Shown here: piece by piece, positions 1-64,000 of the stretch
Position numbering within the stretch: the stretch's first letter is position 1
How the letters are laid out: every line of letters begins with the position of its first letter
Assembly: GCF_028553725.1 (NCBI RefSeq)
Contig: NZ_CP067124.1
Coordinates: 2,924,001 to 2,988,000 of the forward strand
DNA from: Paracoccus alcaliphilus
GTDB lineage: Bacteria; Pseudomonadota; Alphaproteobacteria; Rhodobacterales; Rhodobacteraceae
Direction of reading: 5' to 3'
Length of the DNA stretch: 64,000 nt
Translations under genes and position numbers: made by a program
The notes under the pieces: generated by a model
Database searches by the model: none
Told to the model about the DNA's origin: nothing
What the model saw: only the letters and a program-made list of their open reading frames with translations

Positions 1-124
1 AGGATGCAACGGCTGGCGGGGCAGGTCAAACGCCTTTCAGGCACCTATCGCGGGTTGAAGCGTGAACGGCGCAAGGCTAAGCATGACCAAGCCAGCATGC
101 ACGCAGAACAAGGGCCGGACATCC
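1..124. other. Left-edge segment upstream of surE, unassigned
   Basis: This is the stretch between the window edge and surE. One plus-strand frame is open from base 1 to a TGA at 145-147 and gives a short Arg/Lys-rich peptide that would overlap the surE start. Another plus frame is open to a stop at 63-65. Either could be the tail of an upstream gene. I do not recognise either peptide and assign no function. Confidence 0.25.
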
Positions 125-979
125 ATGCGTATTCTCATCACCAATGACGATGGCATCAATGCGCCGGGCCTTGAGGTTCTGACCGAGATCGCGACCCGGA
201 TCGCAGGCCCCGGCGGCGAGGTCTGGACCGTCGCCCCCGCCTTCGAGCAATCCGGCGTCGGGCATTGCATCAGCTATTCCCATCCAACGCTGTTGGCACA
301 ACTGGACAAGCGCCGCTTTGCCGCCGAAGGCAGCCCCGCCGATTGCGTTCTGGCGGCGCTGGCCGATGTGATGGCCGACAACCCGCCCGATCTGGTGTTG
401 TCCGGCGTCAATCGCGGCAATAACGCGGGCGAGAACGCGATGTATTCGGGCACCATCGGCGGTGCGATGGAGGCCGCGCTTCAGGGTCTGCCCGCCATTG
501 CCCTGTCGCAATATCTGGGCCCCGAAACACAAACGCTTGACGATCCCTTTCAATGCGCCCGCGCTCATGGCCCGGAAATCATCCGTCGCCTGCTGGCACA
601 GGCGAATTGGGGCGCGGTCAGCGATTACCGATTGTTCTACAACGTGAATTTCCCGCCCCTGCCCGCCAATGCCGTGCGCGGCCTGCGGGTTTCCCCGCAA
701 GGGCGTCGTCAGGACAGCAATTTCGGGGTGGTTCCCTACAGTGCGCCCAATGGCCGCCGCTTCATGTGGGTGGCGGGCGGATCGCAGCATGCCCCCGCCC
801 AGCCGGGCAGCGACGTGATGGTGAACATGGAGGGTTACGTTTCGGTCACGCCGATGCGCGCCGACCTGACCTGCCACCACTCGCTGGCGGCGTTGGATCG
901 GGCGCTGGACCCCGACCTGCCCCCCATCGACACCGACCAGCTGCCGGATCGCAAAATCGAGGTGACCGAGTCCCGATGA
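125..979 (+). CDS. surE: 5'/3'-nucleotidase SurE
   Basis: SurE is a metal-dependent phosphatase that removes phosphate from nucleoside monophosphates, in the cytoplasm. The protein (284 aa) opens with [16 protein letters not shown], where the paired Asp residues bind the metal. It also carries the family motifs SGVNRGNN and [12 protein letters not shown]. The start at 125 is chosen because it places the conserved ITNDDG strand at the N-terminus; an in-frame GTG at 62 would add 21 residues without family character. The stop overlaps the pcm start (ATGA), and surE-pcm-nlpD is the classic gene order, so the three are probably cotranscribed. Slightly longer than the usual 250-270 aa. Confidence 0.95.
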
Positions 980-1635
980 CCCATGAGGAGGACGATGACA
1001 GCCCGGCCGAGCGCAAGATGCGCTTTCTGTTCCAGCTGCGCTCGCGCGGGGTGACCGATCCGCGCGTGCTGGAGGCGATGGAGCGGATCGACCGGGGTCT
1101 GTTCGTGCGCGGCCAGTTCTCGGATCGCGCCTATGAGGATACGCCGCTGCCGATCCCCTGCGGCCAGACGATCAGCCAGCCCTCGGTCGTGGGGCTGATG
1201 ACGCAGGCGCTGAACCCCGGGTCGCGCGACACCGTGCTGGAGGTCGGCACCGGCTCGGGCTATCAGGCCGCCGTGCTGTCGGGGCTGTGCCGCCGGGTCT
1301 ATACCGTGGACCGCCACCGCCGTCTGGTGCAGGAGGCCGAGGCGATCTTTCAGCGCATCGGCCTGTTCAACATCACCGCGCAGGTGGCCGACGGATCGCG
1401 CGGGTTGCCCGATCAGGCGCCCTTCGACCGCATCCTTGTGACCGCCGCCGCCGAGGATCCGCCCGGTCCGTTGTTGGCACAGCTGAAGATCGGCGGTATC
1501 ATGGTCGTGCCTGTCGGGCAGTCAGACGCCGTGCAGACGCTGATCCGCGTCACTCGATCCGAAAGCGGCTTCGACTATGACGAGTTGCGACAGGTGCGCT
1601 TCGTGCCGCTGGTCGAGGGGTTGGGACAGACATGA
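976..1635 (+). CDS. pcm: Protein-L-isoaspartate O-methyltransferase
   Basis: Pcm repairs isoaspartyl residues in aged proteins by S-adenosylmethionine-dependent methylation. The 219-aa product has the family core: [11 protein letters not shown], which forms the substrate pocket, and [16 protein letters not shown], the SAM-binding glycine loop, followed by an acidic strand end in RVYTVDRH. The ATG at 976 overlaps the surE stop by four bases, which fixes the start and indicates translational coupling. Length is typical for bacterial PCMT. An nlpD-type gene follows 34 bases downstream. Confidence 0.95.
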
Positions 1636-1669
1636 CCCCCATGCCGGGCATGTTCATGAGGACGATTGT

Positions 1670-2868
1670 ATGAGCAGTATTTTCAGGCACAGCATTGTTG
1701 GGCCCAGCCCTTCCGGACGCGGCATCGCCGGGCGCGGTATCTTCAGGCGGGGGTGGGGGCCATATGTCCCGGCCAGCGCGCTGATGGTCCTTCTGGCATC
1801 CTGCGGCACCAATGGCCGGTTCGATCCCGATTTTCGCGGCTGGATGCCCGGATCGCTCAGCACCGCCGAGGCCGCTGCCACCGCCGCGCCGCGTCCCGCC
1901 CCCGATGCGCGGGGGATAATCACCTTCCCGAACTATCAGGTCGCCGTGGCACGCGAGGGCGACACCGTGGCCAGCGTCGCCACCCGCATCGGGCTGGGCG
2001 CGGACGAGCTGGCCCGCCATAACGCGCTGCAACCGACGGCACAGTTGCAGGCCGGGGCGGTTCTGGCCCTGCCCCGCCGTGTCGCCGGAACCGTCGCCCC
2101 TGCGGCGGGCGCCACATCCGGCACCGGGCTGGTGACCGACCCCTTCGCCGGACAGGGGACCACCAGCACCCCCGCCTCCCCGGCCCCCGCACCTGCCGCC
2201 GCCAATCCGCGAGAGCATGTCGTGGTCTCGGGCGAGACCGCCTGGTCGATCGCACGCAAATACAACATCTCGGTGCAGGACCTGTCCTCGTGGAACGGCC
2301 TGCCCTCGGACATGTCGATCCGGGTCGGCCAGCGTCTGATGATCCCCGCTGCCGGGCAGACCGCACCCGCCAATACCACCACGGTTCCCGGTCAGGGCAG
2401 CCCGACGCCGCGCCCGCCCTCGGCCGCCGCCCCGCTGCCGGACGAGCGCACGACCCCCGCCGCGACCCTGCCCCCGCCGCCGAGGCCCCCGACATGGGCG
2501 CGAACCGCACCGCGGCCTCTTCAGGCGGGCGGTTCCAGATGCCGGTATCGGGCTCGATCATCCGGGTCTATGAAAAGGGCCGCAACGACGGCATCGACAT
2601 CGCCGCCAATGCCGGCACCGCCGTCAATGCGGCAGGCGGCGGCACGGTGGCGGCAATCACCCGCGACACCTCCGGCGTGCCCATCGTCGTCGTCCGCCAC
2701 GAGGGCGACCTGATGACGGTCTATACCGGGCTTGACGGGCTGAACGTGGCCAAAGGCGACCAGGTCTCGGCCGGCCAGTCCATCGGTACCGCCGGCAGCG
2801 GCGGCTTCGTCCATTTCGAAGTCCGCCGCGGCTTTGAAAGCGTGAACCCCGAAGGCTATCTCAACTGA
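1670..2868 (+). CDS. nlpD: NlpD-like LysM/M23 lipoprotein, reading frame broken
   Basis: This is a cell-envelope lipoprotein of the NlpD/EnvC type, which usually activates peptidoglycan amidases at division. The N-terminus has a lipobox (LLASC, Cys45). Two LysM modules follow, the first near residues 85-135 and the second containing HVVVSGETAWSIA. A Pro/Ala linker leads to a C-terminal M23 domain (GRFQMPVSG to PEGYLN). The M23 domain is degenerate: the usual HxGxD motif reads NDGIDI and the last motif is VHFEVR, as expected for a non-catalytic activator. The LysM part and the M23 part lie in different frames; adding one C to the run at 2471-2475 gives one continuous 399-aa protein. A TGAGGA ribosome site precedes ATG 1670. 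The indel may be a base-call error or a real mutation. Confidence 0.8.
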
Positions 2869-2936
2869 GCGGTCACAACACAGCGCGCCGCCCGCCAGCG
2901 GCACCTGTTTCCCCAAGTCACCCCATCACTACGATG

Positions 2937-3056
2937 ATGGCCCTGACCCGCAAGAATGCGCTCTTCGCCGGCCATGACGAGGGCGGTCGTTCTTGGGCGC
3001 GCATTGCCTCTCTCATCGCCACCGCAAAGATCAACGGCGTCGAACCATTCGCCTAT
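2937..3056 (+). pseudogene. IS66 transposase (TnpC) C-terminal remnant
   Basis: About 40 codons read MALTRKNALFAGHDEGG and continue to NGVEPFAY, which matches the C-terminal tail motif of IS66-family TnpC proteins (RKNALFAGHDEGG...NWAR, then NGVEPYAY). Nothing of the rest of the transposase is present, and an integrase fragment begins where the match ends. It is a different IS66 lineage from the full element near 52-56 kb, whose TnpC ends differently ([14 protein letters not shown]). Identification is from memory of the family. Confidence 0.6.
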
Positions 3057-3639
3057 CCGCTCTGTCTATAAAAGCCAGCGCGCGAAGATATTCTGGCGGC
3101 CCGAAGAAATCGAGGCTTTGCAGCTCGGGGCCCCGCCGCATGTGTGGCGCATCCGCGCCATTGCGCTGGAGACAGGCCTGCGACCGGGCGATCTGGCGAT
3201 TCTTTCACGTGAACATATCCACCGCACACCGCACGGCAGGAGAATCGTGATCTGGACGCAGAAGCGAAATCAGCTGGCATCTATACCGGTCACAGACCGC
3301 ATGGCGGCATTGATTGACAACACCGCTGCCCCGCAGTCCCGCCTGATCGTGAACACGCGCGGCGCCCCCTATCAGCATGAGAATTACCTGGGAGACGCCG
3401 TGAGCCAGTAGAGCGATTCGCTTAAAATCCGGAAGGAACCGCGCCTCTATGATGCCAAAGGCACTGCGGCCACCCGCCTGCTTGAGGCGGGAGCGGAACT
3501 GAAGGAAATCGCCACGCATATGGGATGGTCGCTCAAGCACGCGGCAGAGGTGATCAAGCGGTATGTGGCGCTGTCACCTGCCATGTCGGATGGCCGCGCG
3601 GAAAAGCTGCGGAAGGCCAAATCCGGAACAAGGCTGTAA
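3057..3639 (+). pseudogene. Tyrosine recombinase (integrase) C-terminal pseudogene
   Basis: This is the catalytic half of a phage-type integrase. Visible elements are the N-terminal linker RAKIFWRPEEIEAL, the first catalytic arginine in LETGLRPGDLAIL, a GTAATRLLEAGAELKEIA box and a C-terminal AEVIKRYVAL with the candidate nucleophile Tyr. The reading frame is interrupted by a single amber codon at 3409-3411 (after DAVSQ) and then continues in the same frame to TAA 3637-3639; TGG to TAG would be the simplest origin. The N-terminal half is missing and is replaced by the IS66 remnant. The 3' end lies 41 bases from the 3' end of tRNA-Pro, in the arrangement expected of a tRNA-targeted element. 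Confidence 0.8.
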
Positions 3640-3680
3640 AATAACCGGTAAGACGGGGCACCTGAAATACAGCCGAGTGC

Positions 3681-3757
3681 TGGTCGGGGCGAGAGGATTC
3701 GAACCTCCGGCCTACGGTACCCAAAACCGTCGCGCTACCAGGCTGCGCTACGCCCCG
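3681..3757 (-). tRNA. tRNA-Pro (UGG)
   Basis: On the minus strand the gene folds with acceptor stem CGGGGCG/CGCCCCG, a D arm, the anticodon loop TTTGGGT (anticodon TGG, proline), and a T arm with GGTTCGAATCC. Discriminator A and the CCA end are encoded in DNA (complement of 3681-3684). The total is 77 nt. The integrase pseudogene ends next to its 3' end. Confidence 0.97.
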
Positions 3758-3814
3758 ACTGCGGCGCTCTTAGCGGATCGGGCGGGTAGAGGGAAGAGGC
3801 CTTTGCAATCAGCC

Positions 3815-4399
3815 TCAACCGGCCGGGCGAATGTCGGGCAAGGGTGGGCCGGGGCGGGCGGTTTCGCCGGGCGGCGGCAGGGTCACCACGAATTCCAGCA
3901 TCCCCTCGACATGGCGGCCATGCGCCCCGACATCCCGGGCCAGCGCCCGCATCCGGTCGTTGTCGCGGCTGCAGATGATATGCAGCCTGTGCATCCCCAG
4001 ATGGCGGGCCGCCAGAAACATCGCCAGCACCAGCATCTTGCCGAAACCCGAATGCTGGTGATCGTCCTCGACCGAGACCGAAATTTCGGCCGAACCGGGG
4101 TCGGTCATCGGGATCAGTTCGCCCACCGCGCGCAGGGTGCCATGAACGAATACCCCGAAAACAAAGACATGCCGCCAATCCATGCCCCGGACATAGGACC
4201 GGATCGCGGCATCGCTGATGGCGGACTGGAACCGGGCGCGACGACCCTCGGGCGAGAGGCGTTGCAGATGATCGGCATGTTGCTGCCAGTCGCCCTCGTT
4301 CAGTCCGCGCAGGCGGATCCCGGCGTCACCCGCCCCGGGAAACAGGCCTGGATTGACCGCCCAGTCCGACGCGAAAGGATTCTGGCCCGTTCCGAACAC
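3815..4399 (-). CDS. GNAT family N-acetyltransferase
   Basis: The product (about 194 aa) is a GCN5-related acetyltransferase fold: IRLRGLNEGDW at the start, an acceptor-side strand with VGELIPMTD, then AEISVSVEDDHQHSGFGKMLV, where HSGFGK corresponds to the acetyl-CoA pyrophosphate loop (Q/RxxGxG/A). The substrate cannot be predicted. The frame is open further upstream to 4558, but that stretch has no domain character. A GTG at 4399 preceded by AAAGAGG with eight-base spacing is the better start. It stands alone between tRNA-Pro and a divergent sugar-kinase operon. Confidence 0.75.
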   Translation of the reverse strand: MFGTGQNPFASDWAVNPGLFPGAGDAGIRLRGLNEGDWQQHADHLQRLSPEGRRARFQSAISDAAIRSYVRGMDWRHVFVFGVFVHGTLRAVGELIPMTDPGSAEISVSVEDDHQHSGFGKMLVLAMFLAARHLGMHRLHIICSRDNDRMRALARDVGAHGRHVEGMLEFVVTLPPPGETARPGPPLPDIRPAG

Positions 4400-4599
4400 T
4401 ATTGCCGCCTCTTTCAGACAGTTTGCTGCGTTGCGGCATAGGTAGGGAGACCCCTGCCCCGCTTCAACCGAAAGTCTGATACATCCGCGTGAAGTGACGT
4501 AACGGCGTCCGCGTGACGCCACCCACCCCATGCGCATATTCCATTCCGGCGCTCGCATCTGCTAAGGCTTTGGCTCTGTTGCCCGGCAAGGAGGCCGCG

Positions 4600-5436
4600 A
4601 TGCATTTTCTGGGGATGGACGGCGGCGGTACCGGCTGCCGGGCGGCGGTTTCCGACCGGACGGGCCGGATCATCGGCCGGGGTCAGGGCGGACCTGCGAA
4701 TATCAACACCGATGTGGAGCAAGCGGCCGAAAACATCCTTGCGGCGACCCGGCAGGCGCTTGGCAACAGCGGTGTGGCGCCCGAAGGGCTGGTTGCGGTG
4801 CTGGGGCTGGCGGGTGGCGCGATGGGCGCGGCAAGGGCGCGGCTGGGTGGATTGCTGCCCTTTGCCCGCACCCTGATCGTCAATGATGCCGTCACCGCCA
4901 CGCGCGGCGCGCTGGGTCCGGGCGATGGCATCGTGGCTGCGCTTGGTACCGGATCGGTCTTTGCCGTCCAGCGCGGCGGTATCATCCGCCAGTTCGGCGG
5001 GCGGGGCTTTCTGATGGGCGACGAAGGCAGTGCGGCGGTTCTGGGGCGCTGCCTGCTGGCGCAGGCGATGCGCGCCGCCGACGGTTTTGCCCCGATGACC
5101 CCGCTGCTGGCCGATATCCTGACCGAGTTCGGCGGCATCGAGGGGATCATCGGTTTCGGCAACCGCGCTTTGCCCGCCGAATTCGGGGCGCTGGCGCCGC
5201 GCATGACCGGCAGCGACGACCCCGCCGCGCGGCAATTGCTGGACGACGCCGCCGATCATGTCGCCCATGTGCTGACGGTGTTGCAGGATGGCGGCGCTTT
5301 GCCGGTGGTGTTTCAGGGCGGGCTGGGCCCCTGGTACGCGCGGCGGCTGGCGGGGCACTGGCCCATCGCGGCACCGCTTGGCAATGGCGTCGATGGCGCG
5401 CTGGAGATGGCGCGGCAGTCAGAGGAGGCTTCGTGA
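4600..5436 (+). CDS. N-acetylglucosamine kinase, BadF/BadG/BcrA/BcrD ATPase family
   Basis: The 278-aa protein has an actin-like ATPase fold: the phosphate-1 motif MDGGGTGCRAAVSD at the N-terminus, VNDAVTATRGA, the phosphate-2 motif AALGTGSVFAV, and FGGRGFLMGDEGS. These match BadF-type N-acetylglucosamine kinases that phosphorylate GlcNAc at C6. A strong AAGGAGG site at 4588-4594 sets the ATG at 4600. Its stop overlaps the start of nagA, so kinase and deacetylase form an amino-sugar salvage pair: GlcNAc to GlcNAc-6-P to GlcN-6-P. No transporter or nagB is adjacent. Confidence 0.85.
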   Translation: MHFLGMDGGGTGCRAAVSDRTGRIIGRGQGGPANINTDVEQAAENILAATRQALGNSGVAPEGLVAVLGLAGGAMGAARARLGGLLPFARTLIVNDAVTATRGALGPGDGIVAALGTGSVFAVQRGGIIRQFGGRGFLMGDEGSAAVLGRCLLAQAMRAADGFAPMTPLLADILTEFGGIEGIIGFGNRALPAEFGALAPRMTGSDDPAARQLLDDAADHVAHVLTVLQDGGALPVVFQGGLGPWYARRLAGHWPIAAPLGNGVDGALEMARQSEEAS

Positions 5437-6596
5437 TGCAGGTGATCGCCGCGCGCCGGGTCTTTGACGGAATCGCCCTGCTGGAAAACCACGCCATCGA
5501 GGTCGAACATGGCCTGATCCGCGCCCTGCGTCCCGCCGCGTCGGATGAGGCCCTGCTGGACGGGCTGCTGGCCCCGGCCTTTCTGGATCTGCAGGTGAAT
5601 GGCGGCGGCGGGCTGATGGTCGATGGCGCGACCGACATGGCCCGCCTGCGCCATATCTGCGACACGCATCGCCGTCTTGGCTGCGCGGGGGTGCTGCCGA
5701 CGCTGATCTCGGACAGCGCGCAGGCCACCGCCGCTGTCATCGCGGCAGGGATCGCCGCCGCGCAAGAGGGCGTTCCGGGCTTTCTGGGCCTGCATCTGGA
5801 GGGGCCGCATCTGGACCCACGCCGCAAGGGTGCCCATGATGCCGCGATGATCCGCCCGATGACGGATGACGATCTGGCGCAGCTTTGCGACGCGGCGGCG
5901 CGGCTGCCGGTGCTGATGGTGACGCTGGCACCCGAGGCCGCGACCCCGCAGCAGATCACCACCCTGACCCGGGCGGGGGTCATCGTCAGCCTTGGCCACA
6001 GCGATTGCAGCTTCGAGACGGCGCAGGCCGCGCTGGCCTCTGGCGCGCGCTGCGCCACGCATCTGTTCAACGCCATGAGCCAGATGGGCCATCGCCAGCC
6101 GGGACTGGCCGGGGCGGTGCTGTCGGGCGACTGCCATGCCGGGCTGATCGCCGATGGCATCCATGTCCACCCCGCCGCGATGCGGGTTGCGCTGGCGGCG
6201 CGACCGGGCGGGATCTTTCTTGTCACCGATTGCATGGCATTCGCGGGCACCGACCTGACCGAACTGAGGCTGAACGGGCGGCAGATGCTGCGCCGGGATG
6301 GTCGCCTGACGCTGTCGGACGGGACGCTGGCCGGGGCCGACCTGACCATGGCCGGGGCGGTCGGCAACCTGATCCACCTTGCCGGGGCCACATCCGAACG
6401 CGCGCTGAGCATGGCCTCGGCCGAGCCCGCCCGCGTGATCGGGGCCGAGGACCGCTTCGGCCATCTGCGGACCGGCAACGCGGCCGAGATCGTGCTGCTG
6501 GACGGCGATTTCGGGCTGGCCGCGGTCTGGTCCGGCACCGGCTGGCTGACCCGCCCCGCCAAAATCGCGCAGGCAGGGAACCGCAAAGACCATTGA
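5436..6596 (+). CDS. nagA: N-acetylglucosamine-6-phosphate deacetylase
   Basis: NagA hydrolyses GlcNAc-6-phosphate to glucosamine-6-phosphate and acetate. The 386-aa amidohydrolase shows LDLQVNGGGG, the metal and substrate motifs GLHLEGPHLDPRRKGAH, LGHSDCSFE, ATHLFNAM, IADGIHVHP, and the catalytic Asp in FLVTDCMAF. A GTG three bases upstream is in frame, but AGAGGAGG at 5421-5428 is better spaced for ATG 5436. It overlaps the end of the upstream kinase gene, consistent with cotranscription. Confidence 0.93.
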   Translation: MQVIAARRVFDGIALLENHAIEVEHGLIRALRPAASDEALLDGLLAPAFLDLQVNGGGGLMVDGATDMARLRHICDTHRRLGCAGVLPTLISDSAQATAAVIAAGIAAAQEGVPGFLGLHLEGPHLDPRRKGAHDAAMIRPMTDDDLAQLCDAAARLPVLMVTLAPEAATPQQITTLTRAGVIVSLGHSDCSFETAQAALASGARCATHLFNAMSQMGHRQPGLAGAVLSGDCHAGLIADGIHVHPAAMRVALAARPGGIFLVTDCMAFAGTDLTELRLNGRQMLRRDGRLTLSDGTLAGADLTMAGAVGNLIHLAGATSERALSMASAEPARVIGAEDRFGHLRTGNAAEIVLLDGDFGLAAVWSGTGWLTRPAKIAQAGNRKDH

Positions 6597-6656
6597 CGAC
6601 TTTTCTGCCTGTCACGGCTGCCAGAGCGTCTTGCGGCCGATCAACAGGAAAGCCGA

Positions 6657-7400
6657 ATGCAGGATATTCTTGCCCTTGTTCAGGACCCCGCAGCATGGGT
6701 CGCGCTGGTCACATTGATGGTGATGGAGGTCGTGCTGGGCATCGACAACCTTATCTTCATCTCTATTCTGACGAATAAATTGCCGCGCGCACAGCGCGAA
6801 CGCGCCCGCCGCATCGGCATTGGGCTGGCGCTGATCATGCGTCTGGGCCTGCTGGCCACGGTGGCATGGATCGTGCAGCTGACCGAGCCGGTGGTCACCA
6901 TCCTTGGCAACGATCTGTCATGGAAGGACATGATCCTGATCGCGGGCGGGCTGTTTCTGGTCTGGAAGGCCACGCGGGAAATCCATCACCATGTCGATCC
7001 CTCGGACAAGGGCGACAGCCCGGTCAGCGGTCAGGTCGCCATGACATTCGGCGGCACCGTGGCGCAGATTCTGGTGCTGGATCTGGTGTTCTCCGTCGAC
7101 AGCATCATCACCGCCGTCGGCATGACCCCGCATATCGAGATCATGGTGGTCGCGGTCGTGGTTGCGGTGGTGGTGATGCTGCTGGCGGCGACGCCTCTGG
7201 CCGATTTCATCGAACGGAACCCGACCATCGTCATGCTGGCGCTGTCCTTCCTGCTGCTGATCGGCACGACGCTGATCGCGGAAGGTTTCGGCGTTCATGT
7301 GCCCAAGGGCTATGTCTATGCCGCGATGGCCTTTTCCGCGCTGGTCGAGGGGCTGAACATGATGGCCCGCAATGCCCGCAAGCGGAAGGCCGTACGTTAA
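6657..7400 (+). CDS. TerC family integral membrane protein
   Basis: The 247-aa protein has about seven hydrophobic helices and the TerC signature [17 protein letters not shown] near the N-terminus, with a second acidic membrane motif [17 protein letters not shown]. TerC proteins are inner-membrane proteins; characterised members export manganese or load metalloproteins during secretion, and others were named for tellurite resistance. Which applies here is not visible. An AGGAAA ribosome site precedes ATG 6657. Only 60 bases separate it from nagA, too short for a manganese riboswitch. Confidence 0.88.
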
Positions 7401-7492
7401 CCCCGGCAGCGGCCCGTTCCCCCACGGGCCGCGTTGCCAAAAGCGTCGGAAGAGGCTATCTCCAAGGGAACCTCGACCGAAAGGACGATACC

Positions 7493-8443
7493 TTGCGCGA
7501 TCTCAGAATCCCGGATCAACGCCATCCCGAAAAGGCCCACCGGCCCGATCAGGCCCAGCCAAAGAAACCCGACTGGATTCGCGTCAAGGCGCCGACATCC
7601 GAGGGTTACAAGCAGACCCGCGACCTGCTGCGCGAGCATCGCCTGTCCACCGTCTGCGAAGAGGCCGGCTGCCCCAATGTCGGCGAATGCTGGAGCCAGG
7701 GCCACGCCACCATGATGATCATGGGCGAAATCTGCACCCGCGGCTGCACCTTCTGCAACGTCGCCACCGGCAAGCCGAACGCGCTGGACGCGTTCGAACC
7801 GGGCCGCGTCGCCCATGCGGTGCAGAAGCTGGGCCTGAACCATGTCGTGATCACCTCCGTTGACCGCGACGATCTGGACGATGGCGGGGCCGAGCATTTC
7901 GCCCAGACCATCCGCGCGATCCGCCACCGCTCTCCCTCTTCGACGATCGAGGTGCTGACCCCGGATTTCCTGAAATCGAAACCCGGCACGCTGGAAATCG
8001 TGGTCGAGGCCCGGCCCGATGTCTTCAACCACAATCTGGAAACCGTGCCCGGCCTTTATCCGACGGTGCGGCCCGGCGCGCGCTATTTCCACAGCCTGCG
8101 GCTCTTGCAGAGGGTCAAGGAACTGGACCCGGCCATGTTCACCAAATCCGGCATCATGGTGGGTCTGGGCGAGGATCGGCAGGGCGTGTTGCAGGTCATG
8201 GACGACATGCGCGCCGCCGATATCGACTTCATGACCATCGGTCAGTATCTGCAACCGACGCCCAAGCACCACCGCGTCGACCGCTTCGTCACGCCCGAGG
8301 AATTCGCCAGCTATGAGAAGGCGGCTTATGGCAAGGGTTTCCTGATGGTCTCGGCCACGCCGCTGACGCGGTCGTCCTATCACGCGGGCGACGACTTCGC
8401 ACAGCTCCGCGCGGCGCGTCTGGAAAAGCTGGGACAGGCCTGA
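7493..8443 (+). CDS. lipA: Lipoyl synthase
   Basis: LipA is a radical-SAM enzyme that inserts two sulfurs into octanoyl-carrier proteins. The 316-aa product has the auxiliary cluster motif [12 protein letters not shown], the radical-SAM cluster motif CTRGCTFC, and the C-terminal RSSYHA serine ligand. The best start is TTG at 7493 ([14 protein letters not shown]), which aligns with the usual MRDL... N-terminus and has AAGGA at 7481-7485. Longer in-frame starts run antisense-like through terC. Use of TTG may limit expression. Confidence 0.95.
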
Positions 8444-8505
8444 GGCAAATTTCCGTGACGCGGACCCTTGCAAATCCCCGCGCCTCGGCTTAGGCGAACA
8501 GGCAG

Positions 8506-8589
8506 GCCCGAGTGGCGGAATGGTAGACGCAGCGGATTCAAAATCCGCCGCCGCAAGGCATGCCGGTTCGAGTCCGGCCTCGGGTACCA
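8506..8589 (+). tRNA. tRNA-Leu (CAA)
   Basis: A class II tRNA: acceptor stem GCCCGAG pairs with CTCGGGT (first pair G-U), and the anticodon stem-loop GCGGA-TTCAAAA-TCCGC gives anticodon CAA. A short variable arm (CCGCAAGGCATG region) and GGTTCGAGTCC in the T arm follow. CCA is encoded at 8587-8589. A broken integrase gene points toward its 3' end. Confidence 0.96.
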
Positions 8590-8674
8590 ATTGATTTGGC
8601 TTCACTTTCCACCCTCCTGTGGGGGGGGTGAGGTGAAGCGCGGCAGGCGGTTGCCACACAGCCTTGCCACACTT

Positions 8675-9291
8675 TCACGTTTCATTTTCGTTCTGTTCCG
8701 CTGCCGCTTTCATGCTGAATGCGGCCGTGGAACGCCGCTTCCGGCTGGCCTTCTTGCGGTAGTAGTCAACCATTCCCGGGCTTTGGTTGGTGATGGCCTG
8801 TATCTGGGCGTCGAAGCATCCAGTCTCGGCCAGCCTGATGATCGCCAGCTTGCGAAGCCCGTGCAGGCTGTATTTCAGGGCGCGTTCGCCCAAGGTGGCG
8901 CGCCATGTCCGGAACGCCTTTTCCACCGAATTGTAACCAAAGGGCTGCGTCAGGTGCTTCGGGATGACATGCCCACCACGAATCGGCAGCGCCGAGAGAG
9001 AGGGCCGCAGTTCAGCCGGGCAGTAAACCTCATAGCCGTCATCCTCCTTTTCGTCGGTGGCGGTCATCCATTCGCCCCGAAGCTGATCACGAGCGAAGTT
9101 CATCAGCAGGCGGATAATCTGAATATAGCGACCGCCTTGCGGGGGGTGTCGCCATACTTGGCATGGATCGCCAGAACGGCGGCGCGCGTCATGTTTCTGA
9201 CTGGCTTGGTCGCGTTCTTCTCAAGGATCGCGTCCATCACCCGGTCGTAATCAGGCTTGGTACCTTGGGCCAGCTTCCGATACTTCGCAGA
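8675..9291 (-). pseudogene. Tyrosine recombinase pseudogene
   Basis: Read on the minus strand, the 5' part (KYRKLAQGTKPDYDRVMDAI, then AVLAIHAKYGDTPRKA) is an integrase SAM-like core-binding domain. A one-base deletion near 9129-9133 shifts the frame; adding a base restores AVRYIQIIRLLMNFARD. The 3' part has LHGLRKLAIIRLAE and GMVDYYRKKASRK, the catalytic His/Arg and Tyr region. The segment holding the first catalytic Arg is missing between LMNFARDQL and GYEVYCPAE, so there is an internal deletion too. The N-terminus is cut off by the IS element at 9292. Its 3' end faces tRNA-Leu, 85 bases away. Confidence 0.8.
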
Positions 9292-10342
9292 GGCTCTGTT
9301 GCACAAATCCCGTGAGGGATTCATCTTGTGAATCCAGTGTGGTAGCTGTGATTCATGAGCAGACCCAAGCCCCCGACCTACAAGACCAGGAACTGGCCAG
9401 CCTATAACGAAGCGCTCAAGCGCCGCGGCTCGCTGACGATCTGGTTTGACCCCGAGATGAGTTGGGATGCCGCGCCGTCAGGCAGGCGTGGCCGCCAGCA
9501 GAGCTACAGCGATGCCGCGATCCAGACGTGCCTGTCGATGAAGGTGTTGTTCGGCATGGCCTTGCGGCAGACGACCGGGTTCGTCGAGAGCTTGCTGCAG
9601 CTGGTCGGCCTGAACTGGGCAGTGCCGGATTTCAGCACGCTGTCCCGCCGTCAGAAGACCCTCGCCGTGAACATCCCGTATCGTGGTTCCAAAGGGCCGT
9701 TGCACCTGCTGATAGACAGCACCGGCATCAAGGTCGAGGGCGAAGGCGAGTGGCATGCGCGCAAGCACGGTGGCCCGAAGCGGCGTGTCTGGCGCAAGAT
9801 TCATCTCGGGATCGACGAGCAAACGCTGGAGGTCAGGGCTGTCGAGGTCACCGGGAGCCACATCGGTGATGCGCCCGTTCTGCCCGATCTTCTCAGTCAA
9901 ATCCCGGAGGACCAGGAGATCGGCAGCGTCACCGCCGACGGCGCTTACGACACGCGCAAATGCCACGATGCGATCGCCGACCGCAGCGCTCATGCCGTCA
10001 TCCCGCCCCGCAAGAACGCGAAGCCCTGGAAAGCTATCACAGCCGGAGCCATGGCCCGAAACGAAGCCCTTCGCGCCGCGAAATATCTGGGGCGCACCCT
10101 CTGGCGACGATGGAGCGGATATCACCGCCGAAGCCGCATCGAAACAAAGATGCATTGTGTGAAACTGCTGGGCCAGCGCCTCATGGCGCGGGACTTCGAC
10201 CGCCAGGTCGCCGAACTCCAGGTCCGTATCGCTGTCCTGAACGGTTACACCGCGCTCGGCATACCCGTCACGGAAGCTGTGGGATAAGTCCGTCCGGGGA
10301 AGGGGGAACCTCGGCCATCACCCGATTTGTGCAACAGAGTCC
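9292..10342 (+). mobile_element. IS5-family insertion sequence, intact
   Basis: About 1.05 kb bounded by inverted repeats: CTCTGTTGCACAAATC at 9294-9309 and its complement GATTTGTGCAACAGAG at 10324-10339, a perfect 16-bp match with less regular outer bases. A single transposase gene fills the interior. The insertion truncated the integrase gene on its left. No clean target duplication could be read, so the outermost two or three bases are uncertain. Confidence 0.85.
9355..10287 (+). CDS. IS5-family transposase
   Basis: The 310-aa transposase carries the DDE catalytic residues: first Asp in LLIDSTGIKVEG, second Asp in SVTADGAYDTRKCH, and Glu in the C-terminal YHRRSRIETKMHC. An N-terminal region (MSRPKPPTYKTRNWPAYNEAL) and PDFSTLSRRQKTL match the IS5-family group carried by many alphaproteobacteria. 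The frame is intact, so the element may be active. A related transposase at 19470 has a broken frame. Confidence 0.93.
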   Translation: MSRPKPPTYKTRNWPAYNEALKRRGSLTIWFDPEMSWDAAPSGRRGRQQSYSDAAIQTCLSMKVLFGMALRQTTGFVESLLQLVGLNWAVPDFSTLSRRQKTLAVNIPYRGSKGPLHLLIDSTGIKVEGEGEWHARKHGGPKRRVWRKIHLGIDEQTLEVRAVEVTGSHIGDAPVLPDLLSQIPEDQEIGSVTADGAYDTRKCHDAIADRSAHAVIPPRKNAKPWKAITAGAMARNEALRAAKYLGRTLWRRWSGYHRRSRIETKMHCVKLLGQRLMARDFDRQVAELQVRIAVLNGYTALGIPVTEAVG

Positions 10343-10389
10343 AAAAAACATCGGCATAAAAGCCATCAGATGAAACAACTTTACGGTTT

Positions 10390-10605
10390 ATGAATTTAAC
10401 GGGTTCTTTGATGAACCCTCATCTCAGAACGGAACCTCCGTTCACCGACGAGGACGAAGTTATTGTCAATAGATACGTAGAGGAAAACACCGAGTTGAAG
10501 TCGGCTTTATATGAAGGAATGTTGATCGGTATAACAAGAAAACAGCATCTTATTGACTTAATGATAAACGATATTTCTGACTTGGTTGACGGGTGCACCC
10601 AATAA
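10390..10605 (+). CDS. Small AT-rich hypothetical protein
   Basis: A 71-aa open frame with charged composition and a hydrophobic middle (ALYEGMLIGI). It ends in LINDISDLVDGCTQ-like sequence. I do not recognise it. The segment is visibly richer in A and T than its flanks, which suggests recent acquisition. It sits between the right end of an IS5-family element and the 3' end of a damaged phage terminase gene. It has no clear ribosome site before the first ATG; a second ATG at 10411 is possible. It could be a real prophage cargo gene or a chance frame. Confidence 0.4.
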   Translation: MNLTGSLMNPHLRTEPPFTDEDEVIVNRYVEENTELKSALYEGMLIGITRKQHLIDLMINDISDLVDGCTQ

Positions 10606-10627
10606 TGCACATAACCGTGTGCCTCAT

Positions 10628-12356
10628 TTACCGCCGTGCCATCCATTCCGATTGCAACACGGGCCGCTTCGGCGCAGTCACCGGCTCGGCCTGCGCCAGA
10701 TCGGCGCGGCGCACCTCGGGCACGATGTTGACCAGTTGGCGCGCTGCAACCGCGTAAACGGTGCAATCCAACGCCTCGGCCCGCCGCCCTGGGACGCGCA
10801 CAAACTGGCGCACCGGCTGGCCCCGGCTGTAACGGATCACGGCGCGTTCAGCCGTTGCCTGCTCATACCAGATGGCGGGCAAGCTATCTGAAAACCTTAC
10901 AGAGGATGCGCGCGGGAATTTTGCGAAAATCTGCGTCTTGATCGTATCAACGCCGACAATCCACAGCCGCGCGCCGGTCTTGGTCTTTGACCCGGCCCGT
11001 TCGATCACCGGGCGGTTGCCGGGTGCGCCCTTGATGGCGACGATCTTGCGGCGGGTGCGGGCGCGACAGAAATCCGTCACCCGGTTCATCGACGTGCCGT
11101 CGCCCGCATCAACGGCGGTGGCATTGATGCCGATCCTGCCGCCCAAGTCATGCGAAAAACGTTCCGCCAGCAGCGTATCCAGTTCGCGCCATGTTTCGTC
11201 CGCGTCCCATGCGCCCCAGATCACCCGATGCCCGAGGATCAGCATGCAGCCGGTTTCCGTCCAGCCGATATAGGTCAGCTCAAGCCGGTCGTGTTGCACG
11301 TCGCAACCCACGGTCAGGGCCAGCACCTCGGCGGGCACCTTGTCCAGGCTGAACGGCTCGGCGCGCGCCTGCATGGCCGTTTCGTCCAGTTCCTCGCCTT
11401 CAGCGCGCCAGCCTTGGCCCAAGATCGTGTTGACAAAGGTCTGCAACGTGGTCGGATCGTCCTTCGCGCCAATGAATTCCGCCGCCAGCTTGGCCCATGA
11501 GGCATTGGCATGCAGCGAGACAAGGGCATTCATGCGAAAACCGGCATGGCCCTGCACCTCGGGCCGCAGCGCGCGCCAGCGGCCATCCTCGACCATGCCG
11601 GGCTTGTGGCGTTCCTCGATCTCGGCGGCGCAATGCGGGCAGCGCCAGCGGGCCGATTCCGGCGCGCCTTCGTCCCATGTGATCGCGTCCCATGTGATTT
11701 CCGAGAAGGTGCCGCATTCCGGGCAAGGCACCTCGAAGATGCGCTGATCGGACTGGGCATAGGCACGCAGAACGTGGCTGGCATCCTCATGCACCGGGGT
11801 CGATCCGAAAACGATCTTGCGATCCGGGAACGACAGAGTGCGGCGTTCGGCCAGCACGATGGGCGAGCCTTCGGCGGTGGCCTCCATGCCGTCCGCTTCG
11901 TCGATGAACAGCAGGCGGACGTTGTGTCGCCGCAGGTTCCGGGGGGCCTTCGCGGCCACCACCTTGAGCGATCCGCCGGGGACGCGCCGCGACAGCAGGC
12001 GAGGCGGCAAAGATCGGCTCCACATCTGAGACCATGTAATCGCGGCAATCGGCCTCGGCGGGCAGCAGGCAGAGAATGGGTGCGGGATCGTTGGCAACGA
12101 AGCTGGCGACAGCCGAGATCAGCAAGGTGGTGAAGCCGACGCGCACCGGCTTGACCAGCGTCACCCGCTCAATCAGCGGATCTCCGATGGCGTCGGCAAT
12201 CTCGCGCTGGAACGGCCACAGGCGGACCGGGCCGGGCTGCGCACTGACGCCCTCGGGCAGCTGCACCTCGCGCTCGATCCAGTCGGACAGGCGCAGCCTG
12301 GGCGACGGCAACAGGGCGCGCAGCGCTTCGCGGCGGATGGTTTCAATCGTCGCCAT
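10628..12356 (-). pseudogene. Phage terminase large subunit (GpA type), frameshifted
   Basis: The N-terminal part (MATIETIRREALRALL, VQLPEGVSAQPGPVRLWPF, then LVKPVRVGFTTLL) and the C-terminal part (LLFIDEADGMEATAEGSP, a zinc-knuckle-like VPCPECGTF...WRCPHC, VGCDVQHDRLELTYIGW) together form a lambda GpA-type DNA-packaging ATPase-nuclease. The two parts are in different frames. The break is near 11995-12010, where ASPA jumps to LLSRRVPGG; the roughly 15 residues normally between them are absent. The frame change plus small deletion make it inactive. No small terminase, portal or capsid gene is adjacent, so this is an isolated prophage relic. Confidence 0.85.
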
Positions 12357-12482
12357 TGGCAAACGCCCACAGTGATCTCCTCACACCCTTGCTCTTGCCA
12401 AGATGGACCCGGAAGATGCAGCCACGAGACGGGACCGCGGGGCGATGGCCAGGGCGGGAGGTGATCTGGTGTCACGGAATGA

Positions 12483-12509
12483 CAACGCCCCGGTCGGGCC
12501 GGGGCGTTG
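12483..12509 (-). terminator. Hairpin downstream of efp
   Basis: An 11-bp perfect stem (CAACGCCCCGG with CCGGGGCGTTG) and a 5-base loop lies 30 bases beyond the efp stop on the minus strand. The following bases are only weakly T-rich. Confidence 0.65.
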
Positions 12510-12539
12510 GATTGGGTGCAGCGTCGCAATCGCCTGAGG

Positions 12540-13103
12540 TCAGGCGCGTTCGCTGTACTCGAACTGTTCGGTGTTGACCACGATGTCCTCGCCCTCGCCG
12601 ACGAAGGGCGGGATCATGATGCGCACGCCGTTGTCCAGAATCGCGGGCTTGTAGCTGTTGGCGGCGGTCTGGCCTTTCACCACCGGCTCGGTCTCGGCGA
12701 CCTTGCAGATGACCTTTTGCGGGATCGACACCGACAGGGCCTCTTCGCCGTAATACTCGATGGTGGCGGTCATGCCGTCCTGCAGGAAGGGGCGACGCTC
12801 GCCCAGCAGGTCCGAGTCAAGCTCGGTCTGCTCGAAGGTCTCGCTGTCCATGAAGACCAGCTTGCCATCGGATTCATACAGGAATTGCTGGTCCTTCTGG
12901 TCCAGACGGACCCGCTCGACCTTGTCTTCGCTGCGAAAGCGTTCGTTCAGCTTGCGACCGTCGCGCAGGTTCTTCAGTTCGACCTGGGCGAAGGCACCAC
13001 CCTTGCCGGGTTTGACATGGCTGACCTTCACGGCGGCCCACAGGCCCCCGTCATGTTCCAGCACGTTGCCGGGGCGGATTTCGTTGCCGTTGATCTTGGG
13101 CAT
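12540..13103 (-). CDS. efp: Elongation factor P
   Basis: EF-P binds ribosomes stalled on polyproline and restores peptide bond formation. The 187-aa length is exactly that of the family. The N-terminal KOW-like domain holds the modified-lysine loop VKPGKGGAF with Lys34; the C-terminal OB domains end in [11 protein letters not shown]. The ATG at 13103 is chosen because it begins [20 protein letters not shown]; the longer frame to 13298 is not family-like. Monocistronic, with its own hairpin terminator. Confidence 0.96.
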
Positions 13104-13465
13104 GGGGACAGACCTTGGGAAAAAGATGAAGGATGTCGCCGTCCCAAAGGTTGAACGGCGTTGCCGCGACCCTATATCCGGGGCTGCGGTAACTGGCAAC
13201 CAGAACACGTTTCCCGCGTTGTCAAGGCAGGCCCTGGCGGGTGGGAGCAGTAAATTTGGTGTCAGTAAGGCAGATTTCACCTGATTTTTGCATGGCATGC
13301 ATATAGAGCATGGCAGACATGCGGTGCAGGGAATACCGAATCGGCGCGTTCATCGCTATTGCATGCGACACCGTCGAAGAAACGGAATGAATAAACAAGG
13401 GATGGCGTCAAGCCTTCCCGCTTTTCCCGTGTCTGTATCGCGGGGATTGAACCAGGACGAATGAT
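13104..13465. other. Divergent intergenic region, efp / small conserved gene
   Basis: No gene is seen in these 362 bases. They must contain the promoters of efp (minus) and the gene at 13466 (plus). A palindrome-rich patch around 13290-13345 repeats GCATG several times; its role is unknown. Confidence 0.5.
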
Positions 13466-13789
13466 ATGCGCGATTTTGTTGACGGCTCGGCTTTCAATTT
13501 CGAACAGGGGCAACGCGCCCGCAAGCTGTTTGCGGCCGTGGTGCTGGCTGCGCTGGATGATGCTATTGCAGACGACAAGAAATATGGCAACGGCCCCGAG
13601 CAGATTGCGCGTTGGGCGCGGTCGCGCGATGGGCGCGAGGTGCTGTCCTGCGCGGGCATCGACCCCAATGAGCGTGTGGTGAAAGGACTGATGGAGTTCG
13701 TGTCGAAAGGCGTGCGGACCTCGGTCGCCCTGTCGCGCGAGGAAAGCGAACGCCGCATGGCCGCCGAGGCAGAGGCCGAAGCCGCCTGA
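13466..13789 (+). CDS. Small conserved hypothetical protein
   Basis: A soluble 107-aa protein (MRDFVDGSAFNFEQGQRARKLF...), predicted mostly helical, with Lys/Asp-rich middle and an Ala/Glu-rich tail. It resembles an uncharacterised family conserved in Rhodobacteraceae (I believe DUF6280, from memory). An AGGA site eight bases before ATG 13466 and a strong terminator at 13814 show it is a real monocistronic gene. No function can be assigned. Confidence 0.75.
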   Translation: MRDFVDGSAFNFEQGQRARKLFAAVVLAALDDAIADDKKYGNGPEQIARWARSRDGREVLSCAGIDPNERVVKGLMEFVSKGVRTSVALSREESERRMAAEAEAEAA

Positions 13790-13813
13790 TCGCTGCCCCG
13801 GCATCGCGAAATG

Positions 13814-13836
13814 GCCGCCCCGGGGGCGGCTTTTTT
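13814..13836 (+). terminator. Rho-independent terminator
   Basis: GCCGCCC and GGGCGGC form a 7-bp stem with a 3-base loop, followed directly by six T residues. It lies 24 bases after the stop of the small conserved gene. Confidence 0.88.
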
Positions 13837-13853
13837 CGTTTTGACCGGCAAGG

Positions 13854-13885
13854 AAAAGGGGCCGGTCACGCGGACCGGCCCCCTT
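13854..13885 (-). terminator. Rho-independent terminator of TonB receptor gene
   Basis: On the minus strand AAGGGG/GCCGGTC-type arms form a long GC-rich stem (GGGGCCGGTC with GACCGGCCCC) ending in TTTTCC. It lies just after the receptor stop and back to back with the plus-strand terminator. Confidence 0.82.
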
Positions 13886-13900
13886 GGTGTCGAAACGGGA

Positions 13901-15889
13901 TCAGAAGCTTTTCGCCAGCGTCAGCTTGACATTGCGGCCCGGCGCGTTGCGCGTGGCCAGCCAGTTCTGATATTCCTTGTCGAACACATTTTCGATGCCG
14001 ACCCGCACTTCCGCGCCCTGCAGCACGCCCGATTGCGGACGATAGGTGGCGCGGATGTTGTGGACGACATTGCCCGCGCGTTCATCCACGCCCGTGTTGA
14101 CGCGATCCATGCGGGCCGAGGCGATGGCCTCCCAGCTCAGGTCCAGCTCTTCGGTCAGGTGCTGACCCAACGTCAGGCGCAGCCGGTCGGTGGGGGCGTT
14201 GGTCCAGTATTGCGGACCCGCCACACCGATCTGATCGCCCTCGGTGATATTGGCGTTCAGGTCGGCATAAAAGCCGTTGGCCATCACATAGGAGGATTCG
14301 ATCTCCAGCCCCTTCATCGACACATCGGTCACGTTGGAATAGGAGGTCACGTCCCAGACATCCGTCCGATAGAGGTTCGCCTTCACCGCCAACCGGTCGC
14401 CGCCCGAGAACAGGTCGCCGCGCTCATAGGCCGCGCCGACTTCCCAGGTCCGCGCCTTTTGCGGCTGGTTCATATAGCCGGGCGTGTCGAAATCGTCGAG
14501 GATCGGCAGGTTCTCGGTATAGGCGGCGCTGGCAAAGACCGAAATGCCATTGCCGAAGGCATAGCGCAGCGACAGACCGCCCATGACCGCATCGTTGTCA
14601 TATCTGGTCGGGTTGGCCGAGGTCGCATCGCCCGAACGGGTCAGTTCCTGCGTCTCGTATCGCAGCGCCGGAGAGATCGTCCAGCCGCCCGAGGTGATGT
14701 CATCGACCGCAAAGACCGCGATGCGGCGATCCTTGCCGCCGGGCGCGGAATTGGCCTCGGCGCGCTCCTTGTGGATGAACTCGATCCCGGTGCGCAGGTC
14801 GTGACGGAAGGCGCCGGTGGCGAAGTCGGCGGTGTTCTTGATCGTCAGCTTGGTGGTCTCATAGCGGTGATCGGCGTTCAGCAGCTCGGTGATCATCGGA
14901 ATGTCACCCAGGGGCGAACTGCCCGGGATATAGCTGCTGTCGATCTTCTGATCGGCATAGCTGAGGTTGGCCACGACATGGATCAGCGGATTGTCGGGAT
15001 TATAGTCGTATTCCAGTACCGTGGTGCGGGTGTCGATATCGCGATCCACGTTGCCGAACATGCCACCGCCCAGCCCGAACTGGTCATAGGGCATGTCGCG
15101 CTCGGAGATTTGCGTATCGTTATAGGACAGCGTCAGCGACTGGTCGCGCGCGGCGCCAAAGGTGAACTTGCCCTTGACCATATAGGACGGCAGGTCGAAC
15201 GGCTCTGCCCCCAGATCGTTGCCGGCGCCGTCATCCTGACGGTCCTGCTTGCGCTTCACATATTGCGCCAGAAACTCCAGATCCTCGGTCGGCTGCCATG
15301 CAAGGATCGAGGACGAGGTGATCCCGTCGCCATTGCTGGTGAATTCAAAGGTCTGCCGCCCGGCCCAGCCGATCTGGCCGCCGGTGAAGTCCGAGGCATC
15401 CTTGGTGCGCAGCCGCACCAGACCGCCGACCACGCCCGAGCCATATTCGAAACTGCCCACGGTGCCGCGCTGGACGTCGATTTCCTTGTACAGCGACGGA
15501 TCGGTATAAAGCTGGGTGCCGATACGATAGAGTTCCTCGGAACCCTGCGTGGCGCCATCGACCTGGATCATCACCATCTGGTCGGTGCCATAGGATCCGG
15601 TCGCGCCAAAGCCGCGGATGTTGATGCCCGATCCGCCGGGCGTGTTGCCGTTCATCAGCGAGACGCCGGGGACGGAATCGATCAGTTCCGCCACGGTACT
15701 GGCCTGACGGTCGTCGATTTCGCGCTGGTCGATGCGCGAAATGGGGATGGCGGTGTCGGTTTCGACCTCGCGTTTGCTTTCGACGCTGATCGTGTCCAGA
15801 ACGACCGGGGCGGCGTCCTGTGCAGCGGCGAGAAGCGGGAATAGAATAGCGGTGCCGCCCAGCAAGGCGACATATCTGCGGGATCGCAT
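13901..15889 (-). CDS. TonB-dependent outer-membrane receptor, heme/hemoglobin type
   Basis: The 662-aa protein has a signal peptide (MRSRRYVALLGGTAILFPLLAAAQ), a TonB-box-like stretch (VVLDTISVESKRE), a plug domain with the features VPGVSLMNGNTPGGSGINIRG and VDGATQGSEEL, and a 22-strand-type barrel ending in a terminal aromatic residue (KLTLAKSF). Plug sequence (YTDPSLYKEIDVQRG...YGSGVVGG) fits the hemoglobin/transferrin/lactoferrin receptor family, so heme or a heme protein is a likely ligand, but a siderophore is not excluded. The start at 15889 has an AGGAGC site and puts the signal peptide at the N-terminus; the frame extends 13 codons further. No TonB or ABC partner is adjacent. Confidence 0.88.
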   Translation of the reverse strand: MRSRRYVALLGGTAILFPLLAAAQDAAPVVLDTISVESKREVETDTAIPISRIDQREIDDRQASTVAELIDSVPGVSLMNGNTPGGSGINIRGFGATGSYGTDQMVMIQVDGATQGSEELYRIGTQLYTDPSLYKEIDVQRGTVGSFEYGSGVVGGLVRLRTKDASDFTGGQIGWAGRQTFEFTSNGDGITSSSILAWQPTEDLEFLAQYVKRKQDRQDDGAGNDLGAEPFDLPSYMVKGKFTFGAARDQSLTLSYNDTQISERDMPYDQFGLGGGMFGNVDRDIDTRTTVLEYDYNPDNPLIHVVANLSYADQKIDSSYIPGSSPLGDIPMITELLNADHRYETTKLTIKNTADFATGAFRHDLRTGIEFIHKERAEANSAPGGKDRRIAVFAVDDITSGGWTISPALRYETQELTRSGDATSANPTRYDNDAVMGGLSLRYAFGNGISVFASAAYTENLPILDDFDTPGYMNQPQKARTWEVGAAYERGDLFSGGDRLAVKANLYRTDVWDVTSYSNVTDVSMKGLEIESSYVMANGFYADLNANITEGDQIGVAGPQYWTNAPTDRLRLTLGQHLTEELDLSWEAIASARMDRVNTGVDERAGNVVHNIRATYRPQSGVLQGAEVRVGIENVFDKEYQNWLATRNAPGRNVKLTLAKSF

Positions 15890-15982
15890 GGTACAAGCTC
15901 CTGTCAACAAAAGCGGGAAGGCTTGCATGCGGCTGGCACCCCAACAGCGTCTTTCTTACGCTGCCGCGGGTTGCGAGTGAAG

Positions 15983-16008
15983 CGCAATGACGCCTTGACG
16001 ACATTGCG
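15983..16008. promoter_or_regulatory. Candidate operator upstream of TonB receptor
   Basis: CGCAATG at 15983-15989 and its complement CATTGCG at 16002-16008 form a perfect 7-bp dyad with a 12-base spacer, about 95 bases before the receptor start. Spacing resembles a dimeric regulator site. Which regulator binds is unknown. Confidence 0.3.
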
Positions 16009-16045
16009 TCCCAAGGCTGTGGACTCGCGGTGACATGGGGGCTGG

Positions 16046-16999
16046 CTACAGCCGGGTGACGACCCGCGCGGCATAGAAGCGTTCGACATCATCGGCGTGA
16101 CACAGATCGGTGGCGGGGGTCATCACCGCCGCCGCCGCTGCCGCGGTTCCCAGCGCCAGCGCATCCGGGACCGGCCAGCCGCGCGCCGCCGCCAGCACGA
16201 AGCCCGCCACGAAGCTGTCGCCCGCGCCGACCGCGCTGACGACCTTGACCTTTGCGGCCTCGGCATGCCAGGCGCCGTCCGGCCCGGCAATGACCGAGCC
16301 ATCGGCGCCCCGCGCCACGATCACCGATTTCGCCGCACCGTTCTGCACCAACCCAGCTGCGAAAGCCGCGCTGTCGCTGCGCAATGGCAGGGGGCGACCG
16401 GCCAGCCCCTCGGCCTCGTGGCTGTCCATGCGCAGCACATCGACCGGGGTGGAGGAACCCGACAGAACCCGCAAAGCCTCGCCCGAGGTATCGACGATCA
16501 GCCGGGCCGAGCTGTCCTTCAGCCGCACCGTCAGCATCTGCTCGAACCCGTCCGGCACGCCCGGCGGGTTCGATCCCGACACCACCACCCAGCCGCCCGC
16601 CCGCGCCGATTCCGCGATGGCCGAGGTCATGTCGGCCACATGCGCCCGGTGCCATTCCGGCCCCGGCAGCACGAAACGATACTGCCCGCCGGTCGCCCGG
16701 TCGTTGACCGCCAGCGATTGCCGGGTCTCGCCCGGGGCGGTCAGGCGCACGACCGACAGCCCGTCGGATTTCAGCATCTCGGCGATGCGGGTGCCCGTGG
16801 TGCCGCCAAGCGCGACCATGGCGGTGGATTGCCCGCCCAGAATCTTGATCGCGCGGCTGACATTGATTCCGCCGCCGCCCGGCTCGACCACCGGCTTGTC
16901 GCAGCGCAGCTTCAGATCGGGGCGCACCTCATCGGCCGAGGTGGACAGATCGAGGGCCGGATTCAGCGTGACCGTCAGGACCGGCTGCTGCGCGGTCAT
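16046..16999 (-). CDS. PfkB-family sugar kinase (phosphofructokinase type)
   Basis: The 317-aa ribokinase-fold enzyme starts with VLTVTLNPALDLS, the N-terminal signature of the 1-phosphofructokinase/6-phosphofructokinase II/tagatose-6-phosphate kinase branch. It has the substrate motif GGGGINVSRAIKILGG and the catalytic VSAVGAGDSFVAGFV with the essential Asp. The probable substrate is a phosphorylated fructose or tagatose. No fru PTS genes are adjacent, so a PfkB-like role is as likely as FruK. ATG 16999 overlaps the stop of the upstream metallopeptidase gene, so the two are coupled. Confidence 0.87.
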   Translation of the reverse strand: MTAQQPVLTVTLNPALDLSTSADEVRPDLKLRCDKPVVEPGGGGINVSRAIKILGGQSTAMVALGGTTGTRIAEMLKSDGLSVVRLTAPGETRQSLAVNDRATGGQYRFVLPGPEWHRAHVADMTSAIAESARAGGWVVVSGSNPPGVPDGFEQMLTVRLKDSSARLIVDTSGEALRVLSGSSTPVDVLRMDSHEAEGLAGRPLPLRSDSAAFAAGLVQNGAAKSVIVARGADGSVIAGPDGAWHAEAAKVKVVSAVGAGDSFVAGFVLAAARGWPVPDALALGTAAAAAAVMTPATDLCHADDVERFYAARVVTRL

Positions 17000-17403
17000 T
17001 CCCACCACCGGTCAATGCTGGCGATATCGGCGTCGGACCAGCCGAAATGATGCGCCAGTTCATGCGTGACCACATGGCCGACCAGATCGCCAAGCGCCAC
17101 ATCGCCCCGCGCCACCCATTCATCCAGCAGCGGACGGCGATACAGCCAGACGATATCCGGGCCGCCAGGCTGGTCCATCACCGATTTTTCCGTCACCGGG
17201 ATGCCGTCGTAAAGCCCGGTCAGCTCGAACGGATCGTCGATCTGCAATTCGTCCAGAATCTCTTCGGGGGCGAATTCAGCCACCCGGATCGCCACATCGG
17301 CGGCCAGAGGGGCGAATTCGGCGGGCAGGGCCTGCAGGGCGGCGCGCGCCATGTTTTCCAGCTCGGCGGCGTCGGGGGCGGTCAGCGCGTTCAAATCTTT
17401 CAT
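16996..17403 (-). CDS. Zincin-like metallopeptidase family protein
   Basis: A 135-aa protein with the zinc protease motif HELAHHFGWSDADI near the C-terminus (HExxH with a downstream Asp), typical of the small bacterial minimal-zincin family (Zincin_1, formerly DUF1025). No signal peptide is seen, so it is probably cytoplasmic. Three in-frame ATGs exist; AGGAG lies seven bases before the third (17403, MKDLNAL), which I choose. It overlaps the PfkB-type kinase start by four bases. Substrate unknown. Confidence 0.82.
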   Translation of the reverse strand: MKDLNALTAPDAAELENMARAALQALPAEFAPLAADVAIRVAEFAPEEILDELQIDDPFELTGLYDGIPVTEKSVMDQPGGPDIVWLYRRPLLDEWVARGDVALGDLVGHVVTHELAHHFGWSDADIASIDRWWE

Positions 17404-17481
17404 CCGCATCTCCTGCATATGCAGCCTGATATGGACAAAAATCGCCGCATATGAAAGAGCAACCCCAACAGGAGACCTCCG

Positions 17482-18807
17482 ATGACCATCACCCGCTTTG
17501 CTCCGTCACCCACCGGCCACATCCATGTCGGCAACCTGCGCACGGCATTGTTCAACTATCTGATCGCACGCAAGGCGGGCGGCACCTTCATCCTGCGCCT
17601 CGACGATACCGACCGAGAGCGTTCGAAGCAGGAATATGTCGATGGCATCAAGCGTGATCTGGACTGGCTGGGCTTGCACTGGGACCGCGAAGAGCGTCAG
17701 TCGCTGCGGCTGGACCGTTACGCGCAAGCCGCCGACGGACTGCGTGCTGCCGGGCGCCTCTATGAGGTGTTCGAGACCCCGACCGAGCTGGACCTGAAAC
17801 GCAAGAAGCAGCTGAACATGGGGCGTCCGCCGGTCTATGACCGCGCCGGGCTGAACCTGTCGGATGCGGAAAAGGACAAGCTGCGGGCCGAGGGGCGCGA
17901 GGGTTACTGGCGGTTCCGGCTGGATCTGGAACGGATCGAATGGATGGACGGGATTCTGGGCGACATCTCGATCGACGCGGCTTCGGTCAGCGATCCGGTG
18001 CTGATCCGTGCCGATGGGCAGGTGCTGTATACCTTTGCTTCATCGGTTGATGATACCGATATGGGCGTGACCCATATCGTTCGGGGTGCCGACCATGTGA
18101 CCAATACCGCGACCCAGATCCAGATCATCCGCGCGCTTGGCGGCACGCCGCCGGCTTTTGCCCATCACAGCCTGCTGACCGGTGCGAAGGGCGAGGAACT
18201 GTCCAAGCGGCTTGGCGCGCTGTCGATCCGCGACCTGCGCGAGGCAGGCGTCGCCCCCGAGGCGCTGCTGTCGATGATGGCGCGTCTGGGCTCCAGCCAG
18301 CCGGTCGAGCTCAAGACCAGCCTCGACGATCTGGCCGAGGGGTTCGATCTGTCGCAATTCGGCGCCTCGCCCACCCGCTTCGACGCCGAGGATCTGTGGC
18401 CGCTGACCCGCGAACGCAACCAGGCGCTGCCCTTCGACGCCGTGCAGGACCGCATCGCAGCCCTTGGCGTGCCGAACGATCTGGCCGAACGCTTCTGGCG
18501 CGTGGCCTCGCAGAACATCACCCGGCTGGACGATCTGGCGGGCTGGTGGACGATCTTCAGCGAAGGGGCCGAGCCGCAGATCGACCCCGAGGACGCCGAT
18601 TTCATCGCCGAGGCAATGACGCTGCTGCCCCCGCCGCCCTATACCGACGCCAGCTGGGCCGAGTTCACCACGAAGGTCAAAGAGGCGACCGGCCGCAAGG
18701 GCAAGGGTCTGTTCATGCCGCTGCGCAAGGCGCTGACCGGCCAGGCGCACGGCCCCGACATGGGCGAGGTAATGCCACTGCTGCAGGTCGTCCGCGCCCG
18801 CGGCTGA
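17482..18807 (+). CDS. gltX: Glutamate-tRNA ligase
   Basis: A class I aminoacyl-tRNA synthetase of 441 aa. The HIGH-type motif is in FAPSPTGHIHVGNLRTALF and the KMSKS-type loop is GEELSKRLGAL. The C-terminal anticodon-binding part retains FTTKVKEATGRKGKGLFMPLR. Alphaproteobacteria usually carry two GluRS paralogues, one of which may also charge tRNA-Gln; which one this is cannot be told here. AGGAGA seven bases before ATG 17482 supports the start. Confidence 0.95.
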   Translation: MTITRFAPSPTGHIHVGNLRTALFNYLIARKAGGTFILRLDDTDRERSKQEYVDGIKRDLDWLGLHWDREERQSLRLDRYAQAADGLRAAGRLYEVFETPTELDLKRKKQLNMGRPPVYDRAGLNLSDAEKDKLRAEGREGYWRFRLDLERIEWMDGILGDISIDAASVSDPVLIRADGQVLYTFASSVDDTDMGVTHIVRGADHVTNTATQIQIIRALGGTPPAFAHHSLLTGAKGEELSKRLGALSIRDLREAGVAPEALLSMMARLGSSQPVELKTSLDDLAEGFDLSQFGASPTRFDAEDLWPLTRERNQALPFDAVQDRIAALGVPNDLAERFWRVASQNITRLDDLAGWWTIFSEGAEPQIDPEDADFIAEAMTLLPPPPYTDASWAEFTTKVKEATGRKGKGLFMPLRKALTGQAHGPDMGEVMPLLQVVRARG

Positions 18808-18959
18808 CCTGCTGCGCGCCACCTGCGGACCTTTTCCAGCCAGGGGCATGCCCATGATTCAGGCCCCTGGCACGGCTGGCCCCACGCCGCCGAACGCCGC
18901 ATGAGTAGCCTGTTTCGCCGTCACCTACATTCTTGTTCGGAAAAGGTTCAGAAAACCGC

Positions 18960-18987
18960 TTGACGCCCCTGCCCGCAGCCCTTACAT
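18960..18987 (+). promoter_or_regulatory. Candidate sigma-70 promoter for tRNA-Met
   Basis: TTGACG at 18960-18965 and TTACAT at 18982-18987 are separated by 16 bases, 14 bases before the tRNA 5' end. Spacing and the TTGAC element fit a housekeeping promoter. Confidence 0.55.
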
Positions 18988-19001
18988 CGCCCCTCACCCG
19001 T

Positions 19002-19078
19002 GGCGGAGTAGCTCAGTTGGTTAGAGCAGCGGAATCATAATCCGCGTGTCGGGGGTTCAAGTCCCTCCTCCGCTACCA
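19002..19078 (+). tRNA. tRNA-Met (CAU), elongator type
   Basis: Acceptor stem GGCGGAG pairs with CTCCGCT (with G-U), the anticodon stem-loop is GCGGA-ATCATAA-TCCGC (anticodon CAT), and the T loop is GGTTCAAGTCC. The CCA end is encoded at 19076-19078. The first acceptor pair and overall sequence fit elongator Met rather than initiator (no C-A mismatch at position 1). An Ile2 (lysidine) role is possible in principle, since that tRNA also has CAT in DNA. Confidence 0.93.
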
Positions 19079-19402
19079 TTGATCTTGAAGCGTTTTCCCG
19101 GTTAAGGTGCCTAGCACCATAGAACAGTTGGGAGTCTTTGTTGCTCCCTCATATGCTTCACGTTTCCGAATAGCCGACAATCCCAGTGCCGAATCGCGGC
19201 TCAGATAATGGGAATCCAGAATGGCCTCGACCTGTTTGAGACTGTGGCCCGTCAGAGTCGCAATCTCAGGTGTCGTGCAACTGGCGACAGCAAGCCGTGT
19301 TACAGCCGTGCCGCGCAGATCGTGGAACGTGAGTCCATCAATCCCAGCGGCAGCGCAGACTGTTCGCCACGATGAGCGAAAGCCGGATTCCGTCCATGAG
19401 GT
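19073..19402 (-). pseudogene. Tyrosine recombinase C-terminal fragment at tRNA-Met
   Basis: The minus strand translates as WTESGFRSSWRTVCAAAGI, then TFHDLRGTAVTRLAV, EIATLTGHSLKQVEAILD and SHYLSRD. This is the catalytic C-terminus of a phage integrase with His-x-x-Arg, the second His and the Tyr nucleophile all present. The stop codon TAG lies at 19073-19075, inside the 3' end of tRNA-Met, so the gene ends in the presumed attachment core. The 5' part is missing, cut by the IS5-family element at 19403. What remains could not act alone. Confidence 0.82.
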
Positions 19403-20458
19403 GGCGTTGTTGCAGAACTGATCATCATCCGGGATTCACGGCGTGAATCTGGTGGGTTAAGAGCCTGCCATGAGCAAGCCCGAACCTGCCCGCTACGGTA
19501 CGACCAACTGGCAATCCTATAACGACGCGCTGAAGCGGCGCGGATCTCTGCTCGTCTGGCTGGACCGGGACATGGACTGGCCTGCGCCGAAGGCAGGCAA
19601 GCCCGGACGTCCGCCGGTCTTCTCCGACGCCACCATCCAGTTCTGCCTGATGATGAAGGTGCTCTTCGGCCTGCCGCTTCGGCAAACGACCGGACTGGTC
19701 GCCAGCATCCTTGAGATGGCTGGTCTGGACTGGCCGGTCCCGGACTTCTCCACGCTCAGCCGCCGCCAGAAGACAATCACGGTCCAGCTTTCGTCGCGCC
19801 GGGCTCCGGGCGCTCTGAACCTGCGGGTGGATAGCACCGGGATCAAGTTCCTGGGTGACGGAGAGTGGCTGGCGAGGAAGCATGGCACCCACCGCCGGCG
19901 CCAGTACCGCAAGGTCCATCTGGCGATGGACACGGCGACCGGCGACATCCGGGCGGTGGAATTCACCTCCAGCCGTGAGGGCGACAGCCCCGTTCTCCCT
20001 GATCTTCTGGACCAGATCCCGGAAGACGAGGAAATCGGCACCGTTACCGGTGATGGCGCCGCAGGATACCCGCCGTTGCCATTCGGCGATCCTCGCGCGC
20101 GGTGGCACAGGGATTATTCCCATCCGCAGAAATGGCCGCCTCTGGAAAGAAGATTGCCCCGCTGCCCTGGCCCGCAACGACATCCTGAGGGCAACCCGGC
20201 GTCTCGGCCGGACGATTTGGAAAAGATGGTCCGGCGACCATGTCCGCAGCCGGGTCGAGGCCCGGATGAGGAACCTGAAATCCTTCGGCGAGCGGATCGC
20301 CTCGAGGGACCCCGACCGTCAGACAGCCAAGATCCACATCCGCGTGGCCCTGATGAACCGCTTCAATGCCCTCGGCACCGCCCAGATCGAACGCGTGGCA
20401 TGAACTCAGCCGGGAAAAGCGGCATTATGTCCTGAAAACGACTTCTGCAACAATGTCG
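19403..20458 (+). mobile_element. IS5-family insertion sequence, decayed
   Basis: About 1.05 kb with partial terminal inverted repeats: TTGTTGCAGAA at 19407-19417 and TTCTGCAACAA at 20443-20453. It contains one transposase gene with a frameshift. Its left side truncates an integrase gene, its right side abuts a gene lacking its 5' end. No target duplication was found, so the two flanks may not have been contiguous before insertion. Confidence 0.75.
19470..20403 (+). pseudogene. IS5-family transposase, frameshifted
   Basis: A relative of the transposase at 9355. The N-terminal two thirds (MSKPEPARYGTTNWQSYNDAL, PDFSTLSRRQKTI, LRVDSTGIKFLGDGEW with the first Asp) run to GTVTGDGA in one frame. 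The remainder (DTRRCHSAILARGGTGIIP, ARNDILRATRRLG, SRVEARMRNLKSF with the catalytic Glu) is in another. The shift is at about 20058-20066, where GCC-GCAG-GAT replaces the expected GCC-TAY-GAT. The position does not match the early programmed shift of two-ORF IS5 relatives, so it is probably a mutation. Confidence 0.8.
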
Positions 20459-20459
20459 G

Positions 20460-21704
20460 GTGCATGGGCGGTTGTCGCAAGAAAAGCAGCACTCGAACTG
20501 GCTTGACCAATTTGGCTTGCAGGCCGCGGCGGCGTTCTATGCTGCTCTTGGACGTCTGATCGAAGGACGCGAGAGGGGGCGGCGCCCGGCCTGGACCCCA
20601 GCCGCCCCTGATCACGCGGATCTGGGGTTTCGCCTGGCGCGGGCTGGCGAGGGGGCCATTCGCGGATTTCTCGTCGAGCATCAGGAGGCCTGGTCTCCAG
20701 GGAACGGGCAGAAGCGGGTGTTCGGCGGGCTCCATTCCTTGCTGGCGGGTGATGCCGTTCCGGAATCCCTTCGCCCCTTCCGTCAGTTGTTGCGGGATCA
20801 TGTCAGCACAACCTGGCCGCTCGGTCCGGGAGACGAACTGCTCGGCGAACCTGTTTTTGAGCGCCGGCATTATTCGGTCGGTGCCATGGCCCGCCTTTTG
20901 CGGGTGGAGGCAACTGCCCTTCGGGACAAACTGGGGCCCGACCTGTCCGAGTTCTCGCGCCGCAAGCCGGACGATTGGGCGCTGTTCGATGCCAGGAAGG
21001 CGAAATCAGCCCTGTCCGACCTGACGGCCCAGCTGACCGACGGCCAGTTCTGTGAGTGCTTGTCGCTCAGCCCGGACCTGTTCCAGGACCTGGCTGGCTG
21101 CGGCATTCCTGATGAGGCGCGGTGCGAAAACGATCGGGGCTGGGATGTGTTTGCAGGTCAGGGGATCGTCGAGCAGCTGCTTCTGGGGGCTCAGCAGGTT
21201 GGCCGTCTGGCCCCGGAATGGATGCCTCTCGAACAGGCAGCCGTTCACCTTGGATGCTCTCCAGCCCAGATCGTCGAAAGGATCAGGGACGCCCGGCTGC
21301 CATGGGTCGGGCGGCATCTGAAGCGGTCGGGATTTGCGTCGATCCTTGTGAATCTGTCCGGCCATGACGGCGGCGAGATTTCGGCGGAGATGTTTGCCCT
21401 GTCGCAGGGGTTGACCTTCAGCGAGATTCTGAGCTTCTTCAGGAAGGGCCATTCGCCCGCTGAAATTGCCAAACGCGAAACCGGACGCAAGGACCGGATC
21501 ATGCTGACCCCAGAGCAGGTCGCAGCCTTTCATGAGAGTTTCGTCAGCTTTCGCCGGCTTGCTCTGGCACATAGACTGTCCTGGGACGCGCTCGACCAGC
21601 GACTGGAGGGCTTCGGCATCGCGCCGGTCGACGGGTGCGTGCGCATCTATCGCAAGAGCGAAACCGGTCCGCTCCTGCAAGGTGTGGCGTCAGCAGGTAT
21701 ATAA
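20460..21704 (+). CDS. TniQ-like transposition protein, 5'-truncated
   Basis: A 414-codon frame that opens only at the right end of the IS element, with no ATG or ribosome site at its beginning, so the true N-terminus is lost. The region FRQLLRDHVSTTWPLGPGDELLGEPVFERRHYSVGAMARLLRV resembles what I recall of the middle and C-terminal part of TniQ, a target-selection protein of Tn5053/Tn7-like transposons. A second helix-turn-helix-like segment is WMPLEQAAVHLGCSPAQIVERI. The cysteine-rich TniQ domain would lie in the missing N-terminal part. No tniA/tniB or other tns genes accompany it. The assignment is from memory and moderate. Confidence 0.5.
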   Translation: MHGRLSQEKQHSNWLDQFGLQAAAAFYAALGRLIEGRERGRRPAWTPAAPDHADLGFRLARAGEGAIRGFLVEHQEAWSPGNGQKRVFGGLHSLLAGDAVPESLRPFRQLLRDHVSTTWPLGPGDELLGEPVFERRHYSVGAMARLLRVEATALRDKLGPDLSEFSRRKPDDWALFDARKAKSALSDLTAQLTDGQFCECLSLSPDLFQDLAGCGIPDEARCENDRGWDVFAGQGIVEQLLLGAQQVGRLAPEWMPLEQAAVHLGCSPAQIVERIRDARLPWVGRHLKRSGFASILVNLSGHDGGEISAEMFALSQGLTFSEILSFFRKGHSPAEIAKRETGRKDRIMLTPEQVAAFHESFVSFRRLALAHRLSWDALDQRLEGFGIAPVDGCVRIYRKSETGPLLQGVASAGI

Positions 21705-21831
21705 AACCACAAAAATTCAGCAGGTAAGCGAATTATCGCCACCCCAGCGTCGATTTTCCTTGACCGGGCTTGCGCACGCTATTGCTTGCTTTTGCGCACT
21801 CTATTCCTTTTTCTGGCTTCTGGCTGGCGCA

Positions 21832-23112
21832 TCACACCGTTTTCATCGCCACCCCCGCGACATAGGTCTGCGCGATGCTGCGGTCGTCGCCCATGATCTG
21901 GAGGATGAACAGCTCTTCGGCCAGCGTCTCGGCCCGGTCGGAACGCAGGGCCATGGCCGGGGTGGCGCGGCTGTCCAGAACCACCAGATCGGCCATGGAG
22001 CCAGGGGCAAGGGTGCCGATCTGATCCTCCATCCCCAGAACCTTCGCATTGCCGCGGGTGATCCAGTGGAAGGCCGACAGGGCCGTCAGCTTCTGGCCGC
22101 GCAGTTGCAGGATCTTGTAGCCCTCGTTCAGCGTTTGCAGCATCGAATAGCTGGTGCCGCCGCCGACATCTGTGGCGATGCCGCTGGTGATGCCCGCGGC
22201 GCGCAGACCGGCCTTGTCGAACAGGCCCGAGCCAAGGAACAGGTTCGAGGTCGGGCAGAAGACCGGATGGCTGCCGGTCTCGGCCATGCGGGCGATCTCG
22301 CGCGGCTCGAGGTGGATCGAATGGCCCAGAAGGATCCGGTCGCCCAGCAGGCCATAGCTTTCGTAGATATCCAGATAGTCGCGCGCCTGCGGGTAAAGGC
22401 TGAGGGTGAAATCGATCTCGTCGCGGTTTTCCGACAGATGGGTCTGGATATGGCAATCGGGGTGTTCGCGGACCAGTTGGCCCGCCATCTCCATCTGTTC
22501 GGGGGTCGAGGTGATGGCGAAACGCGGGGTGATCGCGTAACGCTGGCGGCCCTTGCCGTGCCAGCGGGCGATCAGCGCCTTGCTGTCGTCATAACCCTGC
22601 TGCGGCGTGTCCAGAACCTCGGGCGGGGCGTTGCGGTCCATCATCACCTTGCCCGCGACCATCGCCATGTTGCGGGCATGGGCAGCGGTGAACAGAGCGT
22701 CAGCCGATTGCGGATGGACCGAGCAGAAGGCGACGGCGGTGGTGGTGCCATGCGCCGTCAGCAGGTTCAAGAAAGCATCGGCCATGGCCGGGGCATGGCC
22801 CTGCTGGGCAAAGCGGGCTTCCTCGGGGAAGGTATAGGTGTTCAGCCAGTCCAGAAGCTGCGCGCCCCAGCTGGCGATCACCTGCACCTGCGGGAAGTGG
22901 ATATGGGTGTCGATGAAGCCCGGCAGGATCAGATGCGGGCGGTGGTCGATTTCCGGCAGGCCGGGCCGGGCGAGTTTCGCGTAATCGTCCACCGCGAGGA
23001 TGCGGCCACCTTCGATCAGGATGGCGCCGTCCTCGAGATAGAGGTGGTTGTCGTCGGTATCGGTGGGGTCGGCGTGAAAGCCGAGAATGCGGCCCCGGAT
23101 CAGCTGTTGCAT
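21832..23112 (-). CDS. guaD: Guanine deaminase
   Basis: GuaD deaminates guanine to xanthine, which feeds the adjacent xanthine dehydrogenase. The 426-aa amidohydrolase has the metal motif GFIDTHIHFPQ, the ring-binding QTHLSENRDEI, GHSIHLEPREI, FCPTSNLFLGSG and the catalytic ATDVGGGTSYSML, all characteristic of the family. Its start overlaps the 3' end of xdhC by 13 bases, so it is the last gene of an xdhA-xdhB-xdhC-guaD operon. Confidence 0.94.
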   Translation of the reverse strand: MQQLIRGRILGFHADPTDTDDNHLYLEDGAILIEGGRILAVDDYAKLARPGLPEIDHRPHLILPGFIDTHIHFPQVQVIASWGAQLLDWLNTYTFPEEARFAQQGHAPAMADAFLNLLTAHGTTTAVAFCSVHPQSADALFTAAHARNMAMVAGKVMMDRNAPPEVLDTPQQGYDDSKALIARWHGKGRQRYAITPRFAITSTPEQMEMAGQLVREHPDCHIQTHLSENRDEIDFTLSLYPQARDYLDIYESYGLLGDRILLGHSIHLEPREIARMAETGSHPVFCPTSNLFLGSGLFDKAGLRAAGITSGIATDVGGGTSYSMLQTLNEGYKILQLRGQKLTALSAFHWITRGNAKVLGMEDQIGTLAPGSMADLVVLDSRATPAMALRSDRAETLAEELFILQIMGDDRSIAQTYVAGVAMKTV

Positions 23113-23840
23113 GGATATTTATTCACCAAAGATATGTCAGTCAGCCGCGCGATCAGTTCGGCGGCGGCGAAGGCGGCGATGACCGCCGGGCGTTTGTCGC
23201 TGCTGAACCCTGCGCCGATGGGGCAGATCAGCGGCGTGGAATCGATGCCGCGCGCGCGGGCGAAGCGGGTGAACTGGGCGCGTTTGGTGGCGCTGCCGAT
23301 CATGCCGATATAGGCGAGATCGTCGCGGGCAAGCGCCTCGGCGGCCAGCAGGAAATCCAGCGCGTGGTCGTGGGTCAGGATCACCACGGCGCTGCCGGGG
23401 CGGGCGGCGCGGATATCGGCTTCGGGCAAGGGCGTCAGTTTCGTGGTGATGCCGGGGGCGGCGCGGGCCAGTTCCTCGGCCCTGCCGTCGATGAGGGAGA
23501 CATTGACCGGCAGTGGCTGCAAGGCCAGCGCCAGCGCCCGACCGACATGGCCCGCACCGAAGACCAGCACATCGGGATGCTGTTGCGGCGTGGGGCCGCG
23601 ACGGTCCAGCGCAAGGACCACCCTGCCCCCGCAGCACTGGCCGATCTCGGGGCCGAGGGGGATGTCCATTTCGGCCTCGGCCTCGTCCGAGGCCAGCATC
23701 TGCCGGGCGCGGTCGATGGCCATGTATTCCAGCTGACCGCCGCCGATGGTGCCCTCGACGCGGGTGGGGCCGACGAACATTTCGGCGCCGGCCTCTCGCG
23801 GGGTGGACCCGCGGGCCGATATGACCCGCACACGGATCAT
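23100..23840 (-). CDS. xdhC: Xanthine dehydrogenase accessory protein XdhC
   Basis: XdhC binds the sulfurated molybdenum cofactor and inserts it into XdhB. The 246-aa protein has GSTPREAGAEMFVG, EGTIGGGQLEYMA, a Rossmann segment VLVFGAGHVGRAL and YIGMIGSATKRAQF. It lacks roughly 20-30 residues seen at the N-terminus of many XdhC proteins and begins directly at MIRVRVISARGS. The ATG at 23840 overlaps the xdhB stop (ATGA). Downstream it overlaps guaD. Confidence 0.92.
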   Translation of the reverse strand: MIRVRVISARGSTPREAGAEMFVGPTRVEGTIGGGQLEYMAIDRARQMLASDEAEAEMDIPLGPEIGQCCGGRVVLALDRRGPTPQQHPDVLVFGAGHVGRALALALQPLPVNVSLIDGRAEELARAAPGITTKLTPLPEADIRAARPGSAVVILTHDHALDFLLAAEALARDDLAYIGMIGSATKRAQFTRFARARGIDSTPLICPIGAGFSSDKRPAVIAAFAAAELIARLTDISLVNKYPCNS

Positions 23841-26158
23841 TTTCGCCCCGGTTCCTGACGATGGGCCTCGATCGCCATCAGCACGCGTTCGGGCGTGGCC
23901 GGGGCGTCCAGACGGGCCGGTTCACGATAGTCGCCGAAGGACGCCACCGCCATATTGATTGCCTCGAACACGCTGATGCCCAGCATGAAGGGTGGCTCTC
24001 CGACCGCCTTGGAGCGCTTGATGGTGCGTTCGCTGTTTTCCGACCAGTCGGCCAGTTTTACGTTGAAGATGCGCGGCTTGTCCGAAGCCAGCGGGATCTT
24101 GTAGGTCGAGGGCGCGTGGGTGCGCAGGCGGCCCTTGTCGTCCCACCAGAGTTCCTCGCAGGTCAGCCAGCCCGCGCCCTGCACGAAGGCGCCCTCGACC
24201 TGGCCCTTGTCGATGGCCGGGTTCAGGCTGCGCCCGACGTCATGGATCACGTCGGCACGGTCGATCACATATTCGCCGGTCAGCGTATCGACCGACACTT
24301 CGGACACCGCCGCGCCATAGGCGTAGTAATAGAAGGGCCTGCCGCGCCCGGTCGCGCGGTCCCAGTGGATCTTGGGCGTCTTGTAGAAGCCCGCCGCCGA
24401 CAGGTGGATGCGCGCCATATAGGCGGCGTTGATCACCTCGGCCCACGGGATATCGCGGTCGCCCACGCGGATATGGCCGGGGACGAATTTCACGTCCTCG
24501 CGCGGGGCCTGCCAGCGTTCGGCGACGAAGTCGATCAGCCGCGCCTTGATCTGTTCGGCCGCGTCCAGCGCCGCCATGCCGTTGAGGTCGGTCCCCGAAG
24601 AGGCCGCCGTGGCCGAGGTATTGGGCACCTTTTCCGTCGTGGTGCGGGTGATCTTGATCCGCGAGATGTCGCATTGGAACGCCTCGGCCACGACCTGCGC
24701 CACCTTGGTGTTCAGCCCCTGCCCCATCTCGGTGCCGCCATGATTCAGCGCGATGGACCCGTCGGAGTAGATATGGATCAGCGAGCCCGCCTGATTGAAC
24801 CATGTCGCGGTAAAGCTGATGCCGAATTTCACCGGGGTCAGCGCGATGCCCTTGCGGATCACCCCGCCCTTCGCATTCCAGTCCAGCACCGCCTGACGGC
24901 GCGCGTGATAATCGCTGGAGGCCTCGATCTCCTGAAAGATGCGGGGCAGGATCTGGTCGTTGACCTCTTGATGATAGGGGGTCAGCTGCCCGTTCTGGTA
25001 AAGGTTCAGCTTGCGGATTTCCAGCGGGTCGCGGCCAAGCGCATAGGCGATTTCCTCGGTGATGCGTTCGGCGACGATCACGCCCTGCGGGCCGCCGAAG
25101 CCGCGAAAGGCGGTATTGCTGACGGTATTGGTCTTCATCGGATGCGAACTGACGCGCACATCCGGGTAATAATAGGCGTTGTCGGCATGGAACAGCGCCC
25201 GGTCCGTCACCGGCCCCGACAGGTCCGAGGAAAAGCCGCAACGGGCATACCAGTCACCCTCGACCGCCAGAATCCGGCCATCGTCGTCAAAGCCGACCTC
25301 GTAATCCACGACGAAATCGTGGCGCTTGCCGGTGGCGGTCATGTCGTCATCGCGGTCGGGACGGATCTTGACCGCGCGGCCCCATTTCCGGGCGGCCATG
25401 GCGGCGACGGCGGCAAACAGGTTCATCTGCGTTTCCTTGCCGCCGAACCCACCGCCCATGCGGCGCACATTCACCACCACCGAATGGTTGGGCACACCCA
25501 GCACATGGGCCACGACATGCTGCACCTCGGACGGGTGCTGGGTCGAGACGTTGATGACCACGTCATCATCCTCGCCCGGCACGGCCATCGCGATCTGGCC
25601 CTCCAGATAGAAGTGATCCTGCCCGCCGATGCCGAAACGTCCCTTGATGCGGCGCGGCGCGGCTTCCATCGCCGCCGAGGCATCACCCCGGCGCAGGGTC
25701 AGCGGTTCGGTCACATAGCCCATGCCCGCGTCACGCGCCGCGATCGGGTCCAGCGCATGGGGCAGCGCCTCGTATTCGATCCTGGCCTTATGGGCGGCGC
25801 GGCGAGCCTGATCGCGGGTCTCGGCGATCACGGCAAAGACCGGCTGACCCCAGAACAGCACCACCCCATCGGCAAAGATCGGGTCGTCATGCTTGCCATT
25901 GGCCGACACATCGTTGTCGCCCGGAATGTCGGTGGCGGTCATCACGTCGATCACGCCCGGCGCGGCGCGCACCGCGTCCAGATCCATGCGGACGATCCGG
26001 CCATGGGCGCATTGCGACAGGCCCAGACAGGCATGCAGCAAGCCATGCGGCTCGGTCAGGTCGTCGGTGTAATCCGCCCTGCCCTGCACCTGCTTGATGG
26101 CGGAATCGTGGATCGTGTCGGTATGGGCAAGGCCCCGGATGGTGGTTTCGTCCTTCAT
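23837..26158 (-). CDS. xdhB: Xanthine dehydrogenase molybdenum-binding subunit
   Basis: The large subunit (773 aa) carries the molybdopterin site where xanthine or hypoxanthine is hydroxylated to urate. Key segments are GQDHFYLEGQIAMA, RRMGGGFGGKE, NTAFRGFGGPQG, the TEMGQGLNTK loop and the catalytic base Glu721 in KAVGEPPFMLG. Two ATGs are possible: 26164 overlaps the xdhA stop, while 26158 (MKDETT) is better spaced from GGGAGA; the latter is used. It is the second gene of xdhABC. Confidence 0.94.
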   Translation of the reverse strand: MKDETTIRGLAHTDTIHDSAIKQVQGRADYTDDLTEPHGLLHACLGLSQCAHGRIVRMDLDAVRAAPGVIDVMTATDIPGDNDVSANGKHDDPIFADGVVLFWGQPVFAVIAETRDQARRAAHKARIEYEALPHALDPIAARDAGMGYVTEPLTLRRGDASAAMEAAPRRIKGRFGIGGQDHFYLEGQIAMAVPGEDDDVVINVSTQHPSEVQHVVAHVLGVPNHSVVVNVRRMGGGFGGKETQMNLFAAVAAMAARKWGRAVKIRPDRDDDMTATGKRHDFVVDYEVGFDDDGRILAVEGDWYARCGFSSDLSGPVTDRALFHADNAYYYPDVRVSSHPMKTNTVSNTAFRGFGGPQGVIVAERITEEIAYALGRDPLEIRKLNLYQNGQLTPYHQEVNDQILPRIFQEIEASSDYHARRQAVLDWNAKGGVIRKGIALTPVKFGISFTATWFNQAGSLIHIYSDGSIALNHGGTEMGQGLNTKVAQVVAEAFQCDISRIKITRTTTEKVPNTSATAASSGTDLNGMAALDAAEQIKARLIDFVAERWQAPREDVKFVPGHIRVGDRDIPWAEVINAAYMARIHLSAAGFYKTPKIHWDRATGRGRPFYYYAYGAAVSEVSVDTLTGEYVIDRADVIHDVGRSLNPAIDKGQVEGAFVQGAGWLTCEELWWDDKGRLRTHAPSTYKIPLASDKPRIFNVKLADWSENSERTIKRSKAVGEPPFMLGISVFEAINMAVASFGDYREPARLDAPATPERVLMAIEAHRQEPGRK

Positions 26159-26160
26159 GG

Positions 26161-27612
26161 TCATTCTCCCACCGCATATTGCAGCCGCACGGGCAGATCG
26201 GGTTCGGATTGTTCCAGCCAGAAGCGGCGGAAAAGGTTGGCCGCCACCGTCCGGCGATAATCGGCACTGGCCCGCCAGTCGGACAACGGCTGGAAATCAT
26301 CAGCCACGGCCCGCGCCGCCGCGTCGAAACTGTCGGCGGTGAAAGGCTGGCCGGTCAGCGCGGCCTCGGCTTTGCCAGCGCGTTTCGGCGTGGCGGCCAT
26401 GCCGCCGAAGGCCACACGAGCATCGGTGATGATACCATTTTCAACGCTGACGCAAAAGCCGGTGGCGACGGCGGTGATGTCGCTGTGGCGGCGTTTGCTG
26501 ACCTTGTAGGCGGCGATTTTCGCATCGGACCGCGTGGGGATGATGACGGTTTCCACGAATTCACCCGGCGCGCGGTCCTGCTTGCCGTAATCGATGAAGA
26601 AATCCTCCAGCGCGATTTCACGCCGCGCCGCGCCCTTGCGCAGCACGATCCGCGCGCCAAGCGCGATCAGCAAGGGCGGCATGTCCCCAATGGGCGAGCC
26701 ATTGGCGATATTCGCGCCGATCGTGCCCATATTGCGCACCTGCCAGCCCGCGATCCGCAGCAGGTAATCGTAAGCCTGCGGCAGATGCTGGCGAAACAGC
26801 GGCGCGGCCTCGGAATAGGTCACGCCCGCGCCCAGACGCATCTCGTCCCCGGTGACGGTCACGTCCTTCATCAGATGGCCGATGAACACCGCAGGAGAGA
26901 TGTCGCGCAGGAACTTGGTCACCCACAGCCCGACATCGGTGGCACCGGCAACAATGGTCGCCTTGGGGTTTTCCTCCAGCACCGCGGCCAGATCGTCGGT
27001 ATCGGCGGGAATGACGGCGCGTTCGCCGCCCTTGGACAGCTCGACCCGGCCGCCCCGCATGTCGCGCAGCCTGGCCGCCACCGTCTCGCGTTCCGCGGCC
27101 AGCGCGTCCATCGCCTGCCCGCCCGCGCGGCCTGCGGCCAATGCGGCGTTGATGATCGGCTCGTATCCGGTGCAGCGGCACAGATTGCCTTGCAGCGCGT
27201 TCTCGATATCGGTGACGCCGGCATCCGGCTGTGTCATCCACAGCCCATAAAGCGCCATCACGATGCCCGGCGTGCAGAACCCGCATTGGCTGCCGTGGTT
27301 TTCCACCATCGCCTGCTGGATCGGGTGCAGCTCGCCTTCCGGTCCCTTCAGATGTTCGATGGTGACGATATGGCAGCCGTGGCAGGATGCCAGAAAGCGG
27401 ATGCAGGCATTGATCGGCTCATAGATCAGCCCGGCATCCGTCAGCCGTCCCAGCATGACCGTGCAGGCGCCGCAATCGCCCTCGGCGCAGCCTTCCTTGG
27501 TGCCGGTCAGGCGGCGGTTGATGCGCAGGAAATCCAGCAGGGTTTCCGAGGCGCCGACCTCGGTCAGCCGGACATCCTGACCGTTCAGCAGAAATTGCAG
27601 GCTGGGCATCAT
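26161..27612 (-). CDS. xdhA: Xanthine dehydrogenase small subunit (2Fe-2S, FAD)
   Basis: The 483-aa subunit passes electrons from XdhB to NAD+. An N-terminal ferredoxin domain has CAEGDCGAC; an alpha-helical domain has QCGFCTPGIVM and GNLCRCTGYEPI, the second 2Fe-2S cluster. The FAD domain shows IVAGATDVGLWVTK and NMGTIGANIANGSPIGD. An AAGGAA site before ATG 27612 sets the start (the frame is open ten codons further). It is the first gene of the operon and is divergent from a LysR-type regulator gene 115 bases away. Confidence 0.94.
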   Translation of the reverse strand: MMPSLQFLLNGQDVRLTEVGASETLLDFLRINRRLTGTKEGCAEGDCGACTVMLGRLTDAGLIYEPINACIRFLASCHGCHIVTIEHLKGPEGELHPIQQAMVENHGSQCGFCTPGIVMALYGLWMTQPDAGVTDIENALQGNLCRCTGYEPIINAALAAGRAGGQAMDALAAERETVAARLRDMRGGRVELSKGGERAVIPADTDDLAAVLEENPKATIVAGATDVGLWVTKFLRDISPAVFIGHLMKDVTVTGDEMRLGAGVTYSEAAPLFRQHLPQAYDYLLRIAGWQVRNMGTIGANIANGSPIGDMPPLLIALGARIVLRKGAARREIALEDFFIDYGKQDRAPGEFVETVIIPTRSDAKIAAYKVSKRRHSDITAVATGFCVSVENGIITDARVAFGGMAATPKRAGKAEAALTGQPFTADSFDAAARAVADDFQPLSDWRASADYRRTVAANLFRRFWLEQSEPDLPVRLQYAVGE

Positions 27613-27727
27613 GGCGTTCCTTGTGGCTGTGAACCCGTTCAACGACAGGGTAAGCCGGAAAAAGTCATTGCGAAATCACTTCTGACACGGAAGACTTTAC
27701 ATAAATCATTGAAAGCGACCCATTGCC

Positions 27728-28621
27728 ATGTCCTATCTGGAAAGCCTGCGCGTGTTCGTCCGCGTCGTCGAACTGGGCTCTATCACGGCCGGGGGCCGGG
27801 ATTTGCGGCTGTCCCCCGCCGTTGCCTCGAACCGCGTCAAGGATCTGGAGCAGCGTTTCGGCGTCCGTCTGCTGAACCGCACCACCCGGAAACTGACCCC
27901 GACCGAGATCGGCCGCAGCTTCTATGACCATGCCCGCCGCGTCATCGACACGTTGGACGAGGCCGAGGCGATGGTCAGCAGTTTCTCGGGCAAGCCGCAG
28001 GGGGTGATTCGGCTGACCGCGCCGCTGGGGCTGGGCAGGCGACTGATCGCGCCGCTGATCCCGCCCTTCTGCGAGGAAAACCCCGGCATCGACATCCGGC
28101 TGCGGTTGTCGGATCGCAGCATCAACATCGTCGAGGACGCCATCGACCTGGCCTTCTTTCTGGGTCAGCCCGCCGATTCCGCACTGAAATGGCGCAAGAT
28201 CGCGGATTGCCCGCGGCTGCTGGTCGCCTCGCCCGATTATCTGGAACGGCACGGCACGCCGTCAGGCCCCGGCGATCTGGCCGATCACAACTGCCTGCTG
28301 CTGCGCTATCCGCGCAGCCCGGAATATTTCTGGGTGCTGCAAACCCCCGACGGGCCGCAGAAGATGATGGTCAAGGGCCGCTATGACACCGATGACGGCG
28401 ATGTGCTGCGGCAATGGGCACTGAACGGTCACGGCATCGCCAACCGCCCGCTGTATGAAGTGGACGAGGATATTCGCGAGGGCCGTCTGGTTCAGGTCCT
28501 GCCGCAGACTCCGCCCGAGGTCGCGCAATTCGGCTGCCTGACGCCGCATCGCCGCTTGCAGGATCCCAAGGTGCGCATGTTCGCCGATATGGCGGTGCGG
28601 GAACTCAAGCGGTTCTTCTGA
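27728..28621 (+). CDS. LysR-type transcriptional regulator
   Basis: The 297-aa protein has an N-terminal winged helix-turn-helix (LRVFVRVVELGSITAGGRDL, then SNRVKDLEQRFGVRLLNRTTRKL) and a C-terminal effector-binding domain (GVIRLTAPLGLGRRLIAPL). This is the CrgA/AaeR-like branch of the family. It lies divergent to xdhA, and LysR genes commonly regulate the divergent operon, so control of purine oxidation by a purine or urate ligand is a fair inference. The effector is not known. Confidence 0.9.
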   Translation: MSYLESLRVFVRVVELGSITAGGRDLRLSPAVASNRVKDLEQRFGVRLLNRTTRKLTPTEIGRSFYDHARRVIDTLDEAEAMVSSFSGKPQGVIRLTAPLGLGRRLIAPLIPPFCEENPGIDIRLRLSDRSINIVEDAIDLAFFLGQPADSALKWRKIADCPRLLVASPDYLERHGTPSGPGDLADHNCLLLRYPRSPEYFWVLQTPDGPQKMMVKGRYDTDDGDVLRQWALNGHGIANRPLYEVDEDIREGRLVQVLPQTPPEVAQFGCLTPHRRLQDPKVRMFADMAVRELKRFF

Positions 28622-28642
28622 AGGGGGGCCATTAACCGGGCG

Positions 28643-29911
28643 CTATTTGTCCTGCTTCTCGTCTTTCAGCGTCTCTTTCTGGGTGATCAGCCGGGCCGAG
28701 TTCTGCCCCGACAGGAACACCCACAACCAGCTGAGCGAGACGAACAGTCGCGACCGCGCACCGATCAGGAAATAGATATGGGCGATGCCCCAGACCCACC
28801 ACGCCAGCCAGCCGCGCATCCTGAAGCGGCCATATTCGATCACCGCCGCATTGCGCCCGATCGTCGCCAGATTGCCCATATGGCGGTAACGGAACGGCGC
28901 GGGCGCGGGCTTGCCCCGCAGCCGCGACAGGATCGTGCGCGCGGCATGGTTGCCCTGCTGCTTGGCGGCGGGCGCGACGCCCGGCACGTCCTTGCCGCCA
29001 GACATGACATGCGCCGTATCGCCCAGCACGAAGATCGCCGGATCGTCCGGCAGGGTCAGATGATCGCTGACGATCACCCGGCCCGCGCGGTCGGCCTCGG
29101 CCCCCAGCCAGTCCTTGGCGCGTGATGCCTGCACCCCGGCGGCCCAGATGGTGGTGCGGGCGGGGATCAGCGCGCCATCGACGACGATGCCGGTCGAATC
29201 GCATTCGGTGACCGGATGGCCGGTCATCACCTGAACCCCGCGCCGGGTCAACGCGCCTGCCGCATATTGTGACAGACTCTCGCTGAAGGCGGGCAGGATG
29301 CGCGGCCCGGCCTCGATCAGCAGCACGCGGGCCTTGCGGGTATCGGTGCGGCGGAATTCGCGCGGCAGGATGCGATGGGCCAGTTCGGCGATGATGCCGA
29401 CCAGCTCGACCCCGGTCGGCCCGGCCCCGATCACGGCGAAGGTCAGCAGCGCCTGCCGTTCGGCCATGTCCTCGGTCAGTTCGGCCCGCTCGAAGGCCAG
29501 CAGCATGCGGCGGCGGATGGTGGTCGCATCCTCCAGCGTCTTCAGCCCCGGCGCGTCGGCCTCCCACGCGTCCTTGCCGAAATAGGCGTGCCGCGCGCCG
29601 GTCGCGACCACCAGCGTATCATATGCGATCCGCTGGCCGGTGCGCAGGATCACCTCTCGCGCGCCGCGATCCACGCCTTCGACCGTGCCCAGCAACGTGG
29701 TCACGTCCCTGCGGTCGCGCAGCAGCGCCCGGATCGGCCAGGCAATGTCCGAGGTCGCCAGCAACGTCGTGGCGACCTGATACAGCAGAGGCTGGAAAAG
29801 GTGGTGGTTGCGCTGGTCGATCAGCGTGATGTCGCAATCCGCGCCCTTCAGGCCCAGAACGGTCTGCAAACCGGCAAAGCCTGCCCCAATGACGACGACC
29901 CGATGTTTCAT
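28643..29911 (-). CDS. ndh: Type II NADH:quinone oxidoreductase
   Basis: NDH-2 is a single-subunit, non-proton-pumping NADH dehydrogenase on the inner face of the membrane. The 422-aa flavoprotein has the FAD-binding VVVIGAGFAGLQTV, a second nucleotide fold VIGAGPTGVELVG, and FVLGDTAHV near the second FAD motif. The C-terminal region WLAWWVWGIAHIYFL is a membrane-associated helix typical of the family. Converges with the LysR gene. It may reoxidise NADH made by xanthine dehydrogenase, but that is inference from position. Confidence 0.9.
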   Translation of the reverse strand: MKHRVVVIGAGFAGLQTVLGLKGADCDITLIDQRNHHLFQPLLYQVATTLLATSDIAWPIRALLRDRRDVTTLLGTVEGVDRGAREVILRTGQRIAYDTLVVATGARHAYFGKDAWEADAPGLKTLEDATTIRRRMLLAFERAELTEDMAERQALLTFAVIGAGPTGVELVGIIAELAHRILPREFRRTDTRKARVLLIEAGPRILPAFSESLSQYAAGALTRRGVQVMTGHPVTECDSTGIVVDGALIPARTTIWAAGVQASRAKDWLGAEADRAGRVIVSDHLTLPDDPAIFVLGDTAHVMSGGKDVPGVAPAAKQQGNHAARTILSRLRGKPAPAPFRYRHMGNLATIGRNAAVIEYGRFRMRGWLAWWVWGIAHIYFLIGARSRLFVSLSWLWVFLSGQNSARLITQKETLKDEKQDK

Positions 29912-29989
29912 GGCCTATCCCGCATTCCTGTTCAGCACAGGAATAAAGCCAATTTCACCGCCCGAACACCCAACCTTAGGTCGTGGACC

Positions 29990-31252
29990 CTAGATCCCGG
30001 CCAGCGCGGTGCCGCCGATCTGACGGAACCAGCGGATCACCTGCCGGCGCTCATCGGGCTCCATAGAGGTGATATTGGCGGGCGGCATCGCATCGGTCAG
30101 CCCGGACTGGACATAGACCTCGCGCGCAAGCCGGGCGATATCGGCGCGGGTTTCCAGAAACACGCCCTTGGGCGCGTGATGGATGCCCTCGAACACCGGC
30201 TCTCTCGCGTGGCACATCGAGCAGCGGCCGACAATGATGTCAGCCACCTGATCGAAGCCCTCGGCATCGGCGAATTTCGTCTCGATGGGGGTCAGGGCGC
30301 GGGCCTCGGCCTCTTCATAGGTATCCTGATTGAGACCCATCGCGCTCAGCCACATGATCGCCACGAACAGGATCGTCGTCACCGCCCATGTCCACCACTG
30401 ATATCCGCCCCGCGCATGCAAAGTGTTGAAGAAATGCCGGATCGTCACGCCCATCAAAAAGATCAGCGCCGCGATCAGCCAGTTATACTGGCTGGCAAAG
30501 GCCAGCGGATAATGGTTCGACAGCATCAGGAAGATGACCGGCAGCGTCAGATAGTTGTTATGCGTCGAACGCAGCTTGGCGATCTTGCCGTATTTCGGAT
30601 CGGGCGCGCGCCCGGCCTTCAGATCGGCCACGACGATGCGCTGATTGGGCATGATGACCAGAAACACATTGGCGGTCATGATGGTGGCAGTGAAGGCCCC
30701 CAGATGCAGCAGTGCCGCGCGACCGGTAAAGACCTGATTGTAACCCCAGCCCATGATCACCAACGCCACGAACAGCAGCAGCATCAGGATGGTCGGCGTC
30801 TCGCCCAGCTTCGACTTGCACAAGGTGTCATAGATCAGCCAGCCCACCGCCAGCGACCCTGCGGAAATCGCGATCGCCTGCCATGTCGCCAGATCCATCT
30901 TGGCCGGATCGATCAGATAGAGATTCGCCCCGGCCCAATAAGTGACCATCAGCAGCGCCGCCCCCGACAGCCAGGTCGAATAGCTTTCCCATTTGAACCA
31001 TGTCAGATGCTCGGGCATCCGCTCGGGCGCGACCAGATATTTCTGGATGTGATAGAAGCCGCCACCATGAACCTGCCATTCCTCGCCATGCGCGCCCTTG
31101 GGCAGCCCCGGCGCCTTTTGCAGCCCCAGATCCAGCGCGATGAAATAGAACGAACTGCCGATCCAGGCGATGGCGGTGATGACATGGGTCCAGCGGATCG
31201 CAAAGGCAATCCATTCCCAGATGATGGTCAGGTCGGGGATCAGCGGAATCAT
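29990..31252 (-). CDS. puuD: Urate hydroxylase PuuD (membrane, cytochrome c type)
   Basis: PuuD oxidises urate to 5-hydroxyisourate at the membrane and passes electrons to its own c-type heme. The 420-aa protein has about eight membrane helices (opening IIWEWIAFAIRWTHVITAIAW) followed by a periplasmic cytochrome c domain with the heme motif CSMCH near residue 342. The length and the fusion of a urate-oxidase-like membrane domain with cytochrome c are diagnostic. It begins three bases after the uraH stop, so uraH-puuD form an operon for two successive urate steps. Confidence 0.93.
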   Translation of the reverse strand: MIPLIPDLTIIWEWIAFAIRWTHVITAIAWIGSSFYFIALDLGLQKAPGLPKGAHGEEWQVHGGGFYHIQKYLVAPERMPEHLTWFKWESYSTWLSGAALLMVTYWAGANLYLIDPAKMDLATWQAIAISAGSLAVGWLIYDTLCKSKLGETPTILMLLLFVALVIMGWGYNQVFTGRAALLHLGAFTATIMTANVFLVIMPNQRIVVADLKAGRAPDPKYGKIAKLRSTHNNYLTLPVIFLMLSNHYPLAFASQYNWLIAALIFLMGVTIRHFFNTLHARGGYQWWTWAVTTILFVAIMWLSAMGLNQDTYEEAEARALTPIETKFADAEGFDQVADIIVGRCSMCHAREPVFEGIHHAPKGVFLETRADIARLAREVYVQSGLTDAMPPANITSMEPDERRQVIRWFRQIGGTALAGI

Positions 31253-31255
31253 CGC

Positions 31256-31609
31256 TCAGCTCCCCCGATAGGTCGAAAAGCCGAAGGGCGAGACCAGCAG
31301 CGGCACATGGTAATGATCGTCCTGCGACATGCCGAAACGGATCGGGATCACATCCAGAAAGCGCGGGCTTTCCGGCGCGACGCCGCTGGCATCCATCCAC
31401 GCGCCGGCGTGGAATTCCAGCTCATAGGTGCCGGTCGCGAAATCCGCCTGCGCCAGTATCTGGCGATCGGTGCGGCCGTCGTGATTGGTGCGCATCCGCG
31501 CAAGCTCGGTCCTCTGCCCGTTCTGCAACCGGTAAAGCACGATTTCCATCCCCTCGGCCGGACGACCACGGGCGGTATCCAGAACATGGGTCGTCAGGTA
31601 ACCTGGCAT
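31256..31609 (-). CDS. uraH: 5-hydroxyisourate hydrolase
   Basis: UraH hydrolyses 5-hydroxyisourate to OHCU. The 117-aa transthyretin-like protein has the N-terminal LTTHVLDTARGRPA, the active-site Arg in TNHDGRTD, and the C-terminal family signature YHVPLLVSPFGFSTYRGS. ATG 31609 gives this compact length; the frame is open upstream without family sequence. Together with puuD (downstream) and the UraD domain of the fusion at 40239 it completes urate to allantoin. Confidence 0.95.
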   Translation of the reverse strand: MPGYLTTHVLDTARGRPAEGMEIVLYRLQNGQRTELARMRTNHDGRTDRQILAQADFATGTYELEFHAGAWMDASGVAPESPRFLDVIPIRFGMSQDDHYHVPLLVSPFGFSTYRGS

Positions 31610-31743
31610 CCTTCGTTCCCCCTCATTATCTCTCATCCATTGATAACCGAAGCGGCCCTGCCCGCACGAGACACGATGCCTGCAAGGCAGTCTATAGTTT
31701 TCATGTAAAATCCCGGCGCCATCGCAAGGATGCCCGAAAACGG

Positions 31744-31774
31744 CCCAGCCTTCCGCACCATGCGGAAGGCTGGG
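31744..31774. terminator. Perfect 14-bp hairpin between permease and uraH
   Basis: CCCAGCCTTCCGCA pairs perfectly with TGCGGAAGGCTGGG around a 3-base loop. It lies 60 bases beyond the permease stop on the minus strand. There is no strong T tract, so a transcript-end or processing role is inferred from structure only. Confidence 0.55.
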
Positions 31775-31784
31775 AGAAATCGGC

Positions 31785-31810
31785 AAGGACGGCCCGCAAG
31801 GGCCGTCCTT
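31785..31810. terminator. 11-bp GC-rich hairpin after permease gene
   Basis: AAGGACGGCCC pairs with GGGCCGTCCTT around GCAA. It is the first of two adjacent hairpins after the permease stop on the minus strand and probably separates the bhc-permease transcript from uraH-puuD. Confidence 0.6.
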
Positions 31811-31835
31811 TCATTGGGATCGGCAATCGGCGGGA

Positions 31836-33329
31836 TCAGTGATCGGCCAGCTTGCCCGCCGCGCGCAATTCCTCTTCATCCGCATGAGGGGCGCCGTTGT
31901 AATACCAGTTCAGCAACACCGCCGAGATCGCCGCCAGCAGGATGCCCGAATGGATCAGCGGATGGATCGCATGCGGCATCCATTGCTGAAAGTCCGGGGC
32001 GACCACCGGGATCATCGCCATGCCGATCGAAATCGCGATGATGAACAGGTTGTGCCGGTTGCTGCTGAAATCGACCCGGCCCAGAATCCGCACCCCGGTC
32101 GCCGCGACCATACCGAACATCACCAGCCCCGCGCCGCCCAGAACCGTGGTCGGCAGGCTTTCGACCAGCGCACCCATTTTCGGGATCAGCCCCAGCACGA
32201 TCATGATCAGCCCGCCCGCCACGCAGACAAAGCGCGACCGCACGCCGGTCACCCCGACCAACCCGACATTCTGCGAGAACGAGGTATAGGGGAAGGTGTT
32301 GAACAGCCCGCCCAGAAACGTCCCCAGACCATCGACCCTCAGGCCCGCCGCCAGTTGCTTCTGTCCGACGGGCTTCTCGCACATATCCGACAGGGCCAGA
32401 AACATGCCGGTCGATTCGATCATCACCACGATCATGACCAGAACCATGGTGATGATCATGATCGGATCAAAGATCGGCAGCCCGAAATGCAGGGGCGTGA
32501 TGACGGCGAACCAGCTTGCGGTGCCCAGATGCTCGAAATTCATCATCCCGAAGGCACCGGCGACGACGCCACCCACGGCAATGCCGATCAGCACCGCAAT
32601 ATTCGACAGGAACCCCTTGCCGAAGCGCGACACCAAAAGGATCGTGCCCAGCACCAGCACCGCGATCAGGATATTGCTGCCCGAGGCATAAAGCGGGTTC
32701 TGCACCGTCGGTGCCAGCGTCACCCCTTCGGGCACCCCGCCCGAGGCGACCACCCCGTCCAGCCAGACCTGATGCGCGGGATCGACCAGCGACGGCGCGG
32801 TGGGGCCGACCTGCAACCCGAAGATCCAGTTGATGCCGATGGGCATCAGGCTGATACCGATGGCAAGGATCACCGTGCCCGTCACCACCGGTGGAAAGAA
32901 CCGCAGCATCCGGCTGATCGCCGGTGCCAGCAGGATCGAGATCAGCCCCGCTGCCATGATCGCGCCGAACAGGGCGCGTGCGCCTTCGGTCCCCGGCATC
33001 TGCTGGGCAATCGCCACCATCGGGCCGACCGCGGCAAAGGTCACCCCCATCATCACCGGCAGCTTGATGCCGAAATATTGCGTCATCCCAAGGCTCTGGA
33101 TCAGCGTCGCGATACCGCAGACGAACAGGTCGGCCGAGATCAGGAACGCCACTTCCTCGGGCGAAAGCTGCAGGGCGCGGCCAACGATCAGCGGAACCGC
33201 GATGGCTCCGGCATACATGACCAATACATGCTGAAAGCCCAGTGTGATCAGTTTGGGCGTCGGGATGCGTTCATCCACTGGATGAACGCCCCCGGCATTG
33301 AAGGTTGGATTTGGTGTTGTATCAGACAT
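31836..33329 (-). CDS. NCS2 family xanthine/uric acid permease
   Basis: The 497-aa protein has 13-14 hydrophobic helices and the nucleobase-cation symporter-2 hallmarks: QHVLVMYAGAIAVPLIVG near the N-terminus, the GIKLPVMMGVTFAAVGP segment, and the motif NTFPYTSFSQNVGLVGVTGVRSRF. It is therefore a proton-coupled xanthine, urate or uracil transporter; the purine context favours xanthine or urate. A GGGGAGG site supports ATG 33329. Only 34 bases separate it from bhcD upstream on the same strand, so it may be the fifth gene of the bhc transcript. Confidence 0.9.
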   Translation of the reverse strand: MSDTTPNPTFNAGGVHPVDERIPTPKLITLGFQHVLVMYAGAIAVPLIVGRALQLSPEEVAFLISADLFVCGIATLIQSLGMTQYFGIKLPVMMGVTFAAVGPMVAIAQQMPGTEGARALFGAIMAAGLISILLAPAISRMLRFFPPVVTGTVILAIGISLMPIGINWIFGLQVGPTAPSLVDPAHQVWLDGVVASGGVPEGVTLAPTVQNPLYASGSNILIAVLVLGTILLVSRFGKGFLSNIAVLIGIAVGGVVAGAFGMMNFEHLGTASWFAVITPLHFGLPIFDPIMIITMVLVMIVVMIESTGMFLALSDMCEKPVGQKQLAAGLRVDGLGTFLGGLFNTFPYTSFSQNVGLVGVTGVRSRFVCVAGGLIMIVLGLIPKMGALVESLPTTVLGGAGLVMFGMVAATGVRILGRVDFSSNRHNLFIIAISIGMAMIPVVAPDFQQWMPHAIHPLIHSGILLAAISAVLLNWYYNGAPHADEEELRAAGKLADH

Positions 33330-33363
33330 CGCGGACCTCCCCTTCCACTTCGTCGGCTTTCAC

Positions 33364-34326
33364 TCAGATGGCGACCTCGATCGCCTTCCCCTGCTGTTTT
33401 GCCAGTTCCACGACGGCGGCGGCGACGGCGAGGTCCTGCAAGCCCACGCCGGTGCCGTCGAAGATGGTGACTTCGGCATCGCCGCGGCCTTCATGCTGAC
33501 CGTTTATCACCTGACCCAACGCGATCACGTCGCCTTCGGAAATCAGTTTCTGCGCTGCAGCGTGCTGGAATTCACCGATGCTGACGGATTGGGCAACCTC
33601 GTCGGTGAACAGGCGCGACCGGGCGACCAGCACCGGATCCAGTTCCTGCTTGCCCTTGGTGTCGGTGCCCATCGCGGCAATATGGGTCGGCCCCGTCACA
33701 TGAGCGTCCAGCAGCAGCGGCTCGAAGGCCGAGGTGATCGAGATGATCACATCGGCATCCGCGCCCAGCCGGTCCAGCTCGACCGCCTCGAAGGGCAGGC
33801 CCAGTTCCGCCGCGGTATCGGCCAGACGGGTCAGCATCTCGGGATGCGGGTTCCAGCCGATGACGCGGTCGAAGTCACCGAAGCGCACGGCGGCCTTCAT
33901 CTGGAAGGCCGATTGATGGCCCGCCCCGATCATGCCCAGCACCTTCGCGCCCTTGGGCGCCAGATATTTGCTGGACACGGCGCTGGCCGCAGCGGTGCGC
34001 AGGGCCGTCAGCAGGTTGCCCCCCACCGCCGCCGAGACACGCCCGGTATCGGGATCGAACAGGAACACCGTGGACTGGTGGTTGATGATGCCGTGCTTGG
34101 CGTTGTTCGGCCAATACCCCCCGGCCTTCAGGCCAAGGGTCATGCCCGCCCCATCGAAGCCGCCCTTGAAACCATAAAGCGCATCTTCATGCCCGATGGC
34201 TTCGCGCACGACGGGAAAGTTGCTGGCATCGCCGCGCGCCATGGCGGCAAACACCGCCTCGACCGCGTCAAACGCGGCCTCGGGGGTCATCAGTCCGGCG
34301 ATCTCGCCCTCAGGAACGATCCACAT
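33364..34326 (-). CDS. bhcD: Iminosuccinate reductase BhcD
   Basis: BhcD reduces iminosuccinate to aspartate with NADH, closing the beta-hydroxyaspartate cycle. The 320-aa protein belongs to the ornithine cyclodeaminase/mu-crystallin family: GFKGGFDGAGMTLGLKAGGYW, TALRTAAASAVSSKYLAP, and the Rossmann motif VLGMIGAGHQSAFQ. The specific call comes from its place as the last of four genes in the exact bhcA-B-C-D order. The ATG at 34326 overlaps the bhcC TGA by one base. Taken alone, sequence would only say OCD-family reductase. Confidence 0.88.
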   Translation of the reverse strand: MWIVPEGEIAGLMTPEAAFDAVEAVFAAMARGDASNFPVVREAIGHEDALYGFKGGFDGAGMTLGLKAGGYWPNNAKHGIINHQSTVFLFDPDTGRVSAAVGGNLLTALRTAAASAVSSKYLAPKGAKVLGMIGAGHQSAFQMKAAVRFGDFDRVIGWNPHPEMLTRLADTAAELGLPFEAVELDRLGADADVIISITSAFEPLLLDAHVTGPTHIAAMGTDTKGKQELDPVLVARSRLFTDEVAQSVSIGEFQHAAAQKLISEGDVIALGQVINGQHEGRGDAEVTIFDGTGVGLQDLAVAAAVVELAKQQGKAIEVAI

Positions 34327-35492
34327 CAGTAGGCCTTTCCGCGCGCAGACACCGGCCACAGGGTTTCGACCTTGCCGCCGCGCACGCCGACATACCAGTC
34401 ATGGACGTTGCAGGTCGGGTCGCAATGGCCGGTGACCAGCTTCAGCTTTTCATTAATCTTCAGCACGCCTTCGGGGTCATCGACCACGCCATGCTCGTCG
34501 CTGCACTTGATGTATTTCACATCGACGCGGCCATAGATGAAGGGCAGACCGCTATCGACCGACTGCGCCTTCAGCCCCGCATCGACCACCGCCAGATGCG
34601 GCTTGGCGTGGGACATCACCGAGGTCAGGATGAACAGTGCGTTTTCCCATTCACCCTGATCGATCCGCTTGCCGTCCTTGTCCAGAATACGGCCATAATC
34701 CGCATCCATGAAGGCATAGGAGCCGCATTGCAATTCGTTGTAAACGCCCGAATTGCTTTCGAAATAATAGCTGCCGGTGCCGCCGCCCGAGACGATCTCC
34801 GGCTCCAGCCCGATGGCTTTCAGCGCCTCGACCGCGTCACTCACCTGCGCGATGGCGGCGTCGAGTTTCGCCTTGCGATCCTCATAGCTGTCCATGTGCT
34901 GCATCGCGCCCTGATAGGCCTGGATGCCGGTGAATTTCAGCCCTGCCGCCGCGTCGATGGCCTTTGCGATCTCGACCACTTCCGGCGTGGTCTTGACGCC
35001 GCAGCGGCCCGCGCCGCAGTCGATTTCCACGAAACATTCGATGGTGGTGCCGTGCTTGACAGCCGCCGCCGACAGGTCGGCCACGTTGGCCACGTCATCG
35101 ACGCAGACGATCACCCGCCCGCCGCTGACCTTGGGCATCCGCGCCAGCCGGTCGATCTTGGCCGGGTCGCGGACCTGATTACTGACCAGAATGTCCTTGA
35201 TCCCGGCGCGGGCAAAGACCTCGGCCTCGCTGACCTTCTGGCAGCAGACGCCGATGGCGCCGCCCAGTTCCATCTGCAATTTCAGCACATCGACGGATTT
35301 GTGCATCTTGCCATGGGCGCGGTGGGCCATGTTATGGGCCTTGGCGTAATCGCCCATCTTCTTGATGTTCCGCTCCAACGCGTCCAGATCGAGGATCAGG
35401 CAAGGCGTCTGGATATCGGCCTCATCCATCCCCGGCAGGGCGGGAACGTCGAAACCCACTTCAAGATTGTCGAGATTCACAGGCGCATTCAT
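34326..35492 (-). CDS. bhcC: Beta-hydroxyaspartate aldolase BhcC
   Basis: BhcC condenses glycine with glyoxylate to (2R,3S)-beta-hydroxyaspartate. The 388-aa protein is a PLP enzyme of the alanine-racemase-fold D-threonine aldolase family: DIQTPCLILDLDALERNI at the N-terminus, the PLP lysine in RAHGKMHKS (Lys62), ECFVEIDCGAGRCGV, and metal ligands near the C-terminus in TGHCDPTCN. A GAGGAG site before ATG 35492 fixes the start. It is third in the bhcABCD operon, 11 bases after bhcB. Confidence 0.9.
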   Translation of the reverse strand: MNAPVNLDNLEVGFDVPALPGMDEADIQTPCLILDLDALERNIKKMGDYAKAHNMAHRAHGKMHKSVDVLKLQMELGGAIGVCCQKVSEAEVFARAGIKDILVSNQVRDPAKIDRLARMPKVSGGRVIVCVDDVANVADLSAAAVKHGTTIECFVEIDCGAGRCGVKTTPEVVEIAKAIDAAAGLKFTGIQAYQGAMQHMDSYEDRKAKLDAAIAQVSDAVEALKAIGLEPEIVSGGGTGSYYFESNSGVYNELQCGSYAFMDADYGRILDKDGKRIDQGEWENALFILTSVMSHAKPHLAVVDAGLKAQSVDSGLPFIYGRVDVKYIKCSDEHGVVDDPEGVLKINEKLKLVTGHCDPTCNVHDWYVGVRGGKVETLWPVSARGKAY

Positions 35493-35503
35493 CGCTTTTC
35501 TCC

Positions 35504-36466
35504 TCAGGTCCAGGGCAGCTTGTCGAGATCGACATTGCCGCCGGTGATGATGACGCCGACGCGCTTGCCGGCAAAAGTTTCGGGGTTCTTCAGGATCGTG
35601 GCCAAAGGCACCGCGCTGGAGGGTTCCAGCACCACCCGCAGATGTTTCCACGCCAGTTTCATCGCATCGACGATCTCCTGATCCGAAACCGTCAGGATGT
35701 CCGACACATGGTTTTTCACGAAATGCCAGGTCAGGTCCTTCAGCGGCACCAGCAGCCCGTCGGCGATGGTCTTGGGCGCATCATCGGCGATGATATGGCC
35801 CGCCTTGAAACTGCGATAGGCATCGTCGGCCTGTTCGGGTTCGGCCGCGATCACCTTCACCTCGGGCGCCAGCGTCGCCAGCGTCAGGCAGGTGCCCGAA
35901 ATCATGCCGCCGCCGCCGATGGGCGCCACCACGGCATCCAGCCCATCGGTCTGCTCCATGAACTCTTTGGCGCAGGTGCCCTGTCCCGCAATCACCCGCG
36001 GATCGTTATAGGGGTGGACGAAATCGCCACCCGTTTCGGCCTGCACCCTGGCGAAGGTCTCTTCGCGCGATGAGGTCGAGGGCTCGCATTCGGTGATCTG
36101 GCCGCCATAGCGGCGCACCGTGTCCTTCTTGGCCTGCGGCGCGGTGCGGGGCATGACCACGTTGCAGGGAATCCCCCGCAGCATGGCGGCATAGGACAGG
36201 CAGGACGCATGGTTGCCCGAGCTGTGCGTGGCAACCCCCTTGGCCGCCTGCGCGTCGTCCAGCCCGAACACCGCGTTGGTGGCGCCGCGCACCTTGAAGG
36301 CGCCCGGCTCCTGGAAATTCTCGCATTTGAAGAACAGCTGCGCGCCCGTCACCTCGTTCAGATAGTCCGAGACGCGGATCGGCGTGCGGCGGATATGCGG
36401 CTTGATCCGCTCATGCGCCGCCAGCATGTCCTCATAGGTCGGGATATACATCGGCTGATCCTTCAT
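35504..36466 (-). CDS. bhcB: Beta-hydroxyaspartate dehydratase BhcB
   Basis: BhcB removes water from beta-hydroxyaspartate to give iminosuccinate. The 320-aa PLP fold-type II enzyme looks like a serine/threonine dehydratase: FFKCENFQEPGAFKVRGA with PLP lysine Lys58, THSSGNHASCLSYAA, the phosphate-binding loop PIGGGGMISG, and IITGGNVDLDKLP near the end. The start at 36466 overlaps the bhcA stop; an internal ATG (MYIPTYEDM) five codons on is an alternative. Function is set by operon context and matches the Paracoccus order. Confidence 0.9.
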   Translation of the reverse strand: MKDQPMYIPTYEDMLAAHERIKPHIRRTPIRVSDYLNEVTGAQLFFKCENFQEPGAFKVRGATNAVFGLDDAQAAKGVATHSSGNHASCLSYAAMLRGIPCNVVMPRTAPQAKKDTVRRYGGQITECEPSTSSREETFARVQAETGGDFVHPYNDPRVIAGQGTCAKEFMEQTDGLDAVVAPIGGGGMISGTCLTLATLAPEVKVIAAEPEQADDAYRSFKAGHIIADDAPKTIADGLLVPLKDLTWHFVKNHVSDILTVSDQEIVDAMKLAWKHLRVVLEPSSAVPLATILKNPETFAGKRVGVIITGGNVDLDKLPWT

Positions 36467-37656
36467 CACGCGGCCTTTTGCTGCGCCCCGGCGACGCTTT
36501 GGCGGTAATGTTCCTGCGCGGCGGCGACGCCCGAGCCCAGCTGCACTGGCAGCCCCAGATCGGCCATGACCATTTCCGCCGTGGCGATGCCCGACAGCGC
36601 CATCACATCGGTCAGGCTGCCCAGATGGCCGATGCGGAAGACCTTGCCCGCGACATCGCCCAGACCGGTGCCGAAGGCCACGCCATAGGTGTTCAGCGCG
36701 TGGCTGACGACCTTGTTGGCGTCGAAACCTTCCGGCACGCGAATGGCGCTGACGCTGTCCGAATACAGTTCCGGCCGCGCGGCGCAAAGCTGCAACCCCC
36801 ATGCGGAAACCGCCTTGCGCACGCCTTCGGCAATGCGGTGGTGGCGGGCAAAGACGTTCTCCAGCCCTTCCTCCAGCAGCATTTCGCAAGCGACGTTCAG
36901 CCCGTTCAGCAAGCCGACCGGCGGCGTATAGGGATAGCCGTTGGCGGCGTAACCCTTGGCCATGTCGCGGATGTCGAAGAAGGTGCGCGGCAGTTTCGCG
37001 GTCTCGACCGCTGCCATCGCCTTGGGCGAGAAGCCGACGATGGCCAGACCCGGCGGCAGCATGAAGCCCTTCTGGCTGCCGGTGACAGCGATATCGACGC
37101 CCCATTCGTCCATGCGGAAATCATAGCAGCCGATGGACGACACCCCATCAACGAACAGCAGCGCCGGGTGGCCCGCCGCGTCCAGCGCGCGACGGACAGC
37201 GGCGATGTCAGAGCGCACGCCGGTCGCGGTCTCGTTATGCGTGGCCAGAACCACCTTGATTTCGTGACCTTTGTCGGCGGTCAGGATTTCCTCGAACTTG
37301 TCGGCCGGGACGCCCTCGCCCCATTCCTGCATGACGACCTGCACATCCAGCCCGTGACGCTGGCACATGTCGATCCAGCGATGGCTGAACATGCCGTTGC
37401 GCGTGGCCAGAACCTTGTCGCCCGCCGACAGCGTGTTGGTGATCGCGGTTTCCCAGCCGCCGGTGCCGGTCGAGGGGAAGACAAAGACTTCCGCCTGCGT
37501 CGATTTCAGTACCTTCTTCACGCCTTCCAGCGCGGGGTGCAGAATCTTGCCGAAAACCGGGCTGCGGTGGTCGATCGTGGGCATATCCACGGCCTTGCGC
37601 AGCACCTCGGGGATGTTCGTCGGGCCGGGAATGAAAATCGGGTTCTGGTTAGACAT
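36466..37656 (-). CDS. bhcA: Aspartate-glyoxylate aminotransferase BhcA
   Basis: BhcA transaminates glyoxylate with aspartate to give glycine and oxaloacetate. The 396-aa class V aminotransferase begins NPIFIPGPTNIPEVL, has FPSTGTGGWETAI, LFVDGVSSIGCYDF and the PLP lysine in VTGSQKGFML (Lys196). It resembles serine-glyoxylate aminotransferases; the bhc context supports the aspartate-specific role. An AGGAGG site precedes ATG 37656. It is the first gene of the bhc operon and is divergent to bhcR. Confidence 0.92.
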   Translation of the reverse strand: MSNQNPIFIPGPTNIPEVLRKAVDMPTIDHRSPVFGKILHPALEGVKKVLKSTQAEVFVFPSTGTGGWETAITNTLSAGDKVLATRNGMFSHRWIDMCQRHGLDVQVVMQEWGEGVPADKFEEILTADKGHEIKVVLATHNETATGVRSDIAAVRRALDAAGHPALLFVDGVSSIGCYDFRMDEWGVDIAVTGSQKGFMLPPGLAIVGFSPKAMAAVETAKLPRTFFDIRDMAKGYAANGYPYTPPVGLLNGLNVACEMLLEEGLENVFARHHRIAEGVRKAVSAWGLQLCAARPELYSDSVSAIRVPEGFDANKVVSHALNTYGVAFGTGLGDVAGKVFRIGHLGSLTDVMALSGIATAEMVMADLGLPVQLGSGVAAAQEHYRQSVAGAQQKAA

Positions 37657-37842
37657 GGCGTGTCCTCCTACGGTCAATCTACACATTAACCTTGGGGGCT
37701 TGCGCTTGCAATTTTTCTGGAAAATAATTCCGTCATCCGAAAATATCAGGGGTTATCGTTCAGGATCAACAGGTTGCACTTTTCCACTTGCGAGAGGTGA
37801 TTTTCATCCACAGAAATAGGCATTCTTAAGCAGAGGTATAAA
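37657..37842. promoter_or_regulatory. bhcA-bhcR divergent control region
   Basis: This 186-base AT-rich gap holds the promoters of bhcABCD (minus) and bhcR (plus). At 37713-37724 the sequence TTTTC-TG-GAAAA is an inverted repeat of the kind bound by IclR proteins, and a TTTTCCAC half site lies at about 37777. BhcR binding to the equivalent region in P. denitrificans, modulated by glyoxylate, is established; the exact site proposed here is inference. Confidence 0.5.
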
Positions 37843-38649
37843 ATGGCCGAACCGACTCGCCGCCGTGGCCGCCCGCGCAGCACGACCGAAACCTCGGGCA
37901 CCATTCAGGCGCTGGACCGGGCACTGGATATTCTGGACCTGCTGGCCGCCCATCCGGGCCTGACGCTCAGCGAGGTGGCCGAGAAGATGGGGCAGTCGCC
38001 CTCGACCGTGCATCGGGTGCTGCATACGCTGGCCGCGCGGGGCGTGGCCGAAAGCGACACCGCCACCCAGACATGGCATATCGGCCCGGCGACCTTCCGG
38101 CTTGGCTCGGCCTTCATGCGGCGTTCCGGCATTGTCGAGCGCGCCCGCCCGGTCCTGCGCACACTGATGGAACATACCGGCGAAACCGCCAATCTGGGCA
38201 TCCTGAACGGCGATGCGGTGATGTTCGTCAGCCAGGCCGAAACCCACGAGACGATCCGCGCCTTCTTTCCGCCCGGCACCCGCTCGCCCCTGCATGCCTC
38301 GGGGATCGGCAAGGCGCTGCTGGCCTTCGGGCGGCCGGAAACCTTGCAAGTGTTGTTGCAGAACGGCGAGTTGCAGCGGTTCACCGACAAGACCCTGACC
38401 ACGCGCGAGGCGCTGACCGAGGATATGGCCCGCATCCGCAACCGCGGCTTTTCCTTCGATGACGAGGAACGCACCCGCGGCATGCGCTGTATCGCGGCCC
38501 CGGTCTTCGACCTGACCGGAGAGGCCATCGCCGGCGTCTCGGTCAGCGGCCCGACCCATCGCATCGGGCCAGAGCATGTCAAGACATTGGGCGCCGTGGT
38601 GGCCGCCGCCGCATCCGAACTGTCCGCCGCAATGGGGGCGGATCGATAG
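37843..38649 (+). CDS. bhcR: IclR-family regulator BhcR
   Basis: The 268-aa protein has an N-terminal basic arm (RRRGRPRS), a winged helix-turn-helix (LTLSEVAEKMGQSPSTVHRVL), and an IclR effector domain (GETANLGILNGDAVMFVSQ, PLHASGIGKALLAF, GMRCIAAPVFD). In P. denitrificans BhcR regulates the bhc operon in response to glyoxylate. The gene is divergent from bhcA at the expected place. Its AT-rich upstream region offers no strong ribosome site but AGAGG lies near the ATG. Confidence 0.92.
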   Translation: MAEPTRRRGRPRSTTETSGTIQALDRALDILDLLAAHPGLTLSEVAEKMGQSPSTVHRVLHTLAARGVAESDTATQTWHIGPATFRLGSAFMRRSGIVERARPVLRTLMEHTGETANLGILNGDAVMFVSQAETHETIRAFFPPGTRSPLHASGIGKALLAFGRPETLQVLLQNGELQRFTDKTLTTREALTEDMARIRNRGFSFDDEERTRGMRCIAAPVFDLTGEAIAGVSVSGPTHRIGPEHVKTLGAVVAAAASELSAAMGADR

Positions 38650-38666
38650 GGCGGCCGAAATGGAAT

Positions 38667-38703
38667 GTCCTGCCGCGCAGACCAGATGGCCGCGCGGCAG
38701 GAC
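38667..38703. terminator. Bidirectional hairpin between bhcR and azgA
   Basis: GTCCTGCCGCGC and GCGCGGCAGGAC form a perfect 12-bp stem with a 13-base loop, placed between two convergent genes (stops at 38649 and 38711). No long T tract is present on either strand. Confidence 0.6.
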
Positions 38704-38710
38704 GGGGCGA

Positions 38711-40012
38711 TCAATGCCCGCCGAAGAAGGCGAACTTGATGACGAACAGCCCTGCCACGATCCAGGTCGCGGCATGGACCTGCGATGCCTTGCCGGTCAG
38801 CAGCTTGATCAGCGCATAGCTGATGAAGCCGAAAGCCAGACCGTTCGCGATCGAATAGGTCAGCGGCATCGCCAGCGCGGTCAGCACGGCAGGCGCGGCC
38901 TCGGTCACGTCGTCCCAGCTGATCTCGGTCAGTTCACGCATCATCAGCGTCGCGACATAGAGCAGCGCGGGTGCCGTCGCATAGGCGGGCACCGATCCCG
39001 CCAGCGGCGCAAAGAACATCGCCAGCAGGAACAGCCCCGCCACGACCAGCGCCGTCAGCCCGGTGCGCCCGCCCGCCTGAACGCCCGAGGCGCTTTCGAC
39101 ATAGGCGGTGGTCGAGGACGTGCCCAGCAGCGAACCCGCCGTGATCGCGGTGGAATCCGCCATCAGCGCCCGGCCAAGGTTCTTGTTCTGGTGGGTCGGC
39201 CCCTCTTTCAGCAGGCCCGCGCGTTTGGCAACGCCGATCAGGGTGCCGGTGGCGTCGAACACCTCGACCAGCACCATCACCAGAATGACGTGGAAAATGC
39301 CGTAATGCAGCGCGCCCATCACATCCAGTTGCAGGAAGGTCGGCATGATCGAGGGCGGCATCGACATGATTCCCCCGAATTCAGTGACGCCCAGCAGGAT
39401 CGCCAGGACGGTCACGACCAGAATCCCGATCAGGATCGCGCCCGTCACCTTCAGCGCGTCCAGCGCCACGATGACGAAAAAGCCGACGATGGTCAGCAGC
39501 GTGCCGGGATTGGTCAGATCGCCCAGGGTCACCAGCGTGGCCGGGTGATCGACCACCAGCCCCGAGGATTGCATGGCGATGATGGCCAGAAACATCCCGA
39601 TGCCGGCCGCGACGCCGCTGCGCATGGATACGGGGATGCCCGCGATCAGCCAGCGCCTCAGCCCGGTGATCGACAGGATCAGGAAGATGATGCCCGAGAT
39701 GAACACCGCCCCCAGTGCCTGTTGCCATGTAAAGCCCATGGCCCCCACGACGGTAAAAGCGAAAAAGGCGTTCAGCCCCATCCCCGGCGCCATGGCGATG
39801 GGCCAGTTCGCCCACAGCGCCATGATGGCCGAGCCAAGCGCGGCGGCCAGGCAGGTCGCCACGAAAACCGCGTTGCGATCCATGCCGGTGCTGGACAGGA
39901 TGTCCGGGTTGACGAAAATGATATAGGCCATCGTCAGGAAGGTGGTGATCCCTGCGATCACCTCGGTCCGGACATTGCTGCCATGTTCCGCAAGCTTGAA
40001 ATAGCGTTCCAT
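38711..40012 (-). CDS. NCS2/AzgA-type purine permease
   Basis: The 433-aa membrane protein has about 12-14 helices and the AzgA-family signature: EVIAGITTFLTMAYIIFVNP, MDRNAVFVATCLAAALGS, PGMGLNAFFAFTVV, and STTAYVESASGVQAGGRTGLTA. Characterised relatives are proton symporters for adenine, guanine and hypoxanthine. Guanine or hypoxanthine import would feed guaD and xdhABC in this window. The start at 40012 follows GGAGGACC; it is divergent from the puuE-uraD gene. Confidence 0.9.
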   Translation of the reverse strand: MERYFKLAEHGSNVRTEVIAGITTFLTMAYIIFVNPDILSSTGMDRNAVFVATCLAAALGSAIMALWANWPIAMAPGMGLNAFFAFTVVGAMGFTWQQALGAVFISGIIFLILSITGLRRWLIAGIPVSMRSGVAAGIGMFLAIIAMQSSGLVVDHPATLVTLGDLTNPGTLLTIVGFFVIVALDALKVTGAILIGILVVTVLAILLGVTEFGGIMSMPPSIMPTFLQLDVMGALHYGIFHVILVMVLVEVFDATGTLIGVAKRAGLLKEGPTHQNKNLGRALMADSTAITAGSLLGTSSTTAYVESASGVQAGGRTGLTALVVAGLFLLAMFFAPLAGSVPAYATAPALLYVATLMMRELTEISWDDVTEAAPAVLTALAMPLTYSIANGLAFGFISYALIKLLTGKASQVHAATWIVAGLFVIKFAFFGGH

Positions 40013-40238
40013 AAGGTCCTCCGAGCGGCCTCCTCCGGCCACGATCCGCCGAACCTATCGGGGTGGGCCTGTTCCTCACAATCGCCCTCATCCTGCAAGT
40101 CTTTCAATAGTGTTTTGAAAGCAAGGTAAATTTTGCGGTGATCTTTGTCGTTTTATTGATACAGAATTTCACTCTTGCCCGCTTGCCGTGCAGCCGCGCA
40201 AAGGCTTTGCTGTATGGAATCTGCCACAGGAGGATTCC

Positions 40239-41645
40239 ATGCGCTACAGCCGCGATCTGCGAGGATATGGCGAAACCACACCCGACCCGCAATGGCCCGG
40301 CGGCGCGAAGATCGCGGTGCAGATCGTCGTCAATTACGAAGAGGGCGGCGAAAACAGCATCGAGCATGGCGACGCCGCATCCGAGGCCTTCCTGTCCGAG
40401 ATCATCGGCTGTCAGCCCTGGCCCGGCCAGCGTCACTGGAACATGGAATCGATCTATGACTATGGCGCGCGGGCGGGCTTCTGGCGGCTGCACCGGCTGC
40501 TGAAGGATATTCCGGTCACCGTTTACGGCGTTGCCACCGCGCTGGAGCGCAGCCCCGGACAGGTCGCGGCGATGCAGGCGGCGGGTTGGGAAATCGCCAC
40601 CCACGGGCTGAAATGGATCGATTACAGGGACGTCCCCCGCGAGGTCGAGGCCCAGCATATCGCCGAAGCCATCCGCCTGCACGAGGCCGTGACCGGCAGC
40701 CGCCCCTTGGGTTTCTATCAGGGCCGCACCTCGATGAACACGGTCGCGCTTGGCTGCGAGGAGGGCGGCTTCGAATATCTGGCCGACACCATCGCCGACG
40801 ACCTGCCCTATTGGCATGTGCATCAGGGCCGCCCGCAACTGATGGTGCCTTATACGATGGACGCCAATGACATGCGGTTTTCCAGCGGTCAGGGCTTTGG
40901 CACCGGAGTCGAGTTCTTCGACTATCTGCGCGACAGCTTCGACGTGCTTTATGCCGAAGGTCAGGCGGGTGCGCCCAAGATGATGTCGATCGGGCTGCAT
41001 TGCCGCCTTGCCGGTCGTCCGGGCCGGGCAATGGCGATCCAGCGGTTCCTTGACCATGCCCGCGCGCATGAGGGCGTCTGGTTCGCCAGCCGTCTGGATA
41101 TCGCGCGGCACTGGGCGGAAACCCATCCCTTCCAGCCCCGGCTTCGCCCGTCCGAAATGTCGCGCGATGATTTTGTGGCGAAATTCGGCGGCATCTATGA
41201 ACATTCGCCCTTCATCGCCGAACGTGTCTGGGACGCCGAGATGGGCGCGGTCCATGACAGCGCGGCGGGCCTGTCGGCGCGGATGGCGCAGGTGTTTCGC
41301 AGCGCCAGCGATCAGGAGCGGCTGGGCGTACTGGTCGCCCACCCCGATCTGGCAGGCAAACTGGCGCAGGCGAAACGCCTGACCACGGAAAGCACCGCCG
41401 AACAGGCCAGCGCCGGGCTGGACAGCCTGACCGACGAGGAACGCGCCACCTTTACCGCGCTGAACGACGCCTATGTCGGCAAGCACGGCTTTCCCTTCAT
41501 CATCGCTGTGCGCGACCATGACAAACCCGGCATCCTTGCCGCCATGCAGCGCCGCGTCGAAAACGACACCGTAACCGAGCGGGCCGAGGCCGAAAGACAG
41601 GTCACGCGCATCGCCGAACTTCGCCTGAAAGAGGTTCTGACATGA
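40239..41645 (+). CDS. puuE: Fused allantoinase PuuE / OHCU decarboxylase UraD
   Basis: A 468-aa two-domain protein. Residues 1 to about 300 are the PuuE allantoinase, a polysaccharide-deacetylase-like fold (GGAKIAVQIVVNYEEGGENS, GWEIATHGLKWIDY, FYQGRTSMNT, ISIGLHCRLAGRPGR-like) that opens allantoin to allantoate without the cofactor arrangement of classic allantoinases. The last ~165 residues are a UraD domain (FVAKFGGIYEHSPFIAERVW with the catalytic His, LGVLVAHPDLAGKLA, NDAYVGKHGFPFIIAVRD) that decarboxylates OHCU to S-allantoin. A CAGGAGG site precedes ATG 40239. The 3' end overlaps the next gene by four bases. Confidence 0.92.
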   Translation: MRYSRDLRGYGETTPDPQWPGGAKIAVQIVVNYEEGGENSIEHGDAASEAFLSEIIGCQPWPGQRHWNMESIYDYGARAGFWRLHRLLKDIPVTVYGVATALERSPGQVAAMQAAGWEIATHGLKWIDYRDVPREVEAQHIAEAIRLHEAVTGSRPLGFYQGRTSMNTVALGCEEGGFEYLADTIADDLPYWHVHQGRPQLMVPYTMDANDMRFSSGQGFGTGVEFFDYLRDSFDVLYAEGQAGAPKMMSIGLHCRLAGRPGRAMAIQRFLDHARAHEGVWFASRLDIARHWAETHPFQPRLRPSEMSRDDFVAKFGGIYEHSPFIAERVWDAEMGAVHDSAAGLSARMAQVFRSASDQERLGVLVAHPDLAGKLAQAKRLTTESTAEQASAGLDSLTDEERATFTALNDAYVGKHGFPFIIAVRDHDKPGILAAMQRRVENDTVTERAEAERQVTRIAELRLKEVLT

Positions 41646-42535
41646 ACGATCTTCCCCCCGAAGGCGCCCCCACGGGCGATATCGCAGAAATCCCGCAGGA
41701 ACAGCTGCGTTTCAACCCCTATGCCGGGCCCGTCGCGGGCCTTCCGCCGCAGACCGGGATGACCACCGACACGGCGATCTTTACCGAAGCCTATGCGGTG
41801 ATTCCCCGCACGGTGATGCGCGATATCGTCACCTCTTATCTGCCGGGCTGGCAGGGGATGCGGATGTGGATGCTGGCGCGTCCGCTGACCGGATTTGCCG
41901 AGACCTTCAGCCAGTATATCGTCGAACTGGCCGAGGGCGGCGGCAGCGACAGCCCCGATGACGACCCCGAGGTGCAGCACGCCCTGTTCGTCACCGGCGG
42001 CGAGATGTGCGTGACCATCGACGGCACCGACCATCTGCTGAAACCGGGCGGCTTCGCCTATATCCCGCCGGGCACGCCGTGGAAGGTGCATAACTGCACG
42101 CCGGGCAATACCGGCTTTCACTGGTGGCGCAAACGCTGGCAGCCCTGCAATGGCGTGGACAAGCCCGCCCCCATCGTCGCGCATGAGGACCAAATCCCGC
42201 CCTCGCCCATGCCCGATACCGATGGCGCATGGGCCACGATCCGCTTCATGGACCCCGCCGATCTGAGCCACGACATGCATATCACGCTGGTCAGCTTCAA
42301 GCCCGGCGGCTCGATCCCCTTTGCCGAAACCCATGTGATGGAGCATGGCCTGTTCGTGCTGGAAGGCAAGGCCGTCTATCGCCTGAACCGCGACTGGGTC
42401 GAGGTCGGCCCCGGCGATTACATGTGGCTGCGCGCCTTCTGCCCCCAGGCCTGCTATGCGGGCGGGCCGGGCCGGTTCCGTTACCTGCTGTACAAGGACG
42501 TGAACCGGCACGCGCCCCTGTGGCCGAACCGCTGA
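41642..42535 (+). CDS. (S)-ureidoglycine aminohydrolase (bicupin, AllE/UGHY-like)
   Basis: This enzyme releases ammonia from S-ureidoglycine, giving S-ureidoglycolate. The 297-aa protein has two cupin domains: the first around ALFVTGGEMCVTIDGTDHLLKPGGFAYIPPGTP, the second with ETHVMEHGLFVLEGKAVYRLN and VGPGDYMWLRAFCPQACY, where the manganese-binding residues of UGHY lie. The ATGA overlap with the puuE-uraD stop shows translational coupling. The family assignment is strong; some databases label relatives as a bifunctional allantoicase, which I do not claim. Confidence 0.88.
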   Translation: MNDLPPEGAPTGDIAEIPQEQLRFNPYAGPVAGLPPQTGMTTDTAIFTEAYAVIPRTVMRDIVTSYLPGWQGMRMWMLARPLTGFAETFSQYIVELAEGGGSDSPDDDPEVQHALFVTGGEMCVTIDGTDHLLKPGGFAYIPPGTPWKVHNCTPGNTGFHWWRKRWQPCNGVDKPAPIVAHEDQIPPSPMPDTDGAWATIRFMDPADLSHDMHITLVSFKPGGSIPFAETHVMEHGLFVLEGKAVYRLNRDWVEVGPGDYMWLRAFCPQACYAGGPGRFRYLLYKDVNRHAPLWPNR

Positions 42536-42542
42536 ACCTGCC

Positions 42543-42569
42543 TCTGGCCTGATCCCGGATCAGGCCAGA
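42543..42569. terminator. Bidirectional hairpin between convergent genes
   Basis: TCTGGCCTGAT pairs with ATCAGGCCAGA (11 bp, 5-base loop) just after the ureidoglycine aminohydrolase stop. It also overlaps the last codons of the DUF1501 gene on the other strand. Confidence 0.6.
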
Positions 42570-43738
42570 ATGCCGGGATTGTCGCCCATCTCCAGCCCCG
42601 GAAACACCGTCCGCTCCAACAGATCGCGCGACAGATCGAACAGATCATGCATCGCCCATGCGGCATAGGCGCGGATATCGCGCACCGGCATCAGGTCGCG
42701 CCCGGCATAGAGGTCGCTTTCCCCCAGCCCCGGCCAGCGTCCCAATGCCTTGCCGCCACGGATCGCGCCCCCGGCCATCAGCAGCGCGCCCCCCGTGCCG
42801 TGGTCGGTCCCGCCCGAGCCGTTCTCGTGCACAGTGCGGCCGAATTCGGTCATGGCCAGAACCGTGGTCCGCTGCCAGTTGTCGCCCAGATTGTCGTGCA
42901 GGGTCAGGATCGCATCGGCCAGCCGCTCCAGCGCGCGGTCGATGACTTTCGCCTGATTGGCATGGCTGTCCCATCCCGCCAGCGAGAATGTGGCGATGCG
43001 GGTATCCTGATTCAGCCGCTCGGCGCTGAACCGGGCCAGCGCGCGGGCGTCGCGGGTCGGGCCACGCTCTTCCTCGATGCCGCCCAGATCCATGCCGGCG
43101 ATCTCCATCGCCCGTCCGCCCGCCGTCCTGAACAGTTCGTCATCGTGATAGACATGTTCCAGCAACCGCTGCGCCTGCGGGCTGAGATCCAGCGAGACCT
43201 GCGGCGCCCAGCTCATCGCCGGGGCCTGACCCGACAGGATCCGCATTTCCTCGACCCCCACGGCATAGGCGGTTTCGGAACGCGCATCGGGCATGTGCTG
43301 CAACAGCCGGTTCAGCCAGCCGTCGCGCTGCTGGGATTCCTCCAGATCGGCGCCGGTCCCGGCTTCGAGGATATCCTGCCCGTCGAAATGGCTGCGCTTG
43401 TCGCGATAGGGGGTGGACACGGCGGGGGCAAAGCCCATCTCTCCCTTGCGCCACAGCGGCATCAGCGAGGCCAGCGCCGGGTGCAGCGCAAAGAACCCGT
43501 CCAGATCATGCGCGCCCTGATCCGGCCCCAGCGACAGCGTGCCGCGCAGCCCGCGCAATTCGGGATCGCCATAAGGCTGGAACACGTCCAGCCCGTCCAT
43601 CGCGCCGCGCAGGATGATGACCACCAGCCGGTTCTCGCCCGGGGCGGTGGCGAAGGCGATCGAGTTCAGCAACGGATGCGCCGCCGCCGAACAGCCGATC
43701 AGGGCGGTGGATTTCAGAAACAGGCGACGGCTCAGCAT
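42560..43738 (-). CDS. DUF1501 family secreted protein
   Basis: The 392-aa protein begins MLSRRLFLKSTALIG, a twin-arginine (Tat) signal followed by SAAAHPLL, so it is exported folded. The body has the DUF1501 motifs VVIILRGAMDGLDVFQPYGD, RSHFDGQDILEAG, MTEFGRTVHENGSGGTDHGTGGALL, which resemble alkaline-phosphatase-like metal sites (DUF1501 is in that superfamily). Its substrate is unknown. It lies four bases after a DUF1800 gene, the usual pairing of these two families. A GGAGG site supports ATG 43738. Confidence 0.88.
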   Translation of the reverse strand: MLSRRLFLKSTALIGCSAAAHPLLNSIAFATAPGENRLVVIILRGAMDGLDVFQPYGDPELRGLRGTLSLGPDQGAHDLDGFFALHPALASLMPLWRKGEMGFAPAVSTPYRDKRSHFDGQDILEAGTGADLEESQQRDGWLNRLLQHMPDARSETAYAVGVEEMRILSGQAPAMSWAPQVSLDLSPQAQRLLEHVYHDDELFRTAGGRAMEIAGMDLGGIEEERGPTRDARALARFSAERLNQDTRIATFSLAGWDSHANQAKVIDRALERLADAILTLHDNLGDNWQRTTVLAMTEFGRTVHENGSGGTDHGTGGALLMAGGAIRGGKALGRWPGLGESDLYAGRDLMPVRDIRAYAAWAMHDLFDLSRDLLERTVFPGLEMGDNPGILA

Positions 43739-43742
43739 CGGC

Positions 43743-45110
43743 TTACCTCCGGTTGAAATCGGCCGAGGCCAGAACGATCACCAGCGCCTCGCGGGCGGTT
43801 TCCGCCTTGGGTACGGCCCATTGCAGCGGCTCGGACGCCGTCGATCCCAGCGCCGCCTGAAGAAAGACCGCGGGCTTGGGCAGGTCCGGCACCATGCGCG
43901 GCGCAATGCGCATCACCCAGTCGATCCGCGCCGCCAGCCCCTGCGGGCTGGCCCAGCTTTCGGCGGCCTCGGGCCAGCCATCGGGCCCGGTGGGCAGACC
44001 CCATCGCTGCCCCATCCGGGTCAGGGGATATTGCAGCCAGTTGCGGACCTGCTTCATCTCGAACGCCCGAACGTCATCGCCCGTCAGGCCAAGCGCCCGC
44101 ATCGATGCGACAATGAAATCGAACGGCTGGCGGACCTTCTTGCGAAAATGGCTTTCCAGTTCCGACGATTCGGCCAGCACTGCGTAAAGTTCGGACAGAT
44201 GGCCGTTGCTGCTGGTCCATGTCTCGGCCAACCGTTCCACCAATGGCTGCGGCGGGTCGTCATCGACGAAATGCGCGGCTAACTTGCGCGCCATATGCTG
44301 CGCGGTCGAGGGGTGGCGGGCCAGATCCTCCATCACCGCGCGGATATCGGCCAGATCGGCCTTGCCATCGCCGCCATAGCTTTCGCCCAGCACGGTTTCC
44401 GCCCCCGGCTCGGCCAGTTCGGGGCGGAAGATGCGGTCCTGCCCGGGGTTGAACCGCAAGCCCGTCAGCAATTCCGCCAGTTCGCGCACATCGTCCTGGG
44501 AATAGTCGCCGCCGACCCCCAGCGTGTGCAGCTCGATCATCTCGCGCGCGAGGTTCTCGTTCAGGCCCAGATTGCGCTTTGGCTGATTGCGGGCGGCGCG
44601 GGAATTCGGCCCGACCGAGCTGTTCTGATCCAGATAGGTCAGCATCGCCGGATGGGTCTCGGCGGCGAACAGCATATCGGTGAAATGACCGTTCAGATGC
44701 GGGCGGATCGCCTCATCGACATGGGCGACGGTCAGCAGGCGGCGAAAGGATTCGCCGATACGGGTGGTGAAATGATCGGACCAGAACTGCACCAGCCTTT
44801 CGCCAAAGCCGACAGGTTCATCGACCGCACGGGCAAAGCGCAGCTGCATGGTGCGGAAATACATGTCGTTGGCCTTGCGGCGCAGATCGACCAGTTCCTG
44901 CCGCGCGCCCTGATCCCCGTCGCGGGTGCGCCGGTTGATCTCGTTCCGGGCCGAGATGATCTCGATGAAATCCTGGGTCCGCAGCGCATCGCCATCGGGC
45001 GCCGCCGCCCCCACCGAGGACAGCACCGCCGCCACATCTGCCGGAGGGTCGGCCAGCGGCGACAGGCCGTAACCAAGCCGGATCGCCGCGAGTTCAGGAT
45101 AGGCAACCAT
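43743..45110 (-). CDS. DUF1800 family protein
   Basis: The 455-aa, mostly helical protein starts AAIRLGYGLSPLADPP and contains QFWSDHFTTRIGESFRRLL, NLGLNENLAREMIELHTLGVGGDYSQDDVRELA and ARKLAAHFVDDDPPQPLVERLA, the core signatures of DUF1800. The function of the family is unknown. It precedes a Tat-exported DUF1501 protein, and the two are probably one operon acting together in the envelope or periplasm. No clear signal peptide is visible. Confidence 0.87.
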   Translation of the reverse strand: MVAYPELAAIRLGYGLSPLADPPADVAAVLSSVGAAAPDGDALRTQDFIEIISARNEINRRTRDGDQGARQELVDLRRKANDMYFRTMQLRFARAVDEPVGFGERLVQFWSDHFTTRIGESFRRLLTVAHVDEAIRPHLNGHFTDMLFAAETHPAMLTYLDQNSSVGPNSRAARNQPKRNLGLNENLAREMIELHTLGVGGDYSQDDVRELAELLTGLRFNPGQDRIFRPELAEPGAETVLGESYGGDGKADLADIRAVMEDLARHPSTAQHMARKLAAHFVDDDPPQPLVERLAETWTSSNGHLSELYAVLAESSELESHFRKKVRQPFDFIVASMRALGLTGDDVRAFEMKQVRNWLQYPLTRMGQRWGLPTGPDGWPEAAESWASPQGLAARIDWVMRIAPRMVPDLPKPAVFLQAALGSTASEPLQWAVPKAETAREALVIVLASADFNRR

Positions 45111-45184
45111 ATGCGCACCAACTGTTCCGCTGCGGGCCTTGCGCCCCGCAACATCTATGCCATGCGGCGATGCGCGATGTCAGT

Positions 45185-46960
45185 TCACTCTTTCGGCAAA
45201 ACCCGCAGGCGCAGATCACGAAGCTGTTCGTTCGCCGGCTCGCTTGGCGCGCCCATCATCAGATCCTCGGCACGCTGGTTCATCGGGAACATGATGACCT
45301 CGCGGATGTTCTGCTCATCCGCCAGCAGCATCACGATCCGGTCGATCCCCGCCGCACAACCACCGTGGGGCGGCGCGCCATAGCGGAACGCCTTGACCAT
45401 GCCGCCGAAACGCTTTTCGACCTCGGATGCCGGATAGCCCGCCAACTCGAACGCCCGGAACATGATTTCCGGCTTGTGGTTGCGGATCGCACCCGACACC
45501 AGTTCATAGCCGTTGCAGGCCAGATCATACTGAAAGCCCATGACCGCCAGCGGATCGGCCTCCAGCGCCTGAAGGCCCCCTTGCGGCATCGAGAAGGGGT
45601 TGTGGCTAAAGTCGATTTTCCCGTCATCGGTTTTCTCATACATCGGAAAATCGACGATCCAGGCGAATTTGAACTGGTTCTCATCGGTCAGCTTCAACTC
45701 GCGGCCGATCTCGTTGCGGGCACGTCCCGCCACAGCCTCGAAGGTCTCGGGCTTGCCGCCAAGGAAGAAGGCCGCGTCGCCTTCGCCCAGCCCAAGCTGC
45801 TGGCGGATCGCCTCGGTGCGCTCGGGCCCGATATTCTTGGCGATGGGACCGGCGGCTTCGGTGCTGCCATCCTCGGCCTTGCGCCAGAAGATGTAACCCA
45901 TGCCGGGCAGACCCTGCTGTTGCGCGAAGGCGTTCATGCGGTCGGCGAACTTGCGCGACCCGCCGCCCGGCGCGGGAATGGCGCGGACTTCGGTGCCGTC
46001 CTGCTCCAGCAGCCTGGCGAAGATCGCGAAGCCCGAGCCGCGGAAATGGTCAGAGACCACCTGCATCTCGATCGGGTTGCGCAGATCGGGCTTGTCGCTG
46101 CCGTATTTCAGCATTGCCTCGGCATAGGGGATGCGCGGCCAGTCGGCATCAACCGGGCGGCCACCCCCGAATTCCTCGAACAGCCCCTGAATGACCGGCT
46201 GGATCGCGGCAAAGACGTCCTCTTGATCGACAAAGGACATCTCCAGATCAAGCTGATAGAAATCGGTCGGGCTGCGGTCGGCGCGCGGATCCTCGTCGCG
46301 GAAGCAGGGTGCGATCTGGAAATACTTGTCGAAGCCCGCGACCATGATCAGCTGCTTGAACTGCTGGGGCGCTTGCGGCAGGGCGTAGAACTTGCCCGGA
46401 TGCAGGCGCGAAGGCACTAGAAAGTCGCGCGCGCCTTCGGGGCTGGACGCGGTGATGATCGGGGTCTGGAATTCGGTGAAACCCTGATCCCACATGCGGT
46501 TGCGTAAGGAGCGCACCACCTGCGACCGCAGCATGATGTTGTTGTGCAGGCTTTCGCGGCGCAGATCGAGAAAGCGATAGGCCAGCCGCGTTTCCTCGGG
46601 GTAATCCTGATCGCCAAAGACCGGCAGCGGCAGCTCGTCCGCGGGGCCAAGCACCTCGATTTCGGTGGCATAGACCTCGATCTCGCCGGTGGGCAGCTTG
46701 GGGTTGACCAGCGCCGCATCGCGCGGTTTCACCCGACCGTCGATGCGGATCACGGTTTCAGCCCGCAGCTTCTCCATCGCGGCGAAGGCGGGGCTGTCAC
46801 TGTCGGCCAGCACCTGCGTCATGCCGTAATGATCGCGCAGATCGACGAACAGCACGCCTCCGTGATCGCGAACGCGATGGACCCAGCCCGACAGACGGAT
46901 GGTTTCACCGGCATTCGCGGCGGTCAGATCGCCACAGGTATGGCTGCGATAGGCATGCAT
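45185..46960 (-). CDS. aspS: Aspartate-tRNA ligase
   Basis: A class IIb synthetase of 591 aa. The N-terminal OB fold ([26 protein letters not shown]) binds the anticodon; class II motif 2 is [19 protein letters not shown] and motif 3 is [14 protein letters not shown]. The bacterial GAD-type insertion is present between. The ATG at 46960 ([12 protein letters not shown]) matches the family; a ten-codon extension does not. Alphaproteobacterial enzymes are often nondiscriminating (also charge tRNA-Asn); this is not visible here. Confidence 0.95.
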
Positions 46961-47020
46961 GATCGGTCCCCAGTTATTCAGCCCCCGCATGAAGCGCGGG
47001 ACGCGGGCGAAGTCAACCGC

Positions 47021-47683
47021 TCAGAACGGGCGAACGACGTTGCCGGTCCAGAAATAATAGCCCATGCCGGTGGTGAACAGCATGTTGCCCGCCAGCGCGT
47101 GCAGCAACCACGCCGAGGCAAAGCCGCGCCACAGATAGGCCAGGGCAAAGATCAGCCCGCCGAAAAAGGTCATGGTGGCGACGACCGCGCTCCAATACAT
47201 CAGATGGGCAAAGCTGAAGATCGCGGCATTCATCACCACCGCCACCCTGACATCGGAAAACAGGCTGCCGAAGCGGTGGAAGAACAGCGGTCGGAAGATC
47301 AGTTCCTGCGGCAGCGCCGACAGCAGCGGGTAAAGCACCCAGATCATGGCCAGAAAGCGCAGCCTCTCGGGCGTCAGGCGGCGCAGGTAATCGGGATTGG
47401 TCGCCGCGATGATCGCCCAGCCGATCAGCCCCACACCCAGCGTGAAGGCCAGCGCGAACAGCCACGGCACCCTGCCCCACCCGCTGACCAGCGACCGCCA
47501 GTCGAAACCGCCGGTCCGCCACAACAGCATCAACCCGGCGATGCTGAAGACCGCCAGCGCCGGAAACAGCATCCCGTGCGGCAGGAATATCGCAATCACC
47601 AGCGGCGCCCCGATATAGAGCGCCGCGAACTCGATCCAAAGCCAGGTGCGTGGCCTTATCGTGTCAGTCGTGTCTGTAACCAT
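47021..47683 (-). CDS. CPBP family intramembrane metalloprotease
   Basis: A 220-aa membrane protein with about seven helices and the CPBP/Abi signatures: ALPQELIFRPLFFHRFG (motif 1), FSFAHLMYW (motif 2 with His) and LLHALAGNMLF. Motif 1 usually begins EE; here the first Glu is Gln (QELIFR), which could affect activity or reflect a subfamily. Relatives process or bind prenylated or peptide substrates, or confer bacteriocin immunity. Its start overlaps the GH25 gene by 28 bases on the same strand, so both are probably cotranscribed. Confidence 0.82.
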   Translation of the reverse strand: MVTDTTDTIRPRTWLWIEFAALYIGAPLVIAIFLPHGMLFPALAVFSIAGLMLLWRTGGFDWRSLVSGWGRVPWLFALAFTLGVGLIGWAIIAATNPDYLRRLTPERLRFLAMIWVLYPLLSALPQELIFRPLFFHRFGSLFSDVRVAVVMNAAIFSFAHLMYWSAVVATMTFFGGLIFALAYLWRGFASAWLLHALAGNMLFTTGMGYYFWTGNVVRPF

Positions 47684-48441
47684 CGCTGCCAATCGGTTGC
47701 TGTGCCGGCGAATGCGTTCAGGTCGGTATTGCCCTGAATGCCCGGAACGATGCCGGTGCCGGTATATTGCCAGAACGCCCAACGCTGCCCCGGATAGGTC
47801 ATGCGCGGATGATCCGCGACCGAGCGCAGCCAGAATTCCGCCCGCATATCGCCCAACTGGTTGTCGCGGTAGAAGTCCACCGTGGTATAGATGATCGGGC
47901 GCTGGCCATAATGGCGGCCGACGATGTCCAGAAAGACATTCGCCTCGCGCTTGACCTCATGGGGCGGCGGACGGCGCGGACAGGTGCGCGAATTGGTCCA
48001 TTCCAGATCCAGCACCGGCGGCAGCGAGCCGACCTCGCGCGGGACATTGCGGATGAACCATGCCGCCTGCTCGGCCCCGGTGCGGCAGAAATAGTAATAG
48101 TGATAGGCGCCGCGCGGAATCCGCGCCTGCCCCGCCTCGCGCCAATAACGCTGGAAGTTCGGATCGCTGTGATCGCCGCCTTCGGTCGACTTGATGAAGG
48201 CAAACGAAATGCCCGCCTGCCGGACCTGCCCCCAGTCGATATCGCCCTGCCAGCGCGACACGTCGATGCCGTGGACCTGATGGCCGTAGGGATGCCCGTT
48301 GCGCCATTCATGCGGCCGCGAATCCCCCAGCATCGGGTTCGCCCCCGGCCCGGGGCTGGGCCCATAAGACCCCGGAGAGCGGGCGCAGGCCGCCATCGCC
48401 ACCAGCACCACCGCGATTATCAGTTTCTTCAGAACACCCAT
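47656..48441 (-). CDS. GH25 lysozyme-like lipoprotein
   Basis: The 261-aa protein has a lipoprotein signal (MGVLKKLIIAVVLVAMAAC, Cys19) and a glycosyl hydrolase family 25 domain: HGIDVSRWQGDIDW with the first acidic residue, FAFIKSTEGGD, PVLDLEWTNS with the catalytic Asp/Glu, and AFWQYTGTG. It cleaves the MurNAc-GlcNAc bond in peptidoglycan and should sit at the outer or inner membrane facing the wall. It may act in wall turnover. Precedes and overlaps the CPBP protease gene. Confidence 0.92.
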   Translation of the reverse strand: MGVLKKLIIAVVLVAMAACARSPGSYGPSPGPGANPMLGDSRPHEWRNGHPYGHQVHGIDVSRWQGDIDWGQVRQAGISFAFIKSTEGGDHSDPNFQRYWREAGQARIPRGAYHYYYFCRTGAEQAAWFIRNVPREVGSLPPVLDLEWTNSRTCPRRPPPHEVKREANVFLDIVGRHYGQRPIIYTTVDFYRDNQLGDMRAEFWLRSVADHPRMTYPGQRWAFWQYTGTGIVPGIQGNTDLNAFAGTATDWQRWLQTRLTR

Positions 48442-48602
48442 TCCCTGCCCTCGTCCCTCGCTCTTTTTTTTTGCCTGTCATGCTTTGCACGTTTTGCGCC
48501 GTTATCGCAAAGGCGTGAGCGAAAGTCACCGGGCCTTGAGGGTCACGATAGCGTCAGGAACGGGGCGCGGCGGGACCATGACCCCGCCCGCGCAGCGCGG
48601 TG

Positions 48603-48878
48603 TCAGTTCGCCGGTTCGGCCTCGGATTCCGTGTCGGGCACGGTGCCTTCGACCTCTTCGGGGATGACCGGGGCCGATTCGCTGGCGTCGGTGCCCTCGG
48701 CCTCGGTCGAGGTGGTGCCTTCGGGTGGCGCGGTCGTGGCGATTCCGTCCTCTTCGGGGGCGCCGGGGATAAGCACCACGAATGCCAGTATCGCCACCAC
48801 CACGGCGACGGCGATCGCGATCAGCGCCGGGTTGTGACGCCGGGCCGATCGCTCGGGTTTGTTGTCGTTATGGGACAT
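48603..48878 (-). CDS. Small membrane-anchored acidic protein
   Basis: A 91-aa protein: a charged N-terminus (MSHNDNKPERSARRHN), one hydrophobic helix (IAIAVAVVVAILAFVVLIP) and a Glu/Thr/Ser-rich acidic tail that should lie in the periplasm. A good AAGGAGG site precedes ATG 48878. I do not recognise a family. The low-complexity tail suggests a linker or charge-presenting role, not an enzyme. Confidence 0.6.
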   Translation of the reverse strand: MSHNDNKPERSARRHNPALIAIAVAVVVAILAFVVLIPGAPEEDGIATTAPPEGTTSTEAEGTDASESAPVIPEEVEGTVPDTESEAEPAN

Positions 48879-48950
48879 GCCGATCCTCCTTGATCCGGTT
48901 GAAAAACCAACGGTTCAGGGCGGGTCCGGTTCCCCGGCGTCAGGCAGGTT

Positions 48951-50330
48951 TCAGTTGCGATCCGCCACCAGCTTGCCCGGATTGAGGATATTGCGCGGGT
49001 CCAGCGCCGCCTTAATATCGCCCATCACCTGCCAGCCCGCGCCGTGCTGCGCGGCCATCAGGCCCCGCTTGCCGACGCCGATGCCATGTTCGCCCGAAAT
49101 CGTGCCGCCCACGGCAATGGCGCGTTCGGCCATGCGGGTGGCGACCTGCTTGGCGCGCGCGATCTCATCGGCATTTTCGGGATCGACCAGCAGCAACGTA
49201 TGGAAATTGCCGTCTCCGACATGGCCGACGATGGGGCCCAACAGGCCCTCGGCCTCGATATCGGCGGCGGCCGCGGTGACGGCGGCGGGCAGTTCCGACA
49301 TCGGCACGCAGACATCGGTGATGATGCCCCGCGCGCCCGGACGCAGCACGAAACTGGCGTGATAGGCGCCATGACGCATCCGCCACAGCCGCGCCCGGTC
49401 CTCGGTGCTGCTGGCCCAGTCAAAGCCCTGCCCGCCAAATTCCCCGGCCAGCGCGCCAAAGGATTCCGCATCCTCGCGCACAGATACGGGCGAGCCGTGG
49501 AATTCGACCATCAGATGCGGCTTTTCCGGCAGGCTGGCGCCGGAATGCAGGTTGAAGGCCCGCGCCGTGGCGGCATCGACGAATTCGATCCGCGCCATCG
49601 GAATGCCCGACTGGATGGTGGCGGTGACGCATTCGACGGCGTGATCCAGCGTGTCGAAGGCGCAGACGGCGGCGGCGACCTCTTCGGGCTGGCCATGCAG
49701 GCGCAGCGTCAGTTCGGTGATGACCCCCAGCGTACCCTCGGCCCCCACGAACAGCCCGGTCAGGTCATAGCCCGCGCTGGATTTCGCCGCCCGCGTGCCG
49801 GTGCGGATGATGCGGCCATCGGCCAGCACCACCTCCAGCGCAAGCACATTGTCGCGCATGGTGCCGTAACGCACGGCGGTCGTGCCGCTGGCCCGGGTCG
49901 CGGCCATCCCGCCCAGACTGGCATTGGCGCCGGGATCGACCGGAAAGAACAGACCGGTCGCGCGAAGTTCGGTATTCAGCGCCTCGCGCGTCACGCCCGG
50001 CTGGACGGTCACCTGCATGTCGCCCGCCCTGACCTCGACGATCCTGTCCATCCGCATCAGATCCAGCGTCACCCCGCCGGTATAGGCCAGCGCATGACCT
50101 TCCAGCGAGGTGCCGGTGCCCCAGGGAATCACCGGCGTGCCGGTCTCGTTGCAGGCGGCCAGGATCTGCGCCACCTCATCGGCGGTTTCCGGCCAGACGA
50201 CGGCATCGGGCGGAGGCGCGCTATGCAGGCTTTCCGAGCGGGCATGTTCACCGCGATCGGCAGCCGTTACCGACAACCGCGCACCCAGCAGGTCGCGCAG
50301 GCGGTTTTCCAGATCGGGATTGAGGCTCAT
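48951..50330 (-). CDS. FAD-linked oxidase, D-lactate dehydrogenase (cytochrome) type
   Basis: A 459-aa flavoprotein of the PCMH/VAO superfamily. The FAD-binding part has PVIPWGTGTSLEGHALA, VQPGVTREALN, DPGANASLGGMAATRASGTTAVRYG and GYDLTGLFVGAEGTLGVIT. The C-terminal cap has GHVGDGNFHTLLLVDP with catalytic histidine and SGEHGIGVGKRGL. These are the D-lactate dehydrogenase (Dld) features; a glycolate oxidase GlcD role is less likely without GlcE/GlcF neighbours. It stands alone on the minus strand. Confidence 0.88.
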   Translation of the reverse strand: MSLNPDLENRLRDLLGARLSVTAADRGEHARSESLHSAPPPDAVVWPETADEVAQILAACNETGTPVIPWGTGTSLEGHALAYTGGVTLDLMRMDRIVEVRAGDMQVTVQPGVTREALNTELRATGLFFPVDPGANASLGGMAATRASGTTAVRYGTMRDNVLALEVVLADGRIIRTGTRAAKSSAGYDLTGLFVGAEGTLGVITELTLRLHGQPEEVAAAVCAFDTLDHAVECVTATIQSGIPMARIEFVDAATARAFNLHSGASLPEKPHLMVEFHGSPVSVREDAESFGALAGEFGGQGFDWASSTEDRARLWRMRHGAYHASFVLRPGARGIITDVCVPMSELPAAVTAAAADIEAEGLLGPIVGHVGDGNFHTLLLVDPENADEIARAKQVATRMAERAIAVGGTISGEHGIGVGKRGLMAAQHGAGWQVMGDIKAALDPRNILNPGKLVADRN

Positions 50331-50474
50331 GGGCGATCCTTTGCTTGTTTACGGCTGTGTAGCGCGTGCATGAAACTTGGCAAACCCCTTGGGGTTCTGT
50401 CATCAACTGTTCACGCAAGCGCCATAACGTCGCGTCTCGTATCGCAGGATCAGAGATCAGGACCTTGTCTCAAG

Positions 50475-51350
50475 ATGGACCACGCCCGAATTTCCCGCAT
50501 TCCGCGCCGCATGGGATCGCCCGAGGGTCTGAACCCCGAATCCCCCTCGCGGGCGGATCATGCCTATGTGACGCTTGTCACCAACCCCGATTACCTGCCC
50601 GGCGCCGAGGCGCTGCTGCGTTCGCTGCGCCTGACCGGGACCAAGGCGGATATGGTGGTGATGCATCGCGGACTGCAACCGGCGCATCTGGCGCGGCTGC
50701 GGGCTTTGGGCGGACGGCTGATCGAGGCCGGGCTGCTGCCCACGTCCGAGCATTTCGACCGCACCCATGCCCGCGACGCGCTGCATGCCCGCGCGGCCTT
50801 TACCCGTGGCGGCAAGCCCGATTTTCACACCCCGCTGGACAATTTCATCAAGCTGCGGCTGTGGCAGCTTGATTACGACCGCTGCGTGTTCATCGACGCC
50901 GATGCGGTGGTGCTGCGCGATGTGGACAAGCTGTTCGAGATGCCGCAATTCTGCGCCGCGCCGAATGTCTATGACGGTCTGGACGGGTTCCACCGGATGA
51001 ATTCGGGCGTTTTCACCGCGCGGCCCGATCTGCGGACCTTCCGCGACATGCTGGCCCGGCTGGACCAGCCCGGTGCCTTCTGGAGACGCACCGACCAGAC
51101 CTTCCTTCAGGATTATTTCACCGACTGGCACGGGCTGTCGATCCATCACAACATGCTGCAATATGTCTGGCTGAACATGCCGGAATTGTGGAGTTGGCGG
51201 GACATTCGCATCCTGCATTACCAATATGAGAAACCGTGGCAGGACCATGACAAGGCGCATCTGCTGCGCCCGCTGATCGATCTGTGGCGCGCGATCGCCT
51301 CGGGCCAGTCGATGCCGGATCTGGCCACCCAGACCCGCCCGGCCGCCTGA
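50475..51350 (+). CDS. Glycosyltransferase family 8 (glycogenin-like)
   Basis: The 291-aa protein has the GT8 fold: YVTLVTNPDYLPGAEALLRSL at the nucleotide-binding start, FHTPLDNFIKLRLWQLDYDRCVFIDADAVVL with the metal-binding DxD (DAD), MNSGVFTARPDL, and ILHYQYEKPWQDHDKAH with the C-terminal His/Lys motif. It transfers a sugar from a nucleotide sugar; acceptor unknown. An ATG at 50475 is used; the next in-frame ATG (50511) is also possible. It is seven bases upstream of an epimerase gene, suggesting a joint role in surface glycan synthesis. Confidence 0.85.
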   Translation: MDHARISRIPRRMGSPEGLNPESPSRADHAYVTLVTNPDYLPGAEALLRSLRLTGTKADMVVMHRGLQPAHLARLRALGGRLIEAGLLPTSEHFDRTHARDALHARAAFTRGGKPDFHTPLDNFIKLRLWQLDYDRCVFIDADAVVLRDVDKLFEMPQFCAAPNVYDGLDGFHRMNSGVFTARPDLRTFRDMLARLDQPGAFWRRTDQTFLQDYFTDWHGLSIHHNMLQYVWLNMPELWSWRDIRILHYQYEKPWQDHDKAHLLRPLIDLWRAIASGQSMPDLATQTRPAA

Positions 51351-51357
51351 CGCCACC

Positions 51358-52167
51358 ATGCGCATCGTCCTGACCGGCGCCAGCGGCATCGCCGGCAGCT
51401 TCATCGCCCGGGCCTGCCGCGCCGCCGGGCATGATCTGACGCTGCTGGGCGTCGGCGATGGCTGGCGGCTGGGACAGCCTGCGGATCTGCGCGGCCATGA
51501 CGCCCTGATCCATTGCGCCTTCGCCCATGTGCCCGGCCGCTATCGCGGCGGCGAGGGCTGCGACCCGCAAGGCTTCCGCCGCGCCAATCTGGACGGCTCG
51601 ATCCGGCTGTTTTCTCAGGCCGCCGATGCCGGCTTGTCGCGGATCCTGTTCCTGTCCTCGCGCGCCGTCCATGACGGCCACCCCGCAGGGATGATTCTGC
51701 CTGACGACCTGCCCCCGGCGCCCGCCAATCTGTATGGCGAGGTCAAGGCACTGGCCGAGGCGCATCTGGCCCAAAGCCCCCTGACCACCACCGCCATCCG
51801 CGCCACCGGTCTCTATGGTCCCGGCAAGGCCAATAAATGGCGCGACCTTTTCGCCGCCCATCTGGCGGGTCGTCAGGCCCCGTCGCGCATCGCCACGGAA
51901 CTGCATGTCGATGACCTTGCCGCCGCGATCCTTCTGCTGCTGACCCACCCCGCGCCGCCCCGCACGGTCAATGCCAGCGACCTCCTGCTGGATCACCGCG
52001 ACCTGCTGGCAATGGTGTCGGAGCTGACGGGTTGTCGCACTCCGCTGCCCGCCCCAGCCGACTCCTCCGGCCTACGTCAGCTTCGCTGTGATGCGCTGGC
52101 GGCCATGGGATGGCGGCCCGGCGGAACAAAGCGCCTGCGCCAAACCCTGCCCGCCCTTGTTGAGTAA
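51358..52167 (+). CDS. NAD-dependent epimerase/dehydratase (extended SDR)
   Basis: A 269-aa short-chain dehydrogenase with Rossmann motif MRIVLTGASGIAGSFI (GxxGxxG), active-site serine stretch ILFLSSRAVHD, YGEVKALAE (YxxxK), and substrate part RATGLYGPGKANKW. Likely acts on a nucleotide sugar for the upstream GT8. The TAA stop falls at the first bases (GTAA) of the IS66 element, so the natural 3' end may have been altered by insertion; extended SDRs are often 290-320 aa, longer than this. Confidence 0.82.
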   Translation: MRIVLTGASGIAGSFIARACRAAGHDLTLLGVGDGWRLGQPADLRGHDALIHCAFAHVPGRYRGGEGCDPQGFRRANLDGSIRLFSQAADAGLSRILFLSSRAVHDGHPAGMILPDDLPPAPANLYGEVKALAEAHLAQSPLTTTAIRATGLYGPGKANKWRDLFAAHLAGRQAPSRIATELHVDDLAAAILLLLTHPAPPRTVNASDLLLDHRDLLAMVSELTGCRTPLPAPADSSGLRQLRCDALAAMGWRPGGTKRLRQTLPALVE

Positions 52168-52178
52168 CCGACTGATTG

Positions 52179-52475
52179 TTACCGCAGCGATTGGGCTTTG
52201 ATGCGGGCGACGAGTTCTGTGTCATCGACAAGGTCGTCGAGGAACGCGTGCCAGGTTTCGGTGGTGATGCGCGCGTCCCTGAGCATGTCTTTCAGTTCGT
52301 CGATACCGTCATCGGTCAGGGCGGTGACGGTGTCATCGGGGCCGGTATAGACGCTGATGATCGCGCCGTAGGTCAGGTTGTCATCGTTGTAGACGATGGC
52401 TTCGAGAAGCTCGGGGTCCTCGCCCAGCATCTTTGCGACGTAGTCGAGGGTGCAGACGTGGGTGACGGTTGCCAT
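52179..52475 (-). CDS. IS66 accessory small protein
   Basis: A 98-aa acidic protein ([31 protein letters not shown]...) inside the IS66 element after tnpC, whose stop it overlaps by one base (TGATG). Similar small genes follow tnpC in some alphaproteobacterial IS66 elements. Its function is unknown. Confidence 0.7.
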   Translation of the reverse strand: MATVTHVCTLDYVAKMLGEDPELLEAIVYNDDNLTYGAIISVYTGPDDTVTALTDDGIDELKDMLRDARITTETWHAFLDDLVDDTELVARIKAQSLR

Positions 52476-54103
52476 CAGGCGGCCTCGTGCTGGGCGGAGG
52501 GCAGCGGCGACCAGTTCCAGGGCAGCAGATCGTCGAGCCGGTTGATCTTGTGATCATGGATACGGGCCAGAATGTCGGCCAGATAGGCCTGCGGGTCCAG
52601 GCCATTCATTTTGGCGGTCTCAACGATGGTCATGGCCCGGGCCAACGTTTCGGCTCCGGTATCGGCCCCCGCGAAGAGCCAGTTACGGCGGCCAACGCCG
52701 ATCGGGCGCAGGGCGCGCTCGGCCGGATTGTTATCGATGCCCACGCGCCCATCGGACAAGAACAGGCTGAAGGCGTCCTGACGGCTCAGCCCATAACGGA
52801 AGGCTTTGGCCAGATCCCCCTTGCCGGGGATCCGCGAGAGTTGGCTCTCTGACCAGGCGAAGAAGGCCTCGACCTTCGGGGCGCTGTGCTTCTGGCGCGC
52901 GGCAAGACGGATCGCGGCGGGATGACCGGTGATCTCCCGCTCGATGTCGTAGAGCGCGCCGATACGGTCGAGCGCTTCGCGGGCGATCGCGGATCTGGTC
53001 TTGTCCCATTCGTCATGGAAGTCGCGCCGCAGGTGGGCCCAACACGCTGCCTCTTGCAGGCGGTGCGCCCCATCCGGCTGTGGAGCATAGAGCTTTGCAT
53101 ATCCCTTGTAGCCATCGGCCTGCAGGATGCCGCGGGTGTTGGCCAGATGGCGATGGACGTGTTCTTCCTTCCAATCCGGCGCAAACGCATAGACAGCACC
53201 GGGGGGCGAGGCACCCGACCAAGGCCGCTGGTCACGGATATAGGCCCAGATCCGGCCCTTCTTCACGCCCTTGCCCAGCCCCTTGTCCCGGCCCACACGA
53301 TCCAGCACCCGGATCGGTGTATCGTCGGCATGCAGCAGGTCGCTGGTCATCACGTCCGCCTCGATCCGTTCGATCAACGGGGCCAGCACCTTCATGGCGC
53401 GACCGCACCAGTCGACCAGTGTGCTGTCGGGGATATCCGCTCCCATCCGGGCGAAGATCTCGTGCTGGCGATACAAGGGAAGATGGTCGTCGAACTTGGA
53501 GACGAGGATATGCGCCAGCAGGCCCGCGCCTGCCACGCTGCCGGGGATCGGGCGGCTGGGGGCCGGAACTTGCACCATGCGTTCGCAGCGGCGGCAGGAT
53601 TTCTTGAGCCGGGCGATCTGCACGACCTTCAACTGTGCCGCGATCAGATCCAGCATCTCGCTGACATCCTCGCCCACCAGACGCAGATCGCCACCGCAAT
53701 CGGGGCAGCACCTGCCGGGGTCCAGTTCCTGCCGCTCGCGCGGCGTGCTGTCCGAGACCCGAGGGCGGCGGCGGGAGGGGCGGTCAGAGACGCCATCGGT
53801 CGCTGACGTTTCCAGCGTATCATCGCCCTGACCGTCAGCCGGGACCGAAGTCTCGCTTTCGGCCGTCGCGATCAGCAGATCCTCCAGCGCCAGCTCAAGC
53901 TGCTCGATCTCGCGCTCGATCTTTTCCGAGGACTGGCCGAACACCTGCTTCTTCAGCCTCGCGATGCGCAGCCGCAGGGACTGGATCAACTGGTCATGGG
54001 CGCGCAAGGTGGCCGAGATCTTCGCGTTTTCCGCCTGCAATGCCGCGATCAGCGCCTTCAGAAGCGCAGGATCATCAGGAAGGATCTGGGGCACAGCCGA
54101 CAT
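52475..54103 (-). CDS. tnpC: IS66 transposase TnpC
   Basis: The 542-aa transposase has an N-terminal leucine-rich helix ([20 protein letters not shown]), a zinc-finger-like segment ([22 protein letters not shown]), and DDE residues: Asp in [12 protein letters not shown], Asp in [13 protein letters not shown], Glu in [12 protein letters not shown] start at 54103 (MSAVPQIL) is chosen; the frame extends slightly upstream. Intact frame. It is the third gene of tnpA-tnpB-tnpC. Confidence 0.92.
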
Positions 54104-54165
54104 GCGCCCGACGACCACAAGGCAGCCGGAATGGCCATAAAAACAAGGCGTTTCAGTAGGATAAA

Positions 54166-54513
54166 TCAGCCGACGCGAGCCGGTGGCGCACCCCGGACCG
54201 GTCTGCGCCAGTCGATCCCTTCCCAGAGCATCGCCAACTGCGCAGAGGTCAGACGCGCGGCGCCGTCACCGTGCGCGGGCCAGGGGAAGCGTCCCTTTTC
54301 CAGCACCTTGTAATAGAGGCAGAAGCCTTGCCCATCCCAATACAAAAGCTTCAACCTGTCGCCGCGACGCCCACGGAATGCAAAGACCGCACCGCCGGTC
54401 GGCTTCTGGCGCAGGTGATCCTGTGCGAGAGCGGCCAACCCCTCGATGCCTTTCCTCATGTCCGTCACGCCACAAGCCAGATAGACCCGGACGCCTGTGC
54501 CGGGTCCGATCAT
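54166..54513 (-). CDS. tnpB: IS66 Orf2 protein TnpB
   Basis: The 115-aa protein has the TnpB hallmarks [22 protein letters not shown] and [40 protein letters not shown]. It is required for IS66 transposition, though its biochemical role is not established. The start overlaps the tnpA stop (ATGA). Confidence 0.92.
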
Positions 54514-54878
54514 ACGGCCTCCGGCACACGGATCAGCCGCGCAAGAGATCGGTCATCGATCGTCTCGGCGCAACGAACATGCCGACCGTTGCGCAGCAAT
54601 ATCTCGATCATCGGCACCGACCCGGGTGCCAGGGGCTGGCTGCGGCCAGCGGCATCTTCGTCAACCGGCACAAACAGCGCCGAACCCGAGACAGGCCAAA
54701 GCCCCTTGCGCCGCATCTCCTGGCGCCACTGATAGATGTGTTGCCGCGTCAGGTCGGCCTCGCGCGCAACATCCGTCACCGTCCTGCCGTTGACACCCAC
54801 GCGCTCCAGGACCGAAATCTTCTCGGCATCCGACCATCTACGGCGACGCTCCCGTCCCAGAACCTCAACATGACCCAC
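54510..54878 (-). CDS. tnpA: IS66 TnpA (helix-turn-helix protein)
   Basis: A 122-aa DNA-binding protein: RRRRWSDAEKISVLERVGV followed by VTDVAREADLTRQHIYQWRQEMRRKGL, a transposase-8-type helix-turn-helix. It is the first gene of the element. The start codon at 54878 appears to be GTG with GGGGAG upstream. Confidence 0.88.
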   Translation of the reverse strand: MGHVEVLGRERRRRWSDAEKISVLERVGVNGRTVTDVAREADLTRQHIYQWRQEMRRKGLWPVSGSALFVPVDEDAAGRSQPLAPGSVPMIEILLRNGRHVRCAETIDDRSLARLIRVPEAV

Positions 54879-54961
54879 AGAGCTCAGCTCCCCGATACGA
54901 CGTCGGTAAGGACGTCAATAACGACGTAGCTTAAGGTCCGAGACCCAGATCAAAAGGCGGT

Positions 54962-54970
54962 GGCAACCGG
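54962..54970 (+). repeat. 9-bp target site duplication, left copy
   Basis: GGCAACCGG directly abuts the left inverted repeat of the IS4-family element. The matching right copy is at 56507-56515. Confidence 0.92.
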
Positions 54971-56506
54971 CTTGCAGTTACCCACAAGTGGTGCGGCGAA
55001 TTGATTCACCCACCAGACTTGGCCTTGCCTGAGCACAAGCGATCATGATTCGTCATGTGGCACCGAATAATTGAGGTGCAGACATGGGACAGAGTTGGGT
55101 GGAAACGGAAACGGCCGGATGCGATCTGGGAGATGTCAGGCTGAACAGGCGGCTTGAGGCAATGCTCGAGGCCCTCGGGGAACGGCCGGGAAAATCGCTG
55201 CCGACGGCATTCCAGGACTGGTCGAATACCAAGGCCGCCTACCGCTTCTTTGCTAACGGCAATGTCAGCGAGGACAAGATCCTCGAGGGCCATTTCGCTG
55301 CCTCTGCCCTGCGCATCCGGGCAACCGATGGTCCCATCCTGATCCTGCAGGACACCACGGAATTCTCCTTCAAGCGTTCGGCTCCGGAGAAGGTGGGGTT
55401 CACGACGGTGTCGACTGGACGCAAACTGAAGGAAGGTCGCTATCAGAAACATGCGGTCTGCGGGCTTTTGATGCATGCCAGCATGGCCATCACGCCGGAT
55501 GGGCTGCCGCTCGGCCTGACGGCGGCCAAGTTCTGGTCGCGCAGCAAGTTCAAGGGAACCGCCGCTCTTAAACGGAAGATCAATCCGACCCGGGTGCCGA
55601 TCGAACAGAAGGAAAGCATGCGCTGGCTCGACAATCTGCGCCTGTCCACCGAACTGACAGGGGTGCCAGAGCGCTGCGTGCATATCGGTGATCGGGAAAG
55701 CGACATATACGAACTCTACTGCCTGTCCGAAGAACTCGGGACCGGGTTCCTCGTCCGCAGCTGCGTCGACCGTCTGGCGGAGGATGGCGGCACGACCATT
55801 GCCAAGGTGATGGCAGAGGTGCAGTCCAGCGGCACCCACGAGGTCCGGTTCCGCGATGCGCAGGGCAAGGATCATTGCGCCGTGCTCTCGGTCCGGCACG
55901 CTACAATGACGGTCCGCCCGCCGATCGGAAAGCAGCGGAAATACCGGCATCAGAATCTTCAGATCATCCATGCCGAGGAGCTTGACCCGCCGGAAGGCCG
56001 GGTGCCCGTCTTCTGGAAGCTGATCACGAACTTGCCGGTGGCGACCCACGCGGACGCAATCCACAAGCTCCAATGGTATGCGCTGCGCTGGAAGATCGAG
56101 ACATTCTTCCGGACCCTGAAGACCGGGTGCCGGATCGAAGAGCTGCGCCTGGCCACGGCTGATCGACTGGCAAACTGTATCGCGTTGTGCTGCGTCGTGT
56201 CCTGGCGCGTGTCATGGATGACGATGCTCGGCCGAGAGGTGCCGAAAGCATCGCCTGCTGCCGTCTTCACCGACGCCGAACGCCAACTGCTCGAGCGCAC
56301 AGCGCCCGAGAGCAAGCAAAAGCTTCCGCGTGACCTCGATTTCTATGTCAGACTCGTCGCGCGGCTCGGCGGCTATCTCGATCGGACCTCCGATGCGCCA
56401 CCAGGAACCACCGTCATATGGCGCGGCCTCTCCCGCCTCGCCGATCTTGTCGAAGGCGCTCGCATCGCCGAAACACCATCATCCGAGACATATGGGTAAC
56501 TGCAAG
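54971..56506 (+). mobile_element. IS4-family (IS50-like) insertion sequence with 9-bp target duplication
   Basis: The element is 1536 bp. Its ends are a perfect 14-bp inverted repeat: CTTGCAGTTACCCA at 54971-54984 and its complement at 56493-56506. It is flanked by direct repeats of GGCAACCGG at 54962-54970 and 56507-56515, the 9-bp duplication expected of the IS50/Tn5 branch. It lies inside the right terminal region of the IS66 element. It contains a single transposase gene whose stop falls within the right repeat. Confidence 0.93.
55084..56499 (+). CDS. IS4-family (Tn5-like) transposase
   Basis: The 471-aa transposase resembles the Tn5/IS50 group: N-terminal WVETETAGCDLGDVRLNRRLEAML and SLPTAFQDWSNTKAAYRFFAN, then catalytic Asp in ILILQDTTEFSF, Asp in CVHIGDRESDIYELY, and Glu in the YREK-type motif WKIETFFRTLKTGCR. 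The frame is intact and the ends of the element are perfect, so it may be recently active. Confidence 0.95.
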   Translation: MGQSWVETETAGCDLGDVRLNRRLEAMLEALGERPGKSLPTAFQDWSNTKAAYRFFANGNVSEDKILEGHFAASALRIRATDGPILILQDTTEFSFKRSAPEKVGFTTVSTGRKLKEGRYQKHAVCGLLMHASMAITPDGLPLGLTAAKFWSRSKFKGTAALKRKINPTRVPIEQKESMRWLDNLRLSTELTGVPERCVHIGDRESDIYELYCLSEELGTGFLVRSCVDRLAEDGGTTIAKVMAEVQSSGTHEVRFRDAQGKDHCAVLSVRHATMTVRPPIGKQRKYRHQNLQIIHAEELDPPEGRVPVFWKLITNLPVATHADAIHKLQWYALRWKIETFFRTLKTGCRIEELRLATADRLANCIALCCVVSWRVSWMTMLGREVPKASPAAVFTDAERQLLERTAPESKQKLPRDLDFYVRLVARLGGYLDRTSDAPPGTTVIWRGLSRLADLVEGARIAETPSSETYG

Positions 56507-56515
56507 GGCAACCGG
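56507..56515 (+). repeat. 9-bp target site duplication, right copy
   Basis: GGCAACCGG follows the right inverted repeat of the IS4-family element and repeats the left flank at 54962-54970. Both belong to the interrupted IS66 end. Confidence 0.92.
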
Positions 56516-56598
56516 GCCGTTACGTTGAACAGGCGCAACAAAGACAAGCGTGATCTTATCGGAGTTGGCAGAAGGGGGCTTTGCCCCCGTCGCTGCGC

Positions 56599-56686
56599 GA
56601 CTCCCCCAAGGTATTTTCAAGGAGTGCGAGGATACAGGAGGTCGCGCCTCCCTCGCACTCCTGCCAAATACCTTCTTGGGGGACTC
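56599..56686. repeat. Long imperfect inverted repeat after cobT
   Basis: The arms at 56599-56631 and 56651-56686 are complementary over about 33 positions with a few mismatches and a 3-base bulge (GGAGTGCGAGG, GGTATTT and CCCCCAA blocks are shared). The 19-base loop contains a further short stem (GGAGG/CCTCC). It ends four bases from the cobT stop. A second hairpin, GGGGG-CTTTG-CCCCC, lies at about 56573-56587. A terminator or transcript-stabilising role for cobT is likely. Confidence 0.75.
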
Positions 56687-56689
56687 GAA

Positions 56690-58558
56690 TCAGGCGCGGC
56701 GCAGGGGGGCCATGCCCAGAACCCGGGCGCGTTTGCGCGGATCGCTGTCGAACAGCGCCGCCAGTTGTTCTGTGATCGCCCCGGCCAGTTGTTCGGCATC
56801 GGTGATCGTGACCGCGCGTTCGTAATAGCGGGTCACGTCATGGCCGATGCCGATGGCCAGCAGCTCGACCGCCCGTCGGCGCTCGACCATGGCGATCACA
56901 TCGCGCAGGTGCTTTTCGAGATAGTTTGCCGGGTTCACCGACAGCGTGGAATCATCAACCGGGGCGCCGTCCGAGATCACCATCAGGATCTTGCGGGCCT
57001 CGGAGCGTTTCACCAGCCGCTTATGCGCCCATTCCAGAGCCTCGCCGTCGATATTCTCTTTCAGCAGCCCTTCCTTCATCATCAGGCCCAGATTGGGCCG
57101 CACCCGCCGCCAGGGGGCGTCGGCGGATTTATAGATGATGTGGCGCAGGTCGTTCAGGCGTCCGGGCTGGGCGGGACGGCCTGCCTGCAACCATGCCTCT
57201 CGCGCCTGCCCGCCTTTCCAGGCGCGGGTGGTGAAGCCAAGGATCTCGACCTTCACCGAACAGCGTTCCAGCGTCCGGGCCAGAACGTCGGCGCAGATCG
57301 CGGCAATCGAGATCGGGCGACCGCGCATCGAGCCGGAATTGTCGATCAGCAGCGTCACCACCGTATCGCGGAACTCGGTGTCCTTCTCGATCTTGAAGGA
57401 CAGCGGCGTCGTCGGGTTCGCCACCACGCGGGCAAGGCGGCCCGCATCCAGCACGCCCTCTTCCTTGTCGAATTCCCAGCTGCGGTTCTGCTGCGCCTGA
57501 AGGCGGCGTTGCAGCTTGTTGGCCAGACGGCTGACCGCGCCGCGCAAGGGGTCCAGCTGCTTGTCCAGATAGGCGCGCAGGCGTTCCAGCTCTGCCGGAT
57601 CGGCCAGATCCTCGGCCCGGATCTCTTCGTCCCATTGCTGGCTGAAGACCTTGTAATCGGGCGAGGCCTCGCTGACCGGCGGCGGGGTGTCGGGCGGCGT
57701 TTCCGATTCCGGCATCTCGGCCTCGTCGGTCAGCATCTCGTCGGACTGGTCGTCCATGCTGACCTGCGCCTGACGTTCGTCCTGCTGCTGTTCCTGCGAT
57801 TGTTCGGGCGAGGCTTCGGCATCCTCGTTTTCATCCTGATCGCGGGCCTGATTGTCGCCGGCCTCTTCATCCTGCTCGGCGTTTTCCTCGCCCTCGTCCT
57901 CATCGGGTTCGTCAGGGTCCTCGCCCAGTTGGTCGCCATAGCCCAGATCGCTGATCACCCGCCGCGCCAGACGTGCGAAGGCCGCCTGATCGGCCAGCAC
58001 GCTGTTCACATCGGCCAGCGTCTCGCCCGCCTGCTGTTCGATGAAGGGGCGCCACAGATCGGCGACATGCTGCGCCCCGCGCGGCAGCTCCCGCCCCGTC
58101 GCCGCCTGCCGCAACACATAGCCCGCCGCGACCGCCAGCGGCGCATCCGCCGCCGCCTTGATCTGGGTATAGCCCTTCTTGTCGGCATCCGCGCCGATGC
58201 GGGCGTCGATATTGGACAGTGCGCCGGGCATCTCGCGCGCGCCCAGGGCCTCGCAGCGGGCGGTCTCCATCGCCTCATAGAGTTCCCGCGCCATCGGGCC
58301 CGAGGGGGCGAATCGCGAATGGGTGGCCGCGTCGTGATGGCGCATCCGCATGGCCAGCGCATCGGCGGTACCACGCGCCAGCAGCACCTCTTCCCGCGTC
58401 ATCCGGCGGCTGACCTGAGGCAGGCGCATCGTGTCGCCCGTCACCCCCGAGGGGTCGGCGCTGAAGGTCACGTTCAGATCGCCCTCGTCAGCCAGGGCGC
58501 GGGTGGCCTCGGTCAGGGCCTTCTTGAACGGATCGGCGGGATTGTCAGTGCGTTTCAT
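56690..58558 (-). CDS. cobT: Aerobic cobaltochelatase subunit CobT
   Basis: CobT and CobS form the AAA+/VWA chaperone complex that drives cobalt insertion by CobN into hydrogenobyrinate a,c-diamide in aerobic vitamin B12 synthesis. The 622-aa protein has an N-terminal helical region, a long acidic Glu/Asp/Gln-rich linker (about residues 205-300), and a C-terminal von Willebrand A domain with the metal site [14 protein letters not shown] and [17 protein letters not shown] 58558 overlaps the stop of a GT61 gene (ATGA). A glycosyltransferase gene separates it from cobS. Confidence 0.94.
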
Positions 58559-59610
58559 GTTTGACGCCGCATTGCCAAGTCAACAGTCCTCAGAATCTCA
58601 TCCGGGTCGGCGAGATAGCCGTCTGCAGTTCGTCGCATTACGACACTGCCATAACCAAGATCAAATGCATTCGCGACGCCTCGTTCTCGCATGGTAAACC
58701 GATCCGCGGGAGTAAGGCTGATGATACTGGATCCTGCCAACATAGCAAAGTAAGCGTGATTTACATGACTGCCATCCACAGTCACAAGGACCGGTGCGGC
58801 GGCGAGCCGTTGGTAGCGATCCTCGAAATCGGTATGCAGGTCAATAATATCGAATCCCTGTGCAGCCAAACGCTTGCACAGAACATCCTCATGAGCAAGC
58901 AGACGCGCAGCACCAGTTGTTCCGCGCTTGAGATATGCCGGACGGCGCGGAACTTCATCTTGTATCTGAATGGTGTTCCGTAGCCGCTTTCTCAGCGCTG
59001 CATAACGTTGACGTTTTGATTTTCCTTGAGAGTAATCTGAATAGACGGTTAGCGTAGTAACGCGCATTGCTTCGGGTGGTGATGTCTTGATCTGAAAACG
59101 CCGCGCATAGGAAATGGTATCCGGCCAGTCGGGTCGACAATCCAAAATGACCTCGTCAGGATTTTCGGCCAAGAGCGCGGTCGAGCAGGCGTCAGTCAGC
59201 CAGTGTCCAAAATAAATATGACTGACTAATGACATGCAATATGTTTTCGTGGGCTCCATGACCACTTTGGCGTAATTGAAACGGTCACGCACCTCCCGGG
59301 TTTTTGCGATAAAACCACCATGATATTCAACGCCCCCTTTATGTACCAGACAATCAGAGAGAACGTATCTAACGACGGGCGCATGAGTGAAAACCGACAC
59401 GGTTGCCGCATCGAGTTCCTGTTGTGCTGTGCTATGCCCCGGGACTCCGTTTGTGACTCTGTCAAGCATTCCAGGCAGGATTGCGATAGGAGGGGCGATC
59501 TCAACTGTTTCGGGCTCAATAATCTCTACAGCGTCTGCCACTTCGCTAATAGCTTTGCTCATACGCAATTTTGAACGCGCGATGTTCAGCAACGGGTTAG
59601 GACGTAGCAT
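58555..59610 (-). CDS. Glycosyltransferase family 61 protein
   Basis: The 351-aa protein matches GT61/DUF563: [58 protein letters not shown], and the C-terminal [28 protein letters not shown]. It would transfer a sugar such as xylose, GlcNAc or similar in polysaccharide synthesis; acceptor unknown. The gene is visibly more AT-rich than its cob neighbours, with different codon use. It lies between cobS and cobT and overlaps the cobT start. An ATG further on (MSKAISEV, about 59562) is a possible alternative start. Confidence 0.82.
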
Positions 59611-59647
59611 TTTTCCCCTCCTGATGGCGATTTAGGCAGGCTTGCCT

Positions 59648-60619
59648 CTAGCCCGCCTTCGCCACCGCGCTTTCCGGCAATTCCTCGTCGAACAGGCGCT
59701 GGTAGAACTCGGCCACGGTCTGGCGTTCCAACTCGTCGCATTTGTTCAGGAAGGTCAGCCGGAACGCATAGCCCACATTGTCGAAGATCCGGGCGTTCTG
59801 CGCCCAGCTGATGACGGTGCGCGGCGACATGACCGTGGACAGGTCGCCCTGCATGAAGGCGGTCCGCGTCAGGTCGGCCAGCGTCACCATCTGGCTGATC
59901 GTCTTGCGGCCCTTTTCGGTGTTCCAGGTCGGGTTCTTGGCCAGCACGATATTGGTTTCGGCGTCATGCGACAGATAGTTCAGCGTCGCGACCAGCGACC
60001 AGCGGTCCATCTGGCCCTGGTTGATCTGTTGAGTGCCGTGATAGAGGCCGGTGGTGTCGCCCAGACCCACGGTATTCGCGGTCGCGAACAGGCGGAAGCA
60101 GGGGTTCGGGGTGATCACCTCGTTCTGGTCCAGCAGGGTCAGCTTGCCGTCAGCCTCCAGCACGCGCTGGATCACGAACATCACATCCGCCCGGCCCGCG
60201 TCATATTCGTCGAACACGATGGCGGTGGGGTTGCGCAGCGCCCAGGGCAGGATGCCTTCGTGAAAGACCGTGACCTGCTTGCCATCGACCAGCTTGATCG
60301 CGTCCTTGCCGATCAGGTCGATCCGGCTGACATGACTGTCAAGGTTCACCCGCACGCAGGGCCAGTTCAGCCGCGCCGCCACCTGCTCGATATGCGTGGA
60401 TTTGCCGGTGCCGTGATAGCCCTGGATCATCACCCGGCGGTTATAGGCGAAACCGGCCAGAATCGCCATCGTCGTGTCGGGATCGAATTTGTAGGTGGTG
60501 TCGATCTCGGGCACGCGCTCGGTCCGTTCGGCAAAGCCCCGGACCTTCATGTCGCTGTCCAGACCGAACACTTCGCGCAGGTCGATTTCTTCCGTAGGTT
60601 TCGCGTTCTGATCCAGCAT
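59648..60619 (-). CDS. cobS: Aerobic cobaltochelatase subunit CobS
   Basis: A 323-aa AAA+ ATPase: Walker A in [19 protein letters not shown], Walker B in [16 protein letters not shown], sensor [18 protein letters not shown]. The N-terminus [19 protein letters not shown] is typical of CobS. It energises CobN-dependent cobalt chelation with CobT. The first gene of a minus-strand cobS-GT61-cobT group, divergent from the ECF sigma gene. cobN is not in the window. Confidence 0.94.
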
Positions 60620-60763
60620 GTTTTCAGGGCCCTTTCATCGCAACGTCGTCTTGATCGCGCATAAGAGCGCCGCGTGCAAGCGCCCGCGAAGGCCGTCGCG
60701 TTGACGGCCCCGGCACCGACCCCTAGGATCGCGCCGAAACCAAGACCGCAAGACGAGGCTTCC

Positions 60764-61267
60764 GTGCAGGACAGACGACAGACCGAAACCGGCAATCTTC
60801 TGTCACGGGTGGCCGGCGGCGACCGAGCGGCGTTCGATCAGCTGTATCAAAGGACATCCGCGCAGCTGCATGCGCTGGGAGTTTCGATCCTGAAGGATCG
60901 CCCCGCCGCCGAGGATGCGCTGGAACAGGTGTTCCTGCGGATCTGGTCCGAGGCGGGCCAGCAGCCAGACAGCGGTCTTTCGCCGATGGCCTGGCTGGTG
61001 GTGCTGACCCGCGACATGGCGGTGGCGCGGATGGAGGCCGAGGGGCTGCCGGGGGCGGTCACGCGATCCTCGGCCATCGAGGCGATCTGGCTGGAGGGCG
61101 CGACGCTGCCCGCCCTTGCCCGCCGCGACGGCTTCGTCGCCGACGGGATGCGCGCCCGGATCAGGGCGGAACTGGCGCAGATGGCCGGAACGCAGGCCGC
61201 GCCGACCGCCGATCTGGCACCGGACAAGGCCCCCCAACCCGAGCAGGCAGAGGGCCGCGACGAATGA
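60764..61267 (+). CDS. ECF-type RNA polymerase sigma factor, reduced region 4
   Basis: The 167-aa protein (GTG start, with GACGAGG six bases before) has a recognisable sigma region 2: LLSRVAGGDRAAFDQLYQRTSAQLHALGVSILKDRPAAEDALEQVFLRIWSEA, then GLSPMAWLVVLTRDMAVARM. Region 4, which should read the -35 element, is short and poorly conserved (IEAIWLEGATLPALARRDGF then a helix and an Ala/Pro tail). An upstream in-frame ATG at 60674 would add a low-complexity stretch. It is followed, with ATGA overlap, by an anti-sigma-like gene. Its DNA-binding ability is doubtful. Confidence 0.75.
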   Translation: MQDRRQTETGNLLSRVAGGDRAAFDQLYQRTSAQLHALGVSILKDRPAAEDALEQVFLRIWSEAGQQPDSGLSPMAWLVVLTRDMAVARMEAEGLPGAVTRSSAIEAIWLEGATLPALARRDGFVADGMRARIRAELAQMAGTQAAPTADLAPDKAPQPEQAEGRDE

Positions 61268-61653
61268 CCCAGAACAGCGCACCGACCACGCCGACAGCCC
61301 CTGCCGAGGGCGCGGCCGAATCCGACCGCAGCCTGCTGGCCGCCGAACTGGCATTGGGGATCCTGCCCGATGCAGAGGCCGAGACCGCCCGCGCCCGGCT
61401 GAGCGATCCCGCCTTTGCCGCCGATCACCTGCAATGGCAGGAACGCTTTGCCGCCATGACGCTGCGGCAGACCCCGGTGATGGCCCCGGCCCGCGCCCGC
61501 CAGCGTATCCGCGAAGGGCTGGGTCACGCGCAGGCGCCGCTGAGCATCGATCCGACCGAACAGCCCTCGCCCTGGCTGCGTCGGCTGCTGTGGCTGGCAT
61601 TGCTGGGTGGGATCGCGCTGCTGATCTGGTGGGTGATGAATGGGCAGGGCTGA
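61264..61653 (+). CDS. Short anti-sigma factor-like membrane protein
   Basis: The 129-aa protein has an N-terminal anti-sigma domain (LLAAELALGILPDAEAETARARLSDPAFAADHLQWQERFAAM), typical of RskA-like proteins with ECF partners, and a single C-terminal membrane helix (LLWLALLGGIALLIWWVM). It ends after the helix, so the periplasmic RskA sensor domain found in relatives is absent. Coupled to the sigma gene by a four-base overlap. Confidence 0.75.
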   Translation: MTQNSAPTTPTAPAEGAAESDRSLLAAELALGILPDAEAETARARLSDPAFAADHLQWQERFAAMTLRQTPVMAPARARQRIREGLGHAQAPLSIDPTEQPSPWLRRLLWLALLGGIALLIWWVMNGQG

Positions 61654-61779
61654 GCCCGCCCACAGCCCCTCTCGCCCGCATCTGTCGGGCCGCGTCAGCA
61701 TGCTGACGCCTGATCCCGAACATACCCCGACCCCGCGACGGACAACCCGCCCGGTCGCGTACTTTATGACGAGGATGGC

Positions 61780-62781
61780 ATGAGCGGTCTGATCGCACTT
61801 CTTGATGACGTGGCGGGCATCGCCAAGATCGCGGCGGCTTCGGTCGATGATGTCGCGGGACAGGCGGCCAAGGCGGGGGCAAAGGCGGCGGGCGCGGTGA
61901 TCGACGATGCCGCCGTGACGCCGAAATATGTCCACGGCTTCGATGCCAGCCGGGAATTGCCGATCGTGTGGAAGATCGCGCGCGGCTCGGTGTTCAACAA
62001 GCTGGTGATCCTGCTGCCCATCGCGCTGCTGCTGTCGGCCTTCGCGCCCTGGGCGATTTCGCCGCTGCTGATGCTGGGCGGGGCCTATCTGTGTTTCGAA
62101 GGCGCCGAAAAGGTCGCCCATGCCCTCGGCCACCACTCGGACACCCATGACAGCGACAGGCATATCCGCCCCGAAGGCGGCGGTGCGGCGCTGGAAGAGA
62201 CGCGGGTCGCGGGCGCGATCAAGACCGATTTCATCCTCTCGGCCGAGATCATGACCATCGCCCTGTCCACGATCCCCGCCGATGACTCGCTGTGGATGAA
62301 GGGCGTCATTCTGGCGCTGGTCGGCATCGCGATCACCGTCGCGGTCTATGGATTCGTCGCGCTGGTGGTCAAGGCGGATGATGCCGGTCTGCATCTGGCC
62401 ACGCAACGCAGCGGGCTGCTGGCGGCGATGGGGCGCGGCATCGTTCGCTTCATGCCGGGCTTCATGTCGGTGCTGACCGTGGTCGGCACGGCGGCGATGA
62501 TCTGGGTCGGCGGGCAGATCATCATCCACGGGCTGCACGAGTTGGGCTGGCATGCGCCCTATGACTGGATCCGCCAGATGGCCGAGGCCGCCGCCATCGC
62601 GCTGCCGCAGATGCCGGGCGTGGCCAATTGGGTCACCACCGCCTTTTTCGACGGGATATTCGGGCTGCTGCTGGGGTTGGTGCTGATCCCGCTGGTGAAA
62701 CACGTCATCAACCCGGTGCTGGGCGCCACCATCCTGCCGCTGATCTCGGCCCTTCGCGGCGACAAGAAACGCGCCGATTGA
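61780..62781 (+). CDS. DUF808 family inner membrane protein (YedI-like)
   Basis: The 333-aa protein opens with the strongly conserved MSGLIALLDDVAGIAKIAAASVDD and DDAAVTPKYVHG, then five or more membrane helices (NKLVILLPIALLLSAFAPWAI; LMLGGAYLCFEGAEKVAHAL; GVILALVGIAITVAVYGF). These are DUF808/YedI hallmarks; function is unknown. It is the last gene before the ugpB leader. Confidence 0.88.
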   Translation: MSGLIALLDDVAGIAKIAAASVDDVAGQAAKAGAKAAGAVIDDAAVTPKYVHGFDASRELPIVWKIARGSVFNKLVILLPIALLLSAFAPWAISPLLMLGGAYLCFEGAEKVAHALGHHSDTHDSDRHIRPEGGGAALEETRVAGAIKTDFILSAEIMTIALSTIPADDSLWMKGVILALVGIAITVAVYGFVALVVKADDAGLHLATQRSGLLAAMGRGIVRFMPGFMSVLTVVGTAAMIWVGGQIIIHGLHELGWHAPYDWIRQMAEAAAIALPQMPGVANWVTTAFFDGIFGLLLGLVLIPLVKHVINPVLGATILPLISALRGDKKRAD

Positions 62782-62892
62782 CCTCGACGACATCGAGAAA
62801 TCCGGCGCATTCCACAGAAAGGAAAGGTCTTTTTTTCGCCTGCCGATGACGTGGCGGCAGGCGGGCGGAAAGATTGACCAAGCAGTCAATCG

Positions 62893-62921
62893 CTGTCACA
62901 TTACCTTCACAATACTGTTGC
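62893..62921 (+). promoter_or_regulatory. Candidate Pho box upstream of ugpB
   Basis: Three 7-base units at 11-base period: CTGTCAC (62893-62899), CCTTCAC (62904-62910) and CTGTTGC (62915-62921), separated by ATTA and AATA. This matches the direct-repeat form of PhoB sites (CTGTCAT units). PhoB control of ugp genes under phosphate limitation is known in other bacteria. Confidence 0.5.
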
Positions 62922-62982
62922 GTCATCGTCACCCCTCACCGCTAGGCCCGTCGACGATACTCAACTCCAATGGGAGGAATTC

Positions 62983-64000
62983 ATGTCTCGACTTCTCACC
63001 GCCTCTGTGGCGGCTCTGATCGCATCGCTGTCAGCGGCGCAGGCCAAGACCGATATCCAGTGGTGGCATGCCATGGGCGGCGAACTGGGCGGCAAGCTGG
63101 AAGAGATCGCCCGCAATTTCAACGAAAGTCAGGACGACTATAATATCGTGCCCTCCTACAAGGGCACCTATCCCGAGACGATGACCGCCGCCATCGCCGC
63201 CTTCCGCGCGCAGCAGCAGCCCGCCATCGTGCAGGTCTTCGAGGTCGGCACCGGCACCATGATGGCGGCCGAAGGCGCCATCGTGCCGGTCTATCAGCTG
63301 ATGTCCGATCATGGCGAAACGTTCGACCCGCAGGCCTATCTGCCCGCCGTCGTCGGCTATTACAGCGACACCGACGGCAATATGCTGTCGCTGCCCTTCA
63401 ACAGCTCGACCCCGATCCTGTATTACAACAAGGACGTGTTCGAGAAGGCCGGGCTGGACCCGGAAAGCCCGCCCGAAACCTGGGCCGAGCTTGAGGAGTA
63501 TTCGGCCCGGATCAAGGATTCGGGCGCGGCCACATGCGGCTTCACCTCGCGCTGGATCAGTTGGATCCAGACCGAGAATTTCAGCGCATGGCACAACCAG
63601 CCCATCGGCACGCTGGAAAACGGCCTTGGCGGACCCGAGGCGCGGCTGAGCCTGAACGGCCCCGAGCAGGTCAGGCATTGGGGCAACCTGAAGCGTTGGG
63701 CGGATGAGGGGCTGTTCAAATATGGCGGTCCGGTGGCCGGCGACGGCGCGGCCCCGCTGTTCTATTCGCAGGAATGCGCGATCTATATGGAAAGCTCGGG
63801 CGGGCGTGCGGGCATCGTCGCCAATGCCACCGGTTTCGAGGTCGGCTTCGGCATGCTGCCCTATTACGACGATGTGGAGGGCGCGCCGCAGAACTCGATC
63901 ATCGGGGGCGCCACGCTGTGGGTGCTGTCGGGCCGTTCGGACGAGGAATATGCCGGCGTCGCCAGGTTCTTCGAATATCTGTCCAGCCCCGAGGTTCAGG
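62983..64000 (+). CDS. ugpB: sn-glycerol-3-phosphate ABC transporter substrate-binding protein (partial)
   Basis: Periplasmic binding protein of the Ugp system for glycerol-3-phosphate and glycerophosphodiesters. The signal peptide is MSRLLTASVAALIASLSAAQA, then KTDIQWWHAMGGELGGKLEEIA. UgpB features follow: SYKGTYPETMTAAIAAFRA, QVFEVGTGTMMAAEGAIVP, LPFNSSTPILYYNKDVFEKAGLDP, ESSGGRAGIVANA. The 339 codons seen are open at the right edge; UgpB is usually about 430 aa, so the end and the rest of ugpAEC lie outside the window. GGGAGG precedes ATG 62983, and a candidate Pho box lies upstream. Confidence 0.92.
   Translation, partial: MSRLLTASVAALIASLSAAQAKTDIQWWHAMGGELGGKLEEIARNFNESQDDYNIVPSYKGTYPETMTAAIAAFRAQQQPAIVQVFEVGTGTMMAAEGAIVPVYQLMSDHGETFDPQAYLPAVVGYYSDTDGNMLSLPFNSSTPILYYNKDVFEKAGLDPESPPETWAELEEYSARIKDSGAATCGFTSRWISWIQTENFSAWHNQPIGTLENGLGGPEARLSLNGPEQVRHWGNLKRWADEGLFKYGGPVAGDGAAPLFYSQECAIYMESSGGRAGIVANATGFEVGFGMLPYYDDVEGAPQNSIIGGATLWVLSGRSDEEYAGVARFFEYLSSPEVQ

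Follow-up and report, generated by a model that had tools for sequence, protein, structure and literature searches.

Does the neighbourhood of purine breakdown genes and beta-hydroxyaspartate (bhc) cycle genes in Paracoccus alcaliphilus amount to one route from purines to oxaloacetate? The window, by which we mean the whole stretch of 64,000 nucleotides analysed, holds both gene sets at positions 21832-42535, where profile searches confirmed them, and the closest named relatives are from Paracoccus. We consider it likely, with a probability of about 0.78, that the two sets together form a catabolic region leading from purines to oxaloacetate, with a substrate flow, an operon and a regulation that we infer from its genes. 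All the genes named in the original prediction (guaD, xdhABC, puuD, uraH, puuE-uraD, a cupin enzyme and bhcABCD with bhcR) were found by profile search, as were its two purine permeases; a LysR-type regulator and an NDH-2-like flavoprotein are further members that it had not named.

The genes and their order are as follows. On the minus strand lie guaD, encoding guanine deaminase (21832..23112; TIGR02967, 554 bits, cut-off 375), and three genes for xanthine dehydrogenase: xdhC, the maturation factor (23100..23840; TIGR02964, 264 bits, cut-off 162), xdhB, the molybdopterin subunit (23837..26164; TIGR02965, 1297 bits, cut-off 850), and xdhA, the small subunit (26161..27642; TIGR02963, 621 bits, cut-off 467). 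The LysR-type regulator is divergent from xdhA (27728..28621, plus strand; its best model, NF040888, gives 205 bits, under the cut-off of 470), and relatives have the same arrangement of this pair. The flavoprotein (28643..29911, minus strand; PF07992 157 bits, NDH2_C 28 bits) has a match of at least 80 bits only in the window's own locus among the loci compared. Also on the minus strand are puuD, encoding the membrane urate hydroxylase (29990..31252; PF06181, 456 bits, with a CxxCH motif at residue 344), and uraH, encoding 5-hydroxyisourate hydrolase (31256..31609; TIGR02962, 125 bits, cut-off 87, and PF00576; start picked from the sequence). The puuE-uraD fusion of allantoinase and OHCU decarboxylase is on the plus strand (40188..41645; TIGR03212 500 bits and TIGR03164 190 bits, both above cut-off). 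The enzyme set from guanine to allantoate (guaD, xdhABC, puuD, uraH, uraD and puuE) is thus complete inside the window: guanine would be deaminated to xanthine and oxidised to urate, and PuuD, UraH, UraD and PuuE would take urate to allantoate.

The four bhc enzymes, all above their curated cut-offs, are encoded on the minus strand between these genes: bhcD, iminosuccinate reductase (33364..34326; NF045643, 566 bits, cut-off 500), bhcC, beta-hydroxyaspartate aldolase (34326..35492; NF045642, 760 bits, cut-off 690; 722 bits for PDB 6qkb), bhcB, beta-hydroxyaspartate dehydratase (35504..36451; NF045641, 584 bits, cut-off 550), and bhcA, aspartate-glyoxylate aminotransferase (36466..37686; NF045640, 771 bits, cut-off 650), the starts of bhcD and bhcB being picked from the sequence. 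The IclR-family regulator gene bhcR (37843..38649, plus strand; NF045644, 417 bits, cut-off 350) is divergent from bhcA across a gap of 156 bp. A PbuX-type NCS2 purine permease lies 3' of bhcD (31836..33329, minus strand; TIGR03173, 514 bits, cut-off 414), and the second permease has a Xan_ur_permease domain (38711..40012, minus strand, 40012 being the chosen start of an ORF that extends to 40042; PF00860, 192 bits) and no NCBIfam model above cut-off.

The fate of allantoate depends on the cupin ureide hydrolase (41642..42535, plus strand; NF040771, 459 bits, cut-off 350), whose family is curated as bifunctional allantoicase / ureidoglycine aminohydrolase. NF040771 exceeds its cut-off in 135 of the 149 genomes of our family sample and in none of 14 control genomes. 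The original prediction took this protein for a ureidoglycine aminohydrolase, a reading that we revise: since no family genome has an allantoate amidohydrolase (AllC) above cut-off and allantoicase was found in just three of them (and in none of the 14 controls), the cupin enzyme probably cleaves allantoate to ureidoglycolate and urea. AllC was rejected as the allantoate-consuming enzyme on the same count, though relatives under the cut-off exist in 131/149 genomes, with 214.5 bits in this one. These relatives could supply the activity in a different scheme, in which the cupin acts solely on ureidoglycine and frees ammonia while an unrecognised amidohydrolase makes the ureidoglycine. The cupin does score above cut-off with NF008376, NF008373 and TIGR03214, all of them models of ureidoglycine aminohydrolase; however, with no AllC above cut-off in the family and with allantoicase present in two genomes (G011 and G063) that have no NF040771 protein above cut-off, we think this scheme unlikely. 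The replacement argument rests on those two genomes, as allantoicase is also missing from the other 12 of the 14 genomes in which NF040771 does not reach its cut-off. The next enzyme, ureidoglycolate lyase (AllA; PF04115, 173 bits), which would release glyoxylate and a further urea, is encoded outside the cluster at G000:C1:53131-53586. The cluster is therefore incomplete in this genome, its glyoxylate-forming lyase being encoded elsewhere.

From glyoxylate onwards, BhcA-D would convert two molecules into one oxaloacetate with no loss of carbon and no consumption of ammonia. The bhc cycle recycles its amino group, and on this established chemistry we rejected amination with purine-derived ammonia; the suggestion that ammonia from ureidoglycine is used in this way also conflicts with the cupin family, which points to urea release. 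The locus had further been contrasted with the Gcl/tartronate fate of glyoxylate. That contrast falls away, because glyoxylate carboligase (Gcl) was above cut-off in none of the 149 family genomes, this one included (best score 352 bits, cut-off 711), and in one of 14 controls, presumably E. coli. Gcl is thus no alternative in this genome, and we excluded it as a competing route.

The underlying chemistry of both pathways is already known; for their linkage we found no published description in the literature searched. The joining is not unique to this genome. Of the 78 BhcC-bearing genomes of the genus, 53 encode PuuD at a distance of up to 20 kb from BhcC, and at least one of three purine genes lies within this distance in 29 of the 60 family-sample genomes with BhcC above cut-off. 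In 25 of the 78 genus genomes PuuD is not within 20 kb, both genes being on one contig in 13 of these, and 31 of the 60 family genomes have none of the three purine genes so close, many carrying them on other contigs; genes on different contigs were scored as unlinked. The family count excludes genomes with BhcC under cut-off; in four of these (G022, G072, G097 and G146) PuuD also lies within 20 kb, as judged by eye. The linkage lists covered PuuD in 58, AllA in 57, the cupin in 55 and the glycolate oxidase GlcD in 58 of the 60 BhcC genomes. No match for PuuD or AllA was found in those of the 60 genomes that are absent from their lists; of the five genomes without a listed cupin enzyme four had no match, and the fifth, G058, had two short fragments under the cut-off. 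One short cupin fragment in G058 is 3 kb from BhcC. By our own rough estimate (about 40 kb in 4 Mb) random linkage would be expected at 1% per gene, and the recurrence in genus and family makes chance an unlikely cause of the grouping. The claimed physical joining, and its conservation within 20 kb in related genomes, therefore hold up, with a gene order that varies. The recurrence of the grouping in many related bacteria suggests that both pathways act as a single unit.

Named loci were compared as well. Among 55 of them with at least 9 kb of flank on both sides, 32 have purine genes beside bhc, 25 have at least three, and 23 have none. On a quick BhcABC tree, in which 24 of 79 inner branches are open, the linked/unlinked trait needs 13 changes, a raw count. 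Of the 82 rows 60 carried a trait label, since loci that had short flanks and no purine gene were dropped. The purine genes on the tree were assigned by tblastn score, so that paralogues may be among those scored as xdh or guaD.

An alternative explanation is that the bhc cycle serves glycolate and that its purine neighbours are incidental or were inherited in one lineage. According to PMC11323563, growth of P. denitrificans on glycolate and glyoxylate depends on bhcR and, as cited there, on bhcABCD, and GlcD homologues are found in all 149 genomes (none above the curated cut-off). Where puuD is within 20 kb of bhcC in the family sample (23 genomes), the lyase gene stands between the two in 21, as would fit a single block inherited in that sample. 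However, linked loci in Paracoccus, Frigidibacter, Leisingera, Rhizobium, Aureimonas and Limibaculum differ in gene order, and linkage reaches the Hyphomicrobiales as well. Moreover, none of 58 genomes has its best GlcD homologue, under the curated cut-off in all 149, within 20 kb of BhcC, whereas 29 of 60 have at least one of the three purine genes that close; G098 and G119, whose GlcD match is weaker than the matches listed, are outside the 58. We therefore regard this explanation as quite improbable.

Known systems show parts of the arrangement. The P. denitrificans cluster has the same four enzymes and IclR regulator as the window, with the same divergent bhcR. In genome G238, whose BhcC is 100% identical to PDB 6qkb, which we take to be the P. 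denitrificans enzyme, a purine permease, an 8-oxoguanine deaminase, uraH and puuD lie directly behind bhcD. Numbered from bhcA as Pden_3921, the P. denitrificans permease would be expected to be Pden_3917. The window has no 8-oxoguanine deaminase; in 48 kb of G238, no counterpart was found for the window's puuE-uraD, cupin hydrolase and second permease by bhcR or for its xdhABC-guaD beyond puuD. A purine cluster in another member of the genus, G023 (locus L133), groups uraH, puuD, lysR, xdhABC and guaD as in the window, but there allA adjoins uraH and the genome has no BhcC or BhcA match. The E. coli allantoin regulon, which according to PMC11323563 includes gcl and the glyoxylate-responsive IclR-family regulator AllR, resembles the window in combining ureide breakdown, a glyoxylate assimilation route and an IclR-family regulator. 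The E. coli route is that of Gcl, with loss of CO2, whereas the window has the bhc cycle.

The arrangement of the PbuX-type permease bears on regulation. It begins 34 bp after bhcD, and in 12 of 14 Paracoccus loci the two genes are on one strand with a spacing of at most 69 bp; the 14 comprise G238 and 13 of the 16 loci titled Paracoccus, L113, L114 and L115 being left out because no permease adjoining bhcD was called. The permease thus apparently belongs to the bhc operon. PMC11323563 reports that P. denitrificans needs BhcR both to express the bhc genes and to grow on glyoxylate. The box TTTCCAGAAAAATTG 5' of bhcA (37709..37723, minus strand), conserved across Paracoccus, is a candidate BhcR site: TTTYCAGAAAAATTG is present in 15/15 aligned bhcA promoters (the window and 14 Paracoccus loci), the only exact match in the window is the one before bhcA, and when one mismatch was tolerated among its first 14 letters, 30 of 82 sources had it outside called genes, always 5' of bhcA. 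As it was found before bhcA only, nothing points to a single regulon spanning all the genes, and we dropped the idea that BhcR governs the whole region. A looser palindrome, TGGAAANNNTTTCCA, has 22 window matches with up to three mismatches (11.4 expected, and more than in each of 100 shuffles), one of them, with two mismatches, in the bhcA promoter; most of the others are away from the promoters of this locus, and the palindrome was set aside. Promoter alignments of xdhA, uraH and puuE established no shared motif. Two strong hairpins 3' of pbuX (31720..31836, minus strand; MFE -62.7 kcal/mol, z -5.3) form a possible terminator that may end the bhc-pbuX unit before uraH-puuD. They make a single transcript from bhcA through puuD unlikely, though a T-tract terminator scan flagged nothing there. 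In the purine-to-oxaloacetate reading, the permease would probably be co-transcribed with bhcABCD from a BhcR-controlled promoter, so that glyoxylate would promote its own assimilation as well as the uptake of its purine source, while xdh, puuE-uraD and uraH-puuD would be separate units, perhaps under LysR control.

The same genes and flow would also serve a different selective reason, in which purines serve chiefly to supply nitrogen, the bhc cycle disposes of the leftover glyoxylate, and any carbon gain is secondary. Purines yield four nitrogens but one two-carbon unit, and most family genomes have PuuD without BhcC above cut-off (143/149 for PuuD, 60/149 for BhcC), which implies that purine breakdown does not need the bhc cycle. 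However, a permease in the apparent bhc operon suggests that uptake is driven together with carbon assimilation, and a four-enzyme assimilation cycle would seem unnecessary for mere glyoxylate removal. We hold this overlapping explanation to be credible, at somewhat less than even odds.

The bhc cycle was characterised through glycolate, and parts of PMC11323563 and PMC12214560 treat it for glycolate, glyoxylate and ethylene glycol. The regulatory prediction is that the permease is under BhcR. We tentatively raise the possibility, doubtful as it is, that in much of the Rhodobacteraceae a main supply of the cycle in nature comes from purines and not from glycolate. In this reading bhc genes recur next to those for urate and allantoin, a purine permease would be part of the bhc operon in the model organism too, and glyoxylate, by way of BhcR, would be a feed-forward signal for purine uptake. 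If the tie between bhc and purine genes holds in many species, then the distribution of the cycle would partly reflect the use of nucleic-acid waste and urate, and carbon that leaves as CO2 in the Gcl route would be retained.

The purine and bhc genes occupy 20.7 kb (21832–42535) on contig 1 of a 4.77-Mb genome. Read from high to low coordinates on the minus strand, bhcA, bhcB, bhcC and bhcD are followed by a PbuX-type permease gene, uraH, puuD and a gene for an NDH-2-like flavoprotein; a plus-strand LysR gene, assigned at the family level only, comes next, and xdhA, xdhB, xdhC and guaD lie beyond it, again in minus-strand orientation. Transcribed divergently from bhcA, bhcR is followed by a second purine permease gene, the fused puuE-uraD gene and the gene for the cupin ureide hydrolase. 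Most of these genes exceed curated NCBIfam cut-offs, with the second permease, PuuD and the flavoprotein assigned by Pfam, and these profile matches agree in almost every respect with the gene content of the original prediction. Judged by BhcC, the nearest named loci are from Paracoccus (91–96% identity for the best three). The flavoprotein gene (28643–29911, minus strand), located between puuD and lysR, matches nothing among the loci compared except the window's own, and is possibly a recent insertion. Just outside guaD is an IS5-family transposase match (235 bits, 19470–20435, plus strand) with a tRNA-Met gene nearby (19002–19078); directly beyond the cupin hydrolase is a DUF1501 and DUF1800 gene pair (42560–45110, minus strand) without a family link to the pathway.

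The linkage of bhc and purine genes is widespread and recurrent. BhcC exceeds its cut-off in 60 of 149 genomes sampled from what we took as the family of Paracoccus, where PuuD was found in 143 and the ureidoglycolate lyase in 138. The original prediction had proposed looking for this neighborhood in related genomes, and it recurs there: PuuD and BhcC lie no more than 20 kb apart in 23 of the 60 family genomes (lyase 26, cupin enzyme 22, any of the three 29) and in 53 of the 78 BhcC-containing genomes among 125 sampled from the genus. These 53 are drawn from 66 genus genomes carrying both genes on one contig, and the gap measures 3.0–5.9 kb in 50 of them. The best GlcD homologue falls within 20 kb of BhcC in none of the 58 family genomes with GlcD listed, the nearest being 21.9 kb away. 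Among 80 named loci, 55 extend for 9 kb or more to either side; a purine gene is present in 32 of these, three or more in 25, and none in 23 (3 of the 25 loci with shorter flanks contain one).

The arrangement differs between lineages. Behind bhcD, Paracoccus has permease-uraH-puuD-lysR-xdh and Rhizobium lusitanum guaD-puuD-lysR-xdhCBA, and in Leisingera allA-puuE-uraH-lysR-puuD lies beyond bhcD while the cupin gene adjoins bhcR. Beyond bhcR are found uraH-puuE-cupin-allA (Frigidibacter), permease-allA-puuE-uraH-xdhA (R. tropici), puuD-lysR-uraH-puuE-cupin-allA (Aureimonas) and allA-cupin-puuE (Limibaculum). When linkage is mapped onto a quick tree built from BhcA, BhcB and BhcC, at least 13 changes are needed, a count made without a shuffle comparison and in which gain and loss are indistinguishable. 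These changes and the differing gene orders say more than the conservation of one block. A contig filed as the cyanobacterium Spirulina subsalsa, whose bhcBC share about 90% identity with those of the window, is probably contamination.

In one genome BhcC matches the chain of PDB 6qkb, which we take to be the P. denitrificans enzyme, with 100% identity, and the gene order is bhcR, bhcABCD, permease, 8-oxoguanine deaminase, uraH, puuD. The linkage thus occurs in a genome that probably represents the organism where the cycle was worked out. Its permease is 73% identical to the window's; the deaminase gene between permease and uraH (698 bits, cut-off 532; 14513–16006 of extracted locus L130, minus strand) is absent from the window. 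Another genome of the genus, without BhcC, holds allA-uraH-puuD and lysR-xdhABC-guaD in one region, which suggests that a bhc-permease block was gained by, or lost from, a purine cluster.

In the locus, guaD through puuE cover the steps from guanine to allantoate. Allantoate amidohydrolase (AllC) exceeded its profile cut-off in none of the 149 family genomes and in one of 14 controls, presumably E. coli. The cupin family NF040771, curated as a bifunctional allantoicase/ureidoglycine aminohydrolase, did so in 135 family genomes; of the other 14, two (G011 and G063) have an allantoicase and 12 have neither enzyme. Allantoicase matched in three family genomes and no control, the third (G125) carrying the cupin enzyme and fragments of allantoicase, one of which contains a stop. 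The cupin enzyme may therefore act as the allantoicase, a reading that rests on two genomes and the family name; allantoate would then yield ureidoglycolate and urea. The ureide hydrolase of the original prediction is present, but is probably not restricted to ureidoglycine, as no family genome has AllC over its cut-off and the cupin family is curated as bifunctional. The lyase of the window's genome lies outside the cluster (C1:53131–53586; 9111–9629 of extracted locus L123, minus strand), close to a gene for a CcrM-like methyltransferase (630 bits, cut-off 830), whereas in relatives it sits in the purine cluster: of the 23 family genomes with bhcC and puuD within 20 kb of each other, 21 have the lyase gene between the two, the exceptions being the window's genome and G100. 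Glyoxylate released by the lyase would be taken up by bhcABCD. Glyoxylate carboligase (Gcl), named originally as the usual route, exceeded its profile cut-off in none of the 149 family genomes. With these two details corrected, the original observation is sound and its interpretation reasonable. The introduction of PMC11323563 names purines and allantoin as possible sources of glyoxylate; the available portions of that paper and of PMC12214560, PMC11166783 and PMC3793230 do not mention bhc genes beside purine genes. The chemistry is already known; the linkage is the part not found in print in the literature searched on it, and the article on the cycle published in Nature in 2019 may mention it.

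bhcC overlaps bhcD, and 34 bp separate the end of bhcD from the start of the permease gene; in 12 of 14 Paracoccus loci the permease follows on the same strand at no more than 69 bp (distance between tblastn ends). Because two very stable hairpins (z −5.3) come after the permease, uraH-puuD is probably a separate transcription unit; a scan for T-tract terminators made no call at the hairpins. All 15 aligned promoters upstream of bhcA (the window and 14 Paracoccus loci) share TTTYCAGAAAAATTG. An exact GGAAANNNTTTCC palindrome, which resembles IclR operators, overlaps this box in 6 of 13 relatives scanned. The window has a longer form of the palindrome with two mismatches, and in 30 of 82 sources the box, allowing one mismatch, was located outside called genes, in every case upstream of bhcA. 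In P. denitrificans, according to the portions of PMC11323563 available, bhc expression needs BhcR and is raised by glyoxylate, even though glyoxylate weakens BhcR binding to DNA in vitro. Together with the operon layout and the box, this suggests that glyoxylate may raise its own assimilation and purine uptake together, the remaining purine genes being controlled otherwise. The linkage is directly testable in a laboratory strain.
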